Shown here: in pieces, positions 1-64,000 of the stretch
Layout: every line of letters begins with the position of its first letter
Position numbering within the stretch: the first letter of the stretch is position 1
Assembly (NCBI GenBank): GCA_036496605.1
Contig: DASXKV010000008.1
Span: forward strand, 1 to 64,000
Origin: Gemmatimonadaceae bacterium
GTDB lineage: Bacteria; Gemmatimonadota; Gemmatimonadetes; Gemmatimonadales; Gemmatimonadaceae
Reading direction: 5' to 3'
Length of the DNA stretch: 64,000 nt
Translations under genes and position numbers: made by a program
Notes under the pieces: model-generated
Databases searched by the model: none
What the model saw: the letters and a program-made list of their open reading frames with translations, nothing else
Told to the model about the DNA's origin: nothing

Positions 1-462
1 CTGGGCTCCATGCGCGTCACCGAGCAGATCGATGCGCTCAACACCCTCGGCACCGATCCAATCAAGAAGCTCGTGACGCCCCGCGTCCTCGCGGCGCTGA
101 TCATGCTTCCGATTCTCACGATCATCAACGACTTGATCGGAATCATCGGCGGCAATATCATCGCGAAATTCATCGTCGATATCCCGAGCTCACTCTATTG
201 GCGTACGGTCTGGGAACAGATCGCTTCGGACGGTTTCCTGTTGCGGTATATCCCAAATGATTTCGTGCAGGGGCTCTCCAAGCCTCTGGTCTTCGGCGGC
301 ATAATTTCGATTACTGCCTGCTATTTCGGTCTCGGTACTACTGGCGGCACCGAAGGCGTCGGCCAGAGTACGACGCGCACCGTCGTCACGTCGAGCATCC
401 TGATTCTCATCGTCGACTATTTCCTCACGCAGTTGCTGCTTTCCGTGCTCGCGACCTCATGA
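1..462 (+). CDS. mlaE: MlaE/YrbE-type phospholipid ABC permease, C-terminal part
   Basis: The frame is open from base 1, so the 5' part lies outside the window; 153 codons are visible. The text begins with LGSMRVTEQIDALNTLG, the conserved cytoplasmic loop of MlaE permeases. Three hydrophobic segments follow: about residues 26-51 (rich in Leu/Ile, ending GIIGG), 89-113 (FGGIISITACYFGLG) and 124-147. The family moves phospholipids between inner and outer membranes of diderm bacteria. The stop overlaps the mlaF start (ATGA), and mlaD follows, giving the usual E-F-D order. No mlaB or mlaC is seen here. Confidence 0.93.
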   Translation: MGSMRVTEQIDALNTLGTDPIKKLVTPRVLAALIMLPILTIINDLIGIIGGNIIAKFIVDIPSSLYWRTVWEQIASDGFLLRYIPNDFVQGLSKPLVFGGIISITACYFGLGTTGGTEGVGQSTTRTVVTSSILILIVDYFLTQLLLSVLATS

Positions 463-1358
463 ACGACCGAGACGAGAGCCGCGGCTCTACGGAAGTCGAC
501 GATGCGCCGGCCGCGCCCGAGCGACGGGAGACGGATCGCAAGAGTCAGGCGGTCCGCCGCGCAATTCGCTCCGAGCTCGAGAGCGATGCGGATGCGGGCG
601 GCCAGCGAGAAGAGCGCACCGTCGCGCTCGAATCGGTCGTCGAGGTGAGCCATGTCTACCTGTCGTTCGACGTGCCGATTCTCGAGGACGTCAGCTTCAC
701 CGCGCACGAAGGCGAAACCGTCGCCATCGTCGGCGAATCGGGGACGGGGAAGTCCACCATCCTCAAGCTGCTGCTTCGGCTGCTCGTGCCGGATCGCGGA
801 ATGGTCTGCATCGACGATGAGGACATCACGGATCTCTCCTTCGAGGACGCGCTCAAGGTGCGTCAGAAGATGGGGATGGTCTTCCAAGGGGCTGCGCTCT
901 TCGACTCGATGACGGTCTTCGAGAACGTCGCCTATCCGCTGCGCGAGCACACGAAGATGAGTGAAGACGAAATCGAGGAGCGTGTGCGCGAGAAGCTCCA
1001 ATTCGTCGATCTCGACGCCGATCGCGTCATGGACCAGATGCCCGCCGAGCTCTCGGGCGGAATGAAGAAGCGCGTCGGCATCGCCCGCGGGATGGCGAAC
1101 AATCCGAAGATCATGCTGTACGACGAGCCCACCTCCGGTCTCGATCCGCTCACGACGGGCACGATCACGCGCCTGATCAAGAAGCTGCAGAAAGAATTGA
1201 ACGTCACGAGCATCGTCGTGACGCACGACATGCGCTCCGTCTCGAGAATGGCGACGAAAGTCGCTCTCCTCCACGATCGACACATCGCCTTCTTCGGTGA
1301 TCCCGAAGAGATGGTCGCGAGCGAAGACCCCTACATCCGAGAGTTCCTCGGAGGCTAG
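459..1358 (+). CDS. mlaF: MlaF-type ABC transporter ATP-binding protein
   Basis: 299 residues with a complete ABC ATPase core: Walker A GESGTGKST at 92-100, signature LSGGMKKR near 198-205, Walker B IMLYDEPTSG near 218-227 and the H-loop VVTHD. It should power lipid transport with the MlaE permease upstream and the MlaD protein downstream. The first 60 residues are charged (many D, E, R) and precede the normal MlaF start point; they have no recognisable domain, so a later start is possible, but the ATG overlapping the mlaE stop is the best coupled start. The gap to mlaD is 6 bases. Confidence 0.95.
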   Translation: MNDRDESRGSTEVDDAPAAPERRETDRKSQAVRRAIRSELESDADAGGQREERTVALESVVEVSHVYLSFDVPILEDVSFTAHEGETVAIVGESGTGKSTILKLLLRLLVPDRGMVCIDDEDITDLSFEDALKVRQKMGMVFQGAALFDSMTVFENVAYPLREHTKMSEDEIEERVREKLQFVDLDADRVMDQMPAELSGGMKKRVGIARGMANNPKIMLYDEPTSGLDPLTTGTITRLIKKLQKELNVTSIVVTHDMRSVSRMATKVALLHDRHIAFFGDPEEMVASEDPYIREFLGG

Positions 1359-1364
1359 CTCTCC

Positions 1365-2348
1365 ATGAAGCGTTCCTCCTTCATCACGTGGGATCAACTG
1401 CGCGTCGGTCTAGTCATCGTCGCCGCGCTCGGCATTCTCACCCTGGCCATCTACAAACTCGGTCAGGCAGCGAATCTGTTCGCGAAGCGGTACGACCTCA
1501 TCGCGTTCTTGAAGGAGGCGAACGGATTGCGCGTGGGCGGCACCGTGACGCTTGCCGGCCAGACGGTCGGCACTGTCAAAGCCGTCGATTTTCTGCCAGT
1601 TGACGCGGACACGTCGCGCAATCTCAAGATCACTGTCGCCATCGATCAGAGTCTCAAGGATCAGATCCGGCGCGATTCAAAAGCGCAGATCCGCACGATG
1701 GGTCTCCTCGGTGACAAAATTTTCGATATCACACCCGGAACTCCTCGCGCGGCCGTGCTGCAGGCCGGAGACACGATCGCGGTGGCACCCGCGCTCGATT
1801 ACGAGCAGGTGCTCGCGCAGGCTGCCGGCGCCGTGGGCGACGTCGTCGCGCTCACGAAGGACATGCGTCAGCTCACCGGCGGCATCGTTCGCGGCGAGGG
1901 CACGCTCGGGCAGCTCATCACGAATCGCCAGCTCTACGATCAGTTCACCAGCACGCTCGCGCGCACGAACACGATGATGGCGCGGTTGCAGAATCCGAAT
2001 GGAACGGTCGGCCGCCTGCTCGACGATCCCACGCTCTACACGAAGCTCACGGGCATGATCGCGTCGACCGATTCGCTGCTCCGCTCCGTGAACTCGGCCC
2101 AGGGCACGTTAGGCAGGATGATTCGCGACACGGTGCTCTATGGCAATCTTCTCAACATGAGCCGCGGCGCCGACTCGCTGATGCGCATGATCACCAACGG
2201 CAAAGGCACCGCCTCGAAGCTGCTCACCGACCAGACGCTGTACGACCAGTTGAACAAGCTCGTGACGGACCTCAACGCAGTGCTCGCCGACGTGCGGCGC
2301 GATCCGACGCGATATATGAAGGGCGCGATACAGGTAAGGTTGTTCTGA
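1365..2348 (+). CDS. mlaD: MlaD-like MCE-domain lipid-binding protein
   Basis: 327 residues. A single N-terminal membrane anchor lies at about 12-31 and an MCE domain at about 41-120 (YDLIAFLKEANGLRVGG, then GLLGDKIFDITPG). The C-terminal half holds about four repeats of roughly 37 residues with the pattern G-T-x-G-x-L-L-x-D-x-x-L-Y (GTLGQLITNRQLY, GTVGRLLDDPTLY, GTLGRMIRDTVLY, GTASKLLTDQTLY). Family knowledge: MCE proteins form hexameric rings that carry lipids across the periplasm, and helical tails extend the channel. The repeats suggest a longer tail than E. coli MlaD. It is the last gene of the mla operon. Confidence 0.92.
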   Translation: MKRSSFITWDQLRVGLVIVAALGILTLAIYKLGQAANLFAKRYDLIAFLKEANGLRVGGTVTLAGQTVGTVKAVDFLPVDADTSRNLKITVAIDQSLKDQIRRDSKAQIRTMGLLGDKIFDITPGTPRAAVLQAGDTIAVAPALDYEQVLAQAAGAVGDVVALTKDMRQLTGGIVRGEGTLGQLITNRQLYDQFTSTLARTNTMMARLQNPNGTVGRLLDDPTLYTKLTGMIASTDSLLRSVNSAQGTLGRMIRDTVLYGNLLNMSRGADSLMRMITNGKGTASKLLTDQTLYDQLNKLVTDLNAVLADVRRDPTRYMKGAIQVRLF

Positions 2349-2400
2349 CAATACCTCCTTCTCAGCCTTGTCAGCCTTGCCGCCTTGTCAGCCTCCGTGC

Positions 2401-2652
2401 GCGGCGAGAGCGGGACCGGGGTCGCTCCAGGGCGCTATGACGATACTGCCATTATTTCTGCGCCGTTAGGCATGATCGGTACGATGGCAGTATCGCCATA
2501 GCTGCCCCTCCGGACCCCGCTCGCGCTCTCGCCCCTGCCACCTGTCAGGGCAACCAGAGCATCCTGGCGCCGCGCTCCGACGCGCGCCCTAAGAGGAACC
2601 AATGGCAGTGTTATCATAGTGCCCCGGAGCGACCCCGCTGCTGCTATCGCGC
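2401..2652. repeat. Three copies of a 50-bp intergenic repeat, two forming an inverted pair
   Basis: The gap between mlaD and the asparaginase gene holds copy A on the - strand (2401-2452) and copies B (2484-2533) and C (2602-2652) on the + strand. All begin ATGGCAGT, continue with a CATAG block, then GGAGCGACCCC or a variant, and end in a GCTCTCGC-like run. A and B share an exact 11-base inverted match (GATACTGCCAT with ATGGCAGTATC) and could fold as one long stem. No open frame with gene character covers them. The stretch just upstream (2349-2400) contains short direct repeats of CTTGTCAGCC. Confidence 0.7.
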
Positions 2653-2747
2653 GCACCGAACGCCATGGCGCCGCGGAGCCGCGCCGCTCCTGCTATGGAG
2701 TTTCCTTTTCCACCAGCAACCAGTCACCAATAGCGAACTACCCTAAT

Positions 2748-2762
2748 TATCTTTCCCCCGTG
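2748..2762 (+). promoter_or_regulatory. Putative -10 box placing transcription start at a GTG (leaderless)
   Basis: TATCTT at 2748-2753 ends six bases before GTG 2760, which is in frame with the asparaginase-like gene. No Shine-Dalgarno sequence precedes GTG 2760 or ATG 2793. No clear -35 box is seen 17 bases upstream. The same arrangement recurs at hemW, recJ, arcA and the M20 gene. Confidence 0.4.
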
Positions 2763-3782
2763 GCAGCCGCGCCGATTTTCTCGCCGTACCCGATGAAGTC
2801 GATCGAGCTTGACGTCGTCGTCACGCGGGGTGCTGTCGTTGAATCCCGGCACCGCCTGCACGCCGCCGTGGTCGACGACAGCGGCGCCTTGATTGCTGCC
2901 GCGCGCGACCCCTCCTATGTGACCGCGTGGCGCTCGTGCGCCAAGCCATTCCAGGTGATGCCGTTCCTCGAGTCCGGCGGATTCGACAAGCTCGGATGGG
3001 GAGACGACCAGCTCGCCCTCTCCTGCGCGTCACACGGCGGTGAACCGGAGCACGTCGTCCTCGCCGAGGCGATGCTCAGCGATATCGGGATGGAGGAAGG
3101 CGATCTGGCGTGCGGGCCGCACGAGCCGCTCTCCACGCGCGGCGTTCGCGCATTGCGCGACGTAGGCGCTCGGCCCACGCGCCTCCATAACAACTGCTCG
3201 GGCAAGCACGCGGCCATGCTCGCGCGCGCTCACACGGCGGGATGGCCGACGTACGGCTACGAGCGCGAAGAGCATCCCGTTCAGCGCTGCTGTCTCGAGG
3301 CAATATCGAAGTGGGCCGGCTTGCCTCAGTCTGCCATCGGCCGCGCCGTCGACGGGTGTGGTGCGGTGGTGTTCTCGCTCCCGCTCGAGAACATGGCGCG
3401 AGCGTATGCGAATCTCGCCCGGGCGGCTCGTGACGACGACGAGGTCTCGGGACGCATCGTCCACGCAATGCAGACCCGACCCTTCCTGATCGGCGGCACC
3501 GATCGCTTCGATTCGATCTTGATCGAGGAGACGGAAGGCGCGGTGATCTCGAAGATCGGCGCCGAGGGAGTGCACTCGATTGCGGTGCCGGCGAGAGGGC
3601 TGGGCATCGCGGTCAAGGTGGAGGACGGTGCGCAGCGAGCGCAGTTCGCCGGCGTCGTGCGGGTTCTCCAGTACTTCGACGTGCTGCCGAGCCGACTGCC
3701 GCCGCGCCTCGATGAGTTCCTCCACCGCCCGATTCGCAACACGCGCGGCGAAGTGGTCGGGGAGCTTCGCGTCGAGCACTAG
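2760..3782 (+). CDS. Asparaginase II family protein
   Basis: 340 residues from GTG 2760, or 329 from ATG 2793, which gives MKSIELDVVVTRGAVVESRH, close to the usual family N terminus. Conserved blocks include CAKPFQVMPFLESGG, SCASHGGEPEHV, LHNNCSGKHAAML and VDGCGAVVFSLP, typical of the asparaginase_II family (PF06089). That family is linked to hydrolysis of asparagine to aspartate and ammonia, though few members are characterised. No signal peptide is seen, so it is probably cytoplasmic. GTG 2760 is preferred only because of the -10 box before it; ATG 2793 is a serious alternative. Confidence 0.85.
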   Translation: MAAAPIFSPYPMKSIELDVVVTRGAVVESRHRLHAAVVDDSGALIAAARDPSYVTAWRSCAKPFQVMPFLESGGFDKLGWGDDQLALSCASHGGEPEHVVLAEAMLSDIGMEEGDLACGPHEPLSTRGVRALRDVGARPTRLHNNCSGKHAAMLARAHTAGWPTYGYEREEHPVQRCCLEAISKWAGLPQSAIGRAVDGCGAVVFSLPLENMARAYANLARAARDDDEVSGRIVHAMQTRPFLIGGTDRFDSILIEETEGAVISKIGAEGVHSIAVPARGLGIAVKVEDGAQRAQFAGVVRVLQYFDVLPSRLPPRLDEFLHRPIRNTRGEVVGELRVEH

Positions 3783-3839
3783 TCTCTCGACGCGGTCGCT
3801 CCGGCCTCGCGTGAGAAAGCTTCGGCAATCGGTGATTGG

Positions 3840-5560
<1,721 letters not shown>

Positions 5561-5564
5561 GGCC

Positions 5565-6419
5565 GTGATTGCTCCGCCGGTCGCCATCGCGCGTGGCGAC
5601 GCCGACTATCCGCCCGCGCTGCTCGATCTGCCGCAGCCGCCGAGTATGATCTGGCGCATCGGCGATCTCGACGTTCTGAATCGTCCGGTGGTGGCGATTG
5701 TCGGGACGCGAAAGGCAACGGCATATGGTGAGCGCGTGACGCGGGAGCTCGCCGGAGCCCTCGCGCGCGGTGGAGCATGCGTTCTGAGTGGAATGGCGTT
5801 GGGGATCGATGGCGTGGCGCACGTCGCTGCGCTCGATGCCTGCGGAAAGACGGCCGCGGTGCTTGGAACCGGTGCCGACATAGCGTATCCGCCGTCTCAT
5901 CGAGGGTTGCACGCGCGGATCGGGTCGGAGGGATTGCTCCTTTCCGAATTGCCGCCGGGCGCTCACAGTCACGGCGGATCCTTCCCCAAGCGAAATCGAT
6001 TGATCGCAGCGCTGGCCCGGCTCACGATCATCGTCGAGGCGCCCGTGAAGAGCGGCGCTCTCTACACAGCCAATGATGCGGCAGCCTTGAATCGCGACGT
6101 CGGCGTCGTGCCTGGTCCGATCGATTCACCGAAGTGCGAGGGGAGCAATCTTCTGCTACGCGACGGCGCGCAAGCAATCATGTCGCCGGCGGACGCGCTC
6201 GCACTGCTCGGACTGACGCGCCCCGTCCGCACTCTCGTCGAGCTTGACGATCCGGATCAATCGCAGGTGTGGCAAGCTCTCAAGCAAGGTCCCGCGGATC
6301 TCGACACGCTCTGCCATCGCGCGTCGTTGCCAGTTCAACGTTGTCTCGCGGCCGTGACGGCGCTGGAGTTGAACGGTTCGATCGAGTGTGCTTTGACGGG
6401 GGAGGTCCGGAGGAGATGA
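5565..6419 (+). CDS. dprA: DNA-processing protein DprA
   Basis: 284 residues from GTG 5565. A Rossmann-like core shows VVAIVGTRKATAYG, SGMALGIDGVAHVAAL, AVLGTG, and GSFPKRNRLIAALA. A C-terminal winged-helix-like segment (about 215-284) follows. DprA loads RecA on incoming single-stranded DNA during natural transformation. The N-terminal SAM-like domain found in many relatives is missing, so this is a short form. Its presence is relevant to the dispersed CGTTAGGC octamer, because uptake-sequence bias is one possible explanation for it. Confidence 0.95.
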   Translation: MIAPPVAIARGDADYPPALLDLPQPPSMIWRIGDLDVLNRPVVAIVGTRKATAYGERVTRELAGALARGGACVLSGMALGIDGVAHVAALDACGKTAAVLGTGADIAYPPSHRGLHARIGSEGLLLSELPPGAHSHGGSFPKRNRLIAALARLTIIVEAPVKSGALYTANDAAALNRDVGVVPGPIDSPKCEGSNLLLRDGAQAIMSPADALALLGLTRPVRTLVELDDPDQSQVWQALKQGPADLDTLCHRASLPVQRCLAAVTALELNGSIECALTGEVRRR

Positions 6420-6472
6420 GCGAGGCGCGCGTCGAATCCTGCAGAGATTGCGCCTCGTCTCGAGTGAACGAA

Positions 6473-7058
6473 CGCTCGTACCGGGCGAATTGATGGCTGT
6501 CCAGATGAAACGAGGGCAGTGCCGATCCAAACGATCGGTGTCCCGAAGAGAATGCAGCTCGTATCGTTTGAATTGATCGGTGTAGAGAAGGGATCGCAGC
6601 TCGTATCGATTGAATGGATCGGTGTCGGGAAGGGATCGCAGCTCGTACCGATTGAATGAATCGGTTTCGAGAAAAGAATGCAGCTCGTATCGATTGAATG
6701 CATCGGTGTCGAGAAGGAATCGCAGCTCGTCCCGATTGAATGGATCGGTGTCGCGAAGGGATTGCAGCTCGTACCGATTGAATTCATCGGTGCACAGAAG
6801 AGAATGCAGCTCGTACCGATTGAATGGATCGGTGTCCAGAAGAGAAGGCAGCTCGTCCCGATCGAAGTGATCGCTGTACAAAAGAGATTGTAACTCGTAC
6901 CGATCGAAGTGATCGGTGTACCGGGAGCATCAACCGTTGTTCCGGACGAATGAATCGCCGTACACCAAGAGCTGACCGTCGAACAGCACGCATGCAAGGC
7001 TGTACAGAAAGCATCTCAGGCTGCACCGCTCGAATGCGAGGCTGTACAGAAAGCATGT
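6473..7058. repeat. 42-bp tandem repeat array, at least 12 in-register units
   Basis: Units begin at 6555, 6597, 6639, 6681, 6723, 6765, 6807, 6849, 6891, 6933, 6975 and 7017, always 42 bases apart with no indel. One shorter (38 bp) and one degenerate unit precede them. A typical unit starts CAGCTCGTACCGATTGAATG and continues GATCGGTGTCCAGAAGAGAA. Units 1-9 are alike; units 10-12 have drifted strongly but keep register. The core carries the dyad CCGAT-N7-ATCGG in most units. Variable columns show no codon-position bias, so I do not call it coding. There are no unique spacers, so it is not CRISPR. Confidence 0.85.
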
Positions 7059-7275
7059 GAGGCTATCGAGCGCAGATGCACACGCGTACCGGTTTAGTCG
7101 CGCCGCGTTCCGCTCCCATTCACCGCCGTCCAGAGTCCTCCGCTCGCCCTACAGCTGACTTCTCACCCTGCATACCTGGGATTCACGCGATCACAGACGA
7201 GATGAACCGATGTCCCGCTCGATGTGATCGCATCACCGGCGAGACTGCTCACTTCGCCGACGACATCGACGACTT

Positions 7276-7355
7276 CGGCGACGCATCTACAACTCCGGCG
7301 ACGCAGTTACAACTCCGGCGACGCATCTACAACTCCGCCGACGACAATCGACAAC
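7276..7355. repeat. 20-bp tandem repeat block
   Basis: Three consecutive 20-base units (CGGCGACGCATCTACAACTC; the middle one has AG for TC) are followed by a degenerate fourth beginning CGCCGACGACAATCG. It lies within the same gene-free island as the 42-bp array but is unrelated in sequence. Confidence 0.8.
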
Positions 7356-7746
7356 GCCGCCGCCTCCATGTCGATCATCACAGATCAGATCTCACCTTCG
7401 CCGACCGCATCGCAACAATCACAGATGCCATGTGACTCGCTGCCGTTCAGATCTCACCTCTCAGCGAAGACTCCTCTTGCCTTACCGACAATTTGATCAC
7501 TCTGCCGCTCAGTGTCCGACCGCCTCCGGTGAGATGAACCAAACCCCCGTCGAGATCCTCACGTCGCCACACCTCACCTCCATCACCCTCGGCCACCACG
7601 ACAGAGGCGCAGGTGGCCGCTTTCATTGCCCGCCAAGATGAATCAACGCAGAGAACACGATGCAGCCTCGACACGTCAGATGTTCACGGCGGTCTCCGCG
7701 TCTAAGCAGTTCCAGCCGTCAAGCGGCGCGCGCAACGCGCCCGCCC

Positions 7747-7752
7747 TATCTT
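7747..7752 (+). promoter_or_regulatory. Putative -10 box for leaderless hemW
   Basis: TATCTT lies five bases before GTG 7758, so transcription would start at or next to the start codon. No convincing -35 box is visible at 17 bases upstream. The evidence is the recurrence of this arrangement at several genes in the window. Confidence 0.4.
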
Positions 7753-7757
7753 TCCGT

Positions 7758-8879
7758 GTGCACCCTCGACACGTCTACATCCACGTTCCGTTCTGCGCGC
7801 GCCGCTGCGTGTACTGCGATTTCGCGATCGCCGTACGCCGAGACGTGCCGGTGGACGATTACGTCTCGGCGGTCGAGCGGGAGCTGAGCATTCGTTTCCC
7901 CGAGAAAGGCGCCTGGCCGGTCGAGACACTCTACTTCGGCGGCGGAACGCCCTCTCGGCTTGGCGGTGAAGGAGTCGCACAGCTGCTGGAGGCGGTGCAG
8001 CGCCGCATCAGCATCGAGCCGGGCGCCGAGGTCACCCTCGAGGCGAATCCGGAGGATGTGTCGCTCGATGCGGCAAATGCCTGGCGTTCAGCCGGCATCA
8101 ATCGGCTCTCGCTTGGCGCTCAGTCCTTCGATGACGCCGTCCTGCGCTGGATGCATCGGACCCACGACTCGCGCGCCATCGCCGCTGCAGTCGAGCGGGC
8201 GCGCGCCTCTGGGATCGACGACTTCTCGCTGGATCTGATCTTCGCGCTACCTCACGAAATCGAGCGCGATTGGGAGAGCGACGTCGCCGCCGCGCTCGAC
8301 CTCGAGCCCACGCACTTGTCGCTCTACGGCCTCACGACCGAGCCCGCCACGCCGCTCGGCAGATGGCGGGACCGAGGCATCGTAACGGAGGCTCGCGAGG
8401 AGAGTTATGAGCGCGAATACCTTTATGCGGATGAAGCGTTACGGTCGGCCGGCTTCGAGCATTACGAGGTCTCGAACTTTGGCTTGCCCGGCCGGCGCGC
8501 GAGGCACAACTCGACGTATTGGCGTGGACGCGCGTACGCTGGTTTTGGTCCCGGGGCGCATGAGTTCGATGGGGCCACGCGTCGCTGGAACGCAGATGCT
8601 TATGTCGAGTGGGCTCGTCGGCTCGCGAGCGGCGCCGATCCGATTGAAGGGAGTGAACTTCTGGACGAGGACAGCCGCGACGCAGAGCGCATTTATCTGG
8701 GGTTGCGCACCTCCGATGGGCTGCGTCTCTCCGGTGCGGAACTTGTTCGTGCGAAGGAGTGGATCGAGGCGGGGTGGGGTAAGATCATTGATGGCAGTCG
8801 GCTCAGGCTGACACCGTTGGGCTGGCTGCGCCTCGATAGCATCGCCGCCGACTTGACACTGGTTCGAAGTCGTTCCTAG
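7758..8879 (+). CDS. hemW: HemW-type radical SAM protein (heme chaperone family)
   Basis: 373 residues from GTG 7758, matching the usual HemW length. The radical SAM cluster motif is CARRCVYC (C-x3-C-x2-C) near residues 13-20, followed by DFAIAV. Other conserved blocks are VETLYFGGGTPSRL, EANPEDVS, RLSLGAQSFDD and YEVSNFGLPG. Family knowledge: HemW is related to coproporphyrinogen dehydrogenase HemN but acts in heme handling. In-frame upstream starts exist (TTG 7626, ATG 7638, ATG 7680) without Shine-Dalgarno sequences. TATCTT at 7747-7752, five bases before GTG 7758, supports a leaderless start there. Confidence 0.92.
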   Translation: MHPRHVYIHVPFCARRCVYCDFAIAVRRDVPVDDYVSAVERELSIRFPEKGAWPVETLYFGGGTPSRLGGEGVAQLLEAVQRRISIEPGAEVTLEANPEDVSLDAANAWRSAGINRLSLGAQSFDDAVLRWMHRTHDSRAIAAAVERARASGIDDFSLDLIFALPHEIERDWESDVAAALDLEPTHLSLYGLTTEPATPLGRWRDRGIVTEAREESYEREYLYADEALRSAGFEHYEVSNFGLPGRRARHNSTYWRGRAYAGFGPGAHEFDGATRRWNADAYVEWARRLASGADPIEGSELLDEDSRDAERIYLGLRTSDGLRLSGAELVRAKEWIEAGWGKIIDGSRLRLTPLGWLRLDSIAADLTLVRSRS

Positions 8880-8889
8880 GTTTGCACTT

Positions 8890-9945
8890 ATGCCACCGCA
8901 AGAGCTGTCCAGACGCGAACGAAGGATCCTCGAGGCGGTCATCCTCAGTTATGTGGAGACCGCCGAGCCTGCCGGCTCGCGCACATTGTCGCGTCGGTTC
9001 GGGCTCGGCGTGTCGCCGGCGACGATTCGTAACACCATGTCGGATCTGGAGGAGAAGGGCTTCCTCTTCCATCCGCATACGTCCGCCGGCCGTGTTCCGA
9101 CGAACAAGGCCTACCGCGTGTACGTCGATCAACTGTTGGCGATGCCGTCGCTCCTCACGCAGGAGCCCGAGCGTCTGGCGGAGACGATCAGCGCCGGCGG
9201 CGCGCTTGGGGTTTCGGCGATCGAAGCGGTGCTTCGCCGCGCGGCGCAGACCCTCGGCGTTCTGACGCAGGAGCTTGGCGTTGCGCTGGGGCCTCGTCTC
9301 GCGACGTCGGTGTTGCGGCGTCTCGAGCTCGTCCGGATCAGCAATGAGCGTTTGCTCATGGTGCTGACGCTGGATGGCGGCGTCATGCGCACCGTGTTCG
9401 TCGAAGTCGCCGGCGAGATCGCCGAGACGGCAGTCGCCCAGGTGACGGCCGTGCTCAACGAGCGACTTGCAGGGTTGACCCTCGATCAGATCCGCCGATC
9501 GCTCGCGCTTCGGCTCCGCGACGTGTCCGCCGGGCCGGACGGGCACGAGCTGTTGAATATCTTCGTACAGGAAGCAGAACACCTTTTCGACGCGGCCGTG
9601 CCCACTGAGGCGGAGAGCGTGTTGCTGGGTCAGCCGTCCGTTCTCGCTGAACAGCCGGAGTTTTCGGCGGCGGATCGGTTGCGACGCCTGCTCGCGCTCA
9701 CCGAGCGACCGGACGCGTTGGCCGAAGCGATCCGCAAGCGCACCGCTCCGGGCGTCTCGATCACGATCGGGACGGAGCACGACGACCCGCGGCTCGATGA
9801 ATTCACCGTCGTCACCGCCGAATACAATGTCGGTAGCCTAACGGGCGTGATCGGCGTCATCGGGCCAACGCGCATGCCGTACGAAAAGGTCATCTCTCTC
9901 GTCAGCCACACATCGCGGCTGCTCAACGATCTACTTCAACAATAG
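8890..9945 (+). CDS. hrcA: Heat-inducible transcription repressor HrcA
   Basis: 351 residues from ATG 8890. The N-terminal winged helix reads LSRRERRILEAVILSYVETA, then RFGLGVSPATIRNTMSDLEE and HTSAGRVPTNKAYRVYVD, diagnostic of HrcA. A GAF-like middle domain follows. HrcA represses heat-shock genes by binding CIRCE operators. It is directly followed by dnaJ, supporting the role. I looked for a CIRCE dyad (TTAGCACTC-N9-GAGTGCTAA) before hrcA and dnaJ and saw none, so its targets, probably groESL or dnaK, are elsewhere. Confidence 0.96.
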   Translation: MPPQELSRRERRILEAVILSYVETAEPAGSRTLSRRFGLGVSPATIRNTMSDLEEKGFLFHPHTSAGRVPTNKAYRVYVDQLLAMPSLLTQEPERLAETISAGGALGVSAIEAVLRRAAQTLGVLTQELGVALGPRLATSVLRRLELVRISNERLLMVLTLDGGVMRTVFVEVAGEIAETAVAQVTAVLNERLAGLTLDQIRRSLALRLRDVSAGPDGHELLNIFVQEAEHLFDAAVPTEAESVLLGQPSVLAEQPEFSAADRLRRLLALTERPDALAEAIRKRTAPGVSITIGTEHDDPRLDEFTVVTAEYNVGSLTGVIGVIGPTRMPYEKVISLVSHTSRLLNDLLQQ

Positions 9946-9963
9946 CCGTTTCGAAGACGCCGC

Positions 9964-11097
9964 ATGGCTGACTTCTATTCGACACTCGGCGTGCCACGAG
10001 GCGCGGCCGACGACGATATCAAAAAGGCGTATCGCAAGCTCGCGATGCAGTATCACCCCGATAAGAACAACGGGGCGAAGGACGCCGAGGAAAAGTTCAA
10101 GGAGATCACCGAAGCGTACGACGTGCTCCGCGATCCGCAGAAGCGCGCCGCGTACGATCGCTACGGCGAGGCCGGGCTTCGTGGCGGCGGTGGCTTCCAT
10201 CACGTCGATCTCTCCGAGGCGCTCGGCATTTTCATGCGCGACTTCGGCGCGTTCGCCGGCCTCGACGAGATGTTTGGACTCGGCGGACGATCCGGCGGGA
10301 GCGTTCGCTCCGGTGCGGACGTGAAGGTGACGCTTTCGCTCACGCTGGCCGAGGTCGCGACGGGAGTTGAGAAAAGGATAAACGCAAAGCTGCTCGAGCC
10401 GTGCGACAAGTGTGGCGGCAGCGGCGCGGAGCCGGGATCGAAGCCGCAGACGTGCGCGACGTGCAATGGGAGCGGCGAGGTGCGCCGAGCACAGCGCTCG
10501 TTCTTCGGGCAATTCGTGACCGTCGCGCCATGTCCGACGTGCCACGGCGAAGGGACGATGGTCCACACACCGTGCAAGCAGTGTCGAGGTGAAGGACGGA
10601 TCCGCGCCGAGCGCGAGATCTCGATCGACGTGCCGCCGGGCGTCGCGACGGGACAGTACATGACGCTGCGCGGCGTTGGCAACGCGGGTCAGCGCGGCGG
10701 TCCGCGTGGCGACATTCACGTCATCTTCGAGGTGGCCGACGATCCACGCTTCGAGCGCGATGGCGAGGAGCTGTACACCGAAGTGCTCGTGACGTACGCG
10801 CAGCTCGTCCTCGGTGCGGACCTCGTCGTGCCGACGGTGACCGCGAGCTCGACGCTGAAGGTTCCGCCAGGTACGCAGAGCGGGCAGGTCTTTCACGTGC
10901 GGGGACGCGGCCTGCCGCGCGTCAACGCGAGTGGCACCGGCGATCTGCACGTGCGCGTGCAGCTCTGGACGCCGGATCGCCTGACGGATGAGGAGCGTAT
11001 ACTCATCGAGCAGCTGAACGAGGTTCAGAAGAGCGTCCCACTCGATTCGCGCGGCAAGGGCTTCTGGGCAAAGATGAAGGAAGCGTTAGGCGCGTGA
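9964..11097 (+). CDS. dnaJ: Chaperone DnaJ
   Basis: 377 residues. The J domain has HPD at 31-33 ([11 protein letters not shown]). A short Gly/Phe region follows (GGGGFHHVD). The zinc-binding region has all four CxxCxGxG repeats: [24 protein letters not shown] and [10 protein letters not shown]-terminal substrate-binding domain and dimer region complete a type I DnaJ. It stimulates DnaK ATPase and delivers unfolded clients. The gene lies 18 bases after hrcA and overlaps prmA by GTGA. Its end includes a CGTTAGGC octamer that supplies a TTA codon. Confidence 0.97.
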
Positions 11098-11963
11098 CCG
11101 GCGATCACGGCGGAGATACCATTCCGGGGCACGACACGAACGACCGCTGGCTCTCCGTGCGTGTACGACCGGGCTCGAATCGCGACGCGGTCGTCGCGGC
11201 GCTGTTCTCGGTGGGCGCTCAGGGCGTGCAGGAGCTCGGCGATCAACTCGTGACGCTCCTCGCCGACGAGAGCAAGGCGGACATGGTGACGTGCGCGGTG
11301 CTCGCGGCGAGTCCCGATGCGCAGGTCGAGACCGAGCCAACCCCTCGCGTCGACTGGACAGAGCGCTGGCGAAACGCGGTGCACGCGCACCGGGTTGGCG
11401 CGCTCACGATTGCGCCGCCCTGGTTGGCGCACGCTCACGACGCGGAGCACACCGTGGTGATCGATCCGGGGATGGCCTTCGGCACCGGTGAGCATCCGAC
11501 GACGCGTGGCGTCATCCGTCTGCTGCAAGGCGTCGTTCGGAATGGCGATCGCGTCGCGGATCTTGGCGCGGGAAGCGCCGTACTCTCGATCGCCGCGGTA
11601 AAGCTCGGGGCAGCCCACTCCTTCGCGATCGAGATCGATCACGACGCGATTGGAAACGCCGAAGAGAACATCGCGACCAATGGCGTCGACGATCGCGTGA
11701 CAATGCTCGAGGGCGATGCGAGAGTGTTGCTGGCCCTGGTCGCACCCGTGAACGTCGTGCTCGCGAACATCATCTCATCGACGCTCATCGTACTCTTGCC
11801 AACCATTGCGGACGCGCTCACCGAGGGCGGGCACGCGATTCTGAGCGGCATCCTGCACGAGGAGCGCGCCGAGATGTTGCGCGCCTTCGAAGAGGGTGGT
11901 TGGCGTGTGGAGCGCGAGGATCACGAGGGCATCTGGTGGAGCGTCGCGATCGCCCGGCCGTAG
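11094..11963 (+). CDS. prmA: Ribosomal protein L11 methyltransferase PrmA
   Basis: 289 residues from GTG 11094, which overlaps the dnaJ stop. PrmA hallmarks are [34 protein letters not shown] and the SAM-binding motif [18 protein letters not shown], then [16 protein letters not shown]. The enzyme trimethylates ribosomal protein L11 using S-adenosylmethionine. The N-terminal substrate domain is present (about 15-90). Position between dnaJ and rsmE is a common arrangement in bacteria. Confidence 0.95.
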
Positions 11964-12673
11964 CGACGTTCTACGCCGACGCGGCGCTCGAGGCCGGCGC
12001 GCACGTCGAGCTCGACGAATCCGCCACTCAGCACGCGAAGGCGAGACGCGTGAACGCGGGCGATCCGATTCACGTCACGAATGGCCGCGGGGCAATTGCT
12101 CACGGAACGCTGGAACGCCTGACGAGAGGTTCGGCGCTCGTTTCGCTCGAGACTGTGAACACGGTGCCAATGCCTCCGCGCCTGCGCCTCTTCGTGCCCG
12201 TTGCCGATCGCGAACGCATGCTGTGGCTGGCGGAGAAGAGCGCGGAGCTCGCCGTCAGCGAGTGGCAGCCGGTGGCGTTCCATCGATCCGCGAGCGTTTC
12301 ACCGAAAGGACAGGGCGACGCCTTCATGCGAAAAGCACGCGCACGCATGGTGGGCGCGATCGAGCAGTCCGGTGGCGCGTGGCTTCCCGAGCTCTGCCCC
12401 GAGCGTTCGCTCGACGACGCGCTCGTTAGGGCGAACGAAGTGGCTGCTCAGCGATTTCTATTCGAACGTGGTGGCGAATCGCTCGTGACGAAGCGGCCGC
12501 AGGCAGCCGATGCGATGATCGGTCCGGAAGGAGGTATCGAGCAAGAGGAGCGAATGCTCATCGTCGACCGCCACGGCTGGCTTCCCGTGTCCCTTGGCGA
12601 CACTACTTTACGCTTCGAGACCGCAGGTGTGATCGCGGCGGGTTTGCTGCGTGGGCTGATGGCCAACGCGTAG
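11936..12673 (+). CDS. rsmE: 16S rRNA (uracil-1498-N3)-methyltransferase RsmE
   Basis: 245 residues from GTG 11936, overlapping the prmA end by 28 bases; ATG 11900 would give a longer, less conserved N terminus. Family signatures are an N-terminal PUA-like part (TQHAKARRVNAGD), QSGGAWLPEL, the knot motif MIGPEGGIEQEE, and LGDTTLRFETAGVIAAGLL. It is a SPOUT-class methyltransferase acting on U1498 of 16S rRNA. The usual LGxRILRxETA motif appears here as LGDTTLRFETA. Confidence 0.93.
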   Translation: MERRDRPAVATFYADAALEAGAHVELDESATQHAKARRVNAGDPIHVTNGRGAIAHGTLERLTRGSALVSLETVNTVPMPPRLRLFVPVADRERMLWLAEKSAELAVSEWQPVAFHRSASVSPKGQGDAFMRKARARMVGAIEQSGGAWLPELCPERSLDDALVRANEVAAQRFLFERGGESLVTKRPQAADAMIGPEGGIEQEERMLIVDRHGWLPVSLGDTTLRFETAGVIAAGLLRGLMANA

Positions 12674-12694
12674 GGCGAACGACGAGGAGGAAAC

Positions 12695-13036
12695 GTGGCC
12701 GACAACTGTCTGTTCTGCCGCATCGTCCGCAAGGAGATCCCGGCGAAGATCGTCGCCGAGACCGAGGACTGCGTTGCGTTCCGCGACGTCAATCCCCAGG
12801 CGCCGGTGCACATTCTCGTTGTCCCGCGTGTGCACGTGCCATCGGTCAAGGAAGTGACGGACCCGTTACTCGTCGGGAAGCTCACGGATCTGGCAAAAGA
12901 CCTCGCTCAGCGGGAAGGAGTTGCTGACGACGGGTATCGACTGGTGATCAACACGAATTCCGACGCGGGACAAACGGTATTTCATCTTCACGTTCATCTG
13001 CTCGGGGGGAGACACATGACCTGGCCGCCGGGGTGA
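12695..13036 (+). CDS. HIT-family nucleotide-binding hydrolase
   Basis: 113 residues from GTG 12695, with a strong Shine-Dalgarno sequence (GAGGAGGAAA) just upstream that fixes the start. The histidine-triad motif HLHVHLLGG sits near the C terminus, and CLFCRIVRKEIPAKIV near the N terminus is typical of the HinT/PKCI group. The family hydrolyses nucleoside phosphoramidates or related compounds. It closes the hrcA-dnaJ-prmA-rsmE run. A 122-bp inverted repeat begins 48 bases after the stop. Confidence 0.93.
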   Translation: MADNCLFCRIVRKEIPAKIVAETEDCVAFRDVNPQAPVHILVVPRVHVPSVKEVTDPLLVGKLTDLAKDLAQREGVADDGYRLVINTNSDAGQTVFHLHVHLLGGRHMTWPPG

Positions 13037-13083
13037 CGTTGCCGCCCGTATCGCTCGAGTTCGATCTCACGCTCGCTTGATGA

Positions 13084-13205
13084 GTGAGCTCGAGACTCGA
13101 GAAGTGAGTGATGAGATCGGGCTTACTCCGTGGGGCGGGCCAGCATCTCACCCACTATCGTCGAGCCCAGCTCCGAGCCACGAGACGGCAGCGACGAGTT
13201 TCGAG
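13084..13205. repeat. Left arm of 122-bp inverted repeat (family A) flanking the S23 gene
   Basis: This arm is the reverse complement of 13668-13789 over all 122 bases with two mismatches. It begins GTGAGCTCGAGACTCGAGAA and contains GTGAGTGATGAGATCGGGC. A lone, shorter, palindromic relative lies at 32411-32574 before pheS. Confidence 0.95.
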
Positions 13206-13214
13206 ATTGAGACT

Positions 13215-13583
13215 TTATTCGTTTTCGGTGGTTTGAAGGACCTTCTTGCGGTACGTGTACGTCATCTTGCGAATCTCGATTGCCTCAGTGCTGAATTTTT
13301 CCCATTCGCCGAGCGAAAACAGATCGAGATCGCGAGCCGTGAGAAGATGGCCCTCCGTTTCATTCAATGACTTGATCGTCATATCCAGGAAGCGAGCAAA
13401 CTCCCTGTTCGTCGCCGCGCCGCAGCCCTCGGCGATCGTGTCGTGAACACTGTCCGCCGCGCCCGTGAGCTGATTCTTCAAGCGTGAGTGCCCCTTGCGC
13501 GCGAAATTGCGCGTCTGCTTGTGCAGCGCAATCGCCAAAGCGTGGGCCCGTTGCCAGATTTTGAGTGATTTGAAGTCGCGCAT
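13215..13583 (-). CDS. Four-helix-bundle protein, S23/23S-rRNA-IVP type
   Basis: 122 residues, helical throughout, starting MRDFKSLKIWQRAHALAIAL. The segment RLKNQLTGAADSVHDTIAEG and the later ARFLDMTIKSLNETEGHL are typical of the S23 family (PF05635/TIGR02436). The family was first seen as ORFs inside intervening sequences of 23S rRNA genes and is related to bAvd of diversity-generating retroelements; its biochemical role is unclear. No rRNA or reverse transcriptase is present here. The gene is antiparallel to all neighbours and sits between near-perfect 122-bp inverted repeats, which suggests a mobile unit. Confidence 0.92.
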   Translation of the reverse strand: MRDFKSLKIWQRAHALAIALHKQTRNFARKGHSRLKNQLTGAADSVHDTIAEGCGAATNREFARFLDMTIKSLNETEGHLLTARDLDLFSLGEWEKFSTEAIEIRKMTYTYRKKVLQTTENE

Positions 13584-13667
13584 TGTTGACCATACGGGCC
13601 GCGACCTCCGAGCCTAACACCAATTCGTCTCGAGCCTCATCCTCTCATCTCGAAGCTGAAGCTGAAT

Positions 13668-13789
13668 CTCGAAACTCGTCGCTGCCCTCTCGTGGCTCGG
13701 AGCTGGGCTCGACGATAGTGGGTGAGATGCTGGCCCGCCCCACGGAGTAGGCCCGATCTCATCACTCACTTCTCGAGTCTCGAGCTCAC
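13668..13789. repeat. Right arm of 122-bp inverted repeat (family A)
   Basis: Reverse complement of 13084-13205 with two mismatches in 122 bases. It lies 84 bases upstream of the S23 start codon (the gene reads leftward), so any promoter of the S23 gene is within or beside this arm. Such high identity between arms implies recent origin or ongoing conversion. Confidence 0.95.
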
Positions 13790-13973
13790 ATTCATTGACC
13801 GCGATCGAAGGTCCGAGCCACACCGGCCGAGCTCGAGGCTCGAGGGCGAGACGCCAGACGCTCAGCTGATCGCTTGCTTCGCGCTTGACAGCCCGGAACG
13901 AGCGACGCAACGTAACTTCCTCGCATCGGTCTGACTGGCCTCCGAATTCGCCGCCGAGGAGGGTCCTCGAGCC

Positions 13974-14162
13974 GTGTCGGAAATCATCATTCACGACGAT
14001 GAAAACTTCGAGCGGGCGCTCCGGCGCTTCAAAAAGAAGTGCGAGAAAGCAGGCATCCTTTCGGACCTGCGCAAGCATCGTCATTACGAGAAGCCGAGCG
14101 AGCGGCGAAAGCGAAAGATGAACGCAGCGATCAGAAAGAATCGCCGTACCCGCACCGCCTGA
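13974..14162 (+). CDS. rpsU: 30S ribosomal protein S21
   Basis: 62 residues from GTG 13974, preceded by a Shine-Dalgarno-like GAGGAGGG. The text [20 protein letters not shown], then [28 protein letters not shown] split across the middle, is characteristic of bS21. S21 helps start-site binding on the small subunit. It heads rpsU-yqeY-mutS2-dnaG, a variant of the classic macromolecular-synthesis operon. The stop overlaps the yqeY start (TGATG). Confidence 0.96.
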
Positions 14163-14605
14163 TGGCGGCACTCTCGGAGCGCCTGCAGCGCGATCTCAAC
14201 GCAGCTCGCAAAGGTGGTGACAAGGCGCGAACGCTCCTCCTCGGCACGATCATCGCCGATGTGAAGAATCGCGAGATCGAGTTGCGCCGGGATCTCACCG
14301 ACGACGACGTGATCGAGGTGCTTCGTCGCGGCATCAAGAAGCGACGCGAGTCCGTGGAGATGTACGACAAGGGGAACCGCGCCGATCTTGCCGATAAGGA
14401 GCGTGCGGAAGCCGAAGCGCTCGGTGCGTACTTGCCCGCGGCCGTGAGCGAGGACGAGCTGCGCGCCGCGGTGCGCGCCGCGATCGCGGCCGGAGCGAAC
14501 AACATGGGTGCGGTGATGGGACGTGTGATGCCCCAGTTCAAGGGACGAGCCGAGGGTGGCGAGATCAGCGCCATCGCGAAAGACGAGTTGGGGCGAAAGC
14601 CGTGA
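14162..14605 (+). CDS. yqeY: GatB/YqeY domain protein
   Basis: 147 residues, starting [20 protein letters not shown] at the ATG that overlaps the rpsU stop. The YqeY fold signature continues with RTLLLGTIIADVKNREIELR and the C-terminal GAVMGRVMPQFKGRAEGGE. It resembles the tail domain of GatB that binds tRNA; the role of stand-alone YqeY is not well defined. Position directly after rpsU is common in bacteria. Confidence 0.92.
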   Translation: MAALSERLQRDLNAARKGGDKARTLLLGTIIADVKNREIELRRDLTDDDVIEVLRRGIKKRRESVEMYDKGNRADLADKERAEAEALGAYLPAAVSEDELRAAVRAAIAAGANNMGAVMGRVMPQFKGRAEGGEISAIAKDELGRKP

Positions 14606-14737
14606 TTGGTGGTTGGTTATTGGTTATTGGTGGTTGGTGGTTGGTGAATAATGAGGTCGGCGAGCTTTGCTCGCTGACCATCCGAATCACGAGCTACCAA
14701 TCACCAACTACCAACCACCAAATTCACCAACCACCAG
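14605..14737. repeat. Mirrored GGTTGGT / ACCAACC tract with internal hairpin
   Basis: The gap between yqeY and mutS2 begins with repeats of ATTGGTGGTTGGTT on the + strand and ends with ACCAATCACCAACTACCAAC. GGTTGGTGAAT (14639-14649) pairs exactly with ATTCACCAACC (14722-14732). Between them a separate stem, GGTCGGCGAG (14655-14664) with CTCGCTGACC (14670-14679), has a 5-base loop and one G-U pair. No poly-T follows, so it is not a classical terminator. The related tract before obg is one-sided. Confidence 0.7.
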
Positions 14738-14741
14738 CCGC

Positions 14742-17141
14742 GTGAACTCACACGCCCTACGCGTCATCGAGTTTCATCGCGTGTTGGAGCTCGTTGCCGG
14801 CCGTGCGACATCGGAGCTTGGTGCGGGGCTCGTCCGACGACTCGAGCCGCATACGGATCGTGCGCAACTCGACGGCGAGCACGCCCGCGTTGCCGCCGTG
14901 CGTTCGATCATATCGGGCGAGCAGCCGTGGCATCCCGAGCCACTCCCCGATCTCCTCGCCTCGCTGTCGCGTCTGCGCGTCGAAGGCGTCGTCTGGAATG
15001 GACCCGAGCTGCTTGCCGGGGCGCAACTGCTGCGCTCTTCTCGTCGAACGCGCGAGTCGCTGAGCGACGAACGACGGCCCGCGCTCGCGCGCGCCGTGCT
15101 CGCGCCGCTTACCGACCGCCTGATCGGCGTCAAACAGCTCGAGGACGCGATCGACAAAACATTCGAAGACGACGGCTCGGTGCGCGACGACGCCTCGCCG
15201 GCGCTGCGCCGCGTTCGGCGCGAGTTGCGCGCGGCGGAAGGCGACCTCGTTAGGCTGCTCGAACGTGTCATCGAGCGTCTCGATGCGCATCACCGCGTCT
15301 CCGACATGTCGGTGACCGTGCGCGACGGTCGCTATGTGATTCCCGTGCGACGCGAAGGCCGCGGGACCGTCGGCGGGATCGTTCATGGCGCGTCGGCCAC
15401 GGGCGCGACGCTCTTCGTCGAGCCGCCGGCCGCTGTCGAATTCGGCAACCGCATTCGCGAGCTCGAGGCCGAAGAGCGCGAAGAGGTCGATCGCATTCTT
15501 CGCGAGCTCACCGATGCGCTGCGTCCCCATCGAGACGCGTTGATCGGCGCGACCGAAGCGCTGGCAGCACTCGACGCGCTTTTCGCGCGGGCGCGATTCG
15601 CGCTCGAGTTCCGTTGTATGGGCACGGTGCTTGTCGGAGCGAGCGACGGCTTCGTCGTGCGCGACGGCCGTCATCCATTGCTGCTCGCGCAGGGAATCGC
15701 TGTCGTTCCATTCGATCTCGAGATGAGCGCGACCGAGCGCACATTGCTCGTGTCCGGTCCCAACACCGGCGGCAAAACCGTGCTCCTCAAGGCGCTCGCG
15801 CTGATCTCGGCGATGGCGCAATCCGGAATTCCCGCGCCGGCGGCCGCCGAGAGTCGCATTGCCGTGTACGACGACTTCTTCGCCGATATCGGCGACGAGC
15901 AATCGATCGAGGCGAGTCTTTCGACCTTCAGCGCGCACGTGAAGAACCTCTCCGAGATCATGCGTTCGGCGTCGCCAAGCTCCCTCGTCCTCATCGACGA
16001 ACTCGGCTCCGGCACGGATCCGGTCGAAGGTTCGGCGCTCGGCTGGGCAGTACTGGAGGGCCTCACGCGTCGCGCCACGATGACGATTGCCACGACGCAC
16101 CTCGGCGCACTGAAGGAGCTGGCGACCGAAGTCGACGGAGTCGTGAACGCGTCGCTGCAGTTCGACGCCGACGCGCTCGCGCCGACCTATCGGCTGATCA
16201 AGGGAATTCCGGGGCGATCCTACGGCATCTCGATCGCGCGACGTCTGGAATTACCCGAAGACGTCGTGGCGCGCGCGGAGGAACGTCTTCCGCAACAGGA
16301 GCGTGACGTGGCGGCGCTCATCGAACAGCTCGAGCAGCGTGGGGAAGCGCTCACCCTGCGCGAGCAGGAAACCGCGGCGATTCTCGACGATGCCCGCGAG
16401 CGAATGGCCGATCTCGCGCGGCGTGAACGGAACGTGCGCGAACGGGAGCGGCGTGCCGAGCGTGAGTCACGTCAGGAAGCTCGACGCTATCTGCTCGATG
16501 CGAGGCAGGAGATCGAGCGCACGCTCAAGGAGCTCCGGCGCGTCGAGAGCGAAGCGCTCGACGAGGCAGCACGCGAGGCGCGACAACGCGCGGAGCAGCT
16601 CGCGGCTCGTCAGGCGGCCGAGTTGGCGCGGCTGGATCGGGAAGAAGCGAACGTGACACGAAGCGACAGCGCGCGAACGACGCCTGCACGCGGGGCAACG
16701 CGCGAGATTGCGACCGGGACCTGGGTCGACGTCGCGACTCTTGGCGGCAAACCCGCCCGCGTCGTCGAGCTTCGCGACGGCAGCGCTGTCGTTGCGGTCG
16801 GGGCGATCAAGATGACGGTGCCGCTGGGGTCACTGACGCCGAGCGAATCGCCGCCGGTGGACGTCGCCACGTCGTGGACCGCCGATGTGCCGGATGTGAT
16901 TGCGCCCACAGAAATAGACGTCCGCGGGATGCGCGTCGACGAGGCCGAAGGAGTAGTCATGCAGGCGCTCGATGCCGCGGTGCGTGCCGATCTGCGTTCA
17001 CTGCGTATCATTCATGGGAAGGGGACGGGCGCGCTGCGCGAGCGCGTCGCCGAAATGCTCACCAAAGACACCCGCGTGAAGCAATTCCGACTGGGCGCCT
17101 GGAACGAAGGGGGCGCCGGCGTCACGGTTGCCGAGCTCTGA
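14742..17141 (+). CDS. mutS2: Endonuclease MutS2
   Basis: 799 residues from GTG 14742 (MNSHALRVIEFHRVLELVAG). The MutS-type ATPase has Walker A GPNTGGKT, the IGDEQSIEASLSTFSAH region and Walker B LVLIDELGSGTDP. A long coiled coil rich in R, E and A follows (about 520-650), then a C-terminal Smr nuclease domain (IDVRGMRVDEAEG, then LRIIHGKGTGALR). It acts in anti-recombination or, in some bacteria, on stalled ribosomes. It lacks the mismatch-binding domain of MutS. The stop overlaps the dnaG start by one base. Confidence 0.96.
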   Translation: MNSHALRVIEFHRVLELVAGRATSELGAGLVRRLEPHTDRAQLDGEHARVAAVRSIISGEQPWHPEPLPDLLASLSRLRVEGVVWNGPELLAGAQLLRSSRRTRESLSDERRPALARAVLAPLTDRLIGVKQLEDAIDKTFEDDGSVRDDASPALRRVRRELRAAEGDLVRLLERVIERLDAHHRVSDMSVTVRDGRYVIPVRREGRGTVGGIVHGASATGATLFVEPPAAVEFGNRIRELEAEEREEVDRILRELTDALRPHRDALIGATEALAALDALFARARFALEFRCMGTVLVGASDGFVVRDGRHPLLLAQGIAVVPFDLEMSATERTLLVSGPNTGGKTVLLKALALISAMAQSGIPAPAAAESRIAVYDDFFADIGDEQSIEASLSTFSAHVKNLSEIMRSASPSSLVLIDELGSGTDPVEGSALGWAVLEGLTRRATMTIATTHLGALKELATEVDGVVNASLQFDADALAPTYRLIKGIPGRSYGISIARRLELPEDVVARAEERLPQQERDVAALIEQLEQRGEALTLREQETAAILDDARERMADLARRERNVRERERRAERESRQEARRYLLDARQEIERTLKELRRVESEALDEAAREARQRAEQLAARQAAELARLDREEANVTRSDSARTTPARGATREIATGTWVDVATLGGKPARVVELRDGSAVVAVGAIKMTVPLGSLTPSESPPVDVATSWTADVPDVIAPTEIDVRGMRVDEAEGVVMQALDAAVRADLRSLRIIHGKGTGALRERVAEMLTKDTRVKQFRLGAWNEGGAGVTVAEL

Positions 17142-18943
17142 TGATCCCAGATGAAGTAGTCGATCGCGTGCGAGATGAAGCGGACATCGTCGAGATCATC
17201 GGCGAGTTCGTGAAGTTGAAGCGCGTCGGTACGAGCTTTCGCGGGCCGTGCCCCTTTCACCATGGGAAGCACGACAATTTCTCGGTGCTGCCGCGCGGCT
17301 CGTTTATGTGCTTCGTCTGCGGCGAGAAGGGAAATGTCTTCACATTCGTTCAGAAGCATCTGGGACTGGATTTCGTCGAAGCGGTGAAGTGGGTCGGCAA
17401 CAAGATCGGCGTCGAAGTGCGCGAGACGACACGCACGCAGGAGGGGCCGGATCCGCGCGAGCCGCTCTGGGAGCTGAACGCGGCCGCCGCCGAGTTCTTT
17501 CGACGCCAGCTGTGGGAAGAGTCGGGCGGCGGAGCCGCGCGCGGCTACCTCGAGGGGCGCGACCTCTCGCGCGAGGACGCGGAGCGCTTCAGCCTCGGCT
17601 TCGCGCCGCGCGACGGTACCCTGCTTCACGAGCACTTGCGGACGCTGGGCTTCGAGGACGAACGCCAGCTGGCGGCCGGCATCCTCGTTAGGCGCGATGG
17701 CAGCGAGGACGTGCGAGTGCGCTTCCGCCAACGCCTCATGTTCCCGATCTTCGATCTTCGCGATCGGGTGGTCGGATTCGGCGGCCGCGTCATGGGAGAG
17801 GGCGAGCCGAAGTATCTCAACTCGGCGGAGTCCGAGGTCTTCGCGAAGCGACGCCTCCTGTATGGACTGAACTGGGCAAAGCAATCCATTCGCCGTACGG
17901 AGCGCGCGTTAGTCGTCGAGGGCTACTTCGATCTCATTCGTCTCGTGCTGGCGGGAGTCGACGAGGTCGTCGCGCCGATGGGCACGGCGCTCACGGAAGC
18001 ACAGGGATCTCTTCTGCGCAAATACACCAGGAACGTGTTCCTCCTCTATGACAGCGACGTCGCCGGACAGAAGGCAACCTTTCGGGCAGGCGATGAGCTG
18101 CTTCGCAATGGCGTGAACGTGCGGGTGGTGTCGCTTCCCGAGGGCGAGGACCCCGATTCATTTGTCGCGAGCGAGGGAGTGGAGGGATTGGAGCGAGAAA
18201 TCGCGCATTCGATCGACATCTTCGATCGGAAGATCCAGATTCTCCAGCGCGGTGGCTGGTTCGCCGACCTCCGTCACAAGCGCCAGGCACTCGACAAGTT
18301 GCTTCCTACCATTCGGGCAACCAGCGATCGCATCATGAGGGACTTATATGTCGCTCGCACGAGCGAGGTGGCAGGTGTGTCCCGGGAGCTCTTGGAGCGT
18401 GAGCTGGGTGCGCAATCTGCTTTCACGGAGGCGACGAATGCGTCGCCGCCGCCGCCGGTTCGACGTGTGCGCACGGCCGACCGGTGGACCAACCGGCGCG
18501 CCGCCGGCGCCCGCGCCGAGCGCGAATTGCTCCGGGTGATGCTCCACGATCGACGCTATGTCGAGCTCGTTGCGGAGCGAATCGGCGCCGAGACCTTCAC
18601 GGACGAGACCTATCGCACGATCTTCACCGAGTTGGTGGCCTTGGGTCCCGAGGCGACAATCGGCGAGATTGCAGGTGGGTTCGACGAGGAAGCGATCGAA
18701 GTATTCGAGGAGTTGCTGGCCGACGAGGGTGGGCTGGATCGAGCGAATGAGCTTGTGGATGGGAGTCTCAGCGTGATTGCATCGCGCGATCTCGACGCAC
18801 GTCTCACCGACATCGATCGCGAAATGCCGCTCGCCGCGCCTGACGAGAAGGATGATCTGATTCGCGAGAAGGAGCAGTTGCTTCGGCAGATGCAGGCGTT
18901 GGGACGAGGGCGATTCAAATCGTTTCGCACCTCGAGATCTTGA
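17141..18943 (+). CDS. dnaG: DNA primase DnaG
   Basis: 600 residues from ATG 17141, which overlaps the mutS2 stop. The zinc ribbon has C37, H40, C57 and C60 (CPFHH ... CFVC). The RNA-polymerase core contains the TOPRIM motifs VVEGYFDLIRL and LYDSDVAGQKA. A helicase-binding C-terminal domain follows (about 450-600). DnaG makes RNA primers at the replication fork with DnaB. Linkage to rpsU is the ancestral arrangement; rpoD does not follow here. Confidence 0.97.
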   Translation: MIPDEVVDRVRDEADIVEIIGEFVKLKRVGTSFRGPCPFHHGKHDNFSVLPRGSFMCFVCGEKGNVFTFVQKHLGLDFVEAVKWVGNKIGVEVRETTRTQEGPDPREPLWELNAAAAEFFRRQLWEESGGGAARGYLEGRDLSREDAERFSLGFAPRDGTLLHEHLRTLGFEDERQLAAGILVRRDGSEDVRVRFRQRLMFPIFDLRDRVVGFGGRVMGEGEPKYLNSAESEVFAKRRLLYGLNWAKQSIRRTERALVVEGYFDLIRLVLAGVDEVVAPMGTALTEAQGSLLRKYTRNVFLLYDSDVAGQKATFRAGDELLRNGVNVRVVSLPEGEDPDSFVASEGVEGLEREIAHSIDIFDRKIQILQRGGWFADLRHKRQALDKLLPTIRATSDRIMRDLYVARTSEVAGVSRELLERELGAQSAFTEATNASPPPPVRRVRTADRWTNRRAAGARAERELLRVMLHDRRYVELVAERIGAETFTDETYRTIFTELVALGPEATIGEIAGGFDEEAIEVFEELLADEGGLDRANELVDGSLSVIASRDLDARLTDIDREMPLAAPDEKDDLIREKEQLLRQMQALGRGRFKSFRTSRS

Positions 18944-18958
18944 ACTGAAGGAGGCGGA

Positions 18959-19663
18959 GTGCATCCAGACGTGGCGGCGTTGCTCGCGGTGCAAACCGAC
19001 GACATCGAAATTCACGCGTTGGAAGAGCGTCTCGCGGCACTGATGCCGCGCGTGGACGCGATCGTGAAAGAACAGGAACGCGCAACAACGGCGCTCGATC
19101 AGGCTCGTCAGGCCGTCGAGGCCGAGGAACGCCGGCAGCGTGACGTGCGTGGACGGCTCGATCAGTTCCGTCAACTCGAGGAGCGCAATCAGGCGCAACT
19201 CAACGCGGTGACGAGCGCGCGCGAGGCGACGGCGGCGACGGCCCAGCTCGATCAATCGCGACGCATGATCGGCGAAGCGCAGCGAGAGCTCGACGCCATC
19301 ACGCACAACCTCACCGATCTCCGCCATAGCGTGACGGAGCGCGACCACGCGTTGCGTGACATCGAGCGCGAGCAAAAGGAAGTGCGCGCCTCGCTCGACG
19401 CCGATCGCGCGGCGATCGATGCAGAGCTCGCGCAACGCCGCGCGCAACGCAAAGAGCTCGCCGCCAAAGTGCCGCGCTCGTTGATCGCGCGGTACGATCG
19501 CATTCGCTCGCGAAAGCGCGTCCACGCCGTTTTTCCACTTCGCGGCAACTCGTGCGCGAATTGTGATACGGTCATTCCGCTCCAGCGTCGAAGCGCGATG
19601 GCGGGGAGTGGCGCGACGGAGATCTGCGAGGGATGCGGAGTGCTTCTGTACGCGGGCGAATGA
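18959..19663 (+). CDS. Coiled-coil protein with C4 zinc ribbon
   Basis: 234 residues from GTG 18959, with GGAGG 4-8 bases upstream. Residues 20-175 form a long coiled coil. The C terminus has two CxxC pairs, CANC and CEGC, about 26 residues apart, separated by DTVIPLQRRSAMAGSG. This is the zf-RING_7/CT398-like family common next to dnaG or RNase H genes. Proposed partners include secretion or RNA-related factors, but no function is established. It follows dnaG by 15 bases. Confidence 0.85.
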   Translation: MHPDVAALLAVQTDDIEIHALEERLAALMPRVDAIVKEQERATTALDQARQAVEAEERRQRDVRGRLDQFRQLEERNQAQLNAVTSAREATAATAQLDQSRRMIGEAQRELDAITHNLTDLRHSVTERDHALRDIEREQKEVRASLDADRAAIDAELAQRRAQRKELAAKVPRSLIARYDRIRSRKRVHAVFPLRGNSCANCDTVIPLQRRSAMAGSGATEICEGCGVLLYAGE

Positions 19664-19666
19664 TGC

Positions 19667-19702
19667 TTGTTCGGGGGTGACGCCGCGTCTACTTTTCGCG
19701 GC
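19667..19702 (+). promoter_or_regulatory. Putative leaderless promoter of recJ
   Basis: TTGTTC (19667-19672), a 17-base spacer and TACTTT (19690-19695) resemble -35 and -10 boxes. The -10 box ends seven bases before GTG 19703. This is the clearest case in the window of a promoter that would place transcription start at the start codon. Confidence 0.5.
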
Positions 19703-21436
19703 GTGACGGCACCCGTAGCCAGAGCGCGGCCAAAGCATCGCTGGATCATTCCGGAGCGTCCCAGCCCAGACGCTGTCGCGCGGCTGCAAGCGGAGCTGCA
19801 TCTCCCCGAGCCACTCTGTCGCTTGCTGGCGACGCGTGGCCTCGCCGACATCGAGGGCGCCAAGACCTATCTGCGCCCACGGCTCGACCAACTGAACGAT
19901 CCGTGTCTGATGTTGGATCTCGATCGCGCGGTGGAACGGCTCGATCGCGCGATCACGAATGGTGAGCGCATTCTCATTCACGGCGACTACGACGTCGACG
20001 GCATGTCCTCGACGACGTTGCTCACGAAGACGCTGCGAATGCTGGGCGCGTCGGCGATCCCGTTTATTCCTCGACGCATCGAGGACGGCTACGATCTCGG
20101 CTCGGCCGGCGTCGACGCTGCCTTACGAGAGCGCGTCGGGGTCGTCGTCACCTGCGACTGCGGCACCAGCGCGCACGAGCCGGTACGCGCGCTGCAGGAC
20201 GCAGGCATCGACGTCATCATCTCGGATCATCATCTGCCGAGCAGCGGCTCGCTGCCGCCGGCGTTCGCCGTACTGAATCCGAAGCGGCCCGGCTGCACAT
20301 CGCCCGACCGCGATCTCGCCGCGGTGGGCGTCGCGTTCAAGCTCGCGCTCGCGCTGGTACGCAAGCGTCGCGGCAACGAGAACGCCGTGTACGGCATGCT
20401 CGATCTCGTCGCGCTCGCGACGATCGCCGACATCGCGCCATTGCGTGGCGAGAATCGTGTGCTCGCGCGCTATGGTTTGAAGATGCTCAACGAGACGCAG
20501 AACGTCGGCTTGCGCGCTCTGATTCGCGCGGCGGGCCTGGCGGACCGACCGATCACGGCGGGGCGTGTCGGATTCATTCTCGCGCCGCGACTCAACGCCG
20601 TCGGACGTCTCGGCCACGCGATTCGCGGCGTCGAGCTGCTGCTCTCGACCGACGAGCACAAAGCGAATGCGCTCGCCCGCGACTTCGAGGAGATGAACGA
20701 GCGCCGCCAGGAAGTCGATCGGGCGACGCTCGTGCAGGCGCGGGAGATGTTGTCCTCGGCGTCGATGAGCGAGACATACGGCATCGTGCTCGCGGCCGAA
20801 GGCTGGCATCCAGGGGTCATCGGCATCGTCGCGTCGCGCATCGTCGAAGAGTTCGGCCGTCCAACGGTGCTCGTATCGCTCGACGGCGACGTCGGCAAAG
20901 GCTCTGGACGATCGATCTCCGCCTTCGATCTACACTCCGGACTTTCGGCGTGTCGCGACGTGCTCATGCGCTTCGGTGGTCACCGCTCCGCCGCCGGCAT
21001 AACGGTTGCCCGCGAACGATTGCCTGAATTCGCGGAGCGCTTCAATGCAATCGCCCGCGAGCGCCTGACGCCCGAAGACCTCGTGCCGGAGCTGCGCGCC
21101 GATCTCGAAGTCACGTTAGGCGAGCTCACCCAGCAGCTGGAGTTGCTGCTGCGCCATGTCGAGCCGTGTGGCGTCGGCAATCCGTCACCAGTCCTCGTGG
21201 CGCGACAGGTCACCGTGAGCGCACCGCCGAAAATCGTCGGGCGCGAGCAGGAACATCTCAAGCTCTGGCTCGCCGATGCCGCCGGAACGCACATCGAAGC
21301 GCTTGGCTGGGGAATGGCAACACGAGCGGGTGAGGTCGAACCAGGCACGATTCTCGACGTCGCCTTCCGCCTCGAGAGCGACGAGTATCACGGTGAGAAG
21401 CGCCTGCAGGCGCGCCTCGCCGACTTCCGCAGCTAG
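19703..21436 (+). CDS. recJ: Single-stranded-DNA-specific exonuclease RecJ
   Basis: 577 residues from GTG 19703, the length typical of RecJ; TTG 19667 would add 12 residues. DHH-family motifs are HGDYDVDGMSSTTLL, VTCDCGTSAHEP and ISDHHLPS. The DHHA1 motif is FGGHRSAAGITV. A C-terminal OB-like domain follows (EHLKLWLADAAG). RecJ degrades single-stranded DNA 5' to 3' in RecF-type recombination and mismatch repair. RsmD follows after 5 bases. Confidence 0.95.
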   Translation: MTAPVARARPKHRWIIPERPSPDAVARLQAELHLPEPLCRLLATRGLADIEGAKTYLRPRLDQLNDPCLMLDLDRAVERLDRAITNGERILIHGDYDVDGMSSTTLLTKTLRMLGASAIPFIPRRIEDGYDLGSAGVDAALRERVGVVVTCDCGTSAHEPVRALQDAGIDVIISDHHLPSSGSLPPAFAVLNPKRPGCTSPDRDLAAVGVAFKLALALVRKRRGNENAVYGMLDLVALATIADIAPLRGENRVLARYGLKMLNETQNVGLRALIRAAGLADRPITAGRVGFILAPRLNAVGRLGHAIRGVELLLSTDEHKANALARDFEEMNERRQEVDRATLVQAREMLSSASMSETYGIVLAAEGWHPGVIGIVASRIVEEFGRPTVLVSLDGDVGKGSGRSISAFDLHSGLSACRDVLMRFGGHRSAAGITVARERLPEFAERFNAIARERLTPEDLVPELRADLEVTLGELTQQLELLLRHVEPCGVGNPSPVLVARQVTVSAPPKIVGREQEHLKLWLADAAGTHIEALGWGMATRAGEVEPGTILDVAFRLESDEYHGEKRLQARLADFRS

Positions 21437-21441
21437 CGCGC

Positions 21442-21957
21442 GTGCGCATCGTTGCCGGTCGCTGGCGCGGCCGCACGATCAAGCCGCCAGCCGACTCTCG
21501 CGTTCGTCCGACCGCCGATCGCGTGCGTGAAGCGTGGATGAGCATCGTCATGCCCGAGCTTCCTGGCGCGCGCGTGCTCGACCTCTTTGCCGGCTCGGGC
21601 GCGTTGGGGCTGGAAGCACTCTCGCGCGGCGCCGCGACCGCCGAATTCGTCGAGCTGGCGCCGAAAAGCCTGCGAGCGCTGAAGGAGAATGCCGAGTCAT
21701 TGGGCGCCGGCGATGCAGCGGTGATCCACCGAGCCGACGCGCTCCGATTCGTCAGCGCACTCGAGCCGCGCGCGTTCGACGTCGCCTTTGCCGACCCTCC
21801 CTATTCGCTGAGACTCGCGACGCGGCTTGCCGCGCTCTGGCTCGCGGTGCCATTTGCCGCGGTTCTCGGAATAGAACACCGACAGGACGAGGTGCTCCCC
21901 GGCGACGGTGACCGGCGCAAATACGGTGACACGGTCGTGACGATCTATAGGGGTTAG
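21442..21957 (+). CDS. rsmD: 16S rRNA (guanine-966-N2)-methyltransferase RsmD
   Basis: 171 residues from GTG 21442 (MRIVAGRWRGRTIKPP). SAM motif I is VLDLFAGSGALGLEALSRGA and the catalytic motif is FADPPYS. It methylates G966 of 16S rRNA. The final codons AGG GGT TAG, giving Arg-Gly-stop, are part of a TAGGGG repeat tract that starts inside the gene, so the repeat supplies the stop codon. coaD follows 128 bases later, as in many bacteria. Confidence 0.94.
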   Translation: MRIVAGRWRGRTIKPPADSRVRPTADRVREAWMSIVMPELPGARVLDLFAGSGALGLEALSRGAATAEFVELAPKSLRALKENAESLGAGDAAVIHRADALRFVSALEPRAFDVAFADPPYSLRLATRLAALWLAVPFAAVLGIEHRQDEVLPGDGDRRKYGDTVVTIYRG

Positions 21958-22060
21958 GGTTTAGGGGCTAGGGGTTAGGGTTTAGGGGCTAGGGTTTACC
22001 GATTTGGTGATTAAGGTTGACCCTAGCCCCTAGCCCCTAGCCCCCAGACCCTAGCCCCTC
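21950..22060. repeat. Telomere-like GGGGTTAGGG tract with C-rich mirror
   Basis: 21950-21997 has seven or more G runs with 3-base linkers (GGGGTTAGGGTTTAGGGGCT...). 22018-22060 has the complementary CCCTAGCCCC units. The G-rich half fits the G-quadruplex pattern G3+N1-7 and could also pair with the C-rich half as a long hairpin. Shorter relatives occur after the SpoIIE gene (26113-26141) and at the end of the MBL gene (31000-31012). Confidence 0.85.
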
Positions 22061-22085
22061 GGCGCAGTCGCTACCCCTACTTCAC

Positions 22086-22580
22086 GTGCGCACCGCCATC
22101 TACGCCGGCAGCTTCGATCCGATTACGCGCGGCCACGAGGATCTCATCGATCGCAGTCTCGAGTTCGTCGATCGGCTGGTCGTCGCCGTCGCGACGAACG
22201 TTGCGAAGCAGCCCCTGTTCAGCGTCGACGAACGCGTGGAGCTGATTCGCGCGACGCTGCACGATCGAAAGCGCGTCGACGTACGACAGTTCAGTGGACT
22301 GCTCATCGACTTCGCGCGCGAGGCCGGGGCGAAACTGCTCATCCGCGGGCTCCGCGCCGTGAGTGACTTTGAATACGAGTACCAGATGGCACTCATGAAT
22401 CGACATCTGTCGTCTGGTCTCGAGACCGTGTTCATGGTGCCGTCGCTCGACACGACCTACATCAGTGCGAGCCTGGTGCGCGAGGTGGCGCGTTTCGGCG
22501 GAGCGATCGCCGATCTCGTGCACCCGGCTGTCGCCGCCGCGCTGCACGAGAAATACGGAACGAAGCCGGCGCACGGGTGA
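22086..22580 (+). CDS. coaD: Phosphopantetheine adenylyltransferase
   Basis: 164 residues from GTG 22086. The nucleotidyltransferase motif is [15 protein letters not shown] (T/HxGH type), followed by [40 protein letters not shown] and DLVHPAV, all diagnostic of CoaD. It transfers AMP from ATP to 4'-phosphopantetheine, the penultimate step of coenzyme A synthesis. The stop overlaps the next gene by GTGA, so translation is probably coupled. Confidence 0.96.
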
Positions 22581-23572
22581 GCTTTCTGGACGAAGTGCGC
22601 GTACGGGCGAGCGCGACGCGCCGTCGCGTGGCGTTCCCCGAGTCGGCTGACGAGCGGACGCTGCGCGCGGTGAGTGAGCTGGCGAGACTACGCGTCGTCC
22701 ATTCGGTTCTCGTTCTGGATCCCGAACGCCCTGACACCCACGGCTCCGTACGGGCGCTCGCATCCGCGAATGTCGACGTCGTCGATCCGTCGAGCGATCC
22801 GCGCGTCGACGATGCCGCCTCGCGCCTCTACGACGCGCGTCGCGGCCGAGGACTCACCGAGGAACGCGCGCACGCACTCGCGCGGACGCCTCTGATCTTT
22901 GCCGACGCCCTCGTCAGCCGGGGCGACGCGGACGCGTGCGTCGGCGGCGCGACACACACGACTGCGGACATTCTGCGAGCCGCATTGTGGCTCGTCGGGC
23001 CCGCACAGGGCGTCCGAACGGTATCGAGCGCTTTTTACATGGTGACGCAACCCTTTCGGGGTACCACGAGCCCCGAGGTCCTGACCTTCACGGATTGCGC
23101 TGTCGTCCCCTATCCGACGGCAACGCAGCTCGCGGATATCGCCATCGCCGCCGCGACGGATCGTCGCCGCATTGTTGGCGACGATCCATACGTCGCATTT
23201 CTTTCCTTCAGCACCAAAGGAAGCGCGGACGGAGAAAGCGTGGCTCTGGCGACGGACGCCTTGGCCGAGGTACGGCAGCGCGCACCGTCACTGATCGTGG
23301 ACGGAGAATTGCAAGGTGATGCGGCGCTCATCAGTGACGTCGGACTGCGAAAGGCTCCCGGCAGCCCCGTCGCTGGTCGCGCGAACGTGCTTGTTTTCCC
23401 AACCTTGGATGCGGGAAATATCGCCTACAAGCTGGTGCAGCGGCTCGGTGGGGCACTCGCCATCGGGCCGATTATTCAAGGCCTGCGCCGGCCTTGCAGC
23501 GATCTCTCGCGCGGAGCCACCAGTGATGACATTTTCCACGTGGCGGCGATTACCGCATTGCAGGCGGAATAG
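22577..23572 (+). CDS. pta: Phosphate acetyl/butyryltransferase family protein
   Basis: 331 residues from GTG 22577. Family blocks: [74 protein letters not shown] and [20 protein letters not shown]. This matches the catalytic domain of phosphotransacetylase (acetyl-CoA + Pi to acetyl phosphate + CoA). Coupling to coaD links it to CoA metabolism. No acetate kinase gene is nearby. Acetyl rather than butyryl specificity is inferred from similarity in the motifs and is not certain. Confidence 0.88.
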
Positions 23573-23613
23573 CGCTGCCCTGAAGAGCGTCAAGTCCCGT
23601 TAGGAGAAACATC

Positions 23614-23946
23614 ATGAGCTTCGCGATCACGAAGGAGGCGGAAGTCGTTGTGGTGGATGTCGAGGGCCAGCTCATCGTCGGCAACCGGCAAGAGCTGAAG
23701 CAAAAGGTGCTGGACGAGCTGGAGCGTGGTGAGAAGAAATTTCTCATCGACTTCTCGCAGACCGGATACATCGACAGCTCCGGACTCGGCGTGCTCGTGT
23801 CATTGTCCAAGAAGATTCGTGAGCAGGGCGGAGAGTTACGACTCGCGAATCTGAACGACGATCTCAAGACGTTGTTCGAGCTCACGAAACTGGATACGCT
23901 GTTCCAGATCGCGGATACGCGCGAGCGCGCACTGGAGAGCTTCTGA
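23614..23946 (+). CDS. STAS-domain anti-anti-sigma factor
   Basis: 110 residues, start supported by TTAGGAGAAAC upstream. The text IDFSQTGYIDSSGLGVLVSL contains the conserved serine that anti-sigma kinases phosphorylate in SpoIIAA/RsbV proteins. It is followed 164 bases later by an RsbW-like kinase and a SpoIIE phosphatase, the three parts of a partner-switch module. No sigma factor gene is adjacent, so the target may be encoded elsewhere or may not be a sigma factor. Confidence 0.92.
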   Translation: MSFAITKEAEVVVVDVEGQLIVGNRQELKQKVLDELERGEKKFLIDFSQTGYIDSSGLGVLVSLSKKIREQGGELRLANLNDDLKTLFELTKLDTLFQIADTRERALESF

Positions 23947-24011
23947 GCGCTCTCCGGGCGCCGCGCCCGACCACCCTGGTCGCCGCGACGCTAGCGAATC
24001 CAACCATGTCC

Positions 24012-24041
24012 GGGCACGGCACCCATTCCAGCCGTGCCCGG
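24012..24041. terminator. Hairpin between STAS and anti-sigma genes
   Basis: CGGGCACGGC (24012-24021) and GCCGTGCCCG (24032-24041) form a perfect 10-bp stem with a 10-base loop. There is no T run, so Rho-independent termination is unlikely on its own. It may be a partial terminator or processing site that lowers expression of the kinase relative to the antagonist. Confidence 0.4.
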
Positions 24042-24110
24042 CGTCGCATCCAAGCGAGATGAGCCGAGGAAGCGAAGCGGGGCGACAGAGCGCGCACGAG
24101 GGCAGCCGCG

Positions 24111-24533
24111 GTGAGTGACTCGCGCGTGATCGAAGTCGACATTCCCAGCGACGTCCAATACATCGAAAAGGTCGTCGAGCTCGTTCAACGCGAATGCGCG
24201 CTGATGAAGTTCGGCGCCCGTCAGTTGATGCTAAACCTCGCCGTAGCCCTGACCGAAGCGCTCTCGAACGCGATTCTGCGCGGCAACAACGACGATCCGG
24301 CGAAGCACGTGCACGTCGTGGCGCGCGTCGACACGGCGCACCTCGTCATCGAAGTACGTGACGAAGGCGTTGGCTTCGACCTGGAACAGTGCACGCTGGA
24401 TCCGACCACGCCCGGTAATGTCGATCGAGAGGATGGACGCGGGCTGTTTCTGATGCGCCAGCTGATGGATCGTGTCGAGCGGTTCGATGACGGCCGCGGC
24501 AACATCGTGCGTCTCACGCTGCGCCGGGAATGA
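24111..24533 (+). CDS. Anti-sigma factor serine kinase, RsbW/SpoIIAB type
   Basis: 140 residues from GTG 24111. HATPase motifs: N box LTEALSNAILRGN, G1 DEGVGFD and G2-like DGRGLFLMRQLMD. Family knowledge: these kinases bind and inhibit a sigma factor and phosphorylate the STAS antagonist. The stop overlaps the SpoIIE gene (ATGA). The STAS gene is immediately upstream. ATG starts are absent near the N terminus, and GTG 24111 gives a domain of normal length. Confidence 0.9.
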   Translation: MSDSRVIEVDIPSDVQYIEKVVELVQRECALMKFGARQLMLNLAVALTEALSNAILRGNNDDPAKHVHVVARVDTAHLVIEVRDEGVGFDLEQCTLDPTTPGNVDREDGRGLFLMRQLMDRVERFDDGRGNIVRLTLRRE

Positions 24534-26113
24534 CCGATCTCACGGCCGTGCTCTCGGCGTTTCGCGCGGCAACGCAGTGCGAGTCAGCCGTGTTGGTTCA
24601 GGTCGACGGGAAGCTCGTCGCCGAGGCGACGACTGGGCAGGTGCCGACGCTGGAGAACGTCCCGCCGCTATCGGAGGGAATCCGCTCTGTCGATTCCGAG
24701 GCCGGGCGTATCCTCGTCGCCGCCGTGCCGGGCCCCCGTCGTGCGTGGCTGGCGCTCGGTCCGTGCGGTACGCCGCAGGCCGATCTCGACAGCTACATGC
24801 GCTTCATGCTCCCCGTCGTATCCCAATACCTGCAGTCGGCGCTGGAGGTGGAGCACGCCGCGAACGAGCTCGCCGAGCGATACGAAGAGATCAATCTGCT
24901 CTATACGATCAGCGAGATTCTCGGCCGCACCGTGTCGCTCGAGGAAGCTGCGCGGACGATTCTCACGGAAATCTCGGAGACCGTTGGCGCTCGGCGCGCG
25001 TCGATCCTCGTGCACGACCCAGCCACCGACACGCTCGGCGTCGTCGCCGTGCTCGGCGCCGATGCGTCGCAGGCATCCTCGATCGGCGTTCAGGATCCGT
25101 GCAGCGTGAGCGCGCGTGTCTTTCGCACGCAACATCCGCTGCTCGTGGAAGGCGATCAGATGCAGTGTCCGGCCGAGGCGCCGTACCGCCGGGGCTCGAT
25201 GCTCTCTGTACCGATCATGTGGACGACGCCGCGGGGTGGGGAACCGTTAGGCGTCGTCAACCTGTCCGATCGGCGATCGCCGCAGCAATTCACCGCCGGC
25301 GATCAGAAGCTGATTGCAGCGATCGCGACACAGATCGGAACGGCGATCCAGAACGCTCGCCTCGTGCGCGCTTCGCTCACGCAGGAGCGATTGCTGTACG
25401 AGATGGAGCTCGCGCACGACCTGCAAATGAAGCTCCTACCGGCAGCGGCGATCGTCGAGCCGGACGCGATCGTGGCCGCGCGCGTGATGCCCGCCGAGAG
25501 CGTCGGCGGCGATTTCTACAACCTCTTCCGGCTCGGCGATCGACGCGTCGGGGCAATGATTGGCGACGTGTCCGGCCACGGCTATCAGGCGGCGCTGATC
25601 ATGGCCCTGACGATGAGCGCATCCGCGATTCATGCACAGACGACGGCGGATCCGGGCGAGACGCTGCACGCGCTGTTCTCCACCGTGCGCGACGAGCTCG
25701 CAACGACGGAGATGTTCATCTCGGCTTTTTACGGTGTCATCGATCGAACGCGGGGCGAGGTGCTGTACGCCAATACGGGACACCCGCACGCGTTCGTCGT
25801 CGGCGCGGATGGGAACTGTGAGCGACTCGCCGCCAACGATCCGCCGCTCGGCATGGCCGAGGAGCATCCGAGAACCGTGCGGCGTCACTGGGATCCCGAG
25901 AGCGATCTACTCGTGCTGTTCACCGATGGCTTGAGCGATGCGCGGAGCCGCACCGGTCAGCGCCTTGGTGAGGAGGCACTTCTCGAAACGATTCGTCGCT
26001 ATCGTCACGAGGCACCGTCATCGATTCTCAGTCGCCTCATCGAGGTCGTCGAAGCGCACAGCGGCGCAACGCCGCGTCGCGACGACCAGACGATCGTGCT
26101 GCTGCGCAGTTGA
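24530..26113 (+). CDS. GAF-domain PP2C phosphatase, SpoIIE/RsbU type
   Basis: 527 residues. An uncharacterised N-terminal part (about 1-115) is followed by a GAF domain (about 130-285, NLLYTISEILGRTVSLEEAA). The PP2C-like SpoIIE domain starts near 300: LQMKLLPAAAIVE, ESVGGDFYNLFRLGD, GDVSGHGYQAALIM, and the C-terminal RRDDQTIVLL. It should dephosphorylate the STAS protein after a signal sensed by the N-terminal domains, releasing the target from the kinase. It has no membrane segment, so the signal is probably cytoplasmic. Confidence 0.92.
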   Translation: MTDLTAVLSAFRAATQCESAVLVQVDGKLVAEATTGQVPTLENVPPLSEGIRSVDSEAGRILVAAVPGPRRAWLALGPCGTPQADLDSYMRFMLPVVSQYLQSALEVEHAANELAERYEEINLLYTISEILGRTVSLEEAARTILTEISETVGARRASILVHDPATDTLGVVAVLGADASQASSIGVQDPCSVSARVFRTQHPLLVEGDQMQCPAEAPYRRGSMLSVPIMWTTPRGGEPLGVVNLSDRRSPQQFTAGDQKLIAAIATQIGTAIQNARLVRASLTQERLLYEMELAHDLQMKLLPAAAIVEPDAIVAARVMPAESVGGDFYNLFRLGDRRVGAMIGDVSGHGYQAALIMALTMSASAIHAQTTADPGETLHALFSTVRDELATTEMFISAFYGVIDRTRGEVLYANTGHPHAFVVGADGNCERLAANDPPLGMAEEHPRTVRRHWDPESDLLVLFTDGLSDARSRTGQRLGEEALLETIRRYRHEAPSSILSRLIEVVEAHSGATPRRDDQTIVLLRS

Positions 26114-26142
26114 GGGGCTAGGGTCTAGGGCATAGGGGCTAG
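26113..26142. repeat. Short TAGGGGCTAGGG tract between SpoIIE gene and rsmA
   Basis: The 29-base gap reads GGGGCTAGGGTCTAGGGCAT then AGGGGCTAG, directly before the rsmA ATG. It is the same simple sequence as 21950-21997. No Shine-Dalgarno sequence other than the G runs precedes rsmA. Confidence 0.65.
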
Positions 26143-26952
26143 ATGGCGCCTCGACTACCACCGGTCCGGAAAAGCCTCGGTCAGCATTTTCTCAACGATC
26201 GACGAATCCTTGGCCGCATTGCGGATGCACTCGAGCTCCGGGGGTCGGAGCTGGTCATCGAGATCGGGCCGGGGCGTGGGGCGCTGACGGAGATATTGCT
26301 CGAGAGGGCGGGACACATCGTCGCGATCGAGTACGACCGGGCGCTGGCGGCATTGCTTCGCGAGCGGTATTCAGGCGACTCGCGCGTCACGATCGTGGAG
26401 CACGACGTGCTCGACCTGAACTTCGGCGAACTGGCGAAGGGCCCGTACGTCCTCGTCGGCAATGTGCCGTACTACATCACGACGCCGATTCTATTTCGGA
26501 GCCTGACGCGGCCGCGGCCCGAACGCGCCGTCTATCTCGTGCAGCGAGAAGTCGCCGAGCGGATCGTTTCGCCGCCGGGCAATCGCGAGTACGGTGCGTT
26601 GTCTGTGAACGTACAGGCGGTGGCGAAGGCCGAGTTGCTCTTTCACGTGAGCCGCGGCGCATTCCATCCTCCTCCGCGAGTTGACAGCGCGGTGCTTCGC
26701 CTAACGCCGCGCGTCGATCCGGTGATCTCCGCGTCGGAGGAACAGGAGTTCCGATCATTCGTCCAAGCCGCCTTTGGCATGCGACGCAAGCAGATGCGCC
26801 GCGTACTGCGCGAGCTCTGGAATCTCGACGCGGCTAACGCCGAGCGGATACTCGCTGCGGCGCAAATAGATCCTGCTGTCAGGCCGGAGACTCTTTCGCC
26901 GGTTGAATTCGCGAGGTTGCTCGGAGACGAGTCAGCGAGCAGGCCACAATGA
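26143..26952 (+). CDS. rsmA: 16S rRNA dimethyladenosine transferase RsmA (KsgA)
   Basis: 269 residues. The start gives MAPRLPPVRKSLGQHFLNDR, then motif I VIEIGPGRGALTEILLERA, YDRALAALLRE, and the catalytic motif VGNVPYYITTPILF (NxPY). It dimethylates A1518 and A1519 near the 3' end of 16S rRNA. The last codons (CCA CAA TGA) lie within the left arm of a 270-bp palindromic repeat element, so the stop codon is shared with that element. Confidence 0.96.
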   Translation: MAPRLPPVRKSLGQHFLNDRRILGRIADALELRGSELVIEIGPGRGALTEILLERAGHIVAIEYDRALAALLRERYSGDSRVTIVEHDVLDLNFGELAKGPYVLVGNVPYYITTPILFRSLTRPRPERAVYLVQREVAERIVSPPGNREYGALSVNVQAVAKAELLFHVSRGAFHPPPRVDSAVLRLTPRVDPVISASEEQEFRSFVQAAFGMRRKQMRRVLRELWNLDAANAERILAAAQIDPAVRPETLSPVEFARLLGDESASRPQ

Positions 26953-27211
26953 AAAAAGGGTGTTACGGATTAGACGGATGCAGCTGATTGAACGGATCGC
27001 TCCGCGAACGCTACAACTCCGCTCGCAACGAGCCGGGAATTTTTGTTAACTGCACACTCATTGAGCACGCGTGGCCATCGGGCGTCGGGGCATCCCGAGG
27101 TCGTAACAAAGAATCGTCCGGGCTCGTTGCGAGCGGAGTCGCACCGCACAAGGAGGGATCCGTTCAATCAGCTACATCCGTTCAATCCGTAATACTCTTT
27201 TCATTGTGGCC
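26942..27211. repeat. Solo palindromic element, repeat family B
   Basis: Left arm 26942-26999 starts GGCCACAATGAAAA and contains TTACGGAT, ACGGATGCAGCTGAT and TGAACGGATC; the right arm (about 27156-27211) is its reverse complement with few changes. An inner stem pairs CTCCGCTCGCAACGAGCC (27018-27035) with GGCTCGTTGCGAGCGGAG (27121-27138). The two strands therefore read similar short frames. It fills the 336-base gap between rsmA and rex. Relatives flank the GxxExxY gene at 36818-36873 and 37286-37342. Confidence 0.9.
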
Positions 27212-27288
27212 CGTGCATTCAGGCTGTCCGTGAGTGCAGCCATCGCGGCGCAACGCGAACTGAGCGTTAAGCTGGCCCAAGCCCCGCG

Positions 27289-27915
27289 CTACTCTCTGTT
27301 CGTCAGCGCGTAGCTGAGCCCCTCCAGCTCCATCGCCATGTTCACGGTCTTCACCGTGACGTCGGGCGGCGCCTGGAGCTGCGTCGGAGCGAAGTTGAGA
27401 ATTGCCTTGATCCCGGTCTTCACGATGCGGTCGAGCACGCGCTGCGCCTCGTCGCCGGGGACGGTGAGGACCGCGATGTCCGGGTGATCCTGCTTGACGT
27501 CACGCTCGAGCTGCGCGATGTCGCGCACCGGGATTCCCTCGAGCTTGAGACCGATCTTCTCCTCGTTCGCATCATAGGCGGCCAGGATCTGGAATCCGCG
27601 CTGCCGAAAGCCACGATACTGCGCGAGCGCCGCGCCGATCTTGCCGGCGCCGATGATGATCACTTTCCACTCGCGGCCAAGGCCGAGGATCTCGCGCAAG
27701 CGGCCCGCCAGTTCGGGCACGGAGTAACCCAATCCGCGCTTTCCGAACGACCCGAAGAAGGACAGGTCTTTCCGCACCTGCGCCGAAGTCGTCCCGCCGC
27801 GCTGCGCGAGCTCCTCGCTCGAGATGGTCTCGAGACCTCGGTTCTCGAAGTCTTCGAGGAAGCGCAAATACGCGGAGAGACGTCGAACGGTCGAATCAGC
27901 GATGCGTTTCGCCAC
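27289..27915 (-). CDS. rex: Redox-sensing transcriptional repressor Rex
   Basis: 208 residues from GTG 27915. The winged-helix N terminus reads STVRRLSAYLRFLEDFE, then SAQVRKDLSFFGSFGKRGLG. The NAD(H)-binding Rossmann fold has IIGAGKIGAALAQY and later LTVPGDEAQRVLDRIV and GLSYALTNRE. Rex binds DNA when NADH/NAD+ is low and releases it when NADH rises. A perfect Rex-box lies 19 bases upstream of its start, so autoregulation is likely. It is divergent from the arginine deiminase gene. Confidence 0.96.
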   Translation of the reverse strand: MAKRIADSTVRRLSAYLRFLEDFENRGLETISSEELAQRGGTTSAQVRKDLSFFGSFGKRGLGYSVPELAGRLREILGLGREWKVIIIGAGKIGAALAQYRGFRQRGFQILAAYDANEEKIGLKLEGIPVRDIAQLERDVKQDHPDIAVLTVPGDEAQRVLDRIVKTGIKAILNFAPTQLQAPPDVTVKTVNMAMELEGLSYALTNRE

Positions 27916-27933
27916 TGGCGCTCAGCGTCCGGC

Positions 27934-27951
27934 TTGTGAACGAATTCACAA
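27934..27951. promoter_or_regulatory. Rex operator (ROP) between rex and arginine deiminase
   Basis: TTGTGAACGAATTCACAA is an exact match to the published Rex consensus TTGTGAA-N4-TTCACAA. It lies between the divergent rex and arginine deiminase genes, 18 bases from the rex start and 54 bases from the deiminase start. Confidence 0.9.
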
Positions 27952-27994
27952 GTTAAAGACGCCGTTCCGCCTGCACCAGCCACTACCCTTCGGT

Positions 27995-28000
27995 TATCTT
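27995..28000 (+). promoter_or_regulatory. Putative -10 box of the arginine deiminase gene
   Basis: TATCTT ends five bases before ATG 28006, again suggesting a leaderless transcript. The Rex operator lies 44 bases upstream of this box, close to where a -35 or activator region would begin, so Rex could influence this promoter. Confidence 0.4.
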
Positions 28001-28005
28001 CGGGC

Positions 28006-29241
28006 ATGTCGGTCCACGTCTCGTCCGAAATCGGGCGCCTGCGCAGTGTCGTGGTGCATTCCCCGGGTCCCGAGCTCTGCGCTGTGACACCGACGAACCG
28101 GGCCGAATTCCTTTACGACGACATCATCGACTCCGACAGCGCCCAGCGTGAGCACCGGCGCTTTCTGGCCATTCTCGAGCGATTCGCGAAGGTCTATGAG
28201 GTCCGCGACCTCCTCGCAGACGTGCTCGCCAACGCCGACGCGCGCGAGCTCCTCATTCGCGAGACGATGGACATCGTCCCCTCGGAGCCGCTCGCCCGCG
28301 ACCTGAGCCAGCTCGACGCGCAGACGATCGTCCGCCTGCTGATCGAAGGGCGCGAGGAGCCGCCGGGACCGTTGGCCAAGTCGCTCAACGAAGTCGGCTA
28401 TGTGCTGCCACCCGTTCCAAACCTTTTCTTCACGCGTGACAGCTGTACGGCGACCGGAAAGCACGTGCTCATCGGATCGATGCGCTACGCGATCCGCTGG
28501 ACGGAAGCGATCATCATGAAGACGATCTTCCTCCATCATCCGCAGCTGGCGAACGCGGGGATTCTCTACGATGGCGCCTCGGAGCGGCGGGTGAACTACA
28601 CGCTCGAGGGCGGCGACGTGCACGCACTGCGCAACGACCTCGTCCTCATCGGGTTCAGCGAACGCTCAAGTCCCGCCGGGATCGATCAGCTGGCGAGCTT
28701 GTTCTTCGAGCAGACCGACGTCACCGATATTCTGGTGGTCGTGATGCCGAAGGTAACGACGGCCATTCATCTCGATATGGTATTCACGCAAGTCGATCGT
28801 GAGCTGTGCGTCGTCTACCCGCCCCATTTTATCGGACCCGAGCGCTTGCCCGTGTTGCATTGGCACAAAGGCGAGACGACGCTGCGCGAGCCGACGAGCA
28901 TCTTCGCCGCGCTCAAGGCGTGCGGGATGCCCATGGAGCCGATCTCGTGCGGCGGTCGTCATCGCACGACGCAGGAGCGAGAGCAGTGGGCCTCCGGCTG
29001 CAACTTCGTGGCGCTTCGCCCGGGTGTGGTGATGTCCTATCAACGCAACGAGATGACGCTGCACGAAATGCAGAAGATGGGATTTCGCGTGATCTCCGGC
29101 GTTTCGTTCCTCACCGGTGAAGAGCGCATCGCCGAGGGCGACCGCGCGGTGATCTCGTTCGAGGGGTCGGAGCTCCTGCGCGGTGGCGGCGGCCCGCGGT
29201 GCATGACGTGTCCCGTGCAGCGGGAGGATCCGTGGGATTGA
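28006..29241 (+). CDS. arcA: Arginine deiminase
   Basis: 411 residues. The catalytic set of the arginine deiminase fold is present: NLFFTRDSC, NYTLEGGDVHAL, TAIHLDMVFTQVD and the nucleophile loop GGGGPRCMTCPVQRE near the C terminus. The enzyme converts arginine to citrulline and ammonia, the first step of an ATP-yielding anaerobic route. No ornithine carbamoyltransferase or carbamate kinase gene is adjacent, so the rest of the pathway is elsewhere or absent. The Rex box upstream fits redox control. Confidence 0.93.
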   Translation: MSVHVSSEIGRLRSVVVHSPGPELCAVTPTNRAEFLYDDIIDSDSAQREHRRFLAILERFAKVYEVRDLLADVLANADARELLIRETMDIVPSEPLARDLSQLDAQTIVRLLIEGREEPPGPLAKSLNEVGYVLPPVPNLFFTRDSCTATGKHVLIGSMRYAIRWTEAIIMKTIFLHHPQLANAGILYDGASERRVNYTLEGGDVHALRNDLVLIGFSERSSPAGIDQLASLFFEQTDVTDILVVVMPKVTTAIHLDMVFTQVDRELCVVYPPHFIGPERLPVLHWHKGETTLREPTSIFAALKACGMPMEPISCGGRHRTTQEREQWASGCNFVALRPGVVMSYQRNEMTLHEMQKMGFRVISGVSFLTGEERIAEGDRAVISFEGSELLRGGGGPRCMTCPVQREDPWD

Positions 29242-30128
29242 GGGAGGCGTCGTCAGGCGTCACGGTTCAGCCGCGGGACACGCTACTGACACTTCGTGCA
29301 GTCGATTATCTCGCGAGCGGGCCCGCTGATGCGAGAACACTCATCTCCCACGTCTGCCAGCTGCCGACGATGCCGGCGGCGGTCGCGGAGCACATGGCAA
29401 GGGCGCTGCTCGCCGGCCATAGCCGCTTCGTTCGCGAGCCCGACGGACGTTGGGGGCTGGTCCGCGACGTGGAATTCCCGTCGACCGAAGCGCTGGCCGG
29501 ATTATCCTATGCCGTCGTCGACGTCGAGGCGACGGGCGGCCGAACCTTCGGTGGCGACCGGATCACCGAGATCGCGGTCGTCGAGGTCAGGAATGGCGTC
29601 GCGACGACCCTGATCGACACGCTCGTCAATCCGCAGCGGCCGATTCCGCCCTGGATCTCGAGCCTGACGAACATCTCGGCGGACATGGTGCGTCACGCGC
29701 CGGTGTTCTCCGAAATCTGCGATCAGCTCCTCGGCGCACTGGACGGACGCGTGTTCGTCGCGCACAACGTGAACTTCGATTGGCGTTTTCTCAACATGGA
29801 AATCGAGCGCGCGACCGGTCGCACGCTCGCTGGACGCCGGCTCTGCACCGTCCGACTCGTAAAAAAGCTGTTGCCACAGCTTCGCCGACGGTCACTCGAT
29901 TACGTCGCCATGCACTACGACGTCGAGATCACGCGTCGTCATCGCGCCGGCGGTGATGCCGAGGCAACGGCGCAGGTCTTTTTGCGATTGCTCGAGGACG
30001 CGCGACGTGAGGGATGTGAGACCTGGCACGACATGCAGCACCTCCTGATCCGACCGATCCCCGTGCGTCATCGCCGCCGGCGCCCGCCGGCTCTCCCACG
30101 ACCCGTCGACAAGGACACGACGGCATGA
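29232..30128 (+). CDS. DEDDh 3'-5' exonuclease (DnaQ/PolC-epsilon type)
   Basis: 298 residues from GTG 29232, overlapping the deiminase by 10 bases; ATG 29199 is possible. Exo I is AVVDVEATGG (D-x-E), Exo II VFVAHNVNFDWRFLN, and Exo III HRAGGDAEATAQVF with the catalytic His and Asp. About 90 residues precede the nuclease, with a possible winged-helix-like pattern but no firm match. There is no GIY-YIG or helicase domain. It may be a proofreading or repair nuclease. The MBL gene start overlaps its stop (ATGA). Confidence 0.88.
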   Translation: MGLREASSGVTVQPRDTLLTLRAVDYLASGPADARTLISHVCQLPTMPAAVAEHMARALLAGHSRFVREPDGRWGLVRDVEFPSTEALAGLSYAVVDVEATGGRTFGGDRITEIAVVEVRNGVATTLIDTLVNPQRPIPPWISSLTNISADMVRHAPVFSEICDQLLGALDGRVFVAHNVNFDWRFLNMEIERATGRTLAGRRLCTVRLVKKLLPQLRRRSLDYVAMHYDVEITRRHRAGGDAEATAQVFLRLLEDARREGCETWHDMQHLLIRPIPVRHRRRRPPALPRPVDKDTTA

Positions 30129-31009
30129 CTCCGGCCGTTGACACGGCGCCCACTCGTCTTGGCCCGCGCATCGAGACGCGACGGCTGGGCCGCTGGACCA
30201 TTCACGCGATTCAAGCTGGCGGGCAGAAGCTCGACGGCGGCGCGATGTTCGGCGTCGTCCCGAAACCCCTCTGGCAAAAGCGCATTGTGCCTGACGAGCG
30301 AAATCGCATTCAGCTCGGTATGCGCTGCCTGCTGATCGAGCACGACGTGGGTCCCGTCCTGATCGACACCGGGGCCGGCAACAAGGAGAGCGAAAAGTTC
30401 TACGACATCTACTGTGTCGAGAATCGCGGCGAGCACGGACCCACGGCGCTCGAGGACGGTTTGTTCGAGATCGGCGTGCGGCCCGAGGATGTGGCGCTCG
30501 TGATCAACACACATCTCCACTTCGATCACGCCGGCGGGAATGTCGTGCTCGAGGCGAACGGACAATTGCGTCCTGCATTCCCGAACGCGCGTTATCTGGT
30601 ACAGGCAGGCGAGTACGAGTTCGCGACGCATGTCAACGAGCGGACGGCGGGCAGTTACTTCGCGCACAATTTCGTCCCGATCGCCGAGACAAATCGGTAC
30701 GATTTCATCAAGGGCGAGCGCGAGATCGTGCCCGGTATTACGTCGGTGCACACCCCGGGGCACACGCCCTGGCATCAGAGTTTGCTCCTCGAGTCCGCTG
30801 GCGAGCGGGCAGTCTATCTGGGCGATCTCATCCCGACGACGGCACACCTGCCACTGCCGTGGATCATGGGGTATGACGTGGAGCCGTTGGTGACGCTGGA
30901 GACGAAGCGCCGAATTCTCACGCGTGCGCGTGCGGAGGACTGGCTCCTGGTCTTCGAGCACGACGCAGCGACGGGGTTTGCGAAAGCGAATGAGGTAATT
31001 AGGGGCTAG
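30125..31009 (+). CDS. Metallo-beta-lactamase-fold hydrolase
   Basis: 294 residues. The metal-binding motif is THLHFDHAGG (HxHxDH), with PGHTPWHQSLLLE and YLGDLIPTTAHL supplying further ligands. The fold is close to the quorum-lactonase/AttM-like and related cytoplasmic hydrolases; the substrate cannot be read from sequence. No signal peptide is seen. The final codons ATT AGG GGC TAG (Ile-Arg-Gly-stop) belong to a TAGGGGCTAGGG tract, the same way the rsmD stop is formed. Confidence 0.85.
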   Translation: MTPAVDTAPTRLGPRIETRRLGRWTIHAIQAGGQKLDGGAMFGVVPKPLWQKRIVPDERNRIQLGMRCLLIEHDVGPVLIDTGAGNKESEKFYDIYCVENRGEHGPTALEDGLFEIGVRPEDVALVINTHLHFDHAGGNVVLEANGQLRPAFPNARYLVQAGEYEFATHVNERTAGSYFAHNFVPIAETNRYDFIKGEREIVPGITSVHTPGHTPWHQSLLLESAGERAVYLGDLIPTTAHLPLPWIMGYDVEPLVTLETKRRILTRARAEDWLLVFEHDAATGFAKANEVIRG

Positions 31010-31135
31010 GGGCTTCTCGCCGCTTGACTCTCCTGGCCGTCCCGCCTAACTTCATTCGCTTCAATGCGCTAAGCGGAGCGGCCTGTCGCCGCTCCCACCC
31101 TCTGGCCCTCGCGGACGCACGCGAGGCGTGCTGCA

Positions 31136-31217
31136 GGAGTCCACTCTCGACGCCGCGACCTCGCTGACTGGGGCTCGGCGGCGTGCTACGCGGACTCCAT
31201 CAAGGGTCCGCGTTTTT
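31136..31217 (+). promoter_or_regulatory. infC leader attenuator: competing antiterminator and terminator
   Basis: GGAGTCC (31136-31142) can pair with GGACTCC (31192-31198), enclosing a second stem ACGCCGC/GCGGCGT (31150-31156 with 31178-31184). Alternatively CGCGGAC (31189-31195) pairs with GTCCGCG (31206-31212), followed by TTTTTCTTTT. The two pairings share 31192-31195 and exclude each other. It lies 27 to 108 bases before the infC start. T-box sequence hallmarks are not present. Binding by L20 or IF-3 is only a possibility. Confidence 0.65.
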
Positions 31218-31243
31218 CTTTTCTCTCGCTGAGGATCTTCGGT

Positions 31244-31759
31244 ATTCAGGACACAACGAAACGCGTGCGGGTCAACCGCATGATCCGCATCACCCCGGTT
31301 CGCGTCATTGGGGCTGACGGCTCACAGCTTGGCATTCTCGAGGTCGATGCCGCATTGCGCATGGCGGAGGAACAAGGCCTCGATCTGGTCGAAGTGGCTG
31401 CAACCGCACGTCCGCCAGTGGTCCGGATCATGGACTACGGCAAGTACAAATTCGAAATGGCGAAGCAAGCACGCGTCGCCAAGAAAAAACAGCACGTCAT
31501 CGAGCTCAAGGAAGTGAAGTTCCGGCCGGGCATCGACGATCACGATTTCGATACCAAGGTGCGTCACGCCCGCCGATTCCTCGAGGAGAAGAACAAGGTC
31601 AAGGTGACGATGATGTTCCGCGGTCGGCAGGTGGCCCACCCCGAGCTCGGGCAGGCCGTACTCGACCGCGTGGCAGACGCGCTCTCGGAGAACTCCAAGA
31701 TCGAGAGCGCGGGTCGGTTGGAAGGAAAGTCAATGACGATGATTTTGGCGCCGAAATGA
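31244..31759 (+). CDS. infC: Translation initiation factor IF-3
   Basis: 171 residues from ATT 31244; GTG 31265 would give 164. The ATT start is chosen because GAGGA (31231-31235) lies 8 bases upstream, and because infC genes in many bacteria use ATT as part of autoregulation. The text continues [20 protein letters not shown], then [15 protein letters not shown] and [16 protein letters not shown], all typical of IF-3. It dissociates ribosomes and checks start codons. rpmI and rplT follow, the standard operon. The leader upstream has an attenuator-like structure. Confidence 0.95.
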
Positions 31760-31769
31760 GGGCGTTCCG

Positions 31770-31964
31770 ATGAAGATGAAAACGCACAAGGGCGCGAAGA
31801 AGCGCTTCAAGATTACAGGCTCGGGAAAGATCAAGCGCATGCGCGCCTTCAAGAGCCACATCCTCACGAAGAAGGATGCGAAGCGGAAGCGCCGACTTCG
31901 CCAGGCCGACCTCGTGTCGACCAACGGCGAGATCAAGCACATCAAGCGACTGCTTCAGGCTTAA
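31770..31964 (+). CDS. rpmI: 50S ribosomal protein L35
   Basis: 64 residues, [20 protein letters not shown], with the conserved K/R-rich body and [17 protein letters not shown]. It is the second gene of infC-rpmI-rplT, 10 bases after infC. The length and sequence fit bL35. Confidence 0.97.
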
Positions 31965-31979
31965 CGGAGAGTACAGACC

Positions 31980-32330
31980 ATGCCTCGCGCACGATCCGGT
32001 GTTCCGCGTCTGAAGCGGAAGAATCAAATCATGAAAGCAGCTCGCGGCGCCTTCGGCGGCCGGAGCAAGCTGTGGAAGGCAGCGAAGGAGAACGTCGAGC
32101 GCGGTTGGAAATACGCCTATCGCGACCGCAAGGCGAAGAAGCGTGACTTCCGGCGTCTCTGGATCACGCGCATCAACGCCGCCGCGCACCAGAACGACAT
32201 GAGCTACAGCGTGTTCATGAACGGTCTCAAGAAGGCCGGCATCGAAGTCGATCGAAAGATGCTCGCCGACCTCGCGGTTCACGATCCGGCGGCGTTTACC
32301 GCGCTCGCCGAGAAGGCGCGCTCCGCTTAG
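31980..32330 (+). CDS. rplT: 50S ribosomal protein L20
   Basis: 116 residues. The basic N-terminal helix ([20 protein letters not shown]) and [20 protein letters not shown] are diagnostic of bL20. L20 is an early assembly protein for the large subunit and represses its own operon in several bacteria. It lies 15 bases after rpmI with GGAGAG upstream of the start. A palindromic repeat element separates it from pheS. Confidence 0.97.
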
Positions 32331-32410
32331 AGAGATTGCATCTCTCGTTGGAGCTCAACGGCGGCTTAATGTCTGGTTCATCACAGAATTTCGGGACGAG
32401 TCGCGTCGAA

Positions 32411-32574
32411 GCCGAGCTTCAGAAACGAGATGTGAGTGATGAGATCGTGCCTTTTCGATGTGGCACGCGGGCATCCCACCCACCATCGGCGAGCCGATGG
32501 TGGGTGGGATGCGCGCAACGCCTCACGGAGTAGGCGGGATCTCACGACTCACGCCTCGCGTCTCAAGCTCGAGC
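32411..32574. repeat. Solo palindromic element, repeat family A
   Basis: The element occupies half of the 320-base gap between rplT and pheS. Its outer arms match the inverted repeats of the S23 locus (GTGAGTGATGAGATCG on the left; CACGGAGTAGGCGGGATCTC on the right). The centre is a perfect 19-bp stem, GCATCCCACCCACCATCGG (32471-32489) with its complement (32494-32512), and a CGAG loop. At the S23 locus the matching arms also reach a CGAG, then continue and enclose a gene. It could act as a terminator, though no T run follows. Confidence 0.85.
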
Positions 32575-32650
32575 GATCCCCGAAGTCCACAATGATCCTA
32601 ACTGTTGGTTCCTCAGCGTCCTCTGCGGCTAACGAGAAGGTCTTTATCCT

Positions 32651-33733
32651 ATGGCGCTAAGTCTGCTGCCTGAAAAGCCGAACCTCTCGGAGTTCGTGGA
32701 ACTCTCTGGCGTGCTCGCCACGCGCGCATTCAAAGCATTCGGGAACGCGAGCTCACTCGGGCAGCTCGAGGAGGCTCGCATCGAATATCTCGGCGATCAG
32801 CGCGGTGAGCTGCGCCAGTTCCAGGTCGCGTTAGGCAAGCTGGCGAAGGAAGATCGGCCGAGCGCCGGACGGCAGTTCAATTTGGTCAAGCAGCAGATCA
32901 CGGAGGCGTACGAATCACGCAAGCGTGAATTGACGGAGAGGGGGACGCGAGCGGCGCAGCTCGCCGATCCGACGATGCCCGCACGACGCCAGTGGCGCGG
33001 CGCGAAGCATCCGGTCACGCTCGTCATCGAAGAGATCGAGGGAATTTTCCGCGAGCTCGGGTTCACGATCGCTACCGGTCCGGAAGCCGAGACCGAGTGG
33101 TACAACTTCGGCTCGCTGAACTTCCCGCCGAACCACCCGGCGATGGACCTTCACGACACGCTGTATCTGACCGGCGACGTCGTGTTGCGTACGCATACGT
33201 CGCCGGTGCAGACGCGGACGCTGCAGCGGTATGCGCCGCCGATTCGCGTGTTGATTCCTGGCCGGGTCTATCGTCGAGACTTCTTTGATCCCTCGCACGC
33301 GCCGGCGTTCGAGCAGATCGAAGGCCTCTGCGTCGACGAAGGCATCAGCTTCGTCGATCTGAAAGCCACGCTCACGCGCTTCGCGAACCGATTCTTCGGC
33401 AAGCGGCCGACGCGCTTTCGCCCGAGCTTTTTCCCATTCACGGAACCCTCCGCGGAGATGGACGTGCAGTGCGGCGTGTGTGGCGGCTCGGGCTGCGCCG
33501 TCTGCAAGCAGACCGGCTGGGTCGAGATCCTCGGTTCGGGAATGGTTCACCCAACGGTGCTCGAGGCCGCGGGTGTCGATAGCGAGCGATACACGGGGTG
33601 GGCATTCGGCATGGGTCCGGGGCGCATTGCCATCAGTCGTTATGGCATTCCGGACATTCGCGTCCTCTACGACTCCGACGTGCGATTCCTGGAGCAGGCC
33701 GCGGCGCAACTCTCCGCCCAGGTCGACGCGTGA
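32651..33733 (+). CDS. pheS: Phenylalanyl-tRNA synthetase alpha subunit
   Basis: 360 residues. Class II motifs: RVYRRDFFDPSHAPAFEQIE (motif 2 region), FRPSFFPFTEPSAEMDV, and motif 3 AFGMGPGRIAISRYGIPDIR. An N-terminal coiled coil spans about 10-100. The insertion CGVCGGSGCAVC, with two CxxC pairs, suggests a bound zinc, as in some other bacterial PheS. With PheT it charges tRNA-Phe. The stop overlaps the GTG start of pheT. Confidence 0.97.
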   Translation: MALSLLPEKPNLSEFVELSGVLATRAFKAFGNASSLGQLEEARIEYLGDQRGELRQFQVALGKLAKEDRPSAGRQFNLVKQQITEAYESRKRELTERGTRAAQLADPTMPARRQWRGAKHPVTLVIEEIEGIFRELGFTIATGPEAETEWYNFGSLNFPPNHPAMDLHDTLYLTGDVVLRTHTSPVQTRTLQRYAPPIRVLIPGRVYRRDFFDPSHAPAFEQIEGLCVDEGISFVDLKATLTRFANRFFGKRPTRFRPSFFPFTEPSAEMDVQCGVCGGSGCAVCKQTGWVEILGSGMVHPTVLEAAGVDSERYTGWAFGMGPGRIAISRYGIPDIRVLYDSDVRFLEQAAAQLSAQVDA

Positions 33734-36177
33734 ACGTCTCGTACGACTGGCTGCGCGCGTTCGTCCCGTTCCACGAGACGCCGGCGAAGTTGCGTGATTT
33801 GATAACGTCGCGAGTGGCGACCGTCGACGAGCTCGTGCCGCTCGCGGCCGACCTGAGCGCGATCGTCGTGGCGCGCGTCGTGGAAGCGGGTCCGCATCCG
33901 GATTCCGACCACCTCTGGGTCACGAAGGTCGATGCCGGCGGCGGCGCGCTGCTCGACGTCGTCTGCGGAGCGCCTAACGTCAAGCCGGGCACGCTCTATC
34001 CGTTCGCGCCGGCTGGCACGACGATGCCTAACGGCTTGAAGATCGAGAAGCGCCGCATCCGCGGCCAGACGTCGAACGGCATGCTCTGTTCTCCGCGCGA
34101 GCTCGGACTCGGCGACGATCAGCAGGGCATCATGGAGCTCTCCGTCGACGTGGCGCCCGGAACGCCGTTTCTCCGGATCATGCCGGTCGGCGACACCCGG
34201 CTCGTCATCGACGTGAGTCCCAATCGGCCCGACCTGCTCTCCCACATCGGCGTTGCGCGAGAGATTGCCGCGGCCGTCGACTCACCGCTCTCGTTACCGC
34301 CGATCGAAGGTGCGGCCGCGAAGATTCCCGCCGCGACGCGCGTTCGCGGCAAGGGACGGACCGGTGACATCGAGGTGCGCTTCGACGAGGAGGGGCTCGC
34401 GCGACGATACATGGCCGTGGTCATTCGCGGCATTCGCGTTGGACCGAGCCCCGAATGGTTGGTGAATCGGCTCGCGGCCGTCGGATCGCGGTCCGTCAAC
34501 AACGTCGTCGACGCGACGAATTACGTGCTCCACGAGCTCGGCCAGCCGACGCACGCCTTCGATCGCCAGAAGCTCGGCGGCTCGGCGGTAGTCGTGAGGC
34601 GCGCCCGCGCCGCGGAGCGCCTCACGACGCTCGATGGCGCAGAGCACGCGCTCACCGACGCAATGACGGTGATTGCCGACGCCGCGCGTCCGCAAGCACT
34701 GGCGGGCGTCATGGGAGGGCGCGACAGCGAGGTGACCGAATCGACGACGGATCTTTTGCTCGAGGTCGCGAGCTTCGATCCGCAACGAACGCGATCGACG
34801 CGTCGCTCGTTAGGCCTGTCGACCGACGCGAGTTATCGCTTCGAGCGTGGCGTCGATCCGAATCTGGCGCCGGTCGCTCTCGAGCGCACGGCGCAACTCA
34901 TCATCGCTGTCGCCGGAGGACGCGTCGAGGATGCGCCGGTTGATATTTACCCGGGCGAGCAGCTGCCGTCGCCGCTGACGCTGCGTGCCTCACGAGTGGG
35001 CAAGGTGCTCGGCGAGCCCGTCGCGGCGGAGGACACGGCGTCGCTGTTGCGGTCGATCGGCTTCGACGCACGCGTCGAGTCGCGAGACGTCGTGCGCGTG
35101 ATGGCGCCGTCGTGGCGGAGCGACATCCTTCGCGAGATCGATCTGATCGAGGAAGTCGCGCGGCTGCGCGGCTACGATAGCTTCCCTGACGAGATCCGAC
35201 CCTTCCGGGCCGGCAACGTCCCGGACGACCCGCAGTGGCTCGTGGCGCGACGTGTCCGGGACGTGCTCGTGGGGGCGGGACTTCTCGAAACGCGACCGAT
35301 GCCGTTCGTCTCCGGCGCGTCGAAGGGGTTCGTGCGAGTTGCGAATCCACTCAACGAGAATGAGCCCTACCTCCGGCGCGACATTCTCGACACCCTCGCG
35401 CGTCGAGCGGAGTTCAACGTCGGGCGCATGCAGGGCGACGTGCGGCTGTTCGAGATCGGCTCCGTCTTCATGGCGACTGCCGATGCGATGCCGCGTGAGG
35501 AGCTGCACGTCGGCGCGCTGATCATGGGGCGGCGCCGCCCCTCGCATTTCAGCGATCCGAAGACCGACGAATTCGAGCGCGCGATGACGTTCGATCAGTG
35601 GGACGCAAAGGCGCTCGCCGAGCTCGCCGCGGGAGAGACGTTCAGAGGTGCTGTCATCACGCTCGAGGAAGGCAAAGATGTTGAGCTCTGGCGAATTGTC
35701 GTCGACGGAACCGCAGTCGGGCTGGTGCGCCAGGTTGCTCTCGACGCGCAGGTCTGGGCGAAGCCGGCGTTTGGCGTCGAGGTCTCGCTCGGCGTCATCG
35801 ATTCGAGTATCGTTGCGCCGGCGGGCGAGAACGCGCACCGCGCGCCGGAGTACCCGTCGATCAAGGTGGGCCCATTCATTCCGCTGCCGTCGCAGCCGGC
35901 GTCCCCGATTGACATCGCGCTCCTCGTACCGGATGGTGTAAAGGCGCACGACATCGAGAAGGCGATTCGATCTGTTTCGGGAGACACGCTCGAGTCGGTC
36001 GTCCTCGTCGACGAGTACGCGGGAAAGAACATCGAGTCCGGGCACCGCAGTCTCGCCTGGCGTTTGACCTTCCGTCATCCAGAGCGCACACTCAGCGCGA
36101 AGGAGATCGAAGGCAGACGGACGAATGTGCTACGTCATTTGGAGAAGATGCTGAATGTCCGCGCACGCACGAACTGA
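33730..36177 (+). CDS. pheT: Phenylalanyl-tRNA synthetase beta subunit
   Basis: 815 residues from GTG 33730, overlapping the pheS stop. It begins MNVSYDWLRAFVPFHETPAK. A tRNA-binding EMAP-like domain covers about 39-150 (HPDSDHLWVTKVDAG), then the B3/B4 editing domain, B5, and a C-terminal FDX-ACB anticodon-binding domain (KVGPFIPLPSQPASPIDIAL ... LAWRLTFRHPERTLS). It carries three CGTTAGGC octamers. The end overlaps the next small gene by 23 bases. Confidence 0.97.
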   Translation: MNVSYDWLRAFVPFHETPAKLRDLITSRVATVDELVPLAADLSAIVVARVVEAGPHPDSDHLWVTKVDAGGGALLDVVCGAPNVKPGTLYPFAPAGTTMPNGLKIEKRRIRGQTSNGMLCSPRELGLGDDQQGIMELSVDVAPGTPFLRIMPVGDTRLVIDVSPNRPDLLSHIGVAREIAAAVDSPLSLPPIEGAAAKIPAATRVRGKGRTGDIEVRFDEEGLARRYMAVVIRGIRVGPSPEWLVNRLAAVGSRSVNNVVDATNYVLHELGQPTHAFDRQKLGGSAVVVRRARAAERLTTLDGAEHALTDAMTVIADAARPQALAGVMGGRDSEVTESTTDLLLEVASFDPQRTRSTRRSLGLSTDASYRFERGVDPNLAPVALERTAQLIIAVAGGRVEDAPVDIYPGEQLPSPLTLRASRVGKVLGEPVAAEDTASLLRSIGFDARVESRDVVRVMAPSWRSDILREIDLIEEVARLRGYDSFPDEIRPFRAGNVPDDPQWLVARRVRDVLVGAGLLETRPMPFVSGASKGFVRVANPLNENEPYLRRDILDTLARRAEFNVGRMQGDVRLFEIGSVFMATADAMPREELHVGALIMGRRRPSHFSDPKTDEFERAMTFDQWDAKALAELAAGETFRGAVITLEEGKDVELWRIVVDGTAVGLVRQVALDAQVWAKPAFGVEVSLGVIDSSIVAPAGENAHRAPEYPSIKVGPFIPLPSQPASPIDIALLVPDGVKAHDIEKAIRSVSGDTLESVVLVDEYAGKNIESGHRSLAWRLTFRHPERTLSAKEIEGRRTNVLRHLEKMLNVRARTN

Positions 36178-36454
36178 CATCGCGGCCTTTCGCGAGTTGG
36201 AGACAGTGGTCCGCGATCTTGGCGAGCAGCTCGCGAGCTATCGCGAACGCGCGCTCGCCGCAGAGTCGAGGCTTCGCGATCTCGACAGCGTAGCCGACGA
36301 TCCCGGCCCGCCACGCGTCCGCGAGCGGATCCGTGCACTCGAGCAAGAGAATGCCTCGCTCCGCGGACGCCTCGACGCGGCAAGCGCGCGAACGCGCTCG
36401 GTGCTCGAACGGGTTCACTTCCTTCGTCAGCAGACGGAGATGGAGGACCGATGA
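36155..36454 (+). CDS. Small coiled-coil protein, ZapB-like position
   Basis: 99 residues, almost entirely predicted coiled coil (ETVVRDLGEQLASYRERALA, then RIRALEQENASLRGRLDAAS). It overlaps pheT at its start and zapA at its end (ATGA), so it is translated with both. No diagnostic motif is present. Small coiled coils just before zapA are common and may act in division-ring assembly, but this is inference from position and fold only. Confidence 0.7.
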   Translation: MSAHARTDIAAFRELETVVRDLGEQLASYRERALAAESRLRDLDSVADDPGPPRVRERIRALEQENASLRGRLDAASARTRSVLERVHFLRQQTEMEDR

Positions 36455-36750
36455 GCAACAAACGAAATGTCGTGAAGGTGATGATCCTCAACGAGGAGTA
36501 CAACATCCGTAGCGACACGTCGGTCGAACAAACGCGAGCCGTGGCCGAGTACGTCGATCGTGCGATCCGGCAGGTAATGGCGTCGGGGATGATCGTCGAA
36601 ACGAACAAGGCCGCGATTCTCGCGGCCCTCCAGATCGCTGGCGAGCTGTTCGAGTCCCGGGAGAATTCCGATCAGCTCTCGCAATCGATTCGAACGTTGA
36701 GCGAGGAGACGCGAGAGTTGCTCGCTATCCCGGCGCGCACAACACAATAA
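36451..36750 (+). CDS. zapA: Cell division protein ZapA
   Basis: 99 residues. The N-terminal ZapA head is NVVKVMILNEEYNIRSD, followed by a helix (VEQTRAVAEYVDRAIRQVM) and a C-terminal coiled coil. ZapA cross-links FtsZ filaments. The order pheT, small coiled coil, zapA, rny is frequent in several phyla; here a GxxExxY gene and its repeats lie between zapA and rny, so that block looks inserted. Confidence 0.88.
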   Translation: MSNKRNVVKVMILNEEYNIRSDTSVEQTRAVAEYVDRAIRQVMASGMIVETNKAAILAALQIAGELFESRENSDQLSQSIRTLSEETRELLAIPARTTQ

Positions 36751-36770
36751 AGACCCAGCGTCAACCATCT

Positions 36771-37256
36771 TCAGCCTTCAGCGTTCGTTGCAGCAGTAGG
36801 TCCAACGGTCAAGCTTTGATCCGTTGGATCAGCTGAATCCGTCCGATCCGTAATGTGCTTTGTCGTTGTGGCTCGTTTTCGAAGCTCGACCACGCGATGG
36901 AATTTCGGCTCCAAGCCGAAGTGAAGCACCAGTCCAACCTGCAGATGAGTCGCTCGAAGGTAGCTGTACGTCTGCCGCATCGCCGATGGATGAAGCTCCG
37001 CCGTCGACTTGACCTCGACGACGACTTTGCCGTCGACAATCATGTCGAGACGCTCCATCGCCAGAGCCTCACCCTTGTACATCACCATTACGGCGACCTC
37101 GCGGCCAACTTGATGACCTCGCGCCAACAGCTCACGCTCCAAAGCGGCTTTGTAGACGTGCTCGAAATGCCCGAAGCCCAATTCGTTGTAGACGTCATAG
37201 AAGGCACCTATGACAGAGCGCGTGAGCTTCTCTTCAACCAGCTGAATTGTCGGCAT
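36771..37256 (-). CDS. GxxExxY protein (PD-(D/E)XK-like predicted nuclease)
   Basis: 161 residues. The name motif appears as GHFEHVY near 29-35. A PD-(D/E)XK-like core is visible: MERLDMIVDGKVVVEVKS (D ... E-x-K). The family (TIGR04256, PF13366) is of unknown function. The C-terminal tail ATTTKHITDRTDSADPTDQS is encoded by a family-B repeat arm (36818-36873), so the repeat has supplied the end of the protein. It is antiparallel to its neighbours and flanked on both sides by family-B arms, which suggests transfer. Confidence 0.9.
   Translation of the reverse strand: MPTIQLVEEKLTRSVIGAFYDVYNELGFGHFEHVYKAALERELLARGHQVGREVAVMVMYKGEALAMERLDMIVDGKVVVEVKSTAELHPSAMRQTYSYLRATHLQVGLVLHFGLEPKFHRVVELRKRATTTKHITDRTDSADPTDQSLTVGPTAATNAEG
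36818..36873. repeat. Family-B repeat arm inside the GxxExxY 3' end
   Basis: Read on the - strand: GCCACAACGACAAAGCACAT then TACGGATCGGACGGATTCAG and CTGATCCAACGGATC. It is the inverted counterpart of 37286-37342 with roughly a dozen differences in 57 bases. It encodes the last residues of the GxxExxY protein. Confidence 0.85.
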
Positions 37257-37285
37257 GTCGGTCCTTCTCGGTGACCAGCTCGGCG

Positions 37286-37342
37286 GGCCACGACGAACAA
37301 GTTGATTACGGATCGAACGGATCCGGCTGATTTAACGGATCG
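37286..37342. repeat. Family-B repeat arm upstream of the GxxExxY gene
   Basis: Reads GGCCACGACGAACAAGTTGA then TTACGGATCGAACGGATCCG and GCTGATTTAACGGATCG. The GCCAC ends of both arms point to the gene. In the solo element at 26942-27211 the GCCAC ends are outermost, so the gene lies between half-elements rather than inside one. Confidence 0.85.
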
Positions 37343-37670
37343 CTTCGTCGCGCTCGTACCCAATTACATGGCGACGTTACAAATTTTTTCTTGGTTGCCA
37401 ATGCGTGGCTGTCGCGACGTCGCTTCCGGGCCTCGCGCTCGCTTGGCGTGAGCGGTAGGTTTGGCCCTACCTCAGTTGCCTTTTGCTCGTACCCGTCGTA
37501 GCTTTGCCCGCTGTAGCAAGCTGACCGTAGGTACAAGCGCTCTTTATAGTTAGCTCATCCCAGCTCGCGCCCTTCGCCGGCGTGAACTCGGTCGAGCGCT
37601 CGAGATGCGCCCTGCGGAAAGCGTGGTTTACTCCTACTCCGCGCCCACTCGCGGTGGAGCATAGATCAAA
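37343..37670. other. Gap before rny
   Basis: No gene is seen. The first 60 bases resemble, loosely, the inner part of the solo family-B element (GGATCGCT...C, then an A/T-rich AAATTTTTTC). TATAGT near 37545 could be a -10 box for rny. I looked for a 6S RNA, which often follows zapA, but found no long paired ends with a central bubble. Confidence 0.4.
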
Positions 37671-39251
37671 ATGAGTGAAACTCTCGCTGCCGCGCTTGGC
37701 GCTCTGATACTCGCCTCCGCGGCTTTCTTCTTTCTTGGGCGTCGGATTGGAATCGCGAACGAGGTGAAGCGCCTCGCCGCCACGAAATCGACCGCGGAAG
37801 AGACGGGACAGCGCATCGTTTCCGAGGCCGAGCGCGAAGCGGAGAATCTGCGAAAGAGCGCGATCGTTGCCGGTAAGGAAGAGCTGATCAGACTTCGTGA
37901 GAAATTCGAACAGGAAGTCCGAGGGCGACGCGAGGAAGTCGAGCGCGAGGAGCGGCGTATCACCGAGCGCGAGACGGTGCTCGATCGGAAGTCGGACGTC
38001 CTCGAGCAGCGCGACCGTGATCTCGGGCGACGCGCGAGCGAGTTCGGGCGGCGAGAGAAAACCGTCATCCAGCGCGAGGAAGAGCTGGGCGTCCTCGTCA
38101 CGGAGGAACGCCGGCGGCTCGAGCAGATGGCGGGGATGTCGGCTCAGGATGCCAAGACGGAGCTGATCCGTCGGATCGAGGAAGAGGCCCACGCCGACGC
38201 GGCGAACCGAGTGCGCGAGATCCGGGAAGCCGCGCGTCGCAACGCCGAGCGCGAGGCGAAGAAGATCGTCGCGCTGGCAATCCAGCGAATTGCCGCCGAT
38301 CACACCGCTGAGAGTACCGTGTCCGCGGTTTCGTTGCCGAACGACGAGATGAAGGGACGCATTATCGGGCGCGAGGGACGCAACATTCGCGCGTTCGAGC
38401 TCGCTACCGGCGTCGACGTCATCATCGACGACACGCCCGACACGGTCGTCGTGTCGTGCTTCGATCCGATACGTCGGGAGATCGCGCGCCTCGCGCTCGA
38501 GAAGCTCGTGTCCGACGGACGCATCCATCCCGGGCGCATCGAGGAAGTCGTCAACAAATCACGCAAGGAAGTCGACACGCAGATCATCGAGATCGGTGAG
38601 CAGGCGGCCTATGAGACCGGCATCCACGGCCTCCACCCAGAGCTCATCAAACTCGTTGGACGGATGCATTGGCGAACGAGTTACGGGCAGAACATCCTCC
38701 AGCATTCCAAGGAAGTATCCTGGCTCGCGGGGATAATGGCGGCCGAGCTTGCCCTCGACGTAAACCTCGCCAAGCGGGGCGCGCTGCTCCACGACGTGGG
38801 CAAAGTGCTGACCCACGAGCATGAAGGCACACATGTCCAGCTCGGCGTCGAGGTGGCGACGAAGTACGGTGAGAACCCGCTCATCGTGAACTGCATCGCC
38901 GCGCATCACGACGACGTGCCTCACGAGAGCGAGATCTCGGTCCTGGTGCAAGCGGCGGATGCAATTTCGGGATCTCGACCCGGCGCGCGACGCGAGGCGT
39001 TCGAGACATACGTCAAGCGCCTCGAGGGTCTGGAGCGCATTGCGTCGAGCTACAAGGGAGTCGAGAAGGTCTTCGCAATTCAGGCGGGTCGTGAAGTTCG
39101 CGTCATCGTCATGCCCGATGACGTCGATGACGTGCGCATGACGACGATGTCGGAGGAAATCGCGCGGCGCATCGAGACGGAGCTTCAGTATCCCGGGCAA
39201 ATCAAGGTCGTGCTCATTCGTGAGACGAGGGCCGTAGACTTTGCCCGGTGA
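37671..39251 (+). CDS. rny: Ribonuclease Y
   Basis: 526 residues. An N-terminal membrane helix (about 5-24), a long coiled coil (about 30-210), a KH domain ([20 protein letters not shown]) and an HD domain ([12 protein letters not shown], then AAHHDDV) occur in the standard order. RNase Y is a membrane-bound endoribonuclease that initiates mRNA decay. Length matches the family. It heads a tightly packed run: rny-folD-xseA-xseB-ispA-dxs-nadK-recN. Confidence 0.97.
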
Positions 39252-40161
39252 TGTCGCGCTGAATCCCCTGTCACCGGTCCGCGGGAACATCATCGATGGC
39301 GCGGCGATCGCGGCGCGCGTGCAGGCTGAAGTCCGCGACGAAGTCGAGAAGCTCAGGACCCGAGGCGTAACGCCCGGGTTGAGCGTCGTACTCGTCGGCG
39401 ACGATGCGGCCAGTGCGGTCTACGTGCGGAGCAAAGAGGCGACGTCTCGTGAGCTCGGTATGGCTGGCGAGACGATTCGTTTGCCGGCGACGACCAGTCA
39501 GAGGGAGCTGCTCGACGTCGTCGATCGCTTGAACGCGAGCGACGCGGTGCATGGCATCCTCGTGCAGATGCCGCTGCCACGTCACATAAACGCCGACGTC
39601 CTTCTGCGGCGGATTCTGCCGGAGAAGGACGTCGATGGCTTCCATCCGGTGAACGTTGGAAAGTTGCTCATCGGCGAGACAGATGGGTTCGTGCCCTGCA
39701 CGCCGGCGGGCATACAGTACATGCTCGAGGCGTGTGAAGTGGATACCCGGGGCGCAGAATGCGTCGTCGTCGGGCGAAGCAACATTGTCGGGAAGCCGAT
39801 GGCGGCGTTGATGGTGCAGCAGGGCCCATTCGCGGATGCAACGGTAACGGTGTGTCACAGCCGAACGCGTGACGTCGCAATGCACACGCGCCGTGCCGAC
39901 ATTCTCATCGTCGCCGCCGGACGGCCGCAGATGATTACGGCGGGCATGGTGAAGCGCGGAGCGGTCGTGATCGACGTCGGCATGAATCGGATCGCCGATC
40001 CAACGAAGAAGAGCGGAACGCGGCTCGTGGGCGACGTGGACTTCGATCGTGTGCAGGAGCTGGCGTCGCTCATCACGCCGGTGCCCGGCGGCGTCGGCAA
40101 GATGACCATCGCGATGCTGATGCGAAACACCGTGCGCGCAGCGGTGCGCGCGACGCGATAA
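39241..40161 (+). CDS. folD: Methylenetetrahydrofolate dehydrogenase/cyclohydrolase FolD
   Basis: 306 residues from TTG 39241, overlapping rny by 11 bases; no ATG is available near the N terminus. Motifs are [72 protein letters not shown] and [16 protein letters not shown]. The enzyme interconverts 5,10-methylene- and 10-formyl-tetrahydrofolate using NADP. folD next to xseA is a common pair. Confidence 0.96.
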
Positions 40162-40167
40162 TCGAGC

Positions 40168-41490
40168 ATGCGTAAGCGACGCGACGCGCGGACGGCGCGC
40201 GATCACGAGGACCACGACCTCGACCTTTTTGGTCCGCCGGAGCCGCCGCCTCCGAGCGCCGAACTGCGCGCCGCACCGGCTCGTTTCGCCGAATCGTCCG
40301 CTATGTACGAGGAGCTCGGGACCTCGTTCCCGGGCGCATCGCCGTCGAGTGCGGTGAGCGTGAGCACCGTCACGCAGACGGCGCGAGACATTCTCGAAGG
40401 CGCCTTCATGCCGATGTGGGTGCGCGGTGAAGTCATCGACTTCAAGGCGCATCGCAACGGACACTGGTACTTCTGCCTGCGCGACGGCAGTGCGCAACTG
40501 CGCTGCGTCGTGTGGTCGCGCGATCGGCGATCGATTCCCGCGCCGCCTGACGACGGCATGCAGGTGACGGTCCTCGGGCAGCTCACCGTGTATGCCGCGC
40601 GCGGCGACATGCAGTTCTCCGTGCGACGCATCGAGGCAGAGGGCGACGGTCTCTGGCGCAAGGCGCTCGAGCGGATTCGTGCGAAGCTCGAGGCGGATGG
40701 TCTCCTCGCGCGTGAGCGAAAGCGCGCGCTCCCGCGCTACCCGCGCGTGCTCGCGATCGTCACGAGCCCCGACGGGGCGGCACTCCACGATGTCGTGGCG
40801 GTCGTCAGGCGTCGCGCACCGCATGTGCGCCTCGTGCTCGTACCGGCAACGGTGCAGGGAGACGCCGCTCCGGAAGAGCTGTGCTACGCGATCGATCAAG
40901 TGACGCGCTGGAACGGCGCCGATACGGTGATCATTGGCCGCGGCGGTGGCGCACGCGAAGATCTGCGAGCGTTCAACGACGAGCGCGTCGCGCGTGCACT
41001 CGCGCGTTGTCCGGCGCCGACCATCTCGGCGGTAGGTCACGAGATCGATGTCACCATCTGCGATCTCGTCGCCGATCATCGCGCGCCAACGCCGTCGGCG
41101 GCGGCGGAAGCGGCGGTGCGATCGACCGAGGAGCTGCTGGGCGATCTGCAGGCGCGAGGCAACCGCCTTTTGTCGACAATCGCTGCGCGCATCGACGATG
41201 GTGGTGTGGCGCTGCACCGGCTTGCCGGAGACCTAACGGCGACGAGCCAAGCCGCGATCGATCGGCGCGGCAGCCGAATCTCATCCGTGGCCGGCCGCCT
41301 GCACGCACTGAGCCCCGTGGCGACGCTCGCGCGCGGCTATGCGATCGCACAATCCGATGATGGACGAACGCTGGCGTCGACTGACGATTTCGCGCCGGGC
41401 GCCGAATTCGATCTCCGATTGCGCGACGGCAGCGTACACGCTACTGCCAACTCAATCGAGAAAGTAGATCCTTCGCTTCGCTCAGGATGA
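40168..41490 (+). CDS. xseA: Exodeoxyribonuclease VII large subunit
   Basis: 440 residues. An unusual N-terminal extension of about 60 residues, rich in Arg, Asp and Pro, precedes the OB domain (MWVRGEVIDFKAHRNGHWYF). The catalytic domain has RVLAIVTSPDGAALHDV, ADTVIIGRGGGAREDL and TISAVGHEIDVTICDLVADH. A coiled coil and C terminus (LARGYAIAQSDDG) follow. With XseB it degrades single-stranded DNA in both directions. The xseB start overlaps its stop (ATGA). Confidence 0.96.
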   Translation: MRKRRDARTARDHEDHDLDLFGPPEPPPPSAELRAAPARFAESSAMYEELGTSFPGASPSSAVSVSTVTQTARDILEGAFMPMWVRGEVIDFKAHRNGHWYFCLRDGSAQLRCVVWSRDRRSIPAPPDDGMQVTVLGQLTVYAARGDMQFSVRRIEAEGDGLWRKALERIRAKLEADGLLARERKRALPRYPRVLAIVTSPDGAALHDVVAVVRRRAPHVRLVLVPATVQGDAAPEELCYAIDQVTRWNGADTVIIGRGGGAREDLRAFNDERVARALARCPAPTISAVGHEIDVTICDLVADHRAPTPSAAAEAAVRSTEELLGDLQARGNRLLSTIAARIDDGGVALHRLAGDLTATSQAAIDRRGSRISSVAGRLHALSPVATLARGYAIAQSDDGRTLASTDDFAPGAEFDLRLRDGSVHATANSIEKVDPSLRSG

Positions 41491-41732
41491 CACCTAAACC
41501 CCGAAGCACCGATACTGCGCCATCATTCGAGGCACGACTCGACCGGTTAGAAGCGATCGTGCACGAGCTCGAGGGCGATCAGGTCGAGTTGGCGCGCGCC
41601 CTCGAGCTCTTCGAGGAAGGCGTGGAATGTTTGCGCGCCGCGTCGAAGGAGCTGGCCGATGCCCGTTCGCGAGTGCAGCGTCTGGTCGAGCGCGATGACG
41701 GAAGGTTCGAGCTCACCGACTTTCGTGGCTGA
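41487..41732 (+). CDS. xseB: Exodeoxyribonuclease VII small subunit
   Basis: 81 residues, with FEARLDRLEAIVHELEGDQV and ALELFEEGVECLRAASKELA, the helical hairpin typical of XseB. It overlaps xseA by 4 bases and the prenyltransferase gene by 8 bases. The xseA-xseB-ispA-dxs order is widespread. Confidence 0.94.
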   Translation: MTPKPRSTDTAPSFEARLDRLEAIVHELEGDQVELARALELFEEGVECLRAASKELADARSRVQRLVERDDGRFELTDFRG

Positions 41733-42651
41733 TCAGGGCGTCGCCGGCGCCTACGACGCGAATATTGTCGCGGACATCGAAGCGCACCGCCGCCGAATCG
41801 ACCGTTCACTCGACGCCATTTGCGCCGAAGAGTTGAAGGAGATCGATCGGAGCGCTTCGCGCGTCGCCGACGCCATTCGGTATTCGCTTCTCGGCGGCGG
41901 CAAACGATTTCGCGGCATTCTTCTTCTCGCTGCTTATCGAGCCGCCGGCGGTGAGGGATACGCGTCGCTGCTGGCGGCCGCAATCGAGATCGTCCACGCG
42001 TACTCGCTCGTCCACGATGATCTACCGTGCATGGATGACGACGATATTCGCCGGGGCCGGCCAACCGTTCATCGGCAGTTCGACGCTCGGACGGCGACGG
42101 TCGCGGGATTGGCGATGGTACCGCTCGCGGCACGGACTGCGGCGCGAGGGGCTCGAGCGGTCCCCAAGGCCGATCCAGGGCGAATCGTAGCGGCGCTCAT
42201 GAGCGCCGGCGGTGCGGGAGGAATGATCGGCGGGCAGCTGCTCGATCTCGAAGGCGAGGGAAAGCCGCTCTCCTTGCCCGATCTCGAACGAATTCATCGC
42301 GGCAAGACTGGCGCTCTCGTCTCCGCTGCCGCCATGCTCGGCGGACTCGCAGCGGGAGCGCCTGAACCGGTAGTGCAGGCTCTCGCTCGTTATGGCGGCG
42401 CGCTGGGTCTCGCGTTCCAGATTGCCGATGACGTCCTCGACGTGACGAGCAGTACGGAGGTCCTTGGGAAAACCGCCGGTCGAGACGCCGAGCTTCGGAA
42501 GAGCACCTACCCGGGCATCCTGGGCATCGCTGGCGCGACGCAACGGGCGGAGACGCTGGTGGATGACGGCTGCGCCGCGCTGTCTTCGGCGGGGTTGCTG
42601 ACGCCCGTCCTCGAAAACATCGCGAGATTCGTCGTGAGGCGAAGCTCCTGA
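41725..42651 (+). CDS. ispA: Short-chain polyprenyl diphosphate synthase (farnesyl/geranylgeranyl type)
   Basis: 308 residues from GTG 41725, which lies inside the end of xseB. The first Asp-rich motif is VHDDLPCMDDDDIRRGRPT with the DDx4D spacing of bacterial IspA/CrtE types; the second is FQIADDVLDVTSS. GGGKRFRG and GQLLDLEGEGK are also typical. It condenses isopentenyl diphosphate to C15 or C20 chains; chain length cannot be set from sequence alone. It lies directly before dxs, placing isoprenoid start and elongation enzymes together. Confidence 0.93.
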   Translation: MADQGVAGAYDANIVADIEAHRRRIDRSLDAICAEELKEIDRSASRVADAIRYSLLGGGKRFRGILLLAAYRAAGGEGYASLLAAAIEIVHAYSLVHDDLPCMDDDDIRRGRPTVHRQFDARTATVAGLAMVPLAARTAARGARAVPKADPGRIVAALMSAGGAGGMIGGQLLDLEGEGKPLSLPDLERIHRGKTGALVSAAAMLGGLAAGAPEPVVQALARYGGALGLAFQIADDVLDVTSSTEVLGKTAGRDAELRKSTYPGILGIAGATQRAETLVDDGCAALSSAGLLTPVLENIARFVVRRSS

Positions 42652-42698
42652 CGTGGAAGTGACGTAGGTGCAGGGGGACAGCTAACTTTCGCCGTCGT

Positions 42699-44603
42699 AT
42701 GTCGATTCTCGAACGAATACTTTCGCCTTCCGACGTCCGTGCCCTCAGTCGCGAGGAGCTGAAAAGCCTCGCCGAGGAGGTTCGCGCTCGCCTTATCGAC
42801 GTGTGCTCTCGCACCGGTGGTCATATCGGGGCAGGGCTCGGCGTCGTCGAGCTCACGATCGCGCTCCACGCAGCGTTCGATACGCCGCGCGACCAGCTGG
42901 TCTGGGACGTTGGACATCAGGGATATCCCCACAAGCTGCTCACGGGTCGCAACAACCGGCTCGAGACACTGCGCCAGGAAAACGGCCTTTCGGGTTTTCT
43001 CAAGCGCACCGAGAGCGAATACGACGTGTTCGGTGCCGGTCACGCTGCGACCTCGATCTCGGCGGCGCTGGGAGTGGCAGCGGGACGCGATCTCGCGCAC
43101 GACACGTACAAGGTCATCGCAATCGTCGGCGACGGTGCGCTCACCTGCGGGCTCGCGTACGAGGGCCTGAATAACGCCGGCCACTCGGACCGGGACGTCA
43201 TCGTCGTCCTGAACGACAATGAGATGTCGATCGCGCCTAACGTGGGCGCGATCTCCAAATACCTCACGTCCGTCCAGCGGAACTCCCTTTATAACCGCGT
43301 TCGGTCCGCGATCGGAGACATCGCCGACAAGGGGCCAGGAGGCCTGTTCTCCTCGATGGGCATCGGCACCTGGGTTCGTCGCTGGGAGGAGAGCGTGAAG
43401 GCGCTGCTCACACCGGGCGTCCTGTTCGAGGAGCTCGGCTTGCGCTACTTCGGTCCCATCGACGGACACGACATCGACGCGATGATCGAGACGTTCACCG
43501 CGGTGCGCGAGCTCGGCGGGCCGCGTCTCGTGCACGTGCGTACCCAGAAGGGGAAGGGATTTCCCGCGGGCGAAAGCCTCGAGAAGTGGCACGCGCTGCC
43601 GCCGGATCACGACCCGTCGACGGGTAAGCTGCGCAATGGGTCTGCCGCCACGACGTATCAGAAGGTCTTCGGTAAGGGGCTCACCGAGTTGGGCAACGAG
43701 AACGAGCGGATCGTCGCGATCACAGCGGCAATGCCAAGCGGGACGAGTACCGATCTGTTCGCGAAGGCGCATCCGAGCCGGTTCTTCGATGTCGGCATCG
43801 CCGAAGCGCATGCGGTGACTTTTGCCGCCGGTCTTGCAACGCGGGGCATACGCCCGGTCGTTGCCATCTACTCGACGTTCCTGCAGCGCGCCTACGACAG
43901 CATCGTCCACGACGTCGCAATTCAGTCACTGCCGGTCGTTTTTTGCCTCGACCGTGCAGGTCTCGTCGGCGAGGATGGCGAGACCCACATGGGCCTGTAC
44001 GACATTGCGTATTTACTCGCCGTGCCTAACGTTACCGTCACTGCACCGAAGGACGGCCGCGAGATGCTCGGCTTGTTGCGCACCGCGATCGCGCACGAAC
44101 GCGGCCCATTCTCGATTCGCTACCCGCGCGACGCGGCGCCCGATACCGTACCTATAATTTCGGAAATCGAAGCCGTGCCGTACGGAACATGGGAGGTGTT
44201 GCGCCACGGTTCCGATGTCGCCCTGCTCGCGGCGGGAACGATGGTGCGTCCGGCTCTCCAGGCGGCCGACGTCCTCGCCTCGGAAGGCTTGCGCATCACG
44301 GTCGTGAACTGTCGCTTCCTCAAGCCGTACGACGAGGTTACTCTCGCCGCGGTCCTCGCGAATCACTCGCGCGTGCTCGTCGTCGAGGAGGGAACAGTAG
44401 TGAATGGCTTCGGCGCCTACATCTCGACGGTGATCGCACGACAGGATCCGACGATCCGCGTCGCGGTCCATGGTGTGCCCGATCGCATCGTGCCGGCAGC
44501 GTCGCGCGCTCGCCAGCTCGCCATCACCGGGCTCGATGCCGCGGGCATCGCCGCGCGTGTGCGTGCGCTCAGCGAGCAAGAGAGCGAGGCGGTCGCCGGG
44601 TGA
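42699..44603 (+). CDS. dxs: 1-deoxy-D-xylulose-5-phosphate synthase
   Basis: 634 residues. The thiamine-diphosphate site includes GDGALTCGLAYEGLNNAGH and LNDNEMSIAPNVGAIS; the transketolase-like pyrimidine domain has EAHAVTFAAGLATRG and LDRAGLVGEDGETHMG. The C-terminal domain ends the usual three-domain layout. It makes DXP from pyruvate and glyceraldehyde 3-phosphate, the first step of the MEP pathway. TAACTT (42683-42688) ten bases before the ATG may be a -10 box, though read-through from ispA is also likely. Confidence 0.97.
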   Translation: MSILERILSPSDVRALSREELKSLAEEVRARLIDVCSRTGGHIGAGLGVVELTIALHAAFDTPRDQLVWDVGHQGYPHKLLTGRNNRLETLRQENGLSGFLKRTESEYDVFGAGHAATSISAALGVAAGRDLAHDTYKVIAIVGDGALTCGLAYEGLNNAGHSDRDVIVVLNDNEMSIAPNVGAISKYLTSVQRNSLYNRVRSAIGDIADKGPGGLFSSMGIGTWVRRWEESVKALLTPGVLFEELGLRYFGPIDGHDIDAMIETFTAVRELGGPRLVHVRTQKGKGFPAGESLEKWHALPPDHDPSTGKLRNGSAATTYQKVFGKGLTELGNENERIVAITAAMPSGTSTDLFAKAHPSRFFDVGIAEAHAVTFAAGLATRGIRPVVAIYSTFLQRAYDSIVHDVAIQSLPVVFCLDRAGLVGEDGETHMGLYDIAYLLAVPNVTVTAPKDGREMLGLLRTAIAHERGPFSIRYPRDAAPDTVPIISEIEAVPYGTWEVLRHGSDVALLAAGTMVRPALQAADVLASEGLRITVVNCRFLKPYDEVTLAAVLANHSRVLVVEEGTVVNGFGAYISTVIARQDPTIRVAVHGVPDRIVPAASRARQLAITGLDAAGIAARVRALSEQESEAVAG

Positions 44604-45475
44604 TCCGCGTCGGCGTCGTTGGGCACCGGGGCTACGCGGGATTGCCTGACGTCCTCCAGACACTGGAGGAGCTCTCGCCCGGACTCGGGCTCGAGCTCTA
44701 CTTCGAAGCAGAGATTCACGAAGCAGCGGGTTACGGCAAGGAGCTCGGTGATCCATCGCAGCTCGACGTCATGCTCACGTTAGGCGGCGACGGCACGCTC
44801 CTGCGCGGCGCGCGTCTCCTCGATCCACACCAGGTTCCGATCCTCGGCGTCAACCTCGGGCGGCTTGGATTTCTTACGTGCTGTCCAGCCGATCAGCTGG
44901 CGTCGGCGCTGATGCGCTTCGCGCGGAAGGACTATCTCGTCGAGTCGCGCATGGCGATCCGAGCGCGTGTGCTCGACGCCTTTGGACGCGAGCGGCACAA
45001 CTGGGTGGCGCTCAACGACGTCGTGCTCCACAAGGGAGGCTTCGCGCGCGTCGTGGAGCTCCGCGTCTGCGCCGACGGCGAGACGATGGCGACCTACGGC
45101 GCCGACGGCGTCGTGATATCGACGCCAACGGGGTCGACGGCGTACAGTCTCTCGGCTGGCGGACCGATCGTATTTCCGACACTGGAGGCACTCGTCGTCA
45201 CGCCCGTCTCGGCGCACGCGCTCGCGATCCGACCTTTGATCCTCCCGCCAGGCACCGAAGTGACGGTGCAAGCAGAAGGTTTCCCCGAGGAATTATTGGT
45301 CACGATCGACGGGCAGGTCGGTTCCACATTCTCCAGCGGCGAAACGCTCAGCATCCGACGAAACGAGTGCGGGCTCCTCATCGTGCGCTTCCCGGGTGGC
45401 AGCTTCTTCAAAACGCTCCGGCAAAAGCTCGGTTGGGGGGGTCTGAAAGAGCGGGACGAGAACTTCGGCAGCTGA
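44600..45475 (+). CDS. nadK: NAD kinase
   Basis: 291 residues from GTG 44600, overlapping the dxs stop. Diagnostic motifs are TLGGDGTLLRGARLL, VNLGRLGFLT, LNDVVLHKGG, YGADGVVISTPTGSTAYSLS and AGGPIVFP. It phosphorylates NAD to NADP. An octamer CGTTAGGC encodes part of the catalytic TLGG segment with a TTA codon. recN begins 5 bases after the stop, a common pairing. Confidence 0.96.
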   Translation: MIRVGVVGHRGYAGLPDVLQTLEELSPGLGLELYFEAEIHEAAGYGKELGDPSQLDVMLTLGGDGTLLRGARLLDPHQVPILGVNLGRLGFLTCCPADQLASALMRFARKDYLVESRMAIRARVLDAFGRERHNWVALNDVVLHKGGFARVVELRVCADGETMATYGADGVVISTPTGSTAYSLSAGGPIVFPTLEALVVTPVSAHALAIRPLILPPGTEVTVQAEGFPEELLVTIDGQVGSTFSSGETLSIRRNECGLLIVRFPGGSFFKTLRQKLGWGGLKERDENFGS

Positions 45476-45480
45476 CAACG

Positions 45481-47217
45481 ATGCTCACCGAGCTGCGAAT
45501 CAAGAACTTCGCAATCATCGAATCGCTCTCGCTGCCGCTCGAGCGCGGATTCAATGTGCTCTCCGGCGAGACCGGCGCGGGGAAATCGATCATCGTTGGC
45601 GCCCTCGGCCTTCTTCTCGGCGAGCGCGCGAGCTCGGATCTCATTCGCACGGGCGCCGACCGCGCCACCGTCGAAGGCGTCTTCGACATCGCCGAGCGAA
45701 AGGAGATCGCGTCGCTCCTCGACGAACATGGCGTCGACGCCGACGAGCCACTCGTCGTTCTCAAACGCGAGATTGCCTCATCCGGACGGACGCGCGCGTG
45801 GGTGAATGGAAGCGCCGTGAGCGCGACGCTGCTCGCGGAGATCGGCAGACATCTCGTGAATCTGCACGGTCAGCATGAAGCGCAGACGCTGCTCGACGCC
45901 GAGTCACAGCGAAGGATTCTCGACGTCTTCGCGGGTGCGACCGATGTCGCTGCGCAGACACAATTGGCATATGAGGCGCTCGCGAGCGCACGCCGCGACA
46001 TCGCCGATCTGCAACGTCGAAAGGCGGAGGCAGAACGGCGCGCCGACTATCTGCGTCACGTCGCGAAGGAAATCGAGGAAGCGAAGCTCGTCGACGGCGA
46101 GGACAGCCGGCTCGAGGACGAAGCACGACGGCTCGAGAACGCCGAGGAGTTGCGCACGCTCGCATCGGGGATCGCATCGGCGATCGACGGCGACGATGAA
46201 GCCGTGCTCACCATCCTCGGCGGCATCGAGCGGCACCTTTCGGCGATCCAGCGCATCGATCCGACCTTGTCGCGGCTCCAGGAACTATACGACGCCGCGT
46301 ACTACAATCTCGAGGCGCTCGCACGCGAGCTCGAAGAGTACGAGGCCTCCGTCGATCTCGATCCGGCTCGGCTCGATGAAGTCAGAGCGCGGCGCGACTT
46401 GCTCTTTCGCCTAACGAAGAAGTACGGCGCAACGCTCGCCGACGTCATCGAGACCGGCCGTCGCACGCGCGAAGAGCTCGATCTCGTCGACTCCGCGGGA
46501 CTGGACCTGCGCCAGCTCGACGCGCGGGAACGAGAAGCCAAATCGCGGCTCGAGGAACGTGCGTCGGCGCTCACCGAGCTGCGCCGGGCGGCCGCAAAGC
46601 GCCTGGCAGCGAGCGTCGATCAGATATTGCCAGACCTGGGGATGCCGGATGGGCATTTCAGTGCTCTGCTGAGGCAGAACGCTGACATTGGCTCATATGG
46701 AGCAGAGGACATCGAGTTTCGCGTTTCACTCAACGTGGGGCACGAGGAGCGACCGTTGTCGCGCGTTGCGTCGGGCGGCGAGCTGTCTCGGGTAATGCTT
46801 GCGCTGAAGACGATTCTCGCCCGGCTCGACCGCGTACCGACGCTCGTCTTCGACGAAGTTGACGCCGGCATCGGTGGTCGTGTCGGGCTCATGGTCGGAG
46901 AGACGATGCGTGGCGTGGCGGCGCACCATCAGGTGTTCGCGATTACTCATCTCCCGCAGATCGCGGCGCGGGCGCATCAGCACATTCTCGTGTCCAAAGG
47001 CGCCCGCGGCGGCGTGACGACGGCCGACGTCACCGTGCTCACCGGACCGGATCGAATTTCCGAGGTCGCGCGCATGCTCGGCGGCGATCCCGAGAGCGAA
47101 GTGAGTCGCGCGCACGCGCGCGAGCTGCTCGATAGCGCGGCGGCGCCGGAGCTCGCGGGAGCCGGCGCGGCGACGAGCGACGCCAGGCCTCAGCGTCCGC
47201 GGCGCGGCAAGCGATAG
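45481..47217 (+). CDS. recN: DNA repair protein RecN
   Basis: 578 residues. The SMC-like ATPase has Walker A LSGETGAGKSIIVGAL, LHGQHEAQTLLD, a long central coiled coil, the signature RVASGGELSRVMLALKTILA and Walker B TLVFDEVDAGIGG, then ITHLPQIAARA. RecN holds DNA ends during double-strand break repair. It ends the long + strand run. Its last 28 bases overlap the convergent barrel-protein gene. Confidence 0.96.
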   Translation: MLTELRIKNFAIIESLSLPLERGFNVLSGETGAGKSIIVGALGLLLGERASSDLIRTGADRATVEGVFDIAERKEIASLLDEHGVDADEPLVVLKREIASSGRTRAWVNGSAVSATLLAEIGRHLVNLHGQHEAQTLLDAESQRRILDVFAGATDVAAQTQLAYEALASARRDIADLQRRKAEAERRADYLRHVAKEIEEAKLVDGEDSRLEDEARRLENAEELRTLASGIASAIDGDDEAVLTILGGIERHLSAIQRIDPTLSRLQELYDAAYYNLEALARELEEYEASVDLDPARLDEVRARRDLLFRLTKKYGATLADVIETGRRTREELDLVDSAGLDLRQLDAREREAKSRLEERASALTELRRAAAKRLAASVDQILPDLGMPDGHFSALLRQNADIGSYGAEDIEFRVSLNVGHEERPLSRVASGGELSRVMLALKTILARLDRVPTLVFDEVDAGIGGRVGLMVGETMRGVAAHHQVFAITHLPQIAARAHQHILVSKGARGGVTTADVTVLTGPDRISEVARMLGGDPESEVSRAHARELLDSAAAPELAGAGAATSDARPQRPRRGKR

Positions 47218-48863
47218 TAAATTCGAAACTCGATCTGATCGCGGTGATACTGCGGCGTCAGACCGCCTGTCGCCGTGATCGTCTGGAGATGCGTGTAGAA
47301 TATCTCGAGCGGCACGACGCTGACGCTGCGTGCATAACGAGCGACGGTCGAGTAGCCGAAGCCAAATCCGATCCGTTGCTCCGTCGACGCGGCAAAGAGC
47401 GGAGGCTCCGTGACGTCGGGCGACGTGTACTTGCTTGGCGCCTGATGCCGGAACGTGTAGGCGCCGTGAATCGTGAAGTAGTCGGTGAGGAGCAAGCGAG
47501 GCATCGCTTCGGCTTGTATTGCATTTCCCTCGCGCCACGTCCCGGCGACTGGCACGTCCATCGGGAATAGATCGTAGTCGCTATTGGGTAGCCTGGGGAC
47601 GGCCGAGCTCGTGAAGAACGCGGTGTACTGGGCGGCGAGCGTCGCCATGAGTCGGCGGCCGAGCCCGAGGTCGACGATGGCGCCGCCGTTGGCACTCGTC
47701 TGGCCAGTGCCGATTCCTACCTCGTAGGGCACGGTGCCGCTCGGTGTCTCGAGCGATGAGCCGATGCTCAACACACCCCGCAACGTCGCGCGGAGACGAA
47801 CTCCCGTGGAATCGCGAAATCCGTCGACCAGTTTGTAGAGCGCCGAGATTTCCACGTCGCCGATGCCGATACGCGTGGGGGATCCGAGCGAGTCGTAGGC
47901 GGCGCCCGAGGTGGCCGTCACGAGCTGCTGCAGCTGAAGATTCGCCGCCGGTGCGTTGGCGCCCGCGGGCTTGTCGAAGGCAACGCTGCCGCCTAACAAC
48001 GTGCTGATCGTCGTAGCGAGCGCCGCGAGCTGCGCTTCCACTTGCTGCTGAGCCGTACCGAATGGCGCGAAGGCGCTCGTTTGCGGGCTCGTGCCATAGA
48101 GAGCCTGAATTGCCGCCTTGTAGGAAACTGTCTTCGCGAGCGCGGCGTTCGCCGTCGCAAGGTCGGCCGCCGAACAACTTCCGGATTGCGAACAGTTGTC
48201 GAGGTAACTGCTCAACGCCGAATTCTGGGCGCCGAGCTCCAAGATCAGTTGATTGTTCGCGGTTTGAGCATCAGCATTGCCCAACTGCGCCGGATTGGGC
48301 CCGACGTTCGCACCCGTAGTCCCGTTCAGACGCCGCGGATTCAGCTCGACAAATACGTCCGTCTTGGTTTGTACGATCGGCACCATCACGCCGATCGTTA
48401 GGCGATCACTCACGCCGTACGCGAGCGAGAAGGGCGTCGTCACGTATCGCGCGGCAACGTTCGCGAACGTCTGGCCGAGATTGAGCGAGATGTTCGGGTC
48501 GCCCGTGAGCGTGCGAAGCGCCGACTGGGCGGCCGCCAATCCCGGGAACTGGCGCACGCCGAGCGAGTCGAAGCTGAACGAGTTGCCGAGGGGATGCAGA
48601 TGATGTGCGCTGTCCGCGGCGGCGTCGTAAACCTGATCGAGCCGCGTCCAGACATTCATGGCGCGCAGGACGAACGCGCCTTTGGGGAGCGTCCGAGCGT
48701 CCTCGGTATTGCTCAGCGGTACCGGATATGGCGGGAGCTGCGCCCTGGCCGGACCCGATGCGCAGACGAGAGCGACGACGATCAGCAGCGACGCACGCCG
48801 GAGGAACTGCCATCGTCTGCGTGCGTCGCCAATCCGGTGCGGTTCGGTCGCGGCCTCGTGCAT
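47190..48863 (-). CDS. Exported beta-barrel outer-membrane protein, function unknown
   Basis: 557 residues. An N-terminal signal peptide is visible (LRRASLLIVVALVCASGPARA, cut before QLPPYP). The body is rich in amphipathic strands, for example FSLAYGVSDRLTIGVMVPIV and RLMATLAAQYTAFF, and it ends IEFRIYYRLPRRGR. A helical, Ala- and Gln-rich insertion spans about 210-310, with one possible disulfide (CSQSGSC). This fits transporter-like or channel-like barrels that report themselves as hypothetical. It converges on recN with a 28-base overlap. I do not recognise a named family. Confidence 0.65.
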   Translation of the reverse strand: MHEAATEPHRIGDARRRWQFLRRASLLIVVALVCASGPARAQLPPYPVPLSNTEDARTLPKGAFVLRAMNVWTRLDQVYDAAADSAHHLHPLGNSFSFDSLGVRQFPGLAAAQSALRTLTGDPNISLNLGQTFANVAARYVTTPFSLAYGVSDRLTIGVMVPIVQTKTDVFVELNPRRLNGTTGANVGPNPAQLGNADAQTANNQLILELGAQNSALSSYLDNCSQSGSCSAADLATANAALAKTVSYKAAIQALYGTSPQTSAFAPFGTAQQQVEAQLAALATTISTLLGGSVAFDKPAGANAPAANLQLQQLVTATSGAAYDSLGSPTRIGIGDVEISALYKLVDGFRDSTGVRLRATLRGVLSIGSSLETPSGTVPYEVGIGTGQTSANGGAIVDLGLGRRLMATLAAQYTAFFTSSAVPRLPNSDYDLFPMDVPVAGTWREGNAIQAEAMPRLLLTDYFTIHGAYTFRHQAPSKYTSPDVTEPPLFAASTEQRIGFGFGYSTVARYARSVSVVPLEIFYTHLQTITATGGLTPQYHRDQIEFRIYYRLPRRGR

Positions 48864-48927
48864 TCGTTGACGTCAAGGACGGAGGTTATCATTCTACCCG
48901 GTCACCGCCCAAAATGCATTCACGATC

Positions 48928-50712
48928 GTGACACTGCTTCCGCCGCCGCGCGTTCCGTGGCAGATCACCGGCAACCACTGGATCGCGTTGCCGTGCATTC
49001 ACCCCGTTGACGGCTCGCTGTACGCGCTCGGTGTTCTGCATCGCGGTTCCCGCTCGGCGATCGAGCTGGCGGGCAGCCCCGACTTCCTCCAGGGAAGCGG
49101 TGCGCCGTTGCTGCGACCGACGCTCGCCGTCGGCCAGACCACGCGCGACTTCGGCGGTGCGCAGATGGCCTGGGAGCGCGCGCTCGGTTGGATCCCGACG
49201 TTCTCGTGTACGATTGGGAGCACGGTGGTTCGCGGAACGATCTTCGCGCCGTACGGCCGCGACGCCGACGTCGCGGGCGCCGTGTACGCACTCTCCGTAG
49301 AGAATCGCGCCGGCGAAGCCGCGGACATCGCCATCGGACTCGACGGACGCTTCACGCATCGGCAGATGCGCGTGCGTTCGGCACGTCCGTTCGCGGATGG
49401 GAATGTCGTGTCGCGTGGCGCCGACGACGTGATACTGCTCGAGGGAACTGCACCACCGGGCGAGGTTGCGGTCGGCATCGGAGCGGACGGACCGGTCGAG
49501 ATCTCGGTCGGCGGAGCGACGCCAGGTGAGTTCTCGCTTCGTCGCGTCGTTAGGGTCGAGCCGGGCGCACGCGAGCACGTGGCCTTTTACGTCGCCGTCG
49601 GTCCCGAGCGTGATGGCGCGGAAGCGGCCGTGCGTGTGTTGCGTCGTCGCGGATGGCGCGAGCTGCTCTCGTCGACGCGAGACGCGTTGCAATCCTTGCA
49701 GCAGACCGCGACGAACGATGTCATGGACCGTCTCGTCAATCGCAATCTGCTGTTCGCGTATTTCTACTCCGTCGGACGCGCACTCGACGACGCGCATTAT
49801 TACATCGTGCGCACACGCGCGCCCTGGAACGGCCGCGGCGTCACGGTGCGCGACTGGGAAGCGCTGGCGTGGGTCATACCCGCGGTGCAGCTCGCCGACG
49901 CGCCGCTCGCGCGCGAATTACTGCTCCGCGCGTGCGAGCTCCACGGCTACGCACCCGGGCGCGGCGTGCATTATATGGATGGCACGCTCTTCGAGCCGGG
50001 CTTCACGCTCGAGGGCGCGGCCGCCTACGCGCTTGCGACCGACCGCTACATTCGCGACACGGGCGACGACCAGATCGTCGAGGAGCCGGTGCTCGCCGAC
50101 ACACTGTATCTCGCGGCGGACGATCTCGCGGCGCGGCGCGATCGGCGCGTGCCGCTTTACCACACCGAAGTAAGTCCGTCAGGCGTACCGCCAGCGCATC
50201 CGTTCAGTCTGCATGGAAACGCCGTCGTTGCGCAGGCGTTCGACATTCTGCGTCGCACCCTCGATGAGGAGACCGCGCGTGAAGTCGAAGATCCCGAAGC
50301 GGTGCGAGCAGCGATCCGGCGACACTTCGTGATCGATCGTGACGGGAAGGACCGGTACGCATCCGCGATCGATCTCGCGGGCGGCGTGTCGTTCGACGAT
50401 GATCCACTTGGGTCGACGTTCTGGATTCCCCTGTACGATGCCGTGGCGCGGCAGGATTCGACGTACCGTCGCACGGTGAAAGCGTTCACGAGCGAGCCGC
50501 GTTCGCTCGCGCAGCAGTGCGCGCGATTGATTGGTCCGGACGCGCCGGCGGTGTTGCAGTGGCTTCGCCGGGCGCCGCTCGACGGCGGTTTCGCAGCGGA
50601 GGAGGTCGACGGCGACGGCCGCGCTCGCGCCAATGGCGGCGATGCAGCGTTGTCGGGTCTGTTGGCGTGGAGCGTGTGGTACGCAGTGAATGCGCTCGGG
50701 GAAAAGCCGTGA
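48928..50712 (+). CDS. Six-hairpin-glycosidase-like protein
   Basis: 594 residues from GTG 48928. An N-terminal beta-rich region (about 1-230) is followed by an alpha/alpha-toroid-like region (about 240-594) with LLFAYFYSVGRALDDAHYYI, NGRGVTVRDWEALAWVIPAV, PGFTLEGAAAYALATDRYI and DDDPLGSTFWIPLYDAVAR. This arrangement resembles GH15- or GH125-like six-hairpin glycosidases. Acidic residues in DDPLGSTFW and RDWEA could be catalytic, but this is a guess. There is no signal peptide. Substrate unknown. Confidence 0.6.
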   Translation: MTLLPPPRVPWQITGNHWIALPCIHPVDGSLYALGVLHRGSRSAIELAGSPDFLQGSGAPLLRPTLAVGQTTRDFGGAQMAWERALGWIPTFSCTIGSTVVRGTIFAPYGRDADVAGAVYALSVENRAGEAADIAIGLDGRFTHRQMRVRSARPFADGNVVSRGADDVILLEGTAPPGEVAVGIGADGPVEISVGGATPGEFSLRRVVRVEPGAREHVAFYVAVGPERDGAEAAVRVLRRRGWRELLSSTRDALQSLQQTATNDVMDRLVNRNLLFAYFYSVGRALDDAHYYIVRTRAPWNGRGVTVRDWEALAWVIPAVQLADAPLARELLLRACELHGYAPGRGVHYMDGTLFEPGFTLEGAAAYALATDRYIRDTGDDQIVEEPVLADTLYLAADDLAARRDRRVPLYHTEVSPSGVPPAHPFSLHGNAVVAQAFDILRRTLDEETAREVEDPEAVRAAIRRHFVIDRDGKDRYASAIDLAGGVSFDDDPLGSTFWIPLYDAVARQDSTYRRTVKAFTSEPRSLAQQCARLIGPDAPAVLQWLRRAPLDGGFAAEEVDGDGRARANGGDAALSGLLAWSVWYAVNALGEKP

Positions 50713-50721
50713 GCGGGTGGA

Positions 50722-50752
50722 GGGTAGAGGGTTGAGGGTAGAGGGTTGAGGG
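50722..50752 (+). repeat. GGGTAGAGGGTTGA tandem tract, G-quadruplex pattern
   Basis: Just after the glycosidase stop, GGGTAGAGGGTTGAGGGTAG and AGGGTTGAGGG give five G runs each separated by four bases. The 14-bp unit repeats about three times. It lies upstream of the tRNA promoter. Confidence 0.75.
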
Positions 50753-50768
50753 CAGAGAGTTGAGCCGC

Positions 50769-50798
50769 TTGTCGGCGACGGACGGCGCGGCCTATATT
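50769..50798 (+). promoter_or_regulatory. Promoter of the tRNA-Gly/tRNA-Leu pair
   Basis: TTGTCG (50769-50774), an 18-base spacer and TATATT (50793-50798) fit a housekeeping-sigma promoter. The first tRNA begins 13 bases after the -10 box, a normal distance for a short leader. Confidence 0.6.
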
Positions 50799-50810
50799 GA
50801 GCGGCACGAC

Positions 50811-50883
50811 GCGGGAATAGCTCAGTTGGTAGAGCACAACCTTGCCAAGGTTGGGGTCGCGGGTTCGAGTCCCGTTTCCCGCT
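50811..50883 (+). tRNA. tRNA-Gly (anticodon GCC)
   Basis: 73 bases, starting GCGGGAATAGCTCAGTTGGT. The acceptor stem pairs GCGGGAA with TTCCCGC; the T arm is GCGGGTTCGAGTCCCG. The anticodon loop CTTGCCAAG carries GCC. The discriminator base is T, usual for bacterial tRNA-Gly. No CCA is encoded. Confidence 0.97.
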
Positions 50884-50898
50884 CTGGGATGAACGAGA

Positions 50899-50928
50899 AG
50901 AGGGAGCGGCCGGCGCCGCTCCCTCTTT
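50899..50928 (+). terminator. Hairpin between tRNA-Gly and tRNA-Leu
   Basis: AGAGGGAGCGGC (50899-50910) and GCCGCTCCCTCT (50915-50926) form a perfect 12-bp stem with a CGGC loop, followed by only a short T run (TTTA). It may end the tRNA-Gly transcript partly and let some polymerases reach tRNA-Leu. Confidence 0.65.
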
Positions 50929-50946
50929 AGCATTTACTGAAGTGCG

Positions 50947-51030
50947 GCCGGGGTGGCGAAATCGGCAGACGCGAGGGACTTAAAATCCCTTGGGGGCAAC
51001 CCCATCCGGGTTCGATTCCCGGTCCCGGCA
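50947..51030 (+). tRNA. tRNA-Leu (anticodon TAA)
   Basis: 84 bases with a long variable arm, typical of class II tRNA-Leu. The acceptor stem pairs GCCGGGG with TCCCGGC (one G-U). The anticodon stem AGGGA/TCCCT encloses CTTAAAA, giving TAA. The variable arm is TGGGGGCAACCCCA and the T arm CCGGGTTCGATTCCCGG. No CCA is encoded. It reads TTA and TTG codons. Confidence 0.95.
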
Positions 51031-51065
51031 CTCGTTGGGCAGGGTTGCCTCTACCTGGGCCGTCA

Positions 51066-53714
51066 CTACTCCGTTCGAAGCGCAATCATCGGGTCGCATG
51101 CCGCCGCGCGGTGAGCCGGAACCCAGCTCGCGGCGAGCGCAGCCGCGGTGAGCAGGAACGCCGCGCCGGCGAATGTCACGGCGTCGGTGGGCGGCACGCC
51201 GAAGAGGAAGCTGGCGAGAAGTCGTGTCGCTGCCGCCGCGATGGCCAAGCCGAGCACGACACCCGCGCCGGCAAGCATCAAACCCTGGCGCAGCACCATC
51301 CGGAGAATCGTGCCCTGCGCGGCCCCGAGTGCCACGCGCACGCCGATCTCGCGCGTGCGCTGCGCGACGCTGTACGCGATCACGCCGTAAATGCCGAGCA
51401 GCGCGAGGACGAGCGCGACCACTCCGAGCGATCCGGTGACCCACAACGCGAGTCGTTGCGGAAAGAGCGACAGCGCCGTCGCCTCGCTCATCGTTTGTTG
51501 GTCGAGGATCGGCAAGTGCGGGTCGAGCTCCGCTACGATGCGCCGGAGCGCCCCGGCGGCGCTGGCCGTTCCGGCGGTGCGGACGAGGAGGTTGGCGTGC
51601 GGCACGTACCACTGCGCCAGCGGCACGTAGAGGTAGTTGAGCGGTGTCTCGTCCAGCGAGCGGTACTTGGCGTCGCGCGCGACGCCGATCACGGCGATCA
51701 GACGGTTGCCGTTGCGAATCGTCCGCCCCACCGCGTCCGTCGTTCCGAACAGGCGTTTGGCAAAAGTCTCATTCATTATTGCGACATCTCGCCCGCCATG
51801 GTCGTCGGCTTCCGTGAACGCGCGGCCATGGACGAGCGGGATGCCGATCGCGGCGAAGTAGTCGGCGGTGATCACGTTCCAGTCGGCGCTCCACTCCTGC
51901 CCCTTGGGGGCGGGGTGGCCATCGGCGAGGATGGGACCGAAGCCCATCGCGCTGCCACTGAGAGGTAACATCACGGAGAGCGCCGCGTGCGCGACGCCCG
52001 GCACACGGCGCGCGTGCTCGAGCAGCTGCTGCGCCTGATCGAGCCCTCGGGTGGAATCGTAGCCCGCGAGGCGGAAGTCGAGCGAGACGATGTCGATCCC
52101 GCCCGTGCTGAAGCCGGGGTCCACGGAGCGCGCGCGAAGGAGCGACCGCCCGAACAGGCCGGCGACGACGAGGAGGAGCATCGAGACCGCGATCTGCGAG
52201 ACGAGGAGCGCACTGCGCAGCCGGTGGCGACGCGTGGTGCCGGCGTCGCTCTTGAGCGCCGGCACGAGGTTCGGCTTGGTGCTCTCGAGCGCCGGGAGCG
52301 CGCCGACCACGAGGCCCACGAGGAGCGTGATTCCCAGCGCGAACGCGAGCACCGGCGCGTCGATCGTGGGATGCACGATGATCGGCACGGGGAGCTTGGG
52401 AACGAGCGACATCACCGCCGCGACGAGCCAATGCGCTAATACCAATCCGCTCAAGCCCGCGCCCACGCCGAGGACCAGGCTTTCCGTGGCGAGCTGGCGC
52501 ACGAGCCGCGCGCGCGACGCGCCAAGCGCGAGACGAACCGCGATCTCGCGCTGCCGGCCGGCCGCGCGCGCGAGCAGCATGCCGGCGACGTTGGCGCTGG
52601 CCACGACGAGCACCAAGCCGGCGACGACAAACATCGCCGCCATGAACGCGCCGACGACCGCGTGTCCGTCGCCGGGGATGAGCGAGAGGGGCACGACGCG
52701 TACGCCGTCGAGATCCGCCTCGTCCTTGTACGTCCGGCGCAGCCGCGCCGCGATCGACGCGAGCTCCGCCTGGGCCTCGCTTGCCGCGCGCCCAGGTGCG
52801 AGCCGCCCCACGCCGACGAGCCAGACCGATTGCCGCGAACTGAACAACGTGACGCTATTGGCCAGCTGCGCCCAAGCCCGAAGAGGAATCCAGAGATCCG
52901 GCGCGATCACGAACGGCCCCTGGAACCTGGGCGCCGCCACACCGACGATCGTGAACGGCGCGCCGTTCAAATCGACGGTGCGGCCCACGACGCCCGAGTC
53001 GCCGCCGAACCGCTTCTGCCAGTAGCGATCGCTCAGAACGATGAGCGGTGCCGAATTGCCCTCTGTGTCATCGCTAGCGCCGAAGAGGCGACCGAGTCGC
53101 GGGCGCGCGTCGAGCGTCTGAAAAAAATTGCCGGAGACGACGCCGCCCTGGACAGCCTGGCCGTCGTCGTGATCCGTGAGACTCAACGCCCGGGGCTCGA
53201 CGTCCATTGCCGCCATCGCGGTGAGGCTCGATGCGCGAGCATAGTCCCTATAAGTCGCATACGAGAAGGTGTCGAAGCCCTTGCCGTTGCGCGTGCCTCC
53301 AATGGTGACGACACGATCGGCGTGGCCGATGCCGGGCGGCGATTGCAGCAGCAGCGCGTTTGCGATCGTGACGATCGCCGTCGTCGCGCCAACACCGATG
53401 CCGATCGAGAGCACCGCCACTGCGGCGAAGAGCGGCGTGCGCCGGAGACCGCGCAGCGCCAGTCGCGTGTCGGCCGCGAGGGACTCCGACCAGCGGGCGC
53501 CGCGCGTCTCGCGCGCGTCGGATGCGATCACCGTCATGTTGCCGAATTCACGCCGCGCCGCAATCCTGGCATCGGCGCGCGACATGCCGCGTGCGATGTA
53601 GCGTTCCGTGGCCTCCTCCACGTGCGCGCGCATCTCCTCGTCCATCTCGCGCTGGAGCCGACCGAACAGGAACACGGCCCGAAGTCGGAGCATCAGCTGT
53701 CGCAGGAGTCGCAT
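51066..53714 (-). CDS. ADOP-family ABC permease (MacB/FtsX type)
   Basis: 882 residues. The N-terminal cytoplasmic leader (MDEEMRAHVEEATERYIARG) is typical of acidobacterial duplicated orphan permeases (TIGR03434). It is followed by a membrane helix, a MacB-like periplasmic domain, an FtsX block (about 340-450), a second periplasmic domain and a second FtsX block ending WVPAHRAAACDPMIALRTE. There is no ATPase domain and no ATPase gene nearby, as is usual for this family. The PadR regulator gene ends (as read) 4 bases before its start. Cargo is unknown. Confidence 0.9.
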   Translation of the reverse strand: MRLLRQLMLRLRAVFLFGRLQREMDEEMRAHVEEATERYIARGMSRADARIAARREFGNMTVIASDARETRGARWSESLAADTRLALRGLRRTPLFAAVAVLSIGIGVGATTAIVTIANALLLQSPPGIGHADRVVTIGGTRNGKGFDTFSYATYRDYARASSLTAMAAMDVEPRALSLTDHDDGQAVQGGVVSGNFFQTLDARPRLGRLFGASDDTEGNSAPLIVLSDRYWQKRFGGDSGVVGRTVDLNGAPFTIVGVAAPRFQGPFVIAPDLWIPLRAWAQLANSVTLFSSRQSVWLVGVGRLAPGRAASEAQAELASIAARLRRTYKDEADLDGVRVVPLSLIPGDGHAVVGAFMAAMFVVAGLVLVVASANVAGMLLARAAGRQREIAVRLALGASRARLVRQLATESLVLGVGAGLSGLVLAHWLVAAVMSLVPKLPVPIIVHPTIDAPVLAFALGITLLVGLVVGALPALESTKPNLVPALKSDAGTTRRHRLRSALLVSQIAVSMLLLVVAGLFGRSLLRARSVDPGFSTGGIDIVSLDFRLAGYDSTRGLDQAQQLLEHARRVPGVAHAALSVMLPLSGSAMGFGPILADGHPAPKGQEWSADWNVITADYFAAIGIPLVHGRAFTEADDHGGRDVAIMNETFAKRLFGTTDAVGRTIRNGNRLIAVIGVARDAKYRSLDETPLNYLYVPLAQWYVPHANLLVRTAGTASAAGALRRIVAELDPHLPILDQQTMSEATALSLFPQRLALWVTGSLGVVALVLALLGIYGVIAYSVAQRTREIGVRVALGAAQGTILRMVLRQGLMLAGAGVVLGLAIAAAATRLLASFLFGVPPTDAVTFAGAAFLLTAAALAASWVPAHRAAACDPMIALRTE

Positions 53715-53718
53715 CGCG

Positions 53719-54048
53719 TCAGGCCCGCTTGAGAATGTGAGAAAGGGCGCCGGCGAATCGCTCCCATTCGGCGCGTTGCGACTCGAGTTGCTGACGGCCC
53801 GCGGCGGTGAGCGAGTACACCTTGGCGCGCCGACCGGTATCGGTTTCCTTCCACACCGCCCGCACGAGGGCGCGCTCCTCCAGACGGTAGAGCGCAGGGT
53901 AGAGCGAGCCGGCGTTAACCTGCAGCACGTCGCGGGATACGGTCTGAATGCGCTGCGCCAGGTCGTAGCCGTTGGTCGGCTCGGACCGGAGCAGCTGGAG
54001 GACGATCAGGTCGAGGGTACCCTGGAGAAGCGGAGTCGGTTTGTGCAT
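53719..54048 (-). CDS. PadR-family transcriptional regulator
   Basis: 109 residues. The winged helix reads LLQGTLDLIVLQLLRSEPTN, then GYDLAQRIQTVSRDVLQVNA and GSLYPALYRLEERALVRAVW, which is typical of short PadR proteins paired with ADOP permeases. It lies just upstream of the permease in the same operon and probably represses it and itself. A dyad overlaps its promoter. Confidence 0.93.
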   Translation of the reverse strand: MHKPTPLLQGTLDLIVLQLLRSEPTNGYDLAQRIQTVSRDVLQVNAGSLYPALYRLEERALVRAVWKETDTGRRAKVYSLTAAGRQQLESQRAEWERFAGALSHILKRA

Positions 54049-54064
54049 GACGTATCACTAGGTT

Positions 54065-54098
54065 GTCTAGTTATATAGACGGACTAGCGATCCGGCAA
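54065..54098 (-). promoter_or_regulatory. Promoter and dyad upstream of the PadR gene
   Basis: On the - strand TTGCCG (54098-54093), a 17-base spacer and TATAAC (54075-54070) form a good promoter 22 bases before the start codon. GTCTA-N6-TAGAC (54065-54080) overlaps the -10 box and is a likely PadR operator; it does not match the ATGT-N8-ACAT pattern of some PadR sites. Confidence 0.55.
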
Positions 54099-54350
54099 GT
54101 TTCGGCGGCGTGTCAACCGGCGTTCAGCACAGAGCGATACCGTTGAGCACTTCGGCTCGGTCGGCGCACCCGGAGATCCCGGACTGTAGTCGTTCGATGG
54201 TGCGGCGACCATGTTGATTCAAGCGACTACGCGAAAAGACACCTTCAGAATGCACTATCTCAGTGACGCCTGGTGTTGCTCGTAGTAGCATTACTCCACA
54301 TCATCCTCGCACTCCCCAAACTCAGCCGCCTTCTCAGTGGCAGGTGAAAC
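54099..54350. other. Gap between the PadR gene and a membrane-protein gene
   Basis: No gene is seen in this divergent gap of about 300 bases (54049-54350). Apart from the PadR promoter, I see no repeat and no clear promoter for the + strand gene. Base composition falls relative to the neighbours. Confidence 0.5.
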
Positions 54351-55490
54351 ATGGAGCTGAAGAAGGTTCTCGAGACTCTCAGAGCGAATGCGGCGCAGTA
54401 CGTACGTGCCTTTGCTGAGATTCTGACTTCTCCGCGTCTGTACTTCGTGCCCGAGACGCGAGAGTCAAACTCGGGAGCGGAGCCGCAGGTCGTCGGTGCC
54501 GAGGGTCCGAACCAGAAAGAAAAGACGCTGTCGAATGCGAACCTGCTGGTGTTTGGCGCGATCAGCGTGTTTCTGGGATCCGCCGTTTGGCAGTATTTGC
54601 TGGGGAGAGAAGATTCGCTCCCGCTGGCAGGGCGCGTTGCGATCGTTTTGGTGCTCTGGTGCCTGATCGGTGCGGGCGCACATGTCGTTTGTCGAATCGT
54701 AGGTGGCAAAGGCTCGGCGATTGATACTTTAGCCGGAACGATTCAGACGCTCGCCGTGACGTACGTGATAGGGACGCTGCTGACGCTCCTCCTGGTCGGG
54801 AAGACGCTCGGCGCTAGGCCACAGCTGCTCTATGCGGCGATTCAGTGTGCTCTACTGCTTGCGCTCCTGCCTCCAATCCTGGGCCGCATTCATCGCCTAA
54901 CGCGGTCTCGCGCCGCAGGGCTCCTGGTAGTGCCACTTTTTGCAAGCGCCTTGAGTTTCCTGGTATGGAATGGTAGGCTGGGAGCACCGCGAGCAACTTC
55001 GCCAGAGCTGGCCTCTGCGAGGTCGCCGGTGATGAGCCTCGCTGGCTCGCCCGAGCCAGGCCCGAGCGCTGGAGGCGATATCCTTCCAGCGCGAGGAACG
55101 GTGCCGCAACTTGGGCAAGTTTTCATTCGATACTTCCAGCCTCAAAGCGCGCAGCCTCCGCATGTGTCGTTTGTCGAAAACAAGGCCGATAGCACTCAGG
55201 TGTTCTGGTTTCCCTTGCGAGAATGCGAATCTGAGCGGAAGTGTCCTTACAGGCCCTGGTGGCGCAAAGCGGATGTGAACGTAATTGTGGTTCCAGACGA
55301 CGTCGTTGTAGGGATCATGGAGCTTCACAACACCTGCTACGGGCTTCTCAGGGTCAATCCGGACTCGGACTATTCGATGGCGTGCCAGGGGCAACGGCTG
55401 AGAGTAGTCACAGCTCCAACTACGTGGCGAAGCACGGGGCAGCCACCGAGAACGGAATGGCTCGCGGCACGCTGGCCGTTGAACCCGTAA
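54351..55490 (+). CDS. Multi-pass membrane protein with a C-terminal soluble domain, unknown
   Basis: 379 residues. Four or five membrane helices lie between about 60 and 210 (LLVFGAISVFLGSAVW, VAIVLVLWCLIGAGAHVV, TLAVTYVIGTLLTLLLV, LLALLPPILG, AGLLVVPLFASALSFLVW). The N-terminal half resembles Yip1-like domains. The C-terminal 150 residues are soluble, with four cysteines (ECESERKC, CYG, CQG). Codon choice is less GC-rich than in neighbours, which hints at transfer. It converges on the DUF2911 gene. Function not recognised. Confidence 0.6.
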   Translation: MELKKVLETLRANAAQYVRAFAEILTSPRLYFVPETRESNSGAEPQVVGAEGPNQKEKTLSNANLLVFGAISVFLGSAVWQYLLGREDSLPLAGRVAIVLVLWCLIGAGAHVVCRIVGGKGSAIDTLAGTIQTLAVTYVIGTLLTLLLVGKTLGARPQLLYAAIQCALLLALLPPILGRIHRLTRSRAAGLLVVPLFASALSFLVWNGRLGAPRATSPELASARSPVMSLAGSPEPGPSAGGDILPARGTVPQLGQVFIRYFQPQSAQPPHVSFVENKADSTQVFWFPLRECESERKCPYRPWWRKADVNVIVVPDDVVVGIMELHNTCYGLLRVNPDSDYSMACQGQRLRVVTAPTTWRSTGQPPRTEWLAARWPLNP

Positions 55491-55514
55491 GGCGACGCGA
55501 TCAGCTGCTGAAAT

Positions 55515-56726
55515 TCACGCGGGCTTGTGGCCGGCTGCTACCACGATCGGTGCCGTCCAGCGAAACGGTCCCCACTCGATCGCGAGCGTCCCGCGCTTGT
55601 CGTCGGCACCAACGATGGAGATCGTGAAGCGCTCGACCGGTGCGCTCGGTGTCTCCGTGTGCATGCGCGCCATGCCGAGGTCGCGCGCGCCGTCGTACTC
55701 GGTACCCCACTGGCCGCTCTGCTTATTGACGATCAGGTCCGCATCGCCGGTGGTGCGTGGAACGGTCCACAACGTATAGGTGCCCGGCGGTACCGCGATC
55801 CCGGCGAGCGTGATCGGTGTTGACGTCGTGAACTGTGTCGCGGCGTTCGCTCCCGTGCGCCACACATAGTCGAACGGCACGACGCCGCCGAGCAGTTTCC
55901 GCCCGCGCGCGAGCGGACGCCCGTAGTCGACGGCGAAAGTGGCGGCGCCGATTCGCGCGCGCGCCGTGTCTCGAACGCTCAATTGCTTCAGGCCGTTTTT
56001 CGCCTCGAGCGCCGCGAATTGCGCACCGATCGCCTGCACGTTCGCCGGTTCGCTGAGGCGCGTGACGTCCACTTTGTACGTCGTTCGCGCGCCGGAGTAG
56101 GTGAGCAGGCGATGGCTCGAGTCGAGCGTCGCCTCGCCGACGCCGGAGAGCCAATCGTGCCATACCTCCGCCTTGTTGCCTGGCAAGCGGCGTACGGTTG
56201 CGTGTCCCAGCGGGAAGCGGTCGAACTCGCGGTCGATGTAGAGTTGCCGGAGCGGCACGGTGTCGGCAGCGGGTGTGGTCGCTGCCGGCGGTCGTGCGAG
56301 TGCCGCCGCGAAATAGAGCTCGTACAGGCTGTACATCTGCGGCACATGCGCCACGACGGGCTCACCGCCGTGCGCGAACGCCCAGCGCGTGAAGTCTGCG
56401 CTGTCGCGCTTCGTCATGATCACGGAATCGCGAGTCACGTCAGCGATGACGTGCCGCTCGCGCGTATTTGCGAGCTCGCTCGGCGTCGTGATGTCCATCT
56501 CCAGGTGGCGGATGCCGCCGTCGGATGCGAGCGTGATGTTCGCATGCCGCTGCCGCACGCGCGGGAATCGGTCGACGCCGTCGATGGTCAGCGTGTTTCC
56601 CCGCCGCACCACATTCTCGACAGAGATAGTATCGTTGCCGAGTCGCGTGATGAATCCGAAGCGTTCGGGGGCCTGGCTTCGGCCGCAGCCCGCGAGTGCG
56701 AGAAAAGCAAGGATGAATCGTCTCAT
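55515..56726 (-). CDS. DUF2911 lipoprotein
   Basis: 403 residues. The lipobox LAGC ends a short signal peptide (MRRFILAFLALAGC), so the protein is a lipoprotein. The C-terminal domain (about 245-395) matches DUF2911: AVDYGRPLARGRKLLGGVVP, IAVPPGTYTLWTVP and IVNKQSGQWGTEYD. The N-terminal 240 residues are strand-rich and unassigned. DUF2911 proteins are common in Bacteroidota, Gemmatimonadota and Acidobacteriota; no reaction is known. Confidence 0.85.
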   Translation of the reverse strand: MRRFILAFLALAGCGRSQAPERFGFITRLGNDTISVENVVRRGNTLTIDGVDRFPRVRQRHANITLASDGGIRHLEMDITTPSELANTRERHVIADVTRDSVIMTKRDSADFTRWAFAHGGEPVVAHVPQMYSLYELYFAAALARPPAATTPAADTVPLRQLYIDREFDRFPLGHATVRRLPGNKAEVWHDWLSGVGEATLDSSHRLLTYSGARTTYKVDVTRLSEPANVQAIGAQFAALEAKNGLKQLSVRDTARARIGAATFAVDYGRPLARGRKLLGGVVPFDYVWRTGANAATQFTTSTPITLAGIAVPPGTYTLWTVPRTTGDADLIVNKQSGQWGTEYDGARDLGMARMHTETPSAPVERFTISIVGADDKRGTLAIEWGPFRWTAPIVVAAGHKPA

Positions 56727-56815
56727 GAACTCACGTTCCCGCGCCGGCGCGCGGTACGCAAGGCGATTCAGTCAGATGTCTGTAAGGAATGCGCCGAGCC
56801 GCGCACCGAGTGCAG

Positions 56816-57946
56816 CTAGCGCAGCGCGGCGAAGAGCTCCTGCTGTCCGCGGAGTATGCGTGCCGACTCGTTAGGATTCGGCTCGAGGCTCCATTCGCCG
56901 CGCTCGTGCGTGCCGCCAAGGATGATCCCATCCTGACGCGGCATCATATAGAGATCGCCCGGGCCGATGGTGATGTAGTCCACCTCCGGCTGCGGTGCGA
57001 GCACCGTGAGCTGCCCCTTGATCGGCAAGATGTCGGGATCGTTGAACAACTTGCCCGCGGCGAGACCGGTGCAATTGACGATCACCGGCTCGCTCAATGC
57101 GACGATCGATCGTGCGTCGGCGAATTCCCGAAGTATGACATGGCCGCCGGCGATCCGAAAATCCTGCAGCACGGCCGCGAGGTAGGTCGACGGCTCGATA
57201 TGCATCGTGAGAAATCGCGACGTGTGATATCCGGGGAAGGGGCTCTCGTGCGGTGTGAGCACGGTACGTGGAAGCAGCTCTCGCAGGAATGCGGCTTCCC
57301 ATGCGCCCGCGGCGCCGCTGGACGTCGCCGACGGCGACGAGATCGAATAGTTCTCGCGCCAGCCGATGCCGTACTTCGCGCCCACGAGATTCTGGTAATA
57401 CCGATATGCGAATCGCGAGGCGCGCACGAATTGCGTCTCGAACAACGGCGTTACGAGCTCGGAGTCGACGACGGTGACCGGCGACCACTGCGCTCCCGCG
57501 ATGTTCGACGTGGTGTTCGGCGGCAAGTCGCGCGCATAGATCGTTACGCTGAAGCCGCGATCCTGGAGCAAGCGAGCGGTCGCGAGGCCCACTGCGCCGC
57601 ATCCGATGACCGCTGCCTGGCGCAGCGTGGCTGCAAGCGCGAGCTCGGCGGCCATGTCCGCCGTACCCCACGACAGCGACACGCCGCCGCCGCCGTGGCC
57701 ATAATTGTGAATGAGCAGCTTCTCGTCGACTGAATCCGCTCGGACGAGAAACCCCGTCCGCCGGTAAGGCCGCAGCCCGACGACTTGCCGGATCACTCGA
57801 TCCTGCGATACACGAACCGGCGCCAAGCGTCGCCGTGTGGCGCGGCGCGACTCGCTCGCGCCGCGCAACGCCGTACAGCCGCCTAACGTCTGCGCCCCGC
57901 AGGCGAATGCGATCCACTTGAGCGCGGTGCGCCGTGATACCGTCAC
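56816..57946 (-). CDS. Tat-exported FAD-dependent amine/D-amino-acid oxidase-like protein
   Basis: 376 residues from GTG 57946. The N terminus SRRTALKWIAFACGAQTLGG followed by Cys suggests a Tat signal with a lipobox, so it may be a lipid-anchored periplasmic enzyme. The DAO fold shows a Rossmann motif AAVIGCGAVGLATARLLQDR, NIAGAQWSPV, VNCTGLAAGKLF, PIKGQLTVLAP and ILGGTHERGEW. This resembles D-amino-acid or D-aspartate oxidases. The GxGxxG is shifted well into the protein (about 115) because about 80 residues precede it. Confidence 0.8.
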   Translation of the reverse strand: MTVSRRTALKWIAFACGAQTLGGCTALRGASESRRATRRRLAPVRVSQDRVIRQVVGLRPYRRTGFLVRADSVDEKLLIHNYGHGGGGVSLSWGTADMAAELALAATLRQAAVIGCGAVGLATARLLQDRGFSVTIYARDLPPNTTSNIAGAQWSPVTVVDSELVTPLFETQFVRASRFAYRYYQNLVGAKYGIGWRENYSISSPSATSSGAAGAWEAAFLRELLPRTVLTPHESPFPGYHTSRFLTMHIEPSTYLAAVLQDFRIAGGHVILREFADARSIVALSEPVIVNCTGLAAGKLFNDPDILPIKGQLTVLAPQPEVDYITIGPGDLYMMPRQDGIILGGTHERGEWSLEPNPNESARILRGQQELFAALR

Positions 57947-58072
57947 GGAATTGGCAATCCGTATGTCGTGTCGATGGTCTCCAACCTTTGCCGTTGGCAG
58001 AACGAGCGCAAGATCTCACCCCGAGCGATGCGAAACTGCAACTCGCACCGCCCGGGGCAGACCCGCGTGCGA

Positions 58073-58651
58073 TCAAAACAGAATCCCGAAGCTCACCGGT
58101 ACCGACTGAATCGACTTGAGATTCGTCGCTCCGTGCTGCGTGTAGACGTTCTGCACGCGTCCCTCGACGAACGCGGAGAGGCGCCCGATGTTGATCGCCA
58201 AACCCGCTCCACCGTCCAAGCCAAAGTTGAATTGCGACGTCGAGGTGGACTGGCCGCTTGGCGCCGTCAACGAGTTCATGACGTTGAAACCGCCAAGTCC
58301 GGCAAGCAGATAGGGGCGCACCGGCCCGGGCACAAGGTCGATTTGCGTGCCGGCAACGCCGCCAAGGATGTTGCTCGAACCGGTTTGCGACGCCTGAAGC
58401 GCCTGGGCCAGATCGAAATGTTGATAGCCCAGATTCAGCCGGAGCGGGAATCCGCCCAGGTTCACCAACAGAAAGCCCTGTCCCTGCACGCCAGTCTTGA
58501 ACGCATTGCGCGCGTTGGCGGTGGGGACGACGACGCCCCCGGCGAAGCCGACTCGAACGAGGTGCTGGTCGGACATCTGGGCCCGAAGGCTCTCGGCCTG
58601 GATCAACAGGATCGACGAGAGCGCGAGCTGAAGAGCGAGAGACGTCCTCAT
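58073..58651 (-). CDS. Small outer-membrane beta-barrel protein
   Basis: 192 residues; start supported by GGAGG seven bases upstream. A signal peptide ends near AESLRA-QMSDQ. The rest alternates hydrophobic and polar residues in eight to ten strands (LVRVGFAGGVVVPTANARNA, FLLVNLGGFPLRLNLGYQHF) and ends VPVSFGILF with a terminal Phe, as expected for Bam-dependent barrels. It resembles the OmpW/OmpX-like barrels frequent in Gemmatimonadota. Ligand unknown. Confidence 0.8.
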   Translation of the reverse strand: MRTSLALQLALSSILLIQAESLRAQMSDQHLVRVGFAGGVVVPTANARNAFKTGVQGQGFLLVNLGGFPLRLNLGYQHFDLAQALQASQTGSSNILGGVAGTQIDLVPGPVRPYLLAGLGGFNVMNSLTAPSGQSTSTSQFNFGLDGGAGLAINIGRLSAFVEGRVQNVYTQHGATNLKSIQSVPVSFGILF

Positions 58652-58703
58652 GGTGCCATCCTCCGTTGTGAGTGCGGCGGATGGTACGCAGCGAAGATCA
58701 GCG

Positions 58704-59039
58704 CTACCTCACGCGCAAATCATCTCGCGTGATTTCGGGGATTGGGAGCGACTCACTGCTGACGGCAAATCGTTCCCGAGCGAGATCGGCAACGCGATCG
58801 CGCAGCTCGGGCGATGGCTTCTCGGCGCTGTAGAGATACGCGATGATCGATCGCGGGACGGCATCGTCGAAAATGCACCAGCGCGCGAGCCGCTGGCCGT
58901 CGATCGCGAGGCTGGAGCCGTTGCCATGTAGCGTCATCGCGCGTAGCCCGCGCTGACTGGTGTAGATCCAACACTCGGACATCACCCGGCGTGCTTCAGC
59001 GTAGTCCTGCGACGCGACGGCAATATTGGCAGGCTCCAT
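58704..59039 (-). CDS. Hypothetical protein
   Basis: 111 residues from ATG 59039. It starts MEPANIAVASQDYAEARRVM and contains IYTSQRGLRAMTLHGNGSSL and ARWCIFDDAVPRSIIAYLYS. A mixed alpha/beta protein is likely; no family is recognised. It is the only frame with normal codon use in this stretch. It lies between a barrel gene and the terminator of the rad52-like operon. Confidence 0.5.
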   Translation of the reverse strand: MEPANIAVASQDYAEARRVMSECWIYTSQRGLRAMTLHGNGSSLAIDGQRLARWCIFDDAVPRSIIAYLYSAEKPSPELRDRVADLARERFAVSSESLPIPEITRDDLRVR

Positions 59040-59130
59040 GTGCGCTCCGATGACACGGGAGGACGTAGGCGTCGTCCTCGTGTCCAAATATCGGACGCGC
59101 ACGGAGAATGTTGAGCGCGCTCTGAGCGGT

Positions 59131-59160
59131 AAAGGGCGGGAACTCGCTTCCCGCCCTTCA
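59131..59160 (-). terminator. Terminator after the rad52-like gene
   Basis: AAGGGCGGGAA (59132-59142) and TTCCCGCCCTT (59148-59158) form a perfect 11-bp stem with a 5-base loop, 8 bases after the stop codon of the leftward rad52-like gene. On the - strand it is followed by only a short T run. Confidence 0.65.
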
Positions 59161-59166
59161 CCAGAA

Positions 59167-59991
59167 TCAGAACGGAACCGTGTCCGTCTCGGTTTTCGTC
59201 GGCTCACTCTCCGACGCGAGCTGGAACTCGCTCTCGCTCGCTCCGGCATCCGCGCGTTGAGCTGCCTTGGCGGGCCAGATCACGCCGTCGCAGGAACGAT
59301 TGCGACACTTGTAATCCGGCGCCTTCGGATTGCGCTTCGAAAGACGGTTGTCCCACATGCGACCACCGCACTTCGGACAGCTCGGTTCGTCCAGCGCGAG
59401 CGGCCCCGTCGCCGGGCCGGGAAACGTTGTCTCTACGTGGACAGACTCGGTCGACGTCTCTTCGGTCTGCTCGGCGCGCCGGCGCTCGCGTGCCTCGAGG
59501 CGCGCCACGCGTCGCGCGTAAGCCGCCGCAGGGTCATCGAGCGGCTTTGCATAACGACCGTCGCCGTCGACCTGCACCCAGTTCTGCTCGAAGCCGTAGA
59601 GCTCGTGCGCGATGCCAAAGCGTACCGCGGCGCGCTTGAACGCATCCGTCGCCGCGGACTTGTAATCGCGTCCCGTTCCCACGTCCTCACGAATGACGCC
59701 GAGAATCTGCAGACGCGCCTTGAAGGAGCAGGTCTGCTCTCCGTTCTCATCCTGTCCGGCAAGAGTCGGTAACAGCTCGAGCGTGAGGTCCCACTCTCCG
59801 GGAACGACGCCGTCCAGCCGCTCGCGAACCGTGTTCGCGTCGATGTACGCGACAAACCGCGCGACGAATTTCCCATCGCGCAGGACCGGTTTGCCGTCCT
59901 GCCGCCAGGAGATCACGCCCGCGGGCAGGGGCGCGGAAAGCTTCGACCAGATGTCCATCTTTTCCATGTGTGTCTCGTGTCGAGCGATCAT
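59167..59991 (-). CDS. Rad52/Rad22-like single-strand annealing protein with zinc ribbon
   Basis: 274 residues from ATG 59991; ATG 59967 is an alternative. The Rad52-family core is VGTGRDYKSAATDAFKRAAV, then RFGIAHELYGFEQNWVQVD, preceded by LTLELLPTLAGQDENGEQTC. A linker (about 160-205) leads to a C-terminal four-Cys zinc ribbon: CPKCGGRMWDN and YKCRNRSCDGVIW. It resembles phage and DdrA-like bacterial annealing proteins, but a fused ribbon is unusual in those I know. It is coupled (ATGA) to a small Cys/His protein and controlled by an operator-rich promoter. Confidence 0.83.
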   Translation of the reverse strand: MIARHETHMEKMDIWSKLSAPLPAGVISWRQDGKPVLRDGKFVARFVAYIDANTVRERLDGVVPGEWDLTLELLPTLAGQDENGEQTCSFKARLQILGVIREDVGTGRDYKSAATDAFKRAAVRFGIAHELYGFEQNWVQVDGDGRYAKPLDDPAAAYARRVARLEARERRRAEQTEETSTESVHVETTFPGPATGPLALDEPSCPKCGGRMWDNRLSKRNPKAPDYKCRNRSCDGVIWPAKAAQRADAGASESEFQLASESEPTKTETDTVPF

Positions 59992-60383
59992 GCTCTCATC
60001 CCACCGTTGTTGGTTCGTCCACTGTGCTGCCTGTCAGCCATTCCAACCCGTTGCGCTTGTCCAACCGCCGGACATGCGACGCCGTGCTCGCAGTACCATC
60101 CGTGTCTTCGATCCAGAAAGACGAGGTGGGCTTTGGCCGCCCCGTCCGCCGTCTCATCGACGCGAAATAACCGCTCGACCGACGTACCCTGTCCGCACTT
60201 CTCCTGCGCGTTGAGCTCCTTCACCCGAAACTGCGCCGCCAGCTTCTTCGCCACGGCCGGCTTCGGTTTGGCGCGGCTGCGCCCGCGATCGCTCGGTCTG
60301 CTTCCTCCGCGAGCGCCGGTCTTGCGATCGGGCTTCCGCTTTTGACGCTTGTTGCTCTGCCCCGATTTGTTGACTCGCGACAC
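59988..60383 (-). CDS. Small basic Cys/His protein coupled to the rad52-like gene
   Basis: 131 residues from GTG 60383, chosen because AGGAG lies about 6 bases upstream; ATG 60398 is an alternative. The N-terminal 55 residues are very basic (NKRQKRKPDRKTGARGG). A compact region follows with EKCGQGTSVERLFRVDE, then HLVFLDRRHGWYCEHGVACP, offering Cys and His ligands for a metal. The stop overlaps the rad52-like start by ATGA, which supports both genes. No known family is recognised; a DNA-binding accessory role is inferred from charge and position. Confidence 0.65.
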   Translation of the reverse strand: MSRVNKSGQSNKRQKRKPDRKTGARGGSRPSDRGRSRAKPKPAVAKKLAAQFRVKELNAQEKCGQGTSVERLFRVDETADGAAKAHLVFLDRRHGWYCEHGVACPAVGQAQRVGMADRQHSGRTNNGGMRA

Positions 60384-60395
60384 CGCAACTCCTAT

Positions 60396-60469
60396 CATCT
60401 GTTACAGATGTAAGTATTGTTCGGGGTTCGTTCGGTATCATATTATAGAGGGCGTGTTACAAATGTCAA
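60396..60469. promoter_or_regulatory. Divergent promoters and paired operators of the rad52-like operon
   Basis: On the - strand TTGACA (60469-60464), a 16-base spacer and TATAAT (60447-60442) are perfect consensus boxes. On the + strand TTGTTC (60417-60422) and TATTAT (60441-60446) share the same -10 region. Box 1 is the perfect dyad CATCTGTTACAGATG (60396-60410); box 2, TGTTACAAATGT (60455-60466), lies between the - strand boxes and covers the regulator's start codon. Binding at both would repress both genes. Confidence 0.72.
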
Positions 60470-60960
60470 CCCGCCGAAAACGATCACAGGCAGACGCCCT
60501 CGGCTTCCCCGATCTGACGCCACTCGGAAAGCACATCGAAGTGCTTCGCATCGGACGAGGCCTTTCGAAACAGCGCCTCGCTCGCTTTGCCAGCACCTCA
60601 CGCCAGCAGATCTGGCGAGTGATGACGGGCAAGGCGGAGCTCACCGATTCGCTGCGGCAGCGGTTGGCCCACGCGCTTCAGGTGGCGACCTCCGAGTTAT
60701 CTCCGAACGCCAGCTCCCTCCCGAACGTTCGCGGCGCAACGACGCGAAACGCGCCGAGCATCGGTATCTCGCTCGAGACATATCTGGCGGCGCCAGCGCT
60801 CGCCGAGCGAACTCTGCGCACACTGCCTAACGGCGAAGCGGGACGCGAGCTCAAGCGGGCAATCCTCACCGCGCTCGAAGACCTCGCGATACAACATCAC
60901 ATCGCGCTGCCGGCGGAGTTTTTCGATCTCCGTCGTCGCGTCCTTACCGACGAGCTGTAA
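60463..60960 (+). CDS. XRE-type helix-turn-helix regulator
   Basis: 165 residues from ATG 60463. The N-terminal helix-turn-helix (about 23-80) reads LGKHIEVLRIGRGLSKQRLA, then RFASTSRQQIWRVMTGKAEL. The C-terminal 80 residues are mainly helical (SIGISLETYLAAPALAERTL) with no known ligand domain. It is divergent from the small Cys/His-rad52-like operon and its start codon lies in an operator copy, so it probably represses both directions. The absence of a LexA-type Ser-Lys protease pair means induction by RecA is not supported. Confidence 0.8.
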   Translation: MSTRRKRSQADALGFPDLTPLGKHIEVLRIGRGLSKQRLARFASTSRQQIWRVMTGKAELTDSLRQRLAHALQVATSELSPNASSLPNVRGATTRNAPSIGISLETYLAAPALAERTLRTLPNGEAGRELKRAILTALEDLAIQHHIALPAEFFDLRRRVLTDEL

Positions 60961-61025
60961 GGTGTCCTCGAGGCTGGCGCGCCTTGTGCACGAACCGCGC
61001 TGACATCCCTCGAGCGAGCGCACCG

Positions 61026-61583
61026 ATGGAAACTGGAATCGATTTTCTGAGGACTCAAGTCGACAACGCCGTCGCGCAACATGACGCGTTTCTTCGCGCC
61101 GTCGTCGATCACGAGTCGCAAGCCCAGGATGCACGCTTTCGAGATCTCTGTGCGCGCCACATTCCGCGGATGCGCGAGCATCAGCGCATGCTCGACGATT
61201 TCCAGCGGGCCATCGCCGCTCCGGTTGGACAGGGGAGTCCGCTCGACAACATTGGCGGCGCGCTGAAACGCGCCGCTGGAACGGCATTCGGAATGGCGAG
61301 AGAGTTGGCAGATGCTCCGCGCCAGAGCGATTACGCGCGCCTCGTTGGCGATATCGTGATGGCTCGTCAGGCGGAAGACACCTTCAAAACGTTCCGTGAT
61401 GGCGGTCGACAGCTCGGCATTCAACAGCTCGCCGATCTCGGCGCCGTTGGTGAGCGGCATCACGATGACTACGTCAATGAAGCGAATCATCTCGTGCAAC
61501 AGATGTTCGTGGAAAATGCACGTGGCGCGGAGCACGTCATTGCATCGTCGACGACGCGGTCCCACGACGTGGGCGCACCGTGA
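61026..61583 (+). CDS. Ferritin-like helical protein, unknown
   Basis: 185 residues from ATG 61026. Helices with HDAFLRAVVDHESQAQDARF, RMREHQRMLDDFQRAIAA and GERHHDDYVNEANHLVQQMF place Glu, Asp and His residues at regular spacing, like DUF892/ferritin-like bundles. No clear di-iron ExxH pair is visible, so metal binding is uncertain. It stands alone between the regulator and the M20 gene. Confidence 0.55.
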   Translation: METGIDFLRTQVDNAVAQHDAFLRAVVDHESQAQDARFRDLCARHIPRMREHQRMLDDFQRAIAAPVGQGSPLDNIGGALKRAAGTAFGMARELADAPRQSDYARLVGDIVMARQAEDTFKTFRDGGRQLGIQQLADLGAVGERHHDDYVNEANHLVQQMFVENARGAEHVIASSTTRSHDVGAP

Positions 61584-61674
61584 GCGGTGCTTCTGACGTA
61601 GCGAAGGCTGATGTTGGAGAGCCATAGCGGTCCCGAATAGCGAAATACTACTGCCTCCGTTGATTTGGCTCTGC

Positions 61675-61687
61675 TAGCTTTTGCGTC
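61675..61687 (+). promoter_or_regulatory. Putative leaderless -10 box of the M20 gene
   Basis: TAGCTT (61675-61680) ends seven bases before ATG 61688. No Shine-Dalgarno sequence is present. No convincing -35 box is seen. Confidence 0.35.
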
Positions 61688-62683
61688 ATGACTGACGTCG
61701 TGGCGCTCGCGGCGGAGCTTCTGGCAATCGATTCATCGACCGGCGCCGAAAGTGGCGCGATCGATTTCGTGGCGCGTTGGCTGATTGCACGCGGCTGGAA
61801 TGTGAATCTTCAGGAAGTCACCCGTGGTCGAGCCAACGTCTGGGCCACTCGCGGTGGGCGCGGCGTCACCCTGTCGACGCACCTCGATACCGTACCGCCA
61901 TATCTTCCGCCGCGGCTCCAGGGTGATCGCCTCACCGGCCGTGGCGCGGCGGACGCAAAGGGAATTGCGGCCGCGATGCTGAGCGCCGCCGATCGACTCG
62001 CCCAGAGCGGGGAGGAACGCGTCGACCTCTTGTTCGTCGTTGGTGAGGAGAAGGGGTCCGACGGCGCCCGAACCGCCAATCGGCTTCCGGCGACGAGCCG
62101 CTTTCTCGTCAACGGCGAGCCGACGGAGAGCAAGCTTGCGAGCGGCGCGAAGGGCTCGCAGCGTGTAACGGTGCGCATCCGTGGCAAGCCCGCGCATTCG
62201 GCGTACGCACATCTCGGGCGCTCGGCGATCGAGCCAATGCTGGCGTTGTTGCCGACGATTCATAATCTCTCATTACCGACCGACTCTGTGCTGGGCGACA
62301 CGACGGTGAACATCGGAACGATTCGTGGCGGCACGGAGGCAAATATCGTCCCTGCCCTGTGCGAGTCGGAGGTGATGTTTCGTCTGGTTGGACCGGTCGA
62401 GCCGCTGCGCGAGATGCTCGTCGAGTGGTCACGCGGAACGGCGGAGCTGGAGTGGGGCTCATTTATCCCCGCACAGCATTTTCATACTATCAGTGGCTTC
62501 GATGTCGCTCCCGTCGCCTATACAACGGACATACCGCTCCTCAGCCGATGGGGAACGCCGCTACTCTTCGGACCCGGTTCCATTCACGTTGCGCATACGC
62601 CTGACGAGTACGTCGACGTCCGCGAGCTCCGCGCGGCCGTGGACTCGTACGATCGGATCGTCAGATCCCTCCTCGCGAGTTGA
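61688..62683 (+). CDS. M20-family deacylase (DapE/ArgE/LysK class)
   Basis: 331 residues. Metal and catalytic sites: STHLDTVPP, LTGRGAADAKGIAAAM, VVGEEKGSDGAR, NGEPTESKLASGAKGS and the C-terminal IHVAHTPDEYVDV. A dimerisation domain inserts at about 155-260 (GKPAHSAYAHLGRSAIEPML). The motif GRGAxDAKG and the short length lean to LysK/ArgE-like deacylases; the following asd and aspartokinase genes lean to DapE in lysine synthesis. Substrate is not resolved. It overlaps the next reading frame slightly. Confidence 0.85.
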   Translation: MTDVVALAAELLAIDSSTGAESGAIDFVARWLIARGWNVNLQEVTRGRANVWATRGGRGVTLSTHLDTVPPYLPPRLQGDRLTGRGAADAKGIAAAMLSAADRLAQSGEERVDLLFVVGEEKGSDGARTANRLPATSRFLVNGEPTESKLASGAKGSQRVTVRIRGKPAHSAYAHLGRSAIEPMLALLPTIHNLSLPTDSVLGDTTVNIGTIRGGTEANIVPALCESEVMFRLVGPVEPLREMLVEWSRGTAELEWGSFIPAQHFHTISGFDVAPVAYTTDIPLLSRWGTPLLFGPGSIHVAHTPDEYVDVRELRAAVDSYDRIVRSLLAS

Positions 62684-62685
62684 TT

Positions 62686-63777
62686 ATGGCCCCATCAAGC
62701 TCTCGACACCGTGATGGCAGTGGCGAACGACGCCGCGTCGCCGTCCTTGGTGCGACAGGTGCTGTCGGACAGAGGTTCGTCCGGCTTCTCGAGAACCATC
62801 CGTGGTTCGAGATCGCGGAGCTGGCGGCATCCGAGCGGTCTGCAGGACGCGCGTACGGCGAGGCGGTGCGTTGGGTAACGCCGGGGCAGATGCCCAGGAG
62901 CCTTGCGGGTAAGACGATCGTCGCTTGCGATCCCTCAGCGGTGTCCTCCGACATCGTATTTTCGGCGCTCGACTCGAGCGTCGCCGGCGACGCCGAGATG
63001 GCATTCGCGCGGGCGGGCAAGACGGTCTTGACGAATGCGAAGAACCACCGCATGGCGCCAGACGTGCCACTCGTCATTGCCGAGGTGAATCCAGGGCACC
63101 TTCGGGTGCTCCAGTCGCAACGACGGCAGCGAAAGTGGAGCGGTGCCATCATCGCGAACGGCAACTGTTCTGCAATCGTGACGACGCTTGCGCTCGCGCC
63201 CATTCATGAGCGTTTTGGAATCAGCGAGGTTTTCGTTTCGACGATGCAGGCGGTGTCGGGCGCGGGCTATCCCGGCGTGCCGTCGTTGGACATTCTCGGA
63301 AACGTGATTCCTTTCATCAACGACGAGGAGGACAAGCTCGAAAGCGAAGTGCGGAAGTTCCTCGGCACCGCTGCGAGCGATGAGATCGACCTCGCGCCGA
63401 TGACCGTGAGCGCACACTGCAATCGCGTTCCCGTCGAGACGGGCCACACGGTTTGCGTCTCCGTGCGATTGCGCGAGCGCGCGAGTGCGCAGGAAGTCGA
63501 GGATGCGATTCGTCAATGGCAAGGCGCGCCCGAGGCGCGTGGTCTCCCTTCCTCGCCAGAGGCGGCGGTCGAGGTGAGTGATCTCCCGGATCGCCCGCAG
63601 CCACGACGCGACGTGATGCGAGGTAACGGCATGACCGTCACCGTTGGTCGTATACGACCGGATACGCTATTCGACGTCAAGCTGGTTGCGACGGGCGATA
63701 ACGTCGTTCGCGGCGCCGCTGGTGCGTCGGTGTTGAACGCCGAGCTAATGGTGAACTGCGGCTTGCTGCCGCGGTGA
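62686..63777 (+). CDS. asd: Aspartate-semialdehyde dehydrogenase, archaeal/fungal type
   Basis: 363 residues from ATG 62686; TTG 62680 would add two and overlap the M20 stop. NADP-binding VAVLGATGAVGQRFVRLLEN, the catalytic Cys in IIANGNCSAIVTTLAL, and VSGAGYPGVPSLDILGNVIP are typical of the archaeal/fungal Asd branch rather than the E. coli branch. The active-site His is in VSAHCNRVPVETGH. It reduces aspartyl phosphate to the semialdehyde. The aspartokinase gene begins 4 bases after. Confidence 0.94.
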   Translation: MAPSSSRHRDGSGERRRVAVLGATGAVGQRFVRLLENHPWFEIAELAASERSAGRAYGEAVRWVTPGQMPRSLAGKTIVACDPSAVSSDIVFSALDSSVAGDAEMAFARAGKTVLTNAKNHRMAPDVPLVIAEVNPGHLRVLQSQRRQRKWSGAIIANGNCSAIVTTLALAPIHERFGISEVFVSTMQAVSGAGYPGVPSLDILGNVIPFINDEEDKLESEVRKFLGTAASDEIDLAPMTVSAHCNRVPVETGHTVCVSVRLRERASAQEVEDAIRQWQGAPEARGLPSSPEAAVEVSDLPDRPQPRRDVMRGNGMTVTVGRIRPDTLFDVKLVATGDNVVRGAAGASVLNAELMVNCGLLPR

Positions 63778-63781
63778 CGCG

Positions 63782-64000
63782 GTGCTCGTCGTCAAGTTCG
63801 GCGGCACCTCGGTCGGAGATGCGGAGGCGATTCGACGCGCCGCGTCGATCGTCGTTTCGCGGCGTGAACGTCAACCCATCGTCGTCGTGTCGGCCATGGC
63901 GGGCGTGACGAATGCGCTTCTCGCAATCGCCGAGCAATCGTCGCGTGGCCAGCTGATTGGCGCGATTCGAAGCATCGAGGGATTGCGCGATCGTCACATG
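63782..64000 (+). CDS. Aspartokinase, N-terminal part
   Basis: 73 codons from GTG 63782 to the window edge; the gene continues outside. It starts MLVVKFGGTSVGDAEAIRRA, the signature of aspartokinases, then IVVVSAMAGVTNALL. It phosphorylates aspartate, the step before Asd. Whether it is a single kinase or fused to homoserine dehydrogenase cannot be seen. Confidence 0.93.
   Translation, partial: MLVVKFGGTSVGDAEAIRRAASIVVSRRERQPIVVVSAMAGVTNALLAIAEQSSRGQLIGAIRSIEGLRDRHM

Follow-up and report, generated by a model that had tools for sequence, protein, structure and literature searches.

The octamer CGTTAGGC occurs 3411 times in a 5.97 Mb Gemmatimonadaceae genome, 1661 times on the forward and 1750 times on the reverse strand. 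Strong, ongoing selection or drive that keeps it on chromosome and megaplasmids, and on both strands, is the best explanation. From sequence comparisons, we put at about an even chance that it is a putative uptake word like the DUS and USS of other bacteria, kept by biased uptake and recombination.

The window (the whole 64-kb stretch of DNA that was analysed) holds 23 exact copies, 11 forward and 12 reverse, spanning 2107-60832. This reproduces the count of the preliminary description; its estimate that two or three copies would be expected was too generous, since 100 dinucleotide shuffles of the window gave a mean of 0.95 and a maximum of 4. The excess is larger genome-wide. CGTTAGGC is the top octamer of an 807 kb sample of the window's genome (G000), with 428 copies observed against 11.8 expected under an order-2 Markov model (36-fold); scaled up, about 87 would be expected in the genome where 3411 are found, roughly forty-fold. 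Read backwards, as a control, the octamer has 408 copies in the same 5.97 Mb. A maximum-order Markov model (200 expected, 215 observed) is uninformative, as CGTTAGGC already dominates the shorter words from which it is built. A purine is preferred as the next base (CGTTAGGCR); this one extra position is common to two genera, and no flanking tracts were found around the octamer. One-base deviations concentrate at the two end bases, the internal exceptions being CGTTATGC in G000 and CGTTGGGC in G018 and G022. One 20 kb part of the G018 sample (L027) is internally repeated and also copies the beginning of the chromosome; it enters the G018 counts of octamers, density and strand, coding copies, spacing, pairs, typicality, tripeptides, flanks and attC, and the main counts were also redone without it.

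As first described, placement is mostly inside genes: 22 of the 23 window copies fall within a called gene or an ORF with a family match, several of those called genes matching no family. The gene caller placed 19 copies in genes and missed dnaG, pheS and a nadK-like gene; because three of its four "intergenic" copies lie in these, intergenic densities of CGTTAGGC are unreliable. The copies are as follows.

2107..2114, forward: T-L-G, MlaD-domain gene 1365-2348
2464..2471, forward: intergenic, called genes ending at 2348 and starting at 2619
4069..4076, reverse: R-L-T (CTA ACG), called gene 3840-4481
5038..5045, reverse: Q-P-N (CCT AAC), called gene 4541-5560
9836..9843, reverse: S-L-T, called gene 8890-9945; G001 has CGTCAGGC
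11084..11091, forward: A-L-G-A-stop, end of dnaJ; intact in G001
15248..15255, forward: V-R (GTT AGG), mutS2; intact in G001 and L048
17686..17693, forward: V-R (GTT AGG), dnaG ORF 16874-18943; intact in G001 and L048
21114..21121, forward: T-L-G, recJ; G001 has CGTTAGGT, L048 intact
25245..25252, forward: P-L-G, GAF/SpoIIE-domain gene; intact in G001 and G183
26699..26706, reverse: R-L-T, called gene 26143-26952; absent in G001
32829..32836, forward: A-L-G, pheS ORF 32651-33733; absent in G001
33972..33979, reverse: A-P-N-V (CCT AAC), pheT; same codons in 7 genomes of 5 genera; absent in G001
34026..34033, reverse: M-P-N, pheT; intact in G001
34808..34815, forward: S-L-G, pheT; present too in G001, G002 and G137
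43235..43242, reverse: A-P-N-V, dxs; intact in G001 and G018
44024..44031, reverse: V-P-N, dxs; intact in G001
44778..44785, forward: T-L-G-G-D-G-T, nadK-like gene; intact in G001 and G183
46409..46416, reverse: R-L-T, recN ORF; G022 intact, G001 has CGTGAGGC
48396..48403, forward: R-L-T, called gene 47190-48863 (reverse strand); intact in G001
54895..54902, reverse: R-L-T, called gene 54351-55490
57881..57888, reverse: T-L-G-G near the start, called ORF 56816-57946, FAD oxidoreductase-like, below curated cut-offs
60825..60832, reverse: L-P-N, called gene 60349-60960; intact in G001

Two sites named earlier hold up: TLGGDGT at 44777, in the nadK-like gene, which we take from its motif to be NAD kinase, and the EALGA that closes dnaJ (TIGR02349). 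The claim that the octamer forces TTA or AGG codons is right for 10 of the 22 genic copies (8 TTA, 2 AGG) and wrong for 12, which read CTA-ACG (6) or CCT-AAC (6).

Codon-pair or dipeptide bias, or chance, might make such an excess, as CGTTAGGC suits Leu-Gly, Leu-Thr, Pro-Asn and Val-Arg contexts and PN[ADEGV] tripeptides exceed expectation even in genomes without the octamer (1.63-fold, on 29 counts). Synonymous shuffling, however, leaves 14.1 +/- 3.8 coding copies where 349 are observed, a 25-fold excess that holds in all four stop-free frames; the octamer is also conserved in excess, and most genera of the same family are nearly free of it. Codon or dipeptide bias is rejected on the shuffling result, and we give this explanation practically no credence. 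Proteins carry the imprint of the octamer: [APST]LG tripeptides reach 1.27 times expectation in G000 and 1.31 times in G018, and 1.04 and 1.01 times once the motif-coded ones are subtracted, the value in a wordless sample of only 33,376 codons (G016, L047 and eight pheT loci) being 1.00. Motif-coded tripeptides thus add to the expected number, and substitutions in the proteins seem to have been accepted. At one pheT site G022 and G137 have PLGF (CCG TTA GGC) and other genomes have S/A/G/T-I/V/L-G; a pheT codon test gave 7/11 against 0/8 (p = 0.013, kinship ignored), and the deep nodes of the pheT tree are weak.

Conservation of the octamer exceeds that of comparable words. In G001, a genome of the same genus, 15 of the 29 copies that align are preserved unchanged. 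The proportion is lower for the words used in comparison: 85 of 559 with two mismatches (15%; p = 1e-5), 15 of 73 with one mismatch, and 30 of 224 among TTA/TAA words (p = 8e-6). Enrichment extends to related genomes, namely 26 of 179 in the family, which span 11 of 35 genera, and some elsewhere in the order; of the latter G055 alone was read and dispersal in the remaining ones is assumed; none of the genomes sampled outside the order is enriched. Presence is patchy, even within a single genus (G022 carries the octamer, G136 does not) and between neighbouring genera (G018 and G017, respectively). A dnaG search of genome contigs returned 80 loci, 4 of them labelled as this phylum, with CGTTAGGC in L046 and L048 and not in L047 and L049. 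Gemmatirosa kalamazoonensis, with 4,469 copies, has the most among carriers. Tolerance at the end bases differs by genus, forming dialects: at the first base, five g21 genomes have non-C to C ratios of 0.50-0.68 and three g1 genomes ratios of 0.07-0.11.

The main rival, which we hold to be unlikely, is a HIP1-like process in which a solitary m5C methyltransferase and methylation-dependent mismatch repair would generate the octamer and preserve it through biased substitution. In its favour, standard SMRT sequencing detects m5C poorly. Against it, CGTTAGGC is not a palindrome, the short-range repulsion described below would not be expected of a local repair process, and changes in protein sequence seem to have been tolerated. 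In cyanobacteria, too, a genome-wide octamer is patchy among relatives, and its one-base deviations fall preferentially on the two outermost positions (PMC4390886). The published methylome of Gemmatirosa kalamazoonensis, whose scope excludes m5C, lists RGATCY, ATGCAC and CCAGN7TCA (PMC3974934); no m6A motif in it matches CGTTAGGC, so m6A methylation at the octamer is rejected for that species.

The even orientation reported at the outset holds across the genome (tests for strand heterogeneity gave p = 0.79 for the G000 sample and p = 0.09 for that of G018), and the relative orientation of neighbouring copies is random. With respect to replication there is no bias either, 21 chromosome samples of G018 having 120 leading and 117 lagging copies if the record start is the origin and the terminus lies half-way. 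A strand-polar signal is rejected on the even strand counts and random neighbour orientation. Chi words are over-represented, non-palindromic octamers, and a Chi-like recombination site for RecBCD, AddAB or another end-processing nuclease has therefore been considered. That of E. coli is listed as such in PMC1939737, and carriers and non-carriers do differ in RecC/AddAB-like content (2/15 against 9/18; Fisher p = 0.03, kinship ignored). The association nevertheless runs in the wrong direction: 13 of the 15 tested carriers have neither RecC nor an "AddAB-like pair" (our shorthand for a contig with two large PF12705 frames, not a family call), and therefore CGTTAGGC is not their Chi. A RecBCD/AddAB Chi is rejected in these 13, and with neither strand nor replichore bias we consider any Chi-like role very unlikely, in line with the earlier argument from orientation.

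Neighbouring copies in G000 lie within 300 bp of each other 35 times, against 66 in the null, and at 600-1000 bp 91 times, against 61; close pairs of any orientation (<100 bp) number 6. Repulsion is weaker in G018, with 33 against 55 at 50-300 bp and no deficit below 50 bp, and tandem copies exist. Densities are similar in samples from the Gemmatirosa chromosome and from two megaplasmids, and in a satellite (0.56, 0.65 and 0.80 per kb). This uniformity, the avoidance of close pairs and the lack of strand bias would all suit a site bound by a nucleoid protein or one that organises the chromosome, needed about every kilobase on every replicon. Near-complete absence from close relatives, even in one genus, would nevertheless be odd for a structural site, and we know of no chromosome-architecture site of this form; we rate the proposal as distinctly improbable.

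Density also varies with gene typicality, from 0.28/kb in the least typical fifth of G000 genes to 0.62/kb in the most typical; the gradient in G018 is weak (0.40 against 0.49/kb). The 15 kb integrase/primase satellite of Gemmatirosa has 0.80 copies per kb, so the octamer can also be present on mobile DNA. The longest motif-free stretch in the sample, 13.8 kb, contains housekeeping genes (prmC-like, S41 protease, DAHP synthase), and an interpretation of motif-free gaps as genomic islands did not hold for the ten proteins inspected.

Seven bases of the octamer, GTTAGGC, fit the R box consensus of attC sites (GTTRRRY), and the copies might accordingly be integron cassette borders. Runs mostly of one orientation among the copies listed, like cassette arrays, occur in G036, G256, G271 and G348, and the integron integrase family is above cut-off in 23 of 32 genomes. 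Integrases are, however, equally present in carriers and non-carriers, neighbour orientation is random, the window copies sit inside genes, and only 8 of 428 (G000) and 13 of 411 (G018) sample copies are preceded, at a distance of up to 140 bases on their own strand, by RCCTAAC. On this scarcity of the partner box attC is rejected for the bulk of the copies, and as a general account it is hardly conceivable. Purely by inference, integron cassettes would, under the uptake reading, gain a ready-made passport from the seven shared bases.

The reading as a putative uptake word fits how the copies are spaced and conserved, their imprint on the proteome and the dialects at the end bases. The presence of uptake machinery and the lower density in the least typical genes of G000 also speak for it. 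The preliminary description had offered uptake or methylation: the former agrees with these features, m6A is contradicted in Gemmatirosa, and uptake machinery is equally present in non-carriers. A candidate DNA-binding protein, part of a type IV pilus/ComEC uptake route, would read CGTTAGGC; word-bearing fragments from relatives would be taken up preferentially and then recombined into the chromosome. Copies would thereby build up through molecular drive, marking DNA as "own", and wordless lineages would be losses that followed loss or change of the receptor. ComEC was found in 29 of 32 genomes and PilT in 71 of 71, both just as often where CGTTAGGC is missing, and ComP_DUS (PF16732) was above cut-off in one of 40 genomes, a non-carrier; none of the three separates carriers from non-carriers as the gene behind the trait. 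Neisseriaceae have the ComP-type DUS receptor and Pasteurellaceae do not. Besides these gene results, we count against uptake the housekeeping genes in the longest gap, the word-rich satellite, the weak gradient and repulsion in G018, the scarcity of close inverted pairs like those of Neisseria terminators, and an end-base tolerance that matches HIP1. That the octamer marks an independent uptake-sequence system in another phylum, with its own receptor and an order-wide word with dialects, ancestral and repeatedly lost, seems to us somewhat less than evenly probable.

Our literature search for competence or uptake sequences in Gemmatimonas or this phylum found no paper, which we also count against uptake, and the octamer's letters retrieved no title on the topic among the matches listed. 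The parts of PMC3497702 and PMC1939737 consulted name no such word for this phylum, and the literature examined, likewise in part, names uptake sequences only for Neisseriaceae and Pasteurellaceae. If the uptake reading is true, CGTTAGGC would be a third, unrelated case beside these two families; carriers beside non-carriers would allow a comparative test of molecular drive against selected safe sex, and work on transforming this poorly cultivated phylum of soil bacteria would gain a starting point. The pairs G022 and G136, and G018 and G017, provide built-in contrasts for a gene hunt. If the octamer does not serve uptake, an unexplained force is strong enough to mark proteins genome-wide.

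Among known systems, Chi shares with CGTTAGGC the form of an over-represented, non-palindromic octamer and differs in strand bias and in the nucleases missing from 13 of 15 carriers. The attC R box has seven bases in common with it and cassette-like runs occur in relatives, but CGTTAGGC is dispersed in both orientations within housekeeping genes, mostly without a partner box. HIP1 is likewise a patchy, genome-wide octamer with end-base deviations (PMC4390886); unlike CGTTAGGC, which is non-palindromic and matches no m6A motif in Gemmatirosa, it is palindromic and tied to a methyltransferase. The putative likeness to DUS and USS comes with differences from both: word and phylum are unrelated to those of DUS, no ComP_DUS receptor was found here, close inverted pairs are few in G000, unlike the terminators of Neisseria, and the flanking tracts of USS are missing. 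DUS has dialects, as CGTTAGGC does, and USS alters the proteome, which is matched here by the tripeptide excess. Both DUS and CGTTAGGC are short words that are not palindromes, occur on either strand and are better conserved than the sequence around them, and the spacing of CGTTAGGC in G000 recalls the link of DUS spacing to recombination and fragment size (PMC2397512). The same spacing recalls that of USS, which lies about 1 kb apart on average and accumulates by molecular drive (PMC7811141).

The octamer CGTTAGGC occurs as 23 exact copies in the window (11 on one strand, 12 on the other) against 0.95 in dinucleotide shuffles, so the strong two-strand over-representation reported in the preliminary description is upheld. 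The whole assembly of this genome, G000 (5.97 Mb in 70 contigs, 97% complete), holds 1661 and 1750 copies on the two strands, compared with 211 and 197 for the same letters in reversed order. The word ranks first among over-represented octamers in an 807 kb sample of G000, with 428 copies against 11.8 expected. The following base is purine-biased, both in G000 (A 0.28, G 0.47) and in G018 (A 0.34, G 0.47), whose 1.1 Mb replicon is identical to NZ_CP007129 and which is thus Gemmatirosa kalamazoonensis (Gemmatimonadales, Gemmatimonadaceae). T is favoured directly before the word in G000; beyond the purine, no flanking signal common to the two genera was found, and a G+C enrichment with codon period near G018 copies is read as coding background. 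Two other sets of words are over-represented: a family around TAGGGGCTAG/CCCTAGCCCC in the G000 sample, probably an interspersed repeat, and AGTTGAGAGT-type words in a sample of genome G007 (L036-L040), probably a local repeat.

Most copies lie inside genes, as had been noted: 22 of the 23 in the window fall within called genes or family-matched open reading frames.

Window genes with copies
dnaJ, mutS2, dnaG, recJ, pheS and recN
pheT, three copies
dxs, two copies
a gene that we take, from its GGDGT motif, to encode NAD kinase
remaining genes, without firm family

In the G000 sample the gene caller placed 349 copies in genes, 17 at edges, and 62 outside, the last class being inflated by genes that the caller missed. 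Genic copies are divided between sense (182) and antisense (167) and occupy all four stop-free frames. Codon bias was rejected as the cause, since synonymous codon shuffling within genes leaves 14.1 ± 3.8 of the 349 copies in G000 and 9.8 of 245 in G018. The word writes 17% of [APST]LG and 38% of PN[ADEGV] tripeptides in G000, and contains 120 of 418 TTA codons there and 137 of 194 in G018.

The word is kept in place and leaves its mark on proteins. When G000 is compared with G001, of the same genus (75% identity in PheT, 79% across aligned DNA), 15 of 29 aligned G000 copies are intact, and 15 of 30 in the reverse direction; the 90 kb compared held 35 copies, of which six were unalignable and excluded. 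From G000 to G001, control words are intact in 85 of 559 cases (two mismatches), 15 of 73 (one mismatch) and 30 of 224 (containing TTA or TAA). The tripeptide [APST]LG exceeds independence 1.27-fold in G000 and 1.31-fold in G018; without its motif-coded instances the excess is gone (1.04-fold and 1.01-fold), and in a word-free sample the ratio is 1.00, so that amino-acid changes seem to account for the creation of part of the copies. The same vanishing excess is found for [RGSC]LT, in G000 only; none dependent on the motif was found for VR[LPHQR], and PN[ADEGV] exceeds expectation in the word-free sample too. At one A-P-N-V site of pheT, CCT AAC is used by 7 of the 11 carriers (genomes enriched for the word) having A-P-N, from five genera, and by none of 8 non-carriers.

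Close neighbours are avoided. With every copy redrawn among near-motif words within 5 kb as the null, G000 neighbours are depleted below 300 bp (35 versus 66) and at 2-3 kb (38 versus 56), and in excess at 600-1000 bp (91 versus 61); G018 has too few neighbours at 50-300 bp (33 versus 55) and a surplus at 1-1.5 kb (77 versus 57), and a few tandem copies lie less than 50 bp apart. One tandem repeat, at approximately 8117-8165 of L168 (NZ_CP007130), has a 12-base unit consisting of the word plus four bases. Neighbouring copies are randomly oriented and a test for strand bias found none, which sustains the earlier argument from even orientation against a strand-polar signal. In Gemmatirosa, sampled chromosomal DNA has 237 copies in 420 kb and sampled DNA of the two megaplasmids has 157 in 240 kb, a similar density. 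A 21 kb Gemmatirosa element (L027, on contig C1) reads as a unit of 14,997 bases whose ends are repeated, its matched parts being 100% identical to DNA at the chromosome start (L028). It encodes an integrase of phage type and a primase-like protein, which suggests an excised satellite or integrative element.

A role as the Chi of RecBCD or AddAB was rejected for 13 of 15 carriers, which have neither RecC nor an AddAB-like pair (two large frames with PF12705 on one contig). Among genomes covered by both searches, RecC was found in 2 of the 15 carriers and the pair in none, and in 5 and 4, respectively, of 18 non-carriers; weak nuclease matches occur in five carriers, including the two RecC holders. 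The search also covered G029, G041, G043, G262 and G285 and found no RecC there. Both systems are scattered in the family: 7 of 38 genomes have RecC and 4 of 33 have an AddAB-like pair.

Integron attC sites were likewise rejected as the source of most copies: integrases occur in carriers and non-carriers alike, and a partner box accompanies 8 of 428 copies in the G000 sample. Some genomes have runs of the word, mostly in one orientation and approximately 0.3-2.5 kb apart among the copies listed (G036 contigs C43, C80 and C95; G256 C2; G271 C5; G348 C14), as expected for integron cassette arrays with the word inside the attC box.

Among 179 genomes of the Gemmatimonadaceae, 26 hold 223 to 4469 copies and 153 hold at most 70, the carriers falling in 11 of 35 genera. 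In a phylum sample of 395 genomes, other counts above 150 are confined to the same order: six genomes of genus g47 (181-779), G285 (361), G262 (172) and G041 (168). Tested in other Gemmatimonadota, as had been proposed, the enrichment extends to part of the family and some others of the order, and to no sampled genome outside it, where no count exceeds 67. Some smaller counts in the order stem from cassette-like runs; in G055, the one carrier outside the family whose sequence was read, 13 copies in 53 kb are dispersed and in both orientations. A PheT tree of 26 genomes requires 7 changes of the trait, at least 4 forced by well-supported branches; with labels shuffled the mean is 8.7, and 79 of 500 shuffles need no more than 7, so the trait is hardly clustered. 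G136 (3 copies) adjoins G022 and G137 (3754 and 3099) in one genus with full support, and G017 (26) groups with G018 and G032 (4469 and 2415). That distant genera share one word speaks for a single old origin with repeated loss; alternatively, there may have been several gains via a transferred gene. In 67 kb of the non-carrier G016, no different word was seen to reach a similar level.

Only some one-base variants are enriched, mainly at the word ends.

Enriched one-base variants
CGTTAGGT, G000, 13.9-fold
TGTTAGGC, G018, 30-fold
any first base, G022
CGTTAGGG, G183, 16.6-fold (7 copies)
CGTTATGC, G000, 6.4-fold, internal exception
CGTTGGGC, G018 3.2-fold and G022 5.3-fold, internal exception

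In whole-genome counts, first-base tolerance varies among genera: relative to the C form, DGTTAGGC amounts to 0.50-0.68 in five genomes of g21, 0.07-0.11 in three of g1 and 0.03-0.06 in two of g49, with more variable ratios in g26 and g29 (0.06-0.18) and g47 (0.12-0.32). This pattern looks like drifting protein recognition rather than decay at random positions.

A methylation motif had also been suggested. For m6A this is contradicted in Gemmatirosa, where copies are most numerous: its published m6A motifs from SMRT sequencing, RGATCY, ATGCAC and CCAGN7TCA, do not include the word (PMC3974934). The m5C form survives as the strongest rival, a methylation or repair mechanism like that of the cyanobacterial octamer HIP1, with which the word shares patchy presence and deviations at the end bases (PMC4390886 for HIP1).

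By analogy, there is about an even chance that the word is an uptake sequence resembling those of Neisseria (DUS) and Haemophilus (USS): it is non-palindromic, present on both strands, kept, protein-marking, sparse in close pairs and variable by genus at its ends. Biased uptake of word-bearing DNA would let copies accumulate, and such bias by itself can build them up (PMC7811141). Uptake machinery (ComEC, PilT) was found in carriers and non-carriers alike. A receptor and a gene tracking the trait were not found here. In Neisseria, DUS show spacing that matches recombining fragments, and conservation within the core genome (PMC2397512).

Follow-up and report, generated by a model that had tools for sequence, protein, structure and literature searches.

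The non-coding tandem array found between dprA and hemW in a 64,000-nucleotide stretch of a Gemmatimonadaceae bacterium genome (contig DASXKV010000008.1; hereafter, the window) is, judging from sequence comparison, a gene-less and decaying relic of a dispersed leader of about 1.2 kb that was inserted at this place. Elsewhere, arrays with the same 21-bp step stand upstream of the members of an orphan gene family. Because dozens of loci have this step in common despite their unrelated sequences, a phased DNA array is the best lead. We tentatively propose (probability about 0.45) that the complete elements are helically phased, multi-site DNA platforms that would control the adjacent gene, the window copy being what would be left of one of them. 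On comparative sequence evidence, a phase-locked, sequence-free array paired with an orphan protein appears to be new as a kind, and the literature searched contained no description of such arrays.

The window array and its insertion between dprA and hemW

A 42-bp tandem array was identified by TRF at 6533-6919 (score 443), with a 126-bp higher order also reported. Identity at lag 42 was 0.76-0.90 across most of this array and 0.5-0.76 onward to about 7040, while lags 41 and 43 gave about 0.12-0.3. The preliminary description of this DNA had reported a 42-bp register maintained while the sequence drifts. The array is indeed real and lag 42 far exceeds its neighbors, but positions 6473-6532 are out of register (at 6473, lag 41, 0.55, exceeds lag 42, 0.33, a one-base slip), the basic period is 21 bp, and the register extends further. 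Identity at lag 21 was 0.5-0.62 over 6893-7060. The 21-bp array called by TRF, the lag tables and the extension of the register by a hidden Markov model (HMM) (Table 1) indicated that the 42-bp unit is a recent local dimer of a more basic 21-bp unit within a longer 21-bp array. Since the basic period is 21 bp, units 10-12, formerly taken for drifted 42-mers, are better read as diverged 21-mers.

The motif CCGAT-N7-ATCGG is present in most of the 42-bp units, as had been described, and its inner five pairs are 95.6% paired. The suggestion that this dyad is an operator or an RNA hairpin was not supported. In the window units no pair was changed on both sides and covariation was equal to that of shuffles. 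Neither pooled base-pair covariation nor a general dyad was detected in the other arrays, although some single arrays, mainly those with a 42-bp order, exceeded shuffles. RNA folding energies were inconsistent between loci and favored no consistent strand.

Other repeats were observed in the window. At 7258-7343, downstream of the 21-bp array, lies a separate 20-bp tandem repeat (CGACGCATCTACAACTCCGG, about 4 copies) of a different period. Intergenic heptamer tandem repeats (7/14/21 bp, e.g., CCCTAGC and GGGTTGA) are found at 4491-4534, 14602-14721, 21948-22059 and 50715-50764, and another follows a degraded orphan gene on contig 12 (locus L069); they recall cyanobacterial short tandem repeats. 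An open reading frame at 13215-13583 (minus strand), near heptamer repeats, was judged by eye to encode a four-helix bundle of the rRNA intervening-sequence type.

The distance from the dprA stop codon to the HVYIHVPFC motif of HemW is 1351 bp in the window. In 12 of 16 measurable relatives it is 23-104 bp and in the others 163-844 bp, and a congener (G002) has no array after dprA. Because dprA and hemW nearly abut in relatives, the window copy was interpreted as an insertion from which the gene has been lost. The expectation that related genomes would carry the array next to dprA or hemW failed for the same reason: the element is an insertion there. The informative comparison is that of the orphan gene family. 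In the leader that follows the window array, the arms of a hairpin were kept and the loop pairing was lost. No present function need be assumed for this copy.

Table 1. Features of the window in and around the segment inserted between dprA and hemW.
Feature	Coordinates	Strand	Basis	Remarks
dprA, flanking gene	5565..6419	+	ORF; DprA homologues in 38 of 41 relatives searched	Inserted segment begins right after its stop codon
Inserted segment	6420..7769	.	Length comparison with relatives	Lies between dprA and hemW
21-bp-period array	6441..7557	+	21-state circular HMM	About 53 units, 7 single-base register shifts; weak at the ends and towards 7557
Nine 42-bp units	6533..6931	+	TRF, lag tables	Array of the preliminary description; local 21+21 dimer expansion
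21-bp units, GCATGCGAGGCTGTACAGAAA-like	6983..7064	+	TRF, genome search	Family consensus common to the copies on contigs 33, 36, 69 and 67
Non-array 3' part of the leader	7080..7590	+	Copy alignment	74-88% identical to the copies on contigs 36, 33 and 12; single-base indels
Eroded leader hairpin, GGCCACC...GGTGGCC	7591..7618	+	Sequence	In intact sister copies the loop GGACGC pairs with downstream GCGTCC (pseudoknot)
Possible trace of the lost orphan gene's start, MNQRREHDA...	7638..7690	+	Sequence comparison only	Uncertain; compare MKNKQNAVL in the contig 33 copy
hemW, flanking gene	7758..8879	+	ORF	True start probably near 7758

A search of the same genome (5.97 Mb, 70 contigs) showed homologous array copies on contigs 33, 36, 67, 69 and 12, several of them at contig ends. 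These copies share one register and, as in the window, are followed by a non-array leader common to them. The contig 36 copy leads into a ribosome-binding site and the gene start MKYQENAVLDALL..., and that on contig 33 into a truncated relative of the orphan gene, MKNKQNAVLDALLSR*; the orphan gene is multi-copy in this genome. When close paralogues of the window copy were compared, the gaps within the array were mostly of 21, 63, 84 or 126 bp, or pieces summing to 21, whereas single-base indels dominate the flank. A few gaps of 1-5 bp at the 5' end depart from this pattern, as do the more diverged comparisons with the window copy, in which the alignment is ambiguous.

The orphan gene family and its upstream arrays

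The orphan gene, in whose start codon the complete leader copies end, encodes an all-helical protein of about 230 amino acids whose tail is rich in Pro and Ala. Of 395 genomes sampled from across the phylum, 43 contained the gene; they belong to two families (f1 and f2) of a single order and carry as many as seven copies each. The named relatives that carry it are Gemmatimonadetes or Gemmatimonadales soil genomes. Two further contigs, binned as Deltaproteobacteria and Acidobacteria, may reflect horizontal transfer or mis-binning. No match to Pfam, NCBIfam, PADLOC or PHROGs was consistent across the members, which gave single weak hits only; a PDB sequence search returned nothing, and the viral contigs searched contained no relatives. 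A confident AlphaFold2 model built from 7 sequences (mean pLDDT 84.5) has two long helices, 27-88 and 133-189. Foldseek found no significant match for it, the nearest shape being the McpS helical bimodular domain 2yfb (TM 0.55, E 0.26), and neither Pfam nor fold comparison recognized a DNA-binding domain.

A 21-bp periodicity (lag 21, 42 or 63 on top) was detected upstream of 39 of 44 family loci and in 44 of 253 control stretches taken downstream, far upstream or in other windows (about 17%; Mann-Whitney p=1.6e-14). All 11 held-out members had it. Four or five family loci lack an upstream array (L135, L147, L150, L161, L132); one of them, L147 (G052:C28), has a strong 21-bp signal downstream of the gene (combined z 12.5). 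The arrays consist of 12-65 units each. Their consensus differs from locus to locus and is similar between arrays of closely related proteins (Mantel r=0.41 against protein similarity), and the strand composition is G-rich at some loci and C-rich at others. The step is exactly 21: identity was 0.396 at lag 210 and 0.337 at lag 420, compared with 0.276-0.318 one base off. Units one step apart share about 49% identity, and yet the HMM found 52 single-base shifts in 34 arrays (21.9 kb), and 13 of the 34 had none. The arrays are non-coding, with a period-3 z of 0.4 as opposed to 39.7 in real open reading frames folded at 21, and stop codons are not avoided. The register is therefore not that of a reading frame, in agreement with the absence of codon-position bias noted in the preliminary description.

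The leaders between array and gene differ between the two families. A sigma-54-type promoter, called when at least 10 of 12 consensus positions were present with GG-N10-GC, was found in 12 of 19 f2 leaders at -115 to -231, eleven of them at -115 to -142 from the start codon (shuffles, 2%). Most f2 arrays lie upstream of this promoter point. None of 26 f1 leaders, including those of the window genome, had the motif. Most f1 leaders, again including the window genome, have instead a hairpin whose loop GGACGC pairs with GCGTCC about 30 bases before the start codon. The score of this pseudoknot was unmatched by any shuffle in 15 of 27 leaders. The stem sequences vary while the pairing is kept, and the loop helix also varies (e.g., GGGTGCC with GGCACCC); in L136 and L137 the arms are fully paired. 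This H-type pseudoknot with its strongly covarying stem, located in the last 80 bases before the ATG (L132, L138, L163, L242), is a candidate new cis-regulatory RNA. A search of Rfam gave no match for the array or the pseudoknot, only sub-threshold similarities to eukaryotic microRNAs.

Within 2 kb of 15 of about 32 f1 loci there is a sigma-70-like gene, which in many cases is divergent across the array; 172 kb of control DNA contained none. The 15 genes vary in position and strand. At L088 (G000:C38), the frame of a sigma-70-like open reading frame (1816-3033) extends into the first part of the 21-bp array. A FecR-type gene, a CHAP-type endolysin and an Amidase_2 gene are also present at some loci, together with small membrane proteins that look like holins and spanins and may be lysis proteins. 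Transposase-like genes lie beside some loci. Behind the orphan gene at G000:C4 (L217), G067:C21 (L221), G088:C9 (L212) and G361:C48 (L240) there is an operon-like row of small membrane proteins, an Amidase_2 gene and a coiled membrane protein; at some of these loci CHAP, sigma and FecR genes are close by. This row looks like a domesticated lysis island.

A proposed phased DNA array and the alternatives

In its complete form the element has 12-65 non-coding units kept strictly in 21-bp register, followed by a promoter or leader RNA and by the orphan gene. In the mechanism that we propose, the array would most likely work as DNA. With one site per two turns of B-DNA, the proteins at successive units would lie on the same face of the helix, bind side by side and cooperatively, and the bound platform would set the expression of the adjacent gene. 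In f2 it would be enhancer-like, upstream of the sigma-54 promoter; in f1 it would sit within a regulatory region shared with the sigma-70-like gene. Whole units could be gained or lost by unequal exchange or slippage, and substitutions would be tolerated as long as the spacing holds. We infer from the sequence comparison that a protein binds the array, that selection preserves the phasing and that the role is regulatory. The DNA would be read by its phase, since the two-turn step is constant and the sequence is free. Control of transcription is suggested by the position of the array, which in f2 precedes a sigma-54 promoter and in f1 adjoins a sigma gene. Some observations count against the phased platform: the consensus is set per locus, unlike that of known operators, f1 has no sigma-54 motif, its sigma-70-like genes vary in position and strand, no DNA-binding domain was recognized in the orphan protein, and a few family loci lack the array. 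The idea of a helix-phased array, already put forward in the preliminary description, remains the best lead, but the 10.5-bp harmonic of column conservation was weak (without the HMM, p about 0.02-0.04) and a shift of 10 gave an autocorrelation near zero. An HMM-profile version of the test gave z=4.2, a value inflated mostly by neighbor correlation.

The same arrays could be selfish or mutational products, satellites that arise by slippage and unequal exchange of 21-bp units and ride with a mobile gene while having no function of their own. Gains and losses of whole units, the local dimer expansion, the patchy multi-copy distribution, the contig ends within copies and the transposase-like genes at some loci are consistent with this origin, which we nonetheless regard as unlikely: slippage leaves unexplained a period of 21 at dozens of loci of unrelated sequence, the persistence of phase over at least 400 bp among anciently diverged units, and the location of the arrays upstream rather than downstream of the gene. 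Nor do we find it probable that the helical protein uses the array as an extended site, origin-like or partition-like, to move or copy the element. The iteron-like spacing of about two turns and the multiplication of array and gene within genomes point that way, but the chance is small, as no replication initiator, ParA-like or recombinase gene is conserved at the loci and neither element ends nor target-site duplications are defined. Nothing speaks for a centromere-like site, which had been listed as a candidate: the copies are dispersed, number from one to seven in a genome and adjoin a single gene family, and no partition ATPase was recognized among the recurrent neighbors.

That the array is transcribed and acts as RNA, either through repeated hairpins or through guide-type units that would be processed and taken up by the helical protein as in TIGR or CRISPR arrays, seems quite unlikely. 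The leader RNA probably matters, since in f1 the pseudoknot is found just downstream of the array; the single orphan protein beside locus-specific units recalls TIGR loci (PMC12045711), and the window array was more stable than shuffles when its sense strand was folded (z=-4.5). However, unit positions showed no pooled covariation, the excess of folding and its strand were inconsistent, composition swings from G-rich to C-rich between loci, and neither a layout of constant repeats and variable spacers nor a Nop-like domain or fold was found. A protein-coding repeat is refuted as far as sequence allows. Seven codons make 21 bp, and the divisibility of the period by three and several frames open by chance would suit heptapeptide repeats; but a three-base conservation pattern and stop avoidance are lacking and single-base shifts are present, so that this explanation has almost no chance of being correct.

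Relation to known systems and significance

Sigma-54 enhancers usually consist of a few sites of one conserved sequence. They are the upstream activating sequences to which bacterial enhancer-binding proteins attach (PMC7175178). The f2 arrays resemble them in lying upstream of a GG-N10-GC promoter, at the usual position of such sites, and phased sites are plausible; they differ in having 12-50 drifting units, and f1, the group of the window, lacks such a promoter. An array upstream of the promoter, as in a sigma-54 enhancer, was found at 12 of the 19 f2 loci and in none of the 26 f1 loci. The iterons of plasmid origins are direct repeats about two helical turns apart, next to the gene for the protein that binds them. 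The arrays share with them this spacing and the proximity of a gene whose protein could bind the repeats, but they are chromosomal, occur at many loci and have far more units, which are about 50% alike. The copies are on chromosomal contigs and no Rep initiator was found among the recurrent neighbors, which separates them from plasmid iteron origins.

CRISPR arrays have near-identical repeats, unrelated spacers and cas genes. No repeat/spacer layout was found here, and PADLOC returned only single weak hits at chance level. TIGR-Tas systems produce 36-nt RNAs from units in which constant repeats delimit two spacers, and their protein carries a Nop domain (PMC12045711). Both kinds of loci have an array beside one protein and repeats that differ between loci, but the units described here are of 21 bp with graded conservation and no constant or variable blocks. 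No Nop family was present in the Pfam matches of 33 members or among the best PDB matches. REP/BIME and cyanobacterial heptamer repeats are dispersed intergenic repeats of bacteria. Our arrays are likewise dispersed and non-coding, with some copies without any gene; unlike those repeats, they are long, phase-locked, tied to one gene family and not based on palindromes. They also differ from tandem-repeat protein genes, as no codon-position signal or stop avoidance was detected.

A wider interpretation, which we consider doubtful, is that these loci form a new class of element whose sole conserved property is the 21-bp step. The array would form a phased nucleoprotein filament recognized by the product of the following gene, and the locus-specific pairs of protein and array would act as a tightly held switch, perhaps of a lysis programme, in a phylum-restricted multiplying family.

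The comparison indicates that a drifting, junk-like repeat can be recognized for what it is when genes, not sequences, are compared. It also yields an orphan protein family, a candidate new pseudoknot in the leaders and, in a soil phylum that has been little studied, a regulatory locus open to experimental test. If the reading as a phased DNA platform is true, selection would act on the spacing of the units and hardly on their sequence over dozens of loci, a situation rarely so plain in bacteria, and the family would provide a natural collection of loci for asking what reads helical phase.

Follow-up and report, generated by a model that had tools for sequence, protein, structure and literature searches.

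Intervening sequences (IVSs) of 23S rRNA are a known setting of S23 genes; the one of Coxiella burnetii contains S23p and is excised by RNase III (PMC4990558). The locus described here lies in a stretch of 64,000 nt from a Gemmatimonadaceae bacterium (the window; contig DASXKV010000008.1, positions 1 to 64,000) and resembles such IVSs by its PF05635 protein, an open reading frame enclosed as a loop by inverted ends that pair with each other and a sporadic, selfish-looking distribution. It differs from them in its position outside rRNA, between hit and rpsU, and S23 units have far longer or tandem-heptad arms, dispersed gene-less satellites whose ends match theirs, and several different units per genome.

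A second comparison is offered by the RAYT/REPIN systems (PMC3116915), where a gene is likewise flanked by the repeat it governs, gene-less inverted pairs are numerous and the units are lineage-specific. In the genome carrying the window (G000, the own genome), the flanking repeat likewise recurs as scattered inverted pairs. In place of a Y1 gene flanked by REPs, however, the window has a PF05635 gene, and the own genome is without a Y1_Tnp match. S23 is a four-helix bundle lacking a Y1/HUH domain, and its repeat is a tandem heptad rather than a single REP. Like MITEs, the S23 hairpins include inverted-repeat forms that derive from a gene-bearing element and lack its gene; they differ from MITEs and insertion sequences in that no transposase is known for them, target duplications are not visible, and the arms vary between copies of one genome. 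Nor does the unit have the nearby partner reverse transcriptase (RT) of the Avd protein in diversity-generating retroelements, as the own-genome RT fragments sit on contig C38, not on the unit's contig, and many S23-rich genomes have no RT match.

Heptanucleotide repeats form the last of the related systems. The units GGGAATC in Xanthomonas and GGGGA(T/C)T in Nostoc were treated as quadruplex-forming, and two Xanthomonas genomes are reported to contain 70 and 75 convergent inverted pairs (PMC4692102). S23 loci share these G-rich heptad arrays, and relatives of both genera have S23 genes inside them. The terms 'S23' and '23S' are absent from the text of that paper, and among open-access papers we found none linking S23 to heptad repeats. 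The protein and the repeats were each known singly.

The S23 unit between hit and rpsU

The preliminary description reported an S23 gene enclosed by inverted repeats between hit and rpsU, a layout as in 23S IVSs placed in ordinary chromosome without rRNA, and no transposase in the unit. All of this was borne out, with hit at 12695-13036 and rpsU at 13974-14162. The open reading frame is intact and its protein passes the cut-offs of PF05635 (E=1.6e-25) and TIGR02436 (E=3.9e-25). The fold is predicted to be a four-helix bundle from matches to two solved relatives (Table 1), of which 2GSC is XCC0516 from Xanthomonas campestris (PMC10053308). The S23/IVP gene is antisense to both neighbours; no transposase is encoded in the unit, and no Rfam family, rRNA included, matches the locus.

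The arms, first given as 122 bp with two mismatches, were correctly seen in substance and slightly underestimated in length: they measure 128 nt each and are identical at 125 of 128 positions as inverted repeats (98% complementary), the best local stretch of pairing being 123/125. Their score is 119, whereas 1000 cross-locus pairings of upstream and downstream flanks reach no more than 20, so the pairing is not due to chance. Lag 7 is the top periodicity in both arms, albeit a weak one (z 2.3 and 3.4), and the arms therefore resemble decayed heptad arrays. The leader of about 80 nt falls within the range of about 70-130 nt that is common among 69 armed S23 loci.

Table 1. Coordinates of the S23 unit and of related hairpins and arrays (window positions unless a contig is named)
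Feature	Position	Strand	Remarks
Left inverted arm (3' of S23 gene), decayed heptad-like	13084..13211	-	about 30 further homologous places in own genome
S23 / 23S_rRNA_IVP four-helix-bundle protein gene (predicted fold), intact, 122 aa	13215..13583	-	profile matches; structural relatives 2GSC, 2RLD
Leader, 5' arm to S23 start codon	13584..13661	-	satellite homology extends in to 13646
Right inverted arm (5' of S23 gene), G-rich on coding strand	13662..13789	-	satellite matches mostly end 13787-13789
S23-less hairpin of window-arm family, no loop, rplT-pheS gap	32414..32570	.	arms 78-80% identical to 13646-13789 arm; neighbours named by reading their sequences
Convergent heptad hairpin lacking S23, TTGGTGG family (unit shared with S23 copy L003), yqeY-mutS2 gap	14602..14736	.	
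Convergent heptad hairpin lacking S23, TAGGGGT/GGGCTAG (unit shared with S23 copy L004)	21948..22059	.	
Solo heptad array GGGTAGA (unit of S23 copy L002)	50715..50764	+	
Solo heptad array ACCAACC (other-strand rotation of L003 unit)	4491..4537	-	
Gene-less inverted pairs of window arm, other contigs	C38:56881-57162; C44:41249-41531; C42:59093-59260; C60:39581-39726; C45:2269-2416		

The distance between hit and rpsU is 63-210 bp in 14 relatives against 940 bp here. In a genome of the same genus (G001, whose rpsU is truncated in its contig), the unit is missing and hit leads straight into the rpsU promoter region. The window unit can therefore be regarded as an insertion, which is a simpler reading of the compared sequences than repeated loss elsewhere. 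Empty sites in close strains were among the checks proposed in the preliminary description; presence of the unit at the identical place in all relatives, the outcome it named as contrary to movement, did not turn up, and absence from hit-rpsU in relatives, one of them same-genus, agrees with the mobile type of unit it had suspected. A target-site duplication, which it proposed to look for at 13083/13790, is not visible there. About 120 bp of extra sequence lie outside the arms in the gap, and the exact ends of the unit are uncertain. The gap also holds other inserts, of 518 bp with a different inverted repeat at L053 (G008) and of 683 bp at L061 (G006), and may thus be a repeated landing site.

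Armed S23 genes, gene-less hairpins and heptad arrays

The own genome has 11 S23 genes. Together with those of its relatives they number 96, and 69 of these have inverted arms above the 99% point of the cross-locus control (55 above the control maximum), a figure to be taken as a lower bound because some open reading frames read into the 3' arm (L074); for the other 27, this test detected no arms. Each species compared is represented by a single genome, in many cases a draft, and relatives are not independent data points. In named genomes from many phyla (Planctomycetota, Acidobacteriota, Chloroflexota, Clostridia, Verrucomicrobiota, Cyanobacteria, Proteobacteria and others), the same test found arms at 47 of 77 S23 genes. 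Nostoc sp. UCD121, a set without its own cross-locus control, has arms at all eight scorable S23 genes or fragments, with scores of 15-29 and differing units.

A period of 7 dominates the arms at 34 loci of the relatives and 36 of the named genomes, 8- or 14-mers being found at times. The 5' arm is G-rich at 65/69 and 44/47 loci in the two sets, and the G-rich strand faces inward. The unit varies by locus even within the own genome (GGGCGAC, GGGTAGA, GGTGGTT, GGGGTTA). Among 99 proteins compared, the window S23 has no close relative and groups in the tree with a diverged copy elsewhere in its own genome (branches 0.5 and 1.0). The clade that holds it (L023, L031, L090, L098, L101, L103, L113, L114) has mostly long arms without clean tandem units, and has expanded separately in G006, G008 and G021.

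Outside the unit, the own genome contains about 30 further significant matches to positions 13600-13850, with 73-98% identity, most of which stop at window position 13787-13789. The preliminary description had missed these copies, the heptad make-up of arms like these and the link of S23 with heptads across phyla. In some of these satellites, local reading finds related sequence extending about 30 bp farther outward, so that 13789 is not necessarily the true terminus. Many of the copies are gene-less inverted pairs with 0-14 bp between the arms, and the window itself holds one of them, besides heptad hairpins and solo arrays built on the units of other S23 copies (Table 1). For the heptad hairpin between yqeY and mutS2, a clean insertion is not supported, G001 holding unrelated sequence of similar length there. 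The window has other tandem repeats: about nine copies of a 42-bp unit, 83% alike, at 6533-6919 (a 126-bp unit fits too), a 21-bp repeat at 6983-7064 and a 20-bp repeat at 7258-7343.

In 834 kb of the own genome, we counted 63 period-7 arrays. Adjacent skewed pairs within 200 bp are G-rich then C-rich in 22 of 23 cases and never the reverse. By a stricter count of 41 arrays, 88% lie within one mismatch of a unit from an own-genome S23 locus, compared with 12% on average and 27% at most for same-sized unit sets from other genomes. The matching test covers two genomes; in the second, G008, 64% of the arrays match its own S23 units and none do in the control. Among the genomes sampled, the number of period-7 arrays per 100 kb is 7.6, 11.0 and 9.5 in three S23-rich genomes (G000, G008 and G036, with the S23 loci themselves included in the count), 1.75 as the mean of ten genomes that carry a single S23 gene or two, and 0 and 0 in two S23-negative relatives. 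Rhodanobacter, with one S23 gene, has no period-7 array in 200 kb. The single S23 gene of Ramlibacter has arms of the TAGGGGC type, and its sampled DNA holds TAGGGGC arrays at other places too, including one hairpin without a gene.

Searches of whole genomes, in which overlapping positions within one array are counted separately, indicate how specific the S23-arm units are. GCAGAGT has 179 matches in its source genome G007 and none in 59 others; GGAGTCA has 252 in G035 and at most 12 elsewhere; GGGACCC, the unit of S23 arms in G121 and G150, has 46 and 122 in these two and no more than 15 in any of the remaining 117 Lysobacteraceae genomes. The published Xanthomonas heptanucleotide GGGAATC (PMC4692102) is, with variants, the unit of the S23 arms at L363, L367 and L380. 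It is present in 31 of 54 S23-positive and 9 of 65 S23-negative Lysobacteraceae (Fisher p=6e-7, uncorrected for relatedness). Six S23-negative members of the family (G105, G114, G162, G170, G179, G180) have 11-87 GGGAATC matches; S23 may have been lost there or missed in a draft, or satellites may have outlasted their master. In G024, two convergent pairs of 8-mer arrays, CACAGAGA / CCTCTGTG, lie about 130 bp apart (L343 6317-6497 and 9490-9671); they leave too little space for an S23 gene and make up an octamer satellite family.

Movement, selection and arm homogenisation

L018 and L106 of G035 are two copies of a whole unit, 526 bp long and 90% identical, and the only clear recent duplication of an entire unit that we found. 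Their homology is bounded on both sides by the outer edges of the GGAGTCA arms, the flanks being unrelated, and no target-site duplication is seen. Comparison of these sequences gives direct support, from one pair, for the mobility of S23 units. Most differences between the two S23 genes are silent (dN/dS 0.07), so the protein is kept functional; other S23 pairs give 0.07-0.31 where the estimate is finite.

Many copies are nevertheless old and sessile, since some sites are common to several genera: seven genomes have S23 at the same ychF site, and four have it at an mnmE-mnmG-like one (genes named from sequence). The S23 proteins from the ychF site are not monophyletic in the tree. At orthologous sites, the arms diverge between species and stay complementary within most loci (L073 36/37, L079 32/34). 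In L007 and L008, they are 89-94% alike against 74% for the gene-bearing stretch. Both observations indicate that arms homogenise with each other. The preliminary description took near-identical arms as a hint of recent movement; given that orthologous arms differ between species and still match within a locus, arm identity is a sign of homogenisation and not of age, and the claim as worded finds no support.

Homogenisation between loci, as at L007 and L008, would also be expected if S23 were a passenger in some loops, the heptad hairpins arising and spreading through replication slippage, template switches and recombination among their scattered copies. We consider this unlikely, as each S23 unit predicts the satellite unit of its genome, the two sampled S23-negative relatives are without period-7 arrays, and the strong purifying selection on S23 after duplication is unexpected for an idle rider.

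Covariation of the arms within loci at orthologous sites could alternatively point to RNA. The arms would pair in the transcript, RNase III would cut out the S23 message as it excises the IVS of Coxiella (PMC4990558), and the hairpins would be processing or regulatory sites bound by S23, their spread being incidental. The protein family and the paired ends are those of rRNA IVSs, and the transcript of the window unit is predicted to fold extremely stably, at -440 kcal/mol compared with -260 for shuffles. Selection on sense RNA pairing should, however, favour G-U over A-C mismatches, and the excess is weak (191 vs 156, p=0.07). Moreover, the window gene runs opposite to both hit and rpsU, and satellites are manyfold more numerous than S23 genes. 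An RNA-level function as the whole explanation is in our view quite improbable. At L073, L079, L116 and L124, S23 lies between putative mnmE and mnmG genes and shares their strand, and the hairpin would therefore lie in a co-transcribed region, the most IVS-like setting.

The mover and the proposed element

The master-satellite logic and the convergent pairs are those of RAYT/REPIN (PMC3116915), which raises the question of whether these are ordinary REPINs moved in trans by Y1 (RAYT), or else retroelements moved by RT with S23 as an Avd-like helper. Two other S23 proteins have bAvd-like Pfam matches below cut-off; the window S23 protein has none at E 0.001. Y1 transposase has no match in G000, G006, G007, G008, G018 and G021, and RT none in G006, G007, G008, G018, G021, G035, G036 and G051. 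Array-rich genomes without a Y1 match led us to reject the former mover, and S23-rich genomes without an RT match the latter. G005 shows the opposite combination: it has three Y1 matches, yet neither S23 nor period-7 arrays in 200 kb. Taken as a whole, this explanation is hardly credible. A trans-acting IS transposase is a possible mover. The S23 protein itself matched no nuclease family.

We consider it rather probable that the window unit represents the 'master' copy, with its gene, of a mobile hairpin element, which would be organised like RAYT/REPIN around a non-nuclease protein and whose mechanism we infer as follows. A master would consist of two inverted arms, mostly locus-specific 7-nt arrays with the G-rich strand inward, around a leader and the S23 gene; gene-less hairpins with matching arms would be its satellites. 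As an oligomer, which in the solved relative XCC0516 is pentameric, S23 may recognise its own hairpin extruded as a single strand, and this recognition is the most economical view. S23 would then drive copying or insertion, probably through host replication or repair chemistry, which is proposed because S23 has no known nuclease domain and neither Y1 nor RT is needed. Template switching at the hairpin and slippage could keep the arms of a locus alike while allowing the heptad to drift. The window copy would be an older member, with decayed heptads and arms still homogenised. Points against this reading are the 27 S23 genes at which the arm test found nothing, the absence of a visible target-site duplication, the single clear whole-unit duplication, the old sites common to several genera, the nine S23-negative Lysobacteraceae with GGGAATC and the array-free 200 kb of Rhodanobacter. 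The evidence for a role of S23 in trans is correlative.

More broadly, S23/IVP may be the specificity factor of transposase-free mobile hairpins, the heptads of Xanthomonas, Nostoc and others being its satellites, the 23S IVSs copies that landed in rRNA, and movement the work of a non-catalytic oligomer and host replication on the extruded hairpin. We put this forward tentatively, doubt slightly outweighing belief. S23 hairpins and their satellites, of which the own genome and genomes of many other phyla carry tens to hundreds, suggest a so far unrecognised class of mobile element that does without Y1 and RT.

Free-standing S23/IVP genes and G-rich heptanucleotide arrays are hereby joined as master and satellite, matched by unit genome by genome, and a possible origin is offered for the inverted termini of 23S IVSs. 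The S23 family, whose structures were solved while its function is unknown, is offered a testable role. If S23 does drive movement, a small protein without a known nuclease or polymerase domain would mobilise DNA, which would be a new design for such elements.

Follow-up and report, generated by a model that had tools for sequence, protein, structure and literature searches.

DdrA of Deinococcus is a damage-induced Rad52-family protein under the XRE-type repressor DdrO (PMC1978522, PMC10904395), and of the described systems it is the closest counterpart of the locus analyzed here. A second comparison is offered by the phage single-strand annealing proteins of the Rad52/Erf type that carry a C-terminal zinc ribbon. 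On the regulatory side, the direct repeat GTTC-N7-GTTC is given as the LexA motif of Alphaproteobacteria in two studies (PMC8565304, PMC3323433). Many PF04098 proteins have also been recorded in Antarctic soil metagenomes, and the available text of that study holds no small-gene or operon context for them (PMC10140301).

The locus studied here is a two-gene operon on the minus strand of a Gemmatimonadaceae contig, at positions 59127-60469 of the window (the whole stretch of 64,000 nt that was analyzed), with a divergent XRE-type regulator gene that ends at 60960 (Table 1). We read it, with a probability of roughly 0.7, as a chromosomally fixed, phage-type Rad52 annealase operon that would belong to the Gemmatimonadaceae SOS regulon. 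The DdrA system and this operon are alike in having a chromosomal bacterial Rad52-family annealing protein, damage control (here predicted) and an XRE-type repressor. The operon differs from DdrA in its predicted LexA box, its zinc ribbon and its co-operonic small Cys/His protein, and whereas DdrO is a global repressor, the XRE gene found here is private. The fold family and the ribbon are shared with the phage proteins, one phage copy (L050) being 61% identical; unlike those, however, the operon is host-chromosomal, sits at a fixed site and bears a host-type predicted LexA box, and its partner gene was not found in viral records. On this reading, a phage-type annealase would be held at a fixed host locus under a predicted host damage switch, much as DdrA is under DdrO, and an undescribed Cys/His domain family would travel with it.

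Table 1. Positions in the window of the features of the operon and of the divergent regulator gene
Feature	Position	Strand	Basis
-35 hexamer TTGACA	60464-60469	minus	exact consensus
Operator 1, CATTTGTAACA, between -35 and -10	60455-60465	minus	exact pattern match
-10 hexamer TATAAT	60442-60447	minus	exact consensus
Predicted LexA box CCGAACGAACCCCGAA, direct repeat with 11-bp period, over the predicted transcription start	60420-60435	minus	promoter alignment and lexA/recA/imuA comparison
Operator 2, 15-bp palindrome CATCTGTTACAGATG in the leader	60396-60410	none	contains exact CATCTGTAACA at 60400-60410
Small Cys/His protein, 131 aa from GTG 60383 (136 aa from ATG 60398)	59988-60383	minus	ORF and AGGAG
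Rad52-family single-strand annealing protein (predicted) with C-terminal zinc ribbon, 274 aa	59167-59991	minus	PF04098, phrog_1097, fold match
Rad52 domain, residues 14-141	59569-59952	minus	profile match
Zinc ribbon CPKCGGRMWDNR...CRNRSCDGVIWP, residues 205-240	59272-59379	minus	conservation
Terminator-like hairpin, 16-bp stem, no U-tract	59127-59163	minus	folding
Divergent XRE/HTH_31 regulator, 165 aa	60463-60960	plus	HTH_31 E 5e-7
Weaker predicted regulator promoter TTGACT-N17-TATCAT, overlapping operator 2	60370-60398	plus	consensus match only

From upstream to downstream, the promoter in the window consists of the -35 box, operator 1, the -10 box, the predicted LexA box over +1, operator 2 and the start codon. 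A preliminary description of this DNA, made from the sequence alone, had pointed to a perfect promoter that is rare in this GC-rich window, and this holds: TTGACA-N16-TATAAT is the exact sigma-70 consensus with a 16-nt spacer, for which 0.0005 sites would be expected by chance (first-order Markov estimate, window 64.2% GC). The same description had the two genes coupled by ATGA, and the stop codon of the small gene does overlap the start codon of the Rad52-like gene in this way (59991-59988). Of the terminator said to end the operon, the hairpin was recovered, with a strong 16-bp stem that starts 4 nt past the Rad52-like stop codon (folded stretch -42 kcal/mol, z -5.8); it has no U-tract, and the terminator scan did not pick it up at the 3' end of the Rad52-like gene. 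Since the U-tract is lacking, this hairpin may be a poor terminator, or it may shield the 3' end. Past it lies a 111-aa ORF (58707-59039) that is kept in the two nearest relatives and matched no Pfam family.

The Rad52-like protein matches PF04098 (Rad52_Rad22) with E 5.6e-10 and 39.8 bits (cut-off 20.3), and within PHROGs it is closest to Erf-like annealing proteins (phrog_1097, E 1.3e-17). Its structural model, of mean pLDDT 68, superimposes on human RAD52 (8bjm_A) with Z 10.2 and rmsd 3.3 over 127 aligned residues, and Foldseek gives E 1.5e-6 for the same comparison. The zinc ribbon (CPKCGG...CDGVIWP) is nearly invariant in 18 aligned sequences. The fusion of a Rad52-like protein to a zinc ribbon, as first described, is thus upheld by a profile score above the cut-off and by the conservation of the ribbon; we regard the product as a predicted single-strand annealing protein, which by its family would be expected to anneal complementary strands. 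The same ribbon was also seen in a Gemmatimonadetes genome (L048:3179-4243), fused to a protein that we take to be ATPase-like and that looks Sak4-like, and contig C2 of G017 (L125) holds further broken or diverged Rad52-zinc-ribbon pieces.

For the small gene, the longest reading starts at ATG 60398 and gives 136 aa; GTG 60383 has an AGGAG in front of it and yields a product of 131 aa, the homologue in G001 starts at the corresponding point, and this GTG is most likely the start codon. The protein has a basic N-terminus, modeled with low confidence, and a core of 70 conserved residues, with H91, D96, GWYC103, H105-G106, C109 and A111-V112 invariant (136-aa numbering); we read the conserved Cys and His residues of the core as a putative zinc site. 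It had been described as belonging to no known family, and we found no match to one in Pfam, PHROGs or NCBIfam (25 members were scanned in Pfam and PHROGs). Structure prediction, which the preliminary description had proposed as a check, models most of the core confidently (pLDDT about 88-94), and searches against solved and viral folds returned no confident match; the best VIA row, SpoVG (Z 4.9, rmsd 3.9, 64 aligned), has several unrelated rows within 1 of it. By these comparisons the small protein represents a domain family not described before. SWIM-type zinc fingers consist of strands, then Cys/His, then a helix, and the model of the small protein has these elements too; it differs, however, in its CxHxxxC spacing, and we rejected a SWIM identity, as 0 of 25 members match a SWIM model at E <=1 in Pfam; the fold comparison was uninformative. 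Kinship with a 67-aa Cys/His gene located two ORFs upstream of the phage annealase was likewise dropped, with no Pfam match and no profile similarity.

The small gene and the annealase gene are found together. Of 99 genomes (that of the window and its relatives), 29 have a match to the small protein, 23 to the annealase and 9 to the regulator, 7 of the last being strong. Among 395 genomes of the phylum, the profile of the small protein matches 63, all of them Gemmatimonadaceae, and PF04098 matches 36, including 27 Gemmatimonadaceae. The first account would have been overturned if the small gene were not conserved next to rad52-like genes; it lies within 1 kb of the Rad52 match and on the same strand in 25 of these 27 genomes. 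Counted by Rad52 places in Gemmatimonadaceae, the small gene is within 1 kb on the same strand in 27/31, and upstream in 25 of those 27. The remaining two of the 27 genomes are G013 and G032, and in the latter PF04098 had found a paralogue and missed the Rad52-zinc-ribbon copy, which does adjoin the small gene. Stand-alone copies of the small domain were also observed (L110-L119), with CxxH spacing, no C68, unrelated neighbor genes and no Rad52; the box is absent in 10/10, which points to a further function of the small protein outside Rad52 and SOS.

These ten loci without Rad52 are what one would expect if the small protein, instead of being a recombination partner, had a regulatory task such as countering the XRE protein as an anti-repressor or controlling translation, and its small size, basic character and conserved Cys/His would fit such a role. 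Yet it also adjoins Rad52 at loci in which we detected no XRE gene, such as L095, L096, L100 and L103, and it adjoins the diverged second Rad52 in L120 and L121. We therefore consider a regulatory function unlikely, and tentatively favor a partner of the annealase.

The alignment of Rad52 promoters uncovered a repeat that the preliminary description had overlooked: CCGAA-N6-CCGAA, which directly follows the -10 box. First spotted in these promoters, it was afterwards sought at lexA, recA and imuA (a RecA-like gene that we name by analogy) in 16 genomes; these are related (11 genera), and binomial p-values calculated over them overstate their independence. Two perfect repeats were found upstream of lexA1 in 16/16 genomes, a repeat with one mismatch upstream of recA, again in 16/16, and a perfect repeat at imuA in 7/8. 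The background is low, with a perfect repeat in 0/360 and a repeat with up to one mismatch in 12/360 windows of 460 nt drawn from 12 module-less loci. Exact matches in 14 genomes number 33, versus 6 for the reversed pattern, and the window has one perfect copy where 0.25 would be expected. At the promoters of two-gene loci the perfect box is present in 16 of 17; L104, which has both genes, is the sole case in which it was not found, and the box is reversed in L093, L102 and L105 (L106 and L107, whose contigs end inside the module, are left out of the box and synteny counts). In two genomes a second, diverged Rad52 comes with a small gene of its own, and a perfect box is present in 2/2 of these cases. 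The paralogue lexA2 has the repeat upstream in 0/14; this second LexA-type gene (L157 and other loci), whose locus was obtained for 14 of the 16 genomes, may use another motif.

Because two copies at lexA together with presence at recA and imuA are the signature of LexA autoregulation, we take CCGAA-N6-CCGAA to be the predicted LexA box of Gemmatimonadaceae, akin to the alphaproteobacterial GTTC-N7-GTTC. Both are direct repeats with an 11-bp period, and the other strand of the window copy reads GTTC-N7-GTTC; the half-site here, in contrast, is TTCGG. In the text available to it, a literature search found no LexA motif described for Gemmatimonas, Gemmatimonadetes or Gemmatimonadota, and the predicted box, with its core targets, would thus supply an SOS motif for a phylum where that search found none. 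The promoter of the operon bears the same predicted box as those of lexA and recA, as expected of a LexA regulon member, which supports the earlier idea of a damage-induced module. An interpretation of the repeat as a common promoter element, which arose from the many listed sites near unrelated genes, was dropped, since the motif is rare and marks lexA, recA and imuA. The presence of the repeat near genes outside the classical SOS set could also mean that another regulator binds it and co-controls lexA, recA, imuA and rad52. We judge this quite improbable, given the two copies at lexA in 16/16 genomes and the occurrence at recA and imuA; moreover, a repair-type gene, for example lexA or one for a radical SAM protein, is transcribed divergently from some of these unexpected genes.

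The module has a common chromosomal address. An M20 peptidase gene, which we presume to be lysK because it stands beside asd, is found within 3 kb of it in 15/17 two-gene loci from many genera (there is no lysK near L100 and L101), and a GH125-like gene is located on the far side from lysK in most two-gene loci. In G015 the regulator and the box are kept and both operon genes are lost; in G033 the small gene is kept and Rad52 is absent. The shared address and these partial losses indicate a resident locus with losses rather than a mobile insertion. The distances between annealases follow those of recA+lexA loosely (Mantel 0.43 over 13 genomes, a value reached in 92 of 5000 permutations); the Rad52 and recA+lexA trees share five small clades, and part of the Rad52 tree differs. 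The phage annealase copy branches inside the chromosomal set or at its base.

The suggestion that the operon is a prophage remnant did not withstand the synteny analysis, and we rejected it on the conserved position beside lysK. There are reasons to weigh an origin in which the annealase, the small protein and the XRE repressor are what is left of a lysogen, or of the early region of a prophage: a 43-kb viral contig that also encodes terminase, portal, major head protein and DnaB has the 61%-identical Rad52-zinc-ribbon protein in its early region; the zinc ribbon is fused, in other viral contigs, to proteins that we take to be Erf-like by our own reading rather than by a scan; and the XRE regulator with its operators resembles phage repressors. 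However, besides the lysK address common to 15/17 two-gene loci, the neighbors examined are not phage genes (the M20 peptidase, Asd, an OMP-like protein and an ORF that we presume to be oxidase-like), and no integrase, att sites or structural genes were found in the parts of the flanks examined. No copy of the small protein was found in the 13 zinc-ribbon viral records, in the phage collection or by the viral-contig scan, and 16/17 two-gene loci carry a host-type predicted LexA box. Little likelihood is left to the prophage. The viral contig with the related annealase was seen to encode an RtcB-type RNA ligase as well (L234:63-1181).

The HTH regulator gene noted at the outset beside the operon is divergent and of XRE type, and its ATG shares bases with the operon's -35 box. 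The protein is conserved across 10 aligned sequences, its C-terminal half included; for that half, there was no informative PDB match. The two operators originally proposed, one between the boxes and one in the leader, turned out to be the only exact CATNNGTAACA sites in the whole window (CATTTGTAACA and CATCTGTAACA, respectively). Operator 2 is present in 8/10 loci with the regulator gene versus 0/11 without it (Fisher p 2e-4), a comparison in which the pattern had been built on the window sequence and its closest relatives, which leaves the 8/10 count not wholly independent, and in which 14 regulator-less loci were viewed and L093, L102 and L105, with the box in the other orientation, were excluded. 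In those 8 loci, 24-25 bp separate it from the beginning of the predicted LexA box. Of the 10 regulator-bearing loci, 6 have operator 1 between the hexamers, and the other 4 have a different arrangement there. Operator 2 is overlapped by the weaker promoter predicted for the regulator gene, so autoregulation is likely, and the XRE protein would repress its own promoter through this site. The regulator gene is missing from most module loci, and the second lock is therefore not general; the operon would answer to LexA and, in some lineages, also to a private XRE repressor. Overall, every feature that the preliminary description had reported was recovered, and the tight control first ascribed to a Rad52-like/zinc-ribbon operon is supported. 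A role in defense or counter-defense, with an XRE-controlled annealase acting against phages or protecting them, is suggested by a weak PADLOC capH match of the regulator (E 8.3e-6) and was set aside as most improbable, given that neither the small protein nor the Rad52-like protein has a PADLOC match, that no M78-type peptidase was seen near the regulator (HExxH scan of the window only), and that across the regulator family HTH_VI (10/10 members) and control protein (9/10) models score like capH (10/10), an unspecific match that does not single out a protease-cleaved repressor of the DdrO/CapH class.

Comparison of the loci yields the gene content and its conserved order, the motif shared with lexA, recA and imuA, the fixed location and the link between operator 2 and the regulator gene; from these we infer repressor binding, induction, annealing and the partnership of the small protein. 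In undamaged cells, the consensus promoter would be shut with the help of LexA, on the CCGAA-N6-CCGAA repeat that covers the transcription start, and of the XRE regulator, on the two boxes that flank this repeat. Upon DNA damage, RecA filaments on single-stranded DNA would cause LexA to cleave itself, and the promoter would fire strongly. Oligomers of the Rad52-zinc-ribbon protein could then coat and anneal complementary single strands, for example where a break has been resected or a fork has collapsed. The basic Cys/His protein, translated along with the annealase, would be its partner and probably help to load it onto single-stranded DNA. The XRE protein would keep basal expression down, and could impose a second, higher threshold or reset the system. 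It is possible, although we advance it tentatively, that the small protein founds a new family of zinc-binding domains, dedicated to loading or mediating a phage Rad52 that has been domesticated, and that the operon provides the annealing branch of the Gemmatimonadaceae SOS response, that is, LexA-controlled, RecA-independent strand annealing with a second, private repressor and a DdrA-like function combined with SOS control.

Predicted LexA boxes were also observed at other genes. A protein with two annealase-like zinc ribbons and no Rad52 match (L122:7258-7935) has one upstream, and similar two-ribbon proteins in L123 and L124 have none. Two boxes lie between lexA1 and a divergent gene that we read as trpC-like (L163:1883-1997, G000 contig C14), so the trp operon may also be under SOS influence. 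Finally, a perfect box is located between a radical SAM gene (PF04055, E 5.8e-17) and a divergent PMT-like glycosyltransferase gene (L160:2518-4157, G000 contig C43), close to the imuA region, which has a separate box.
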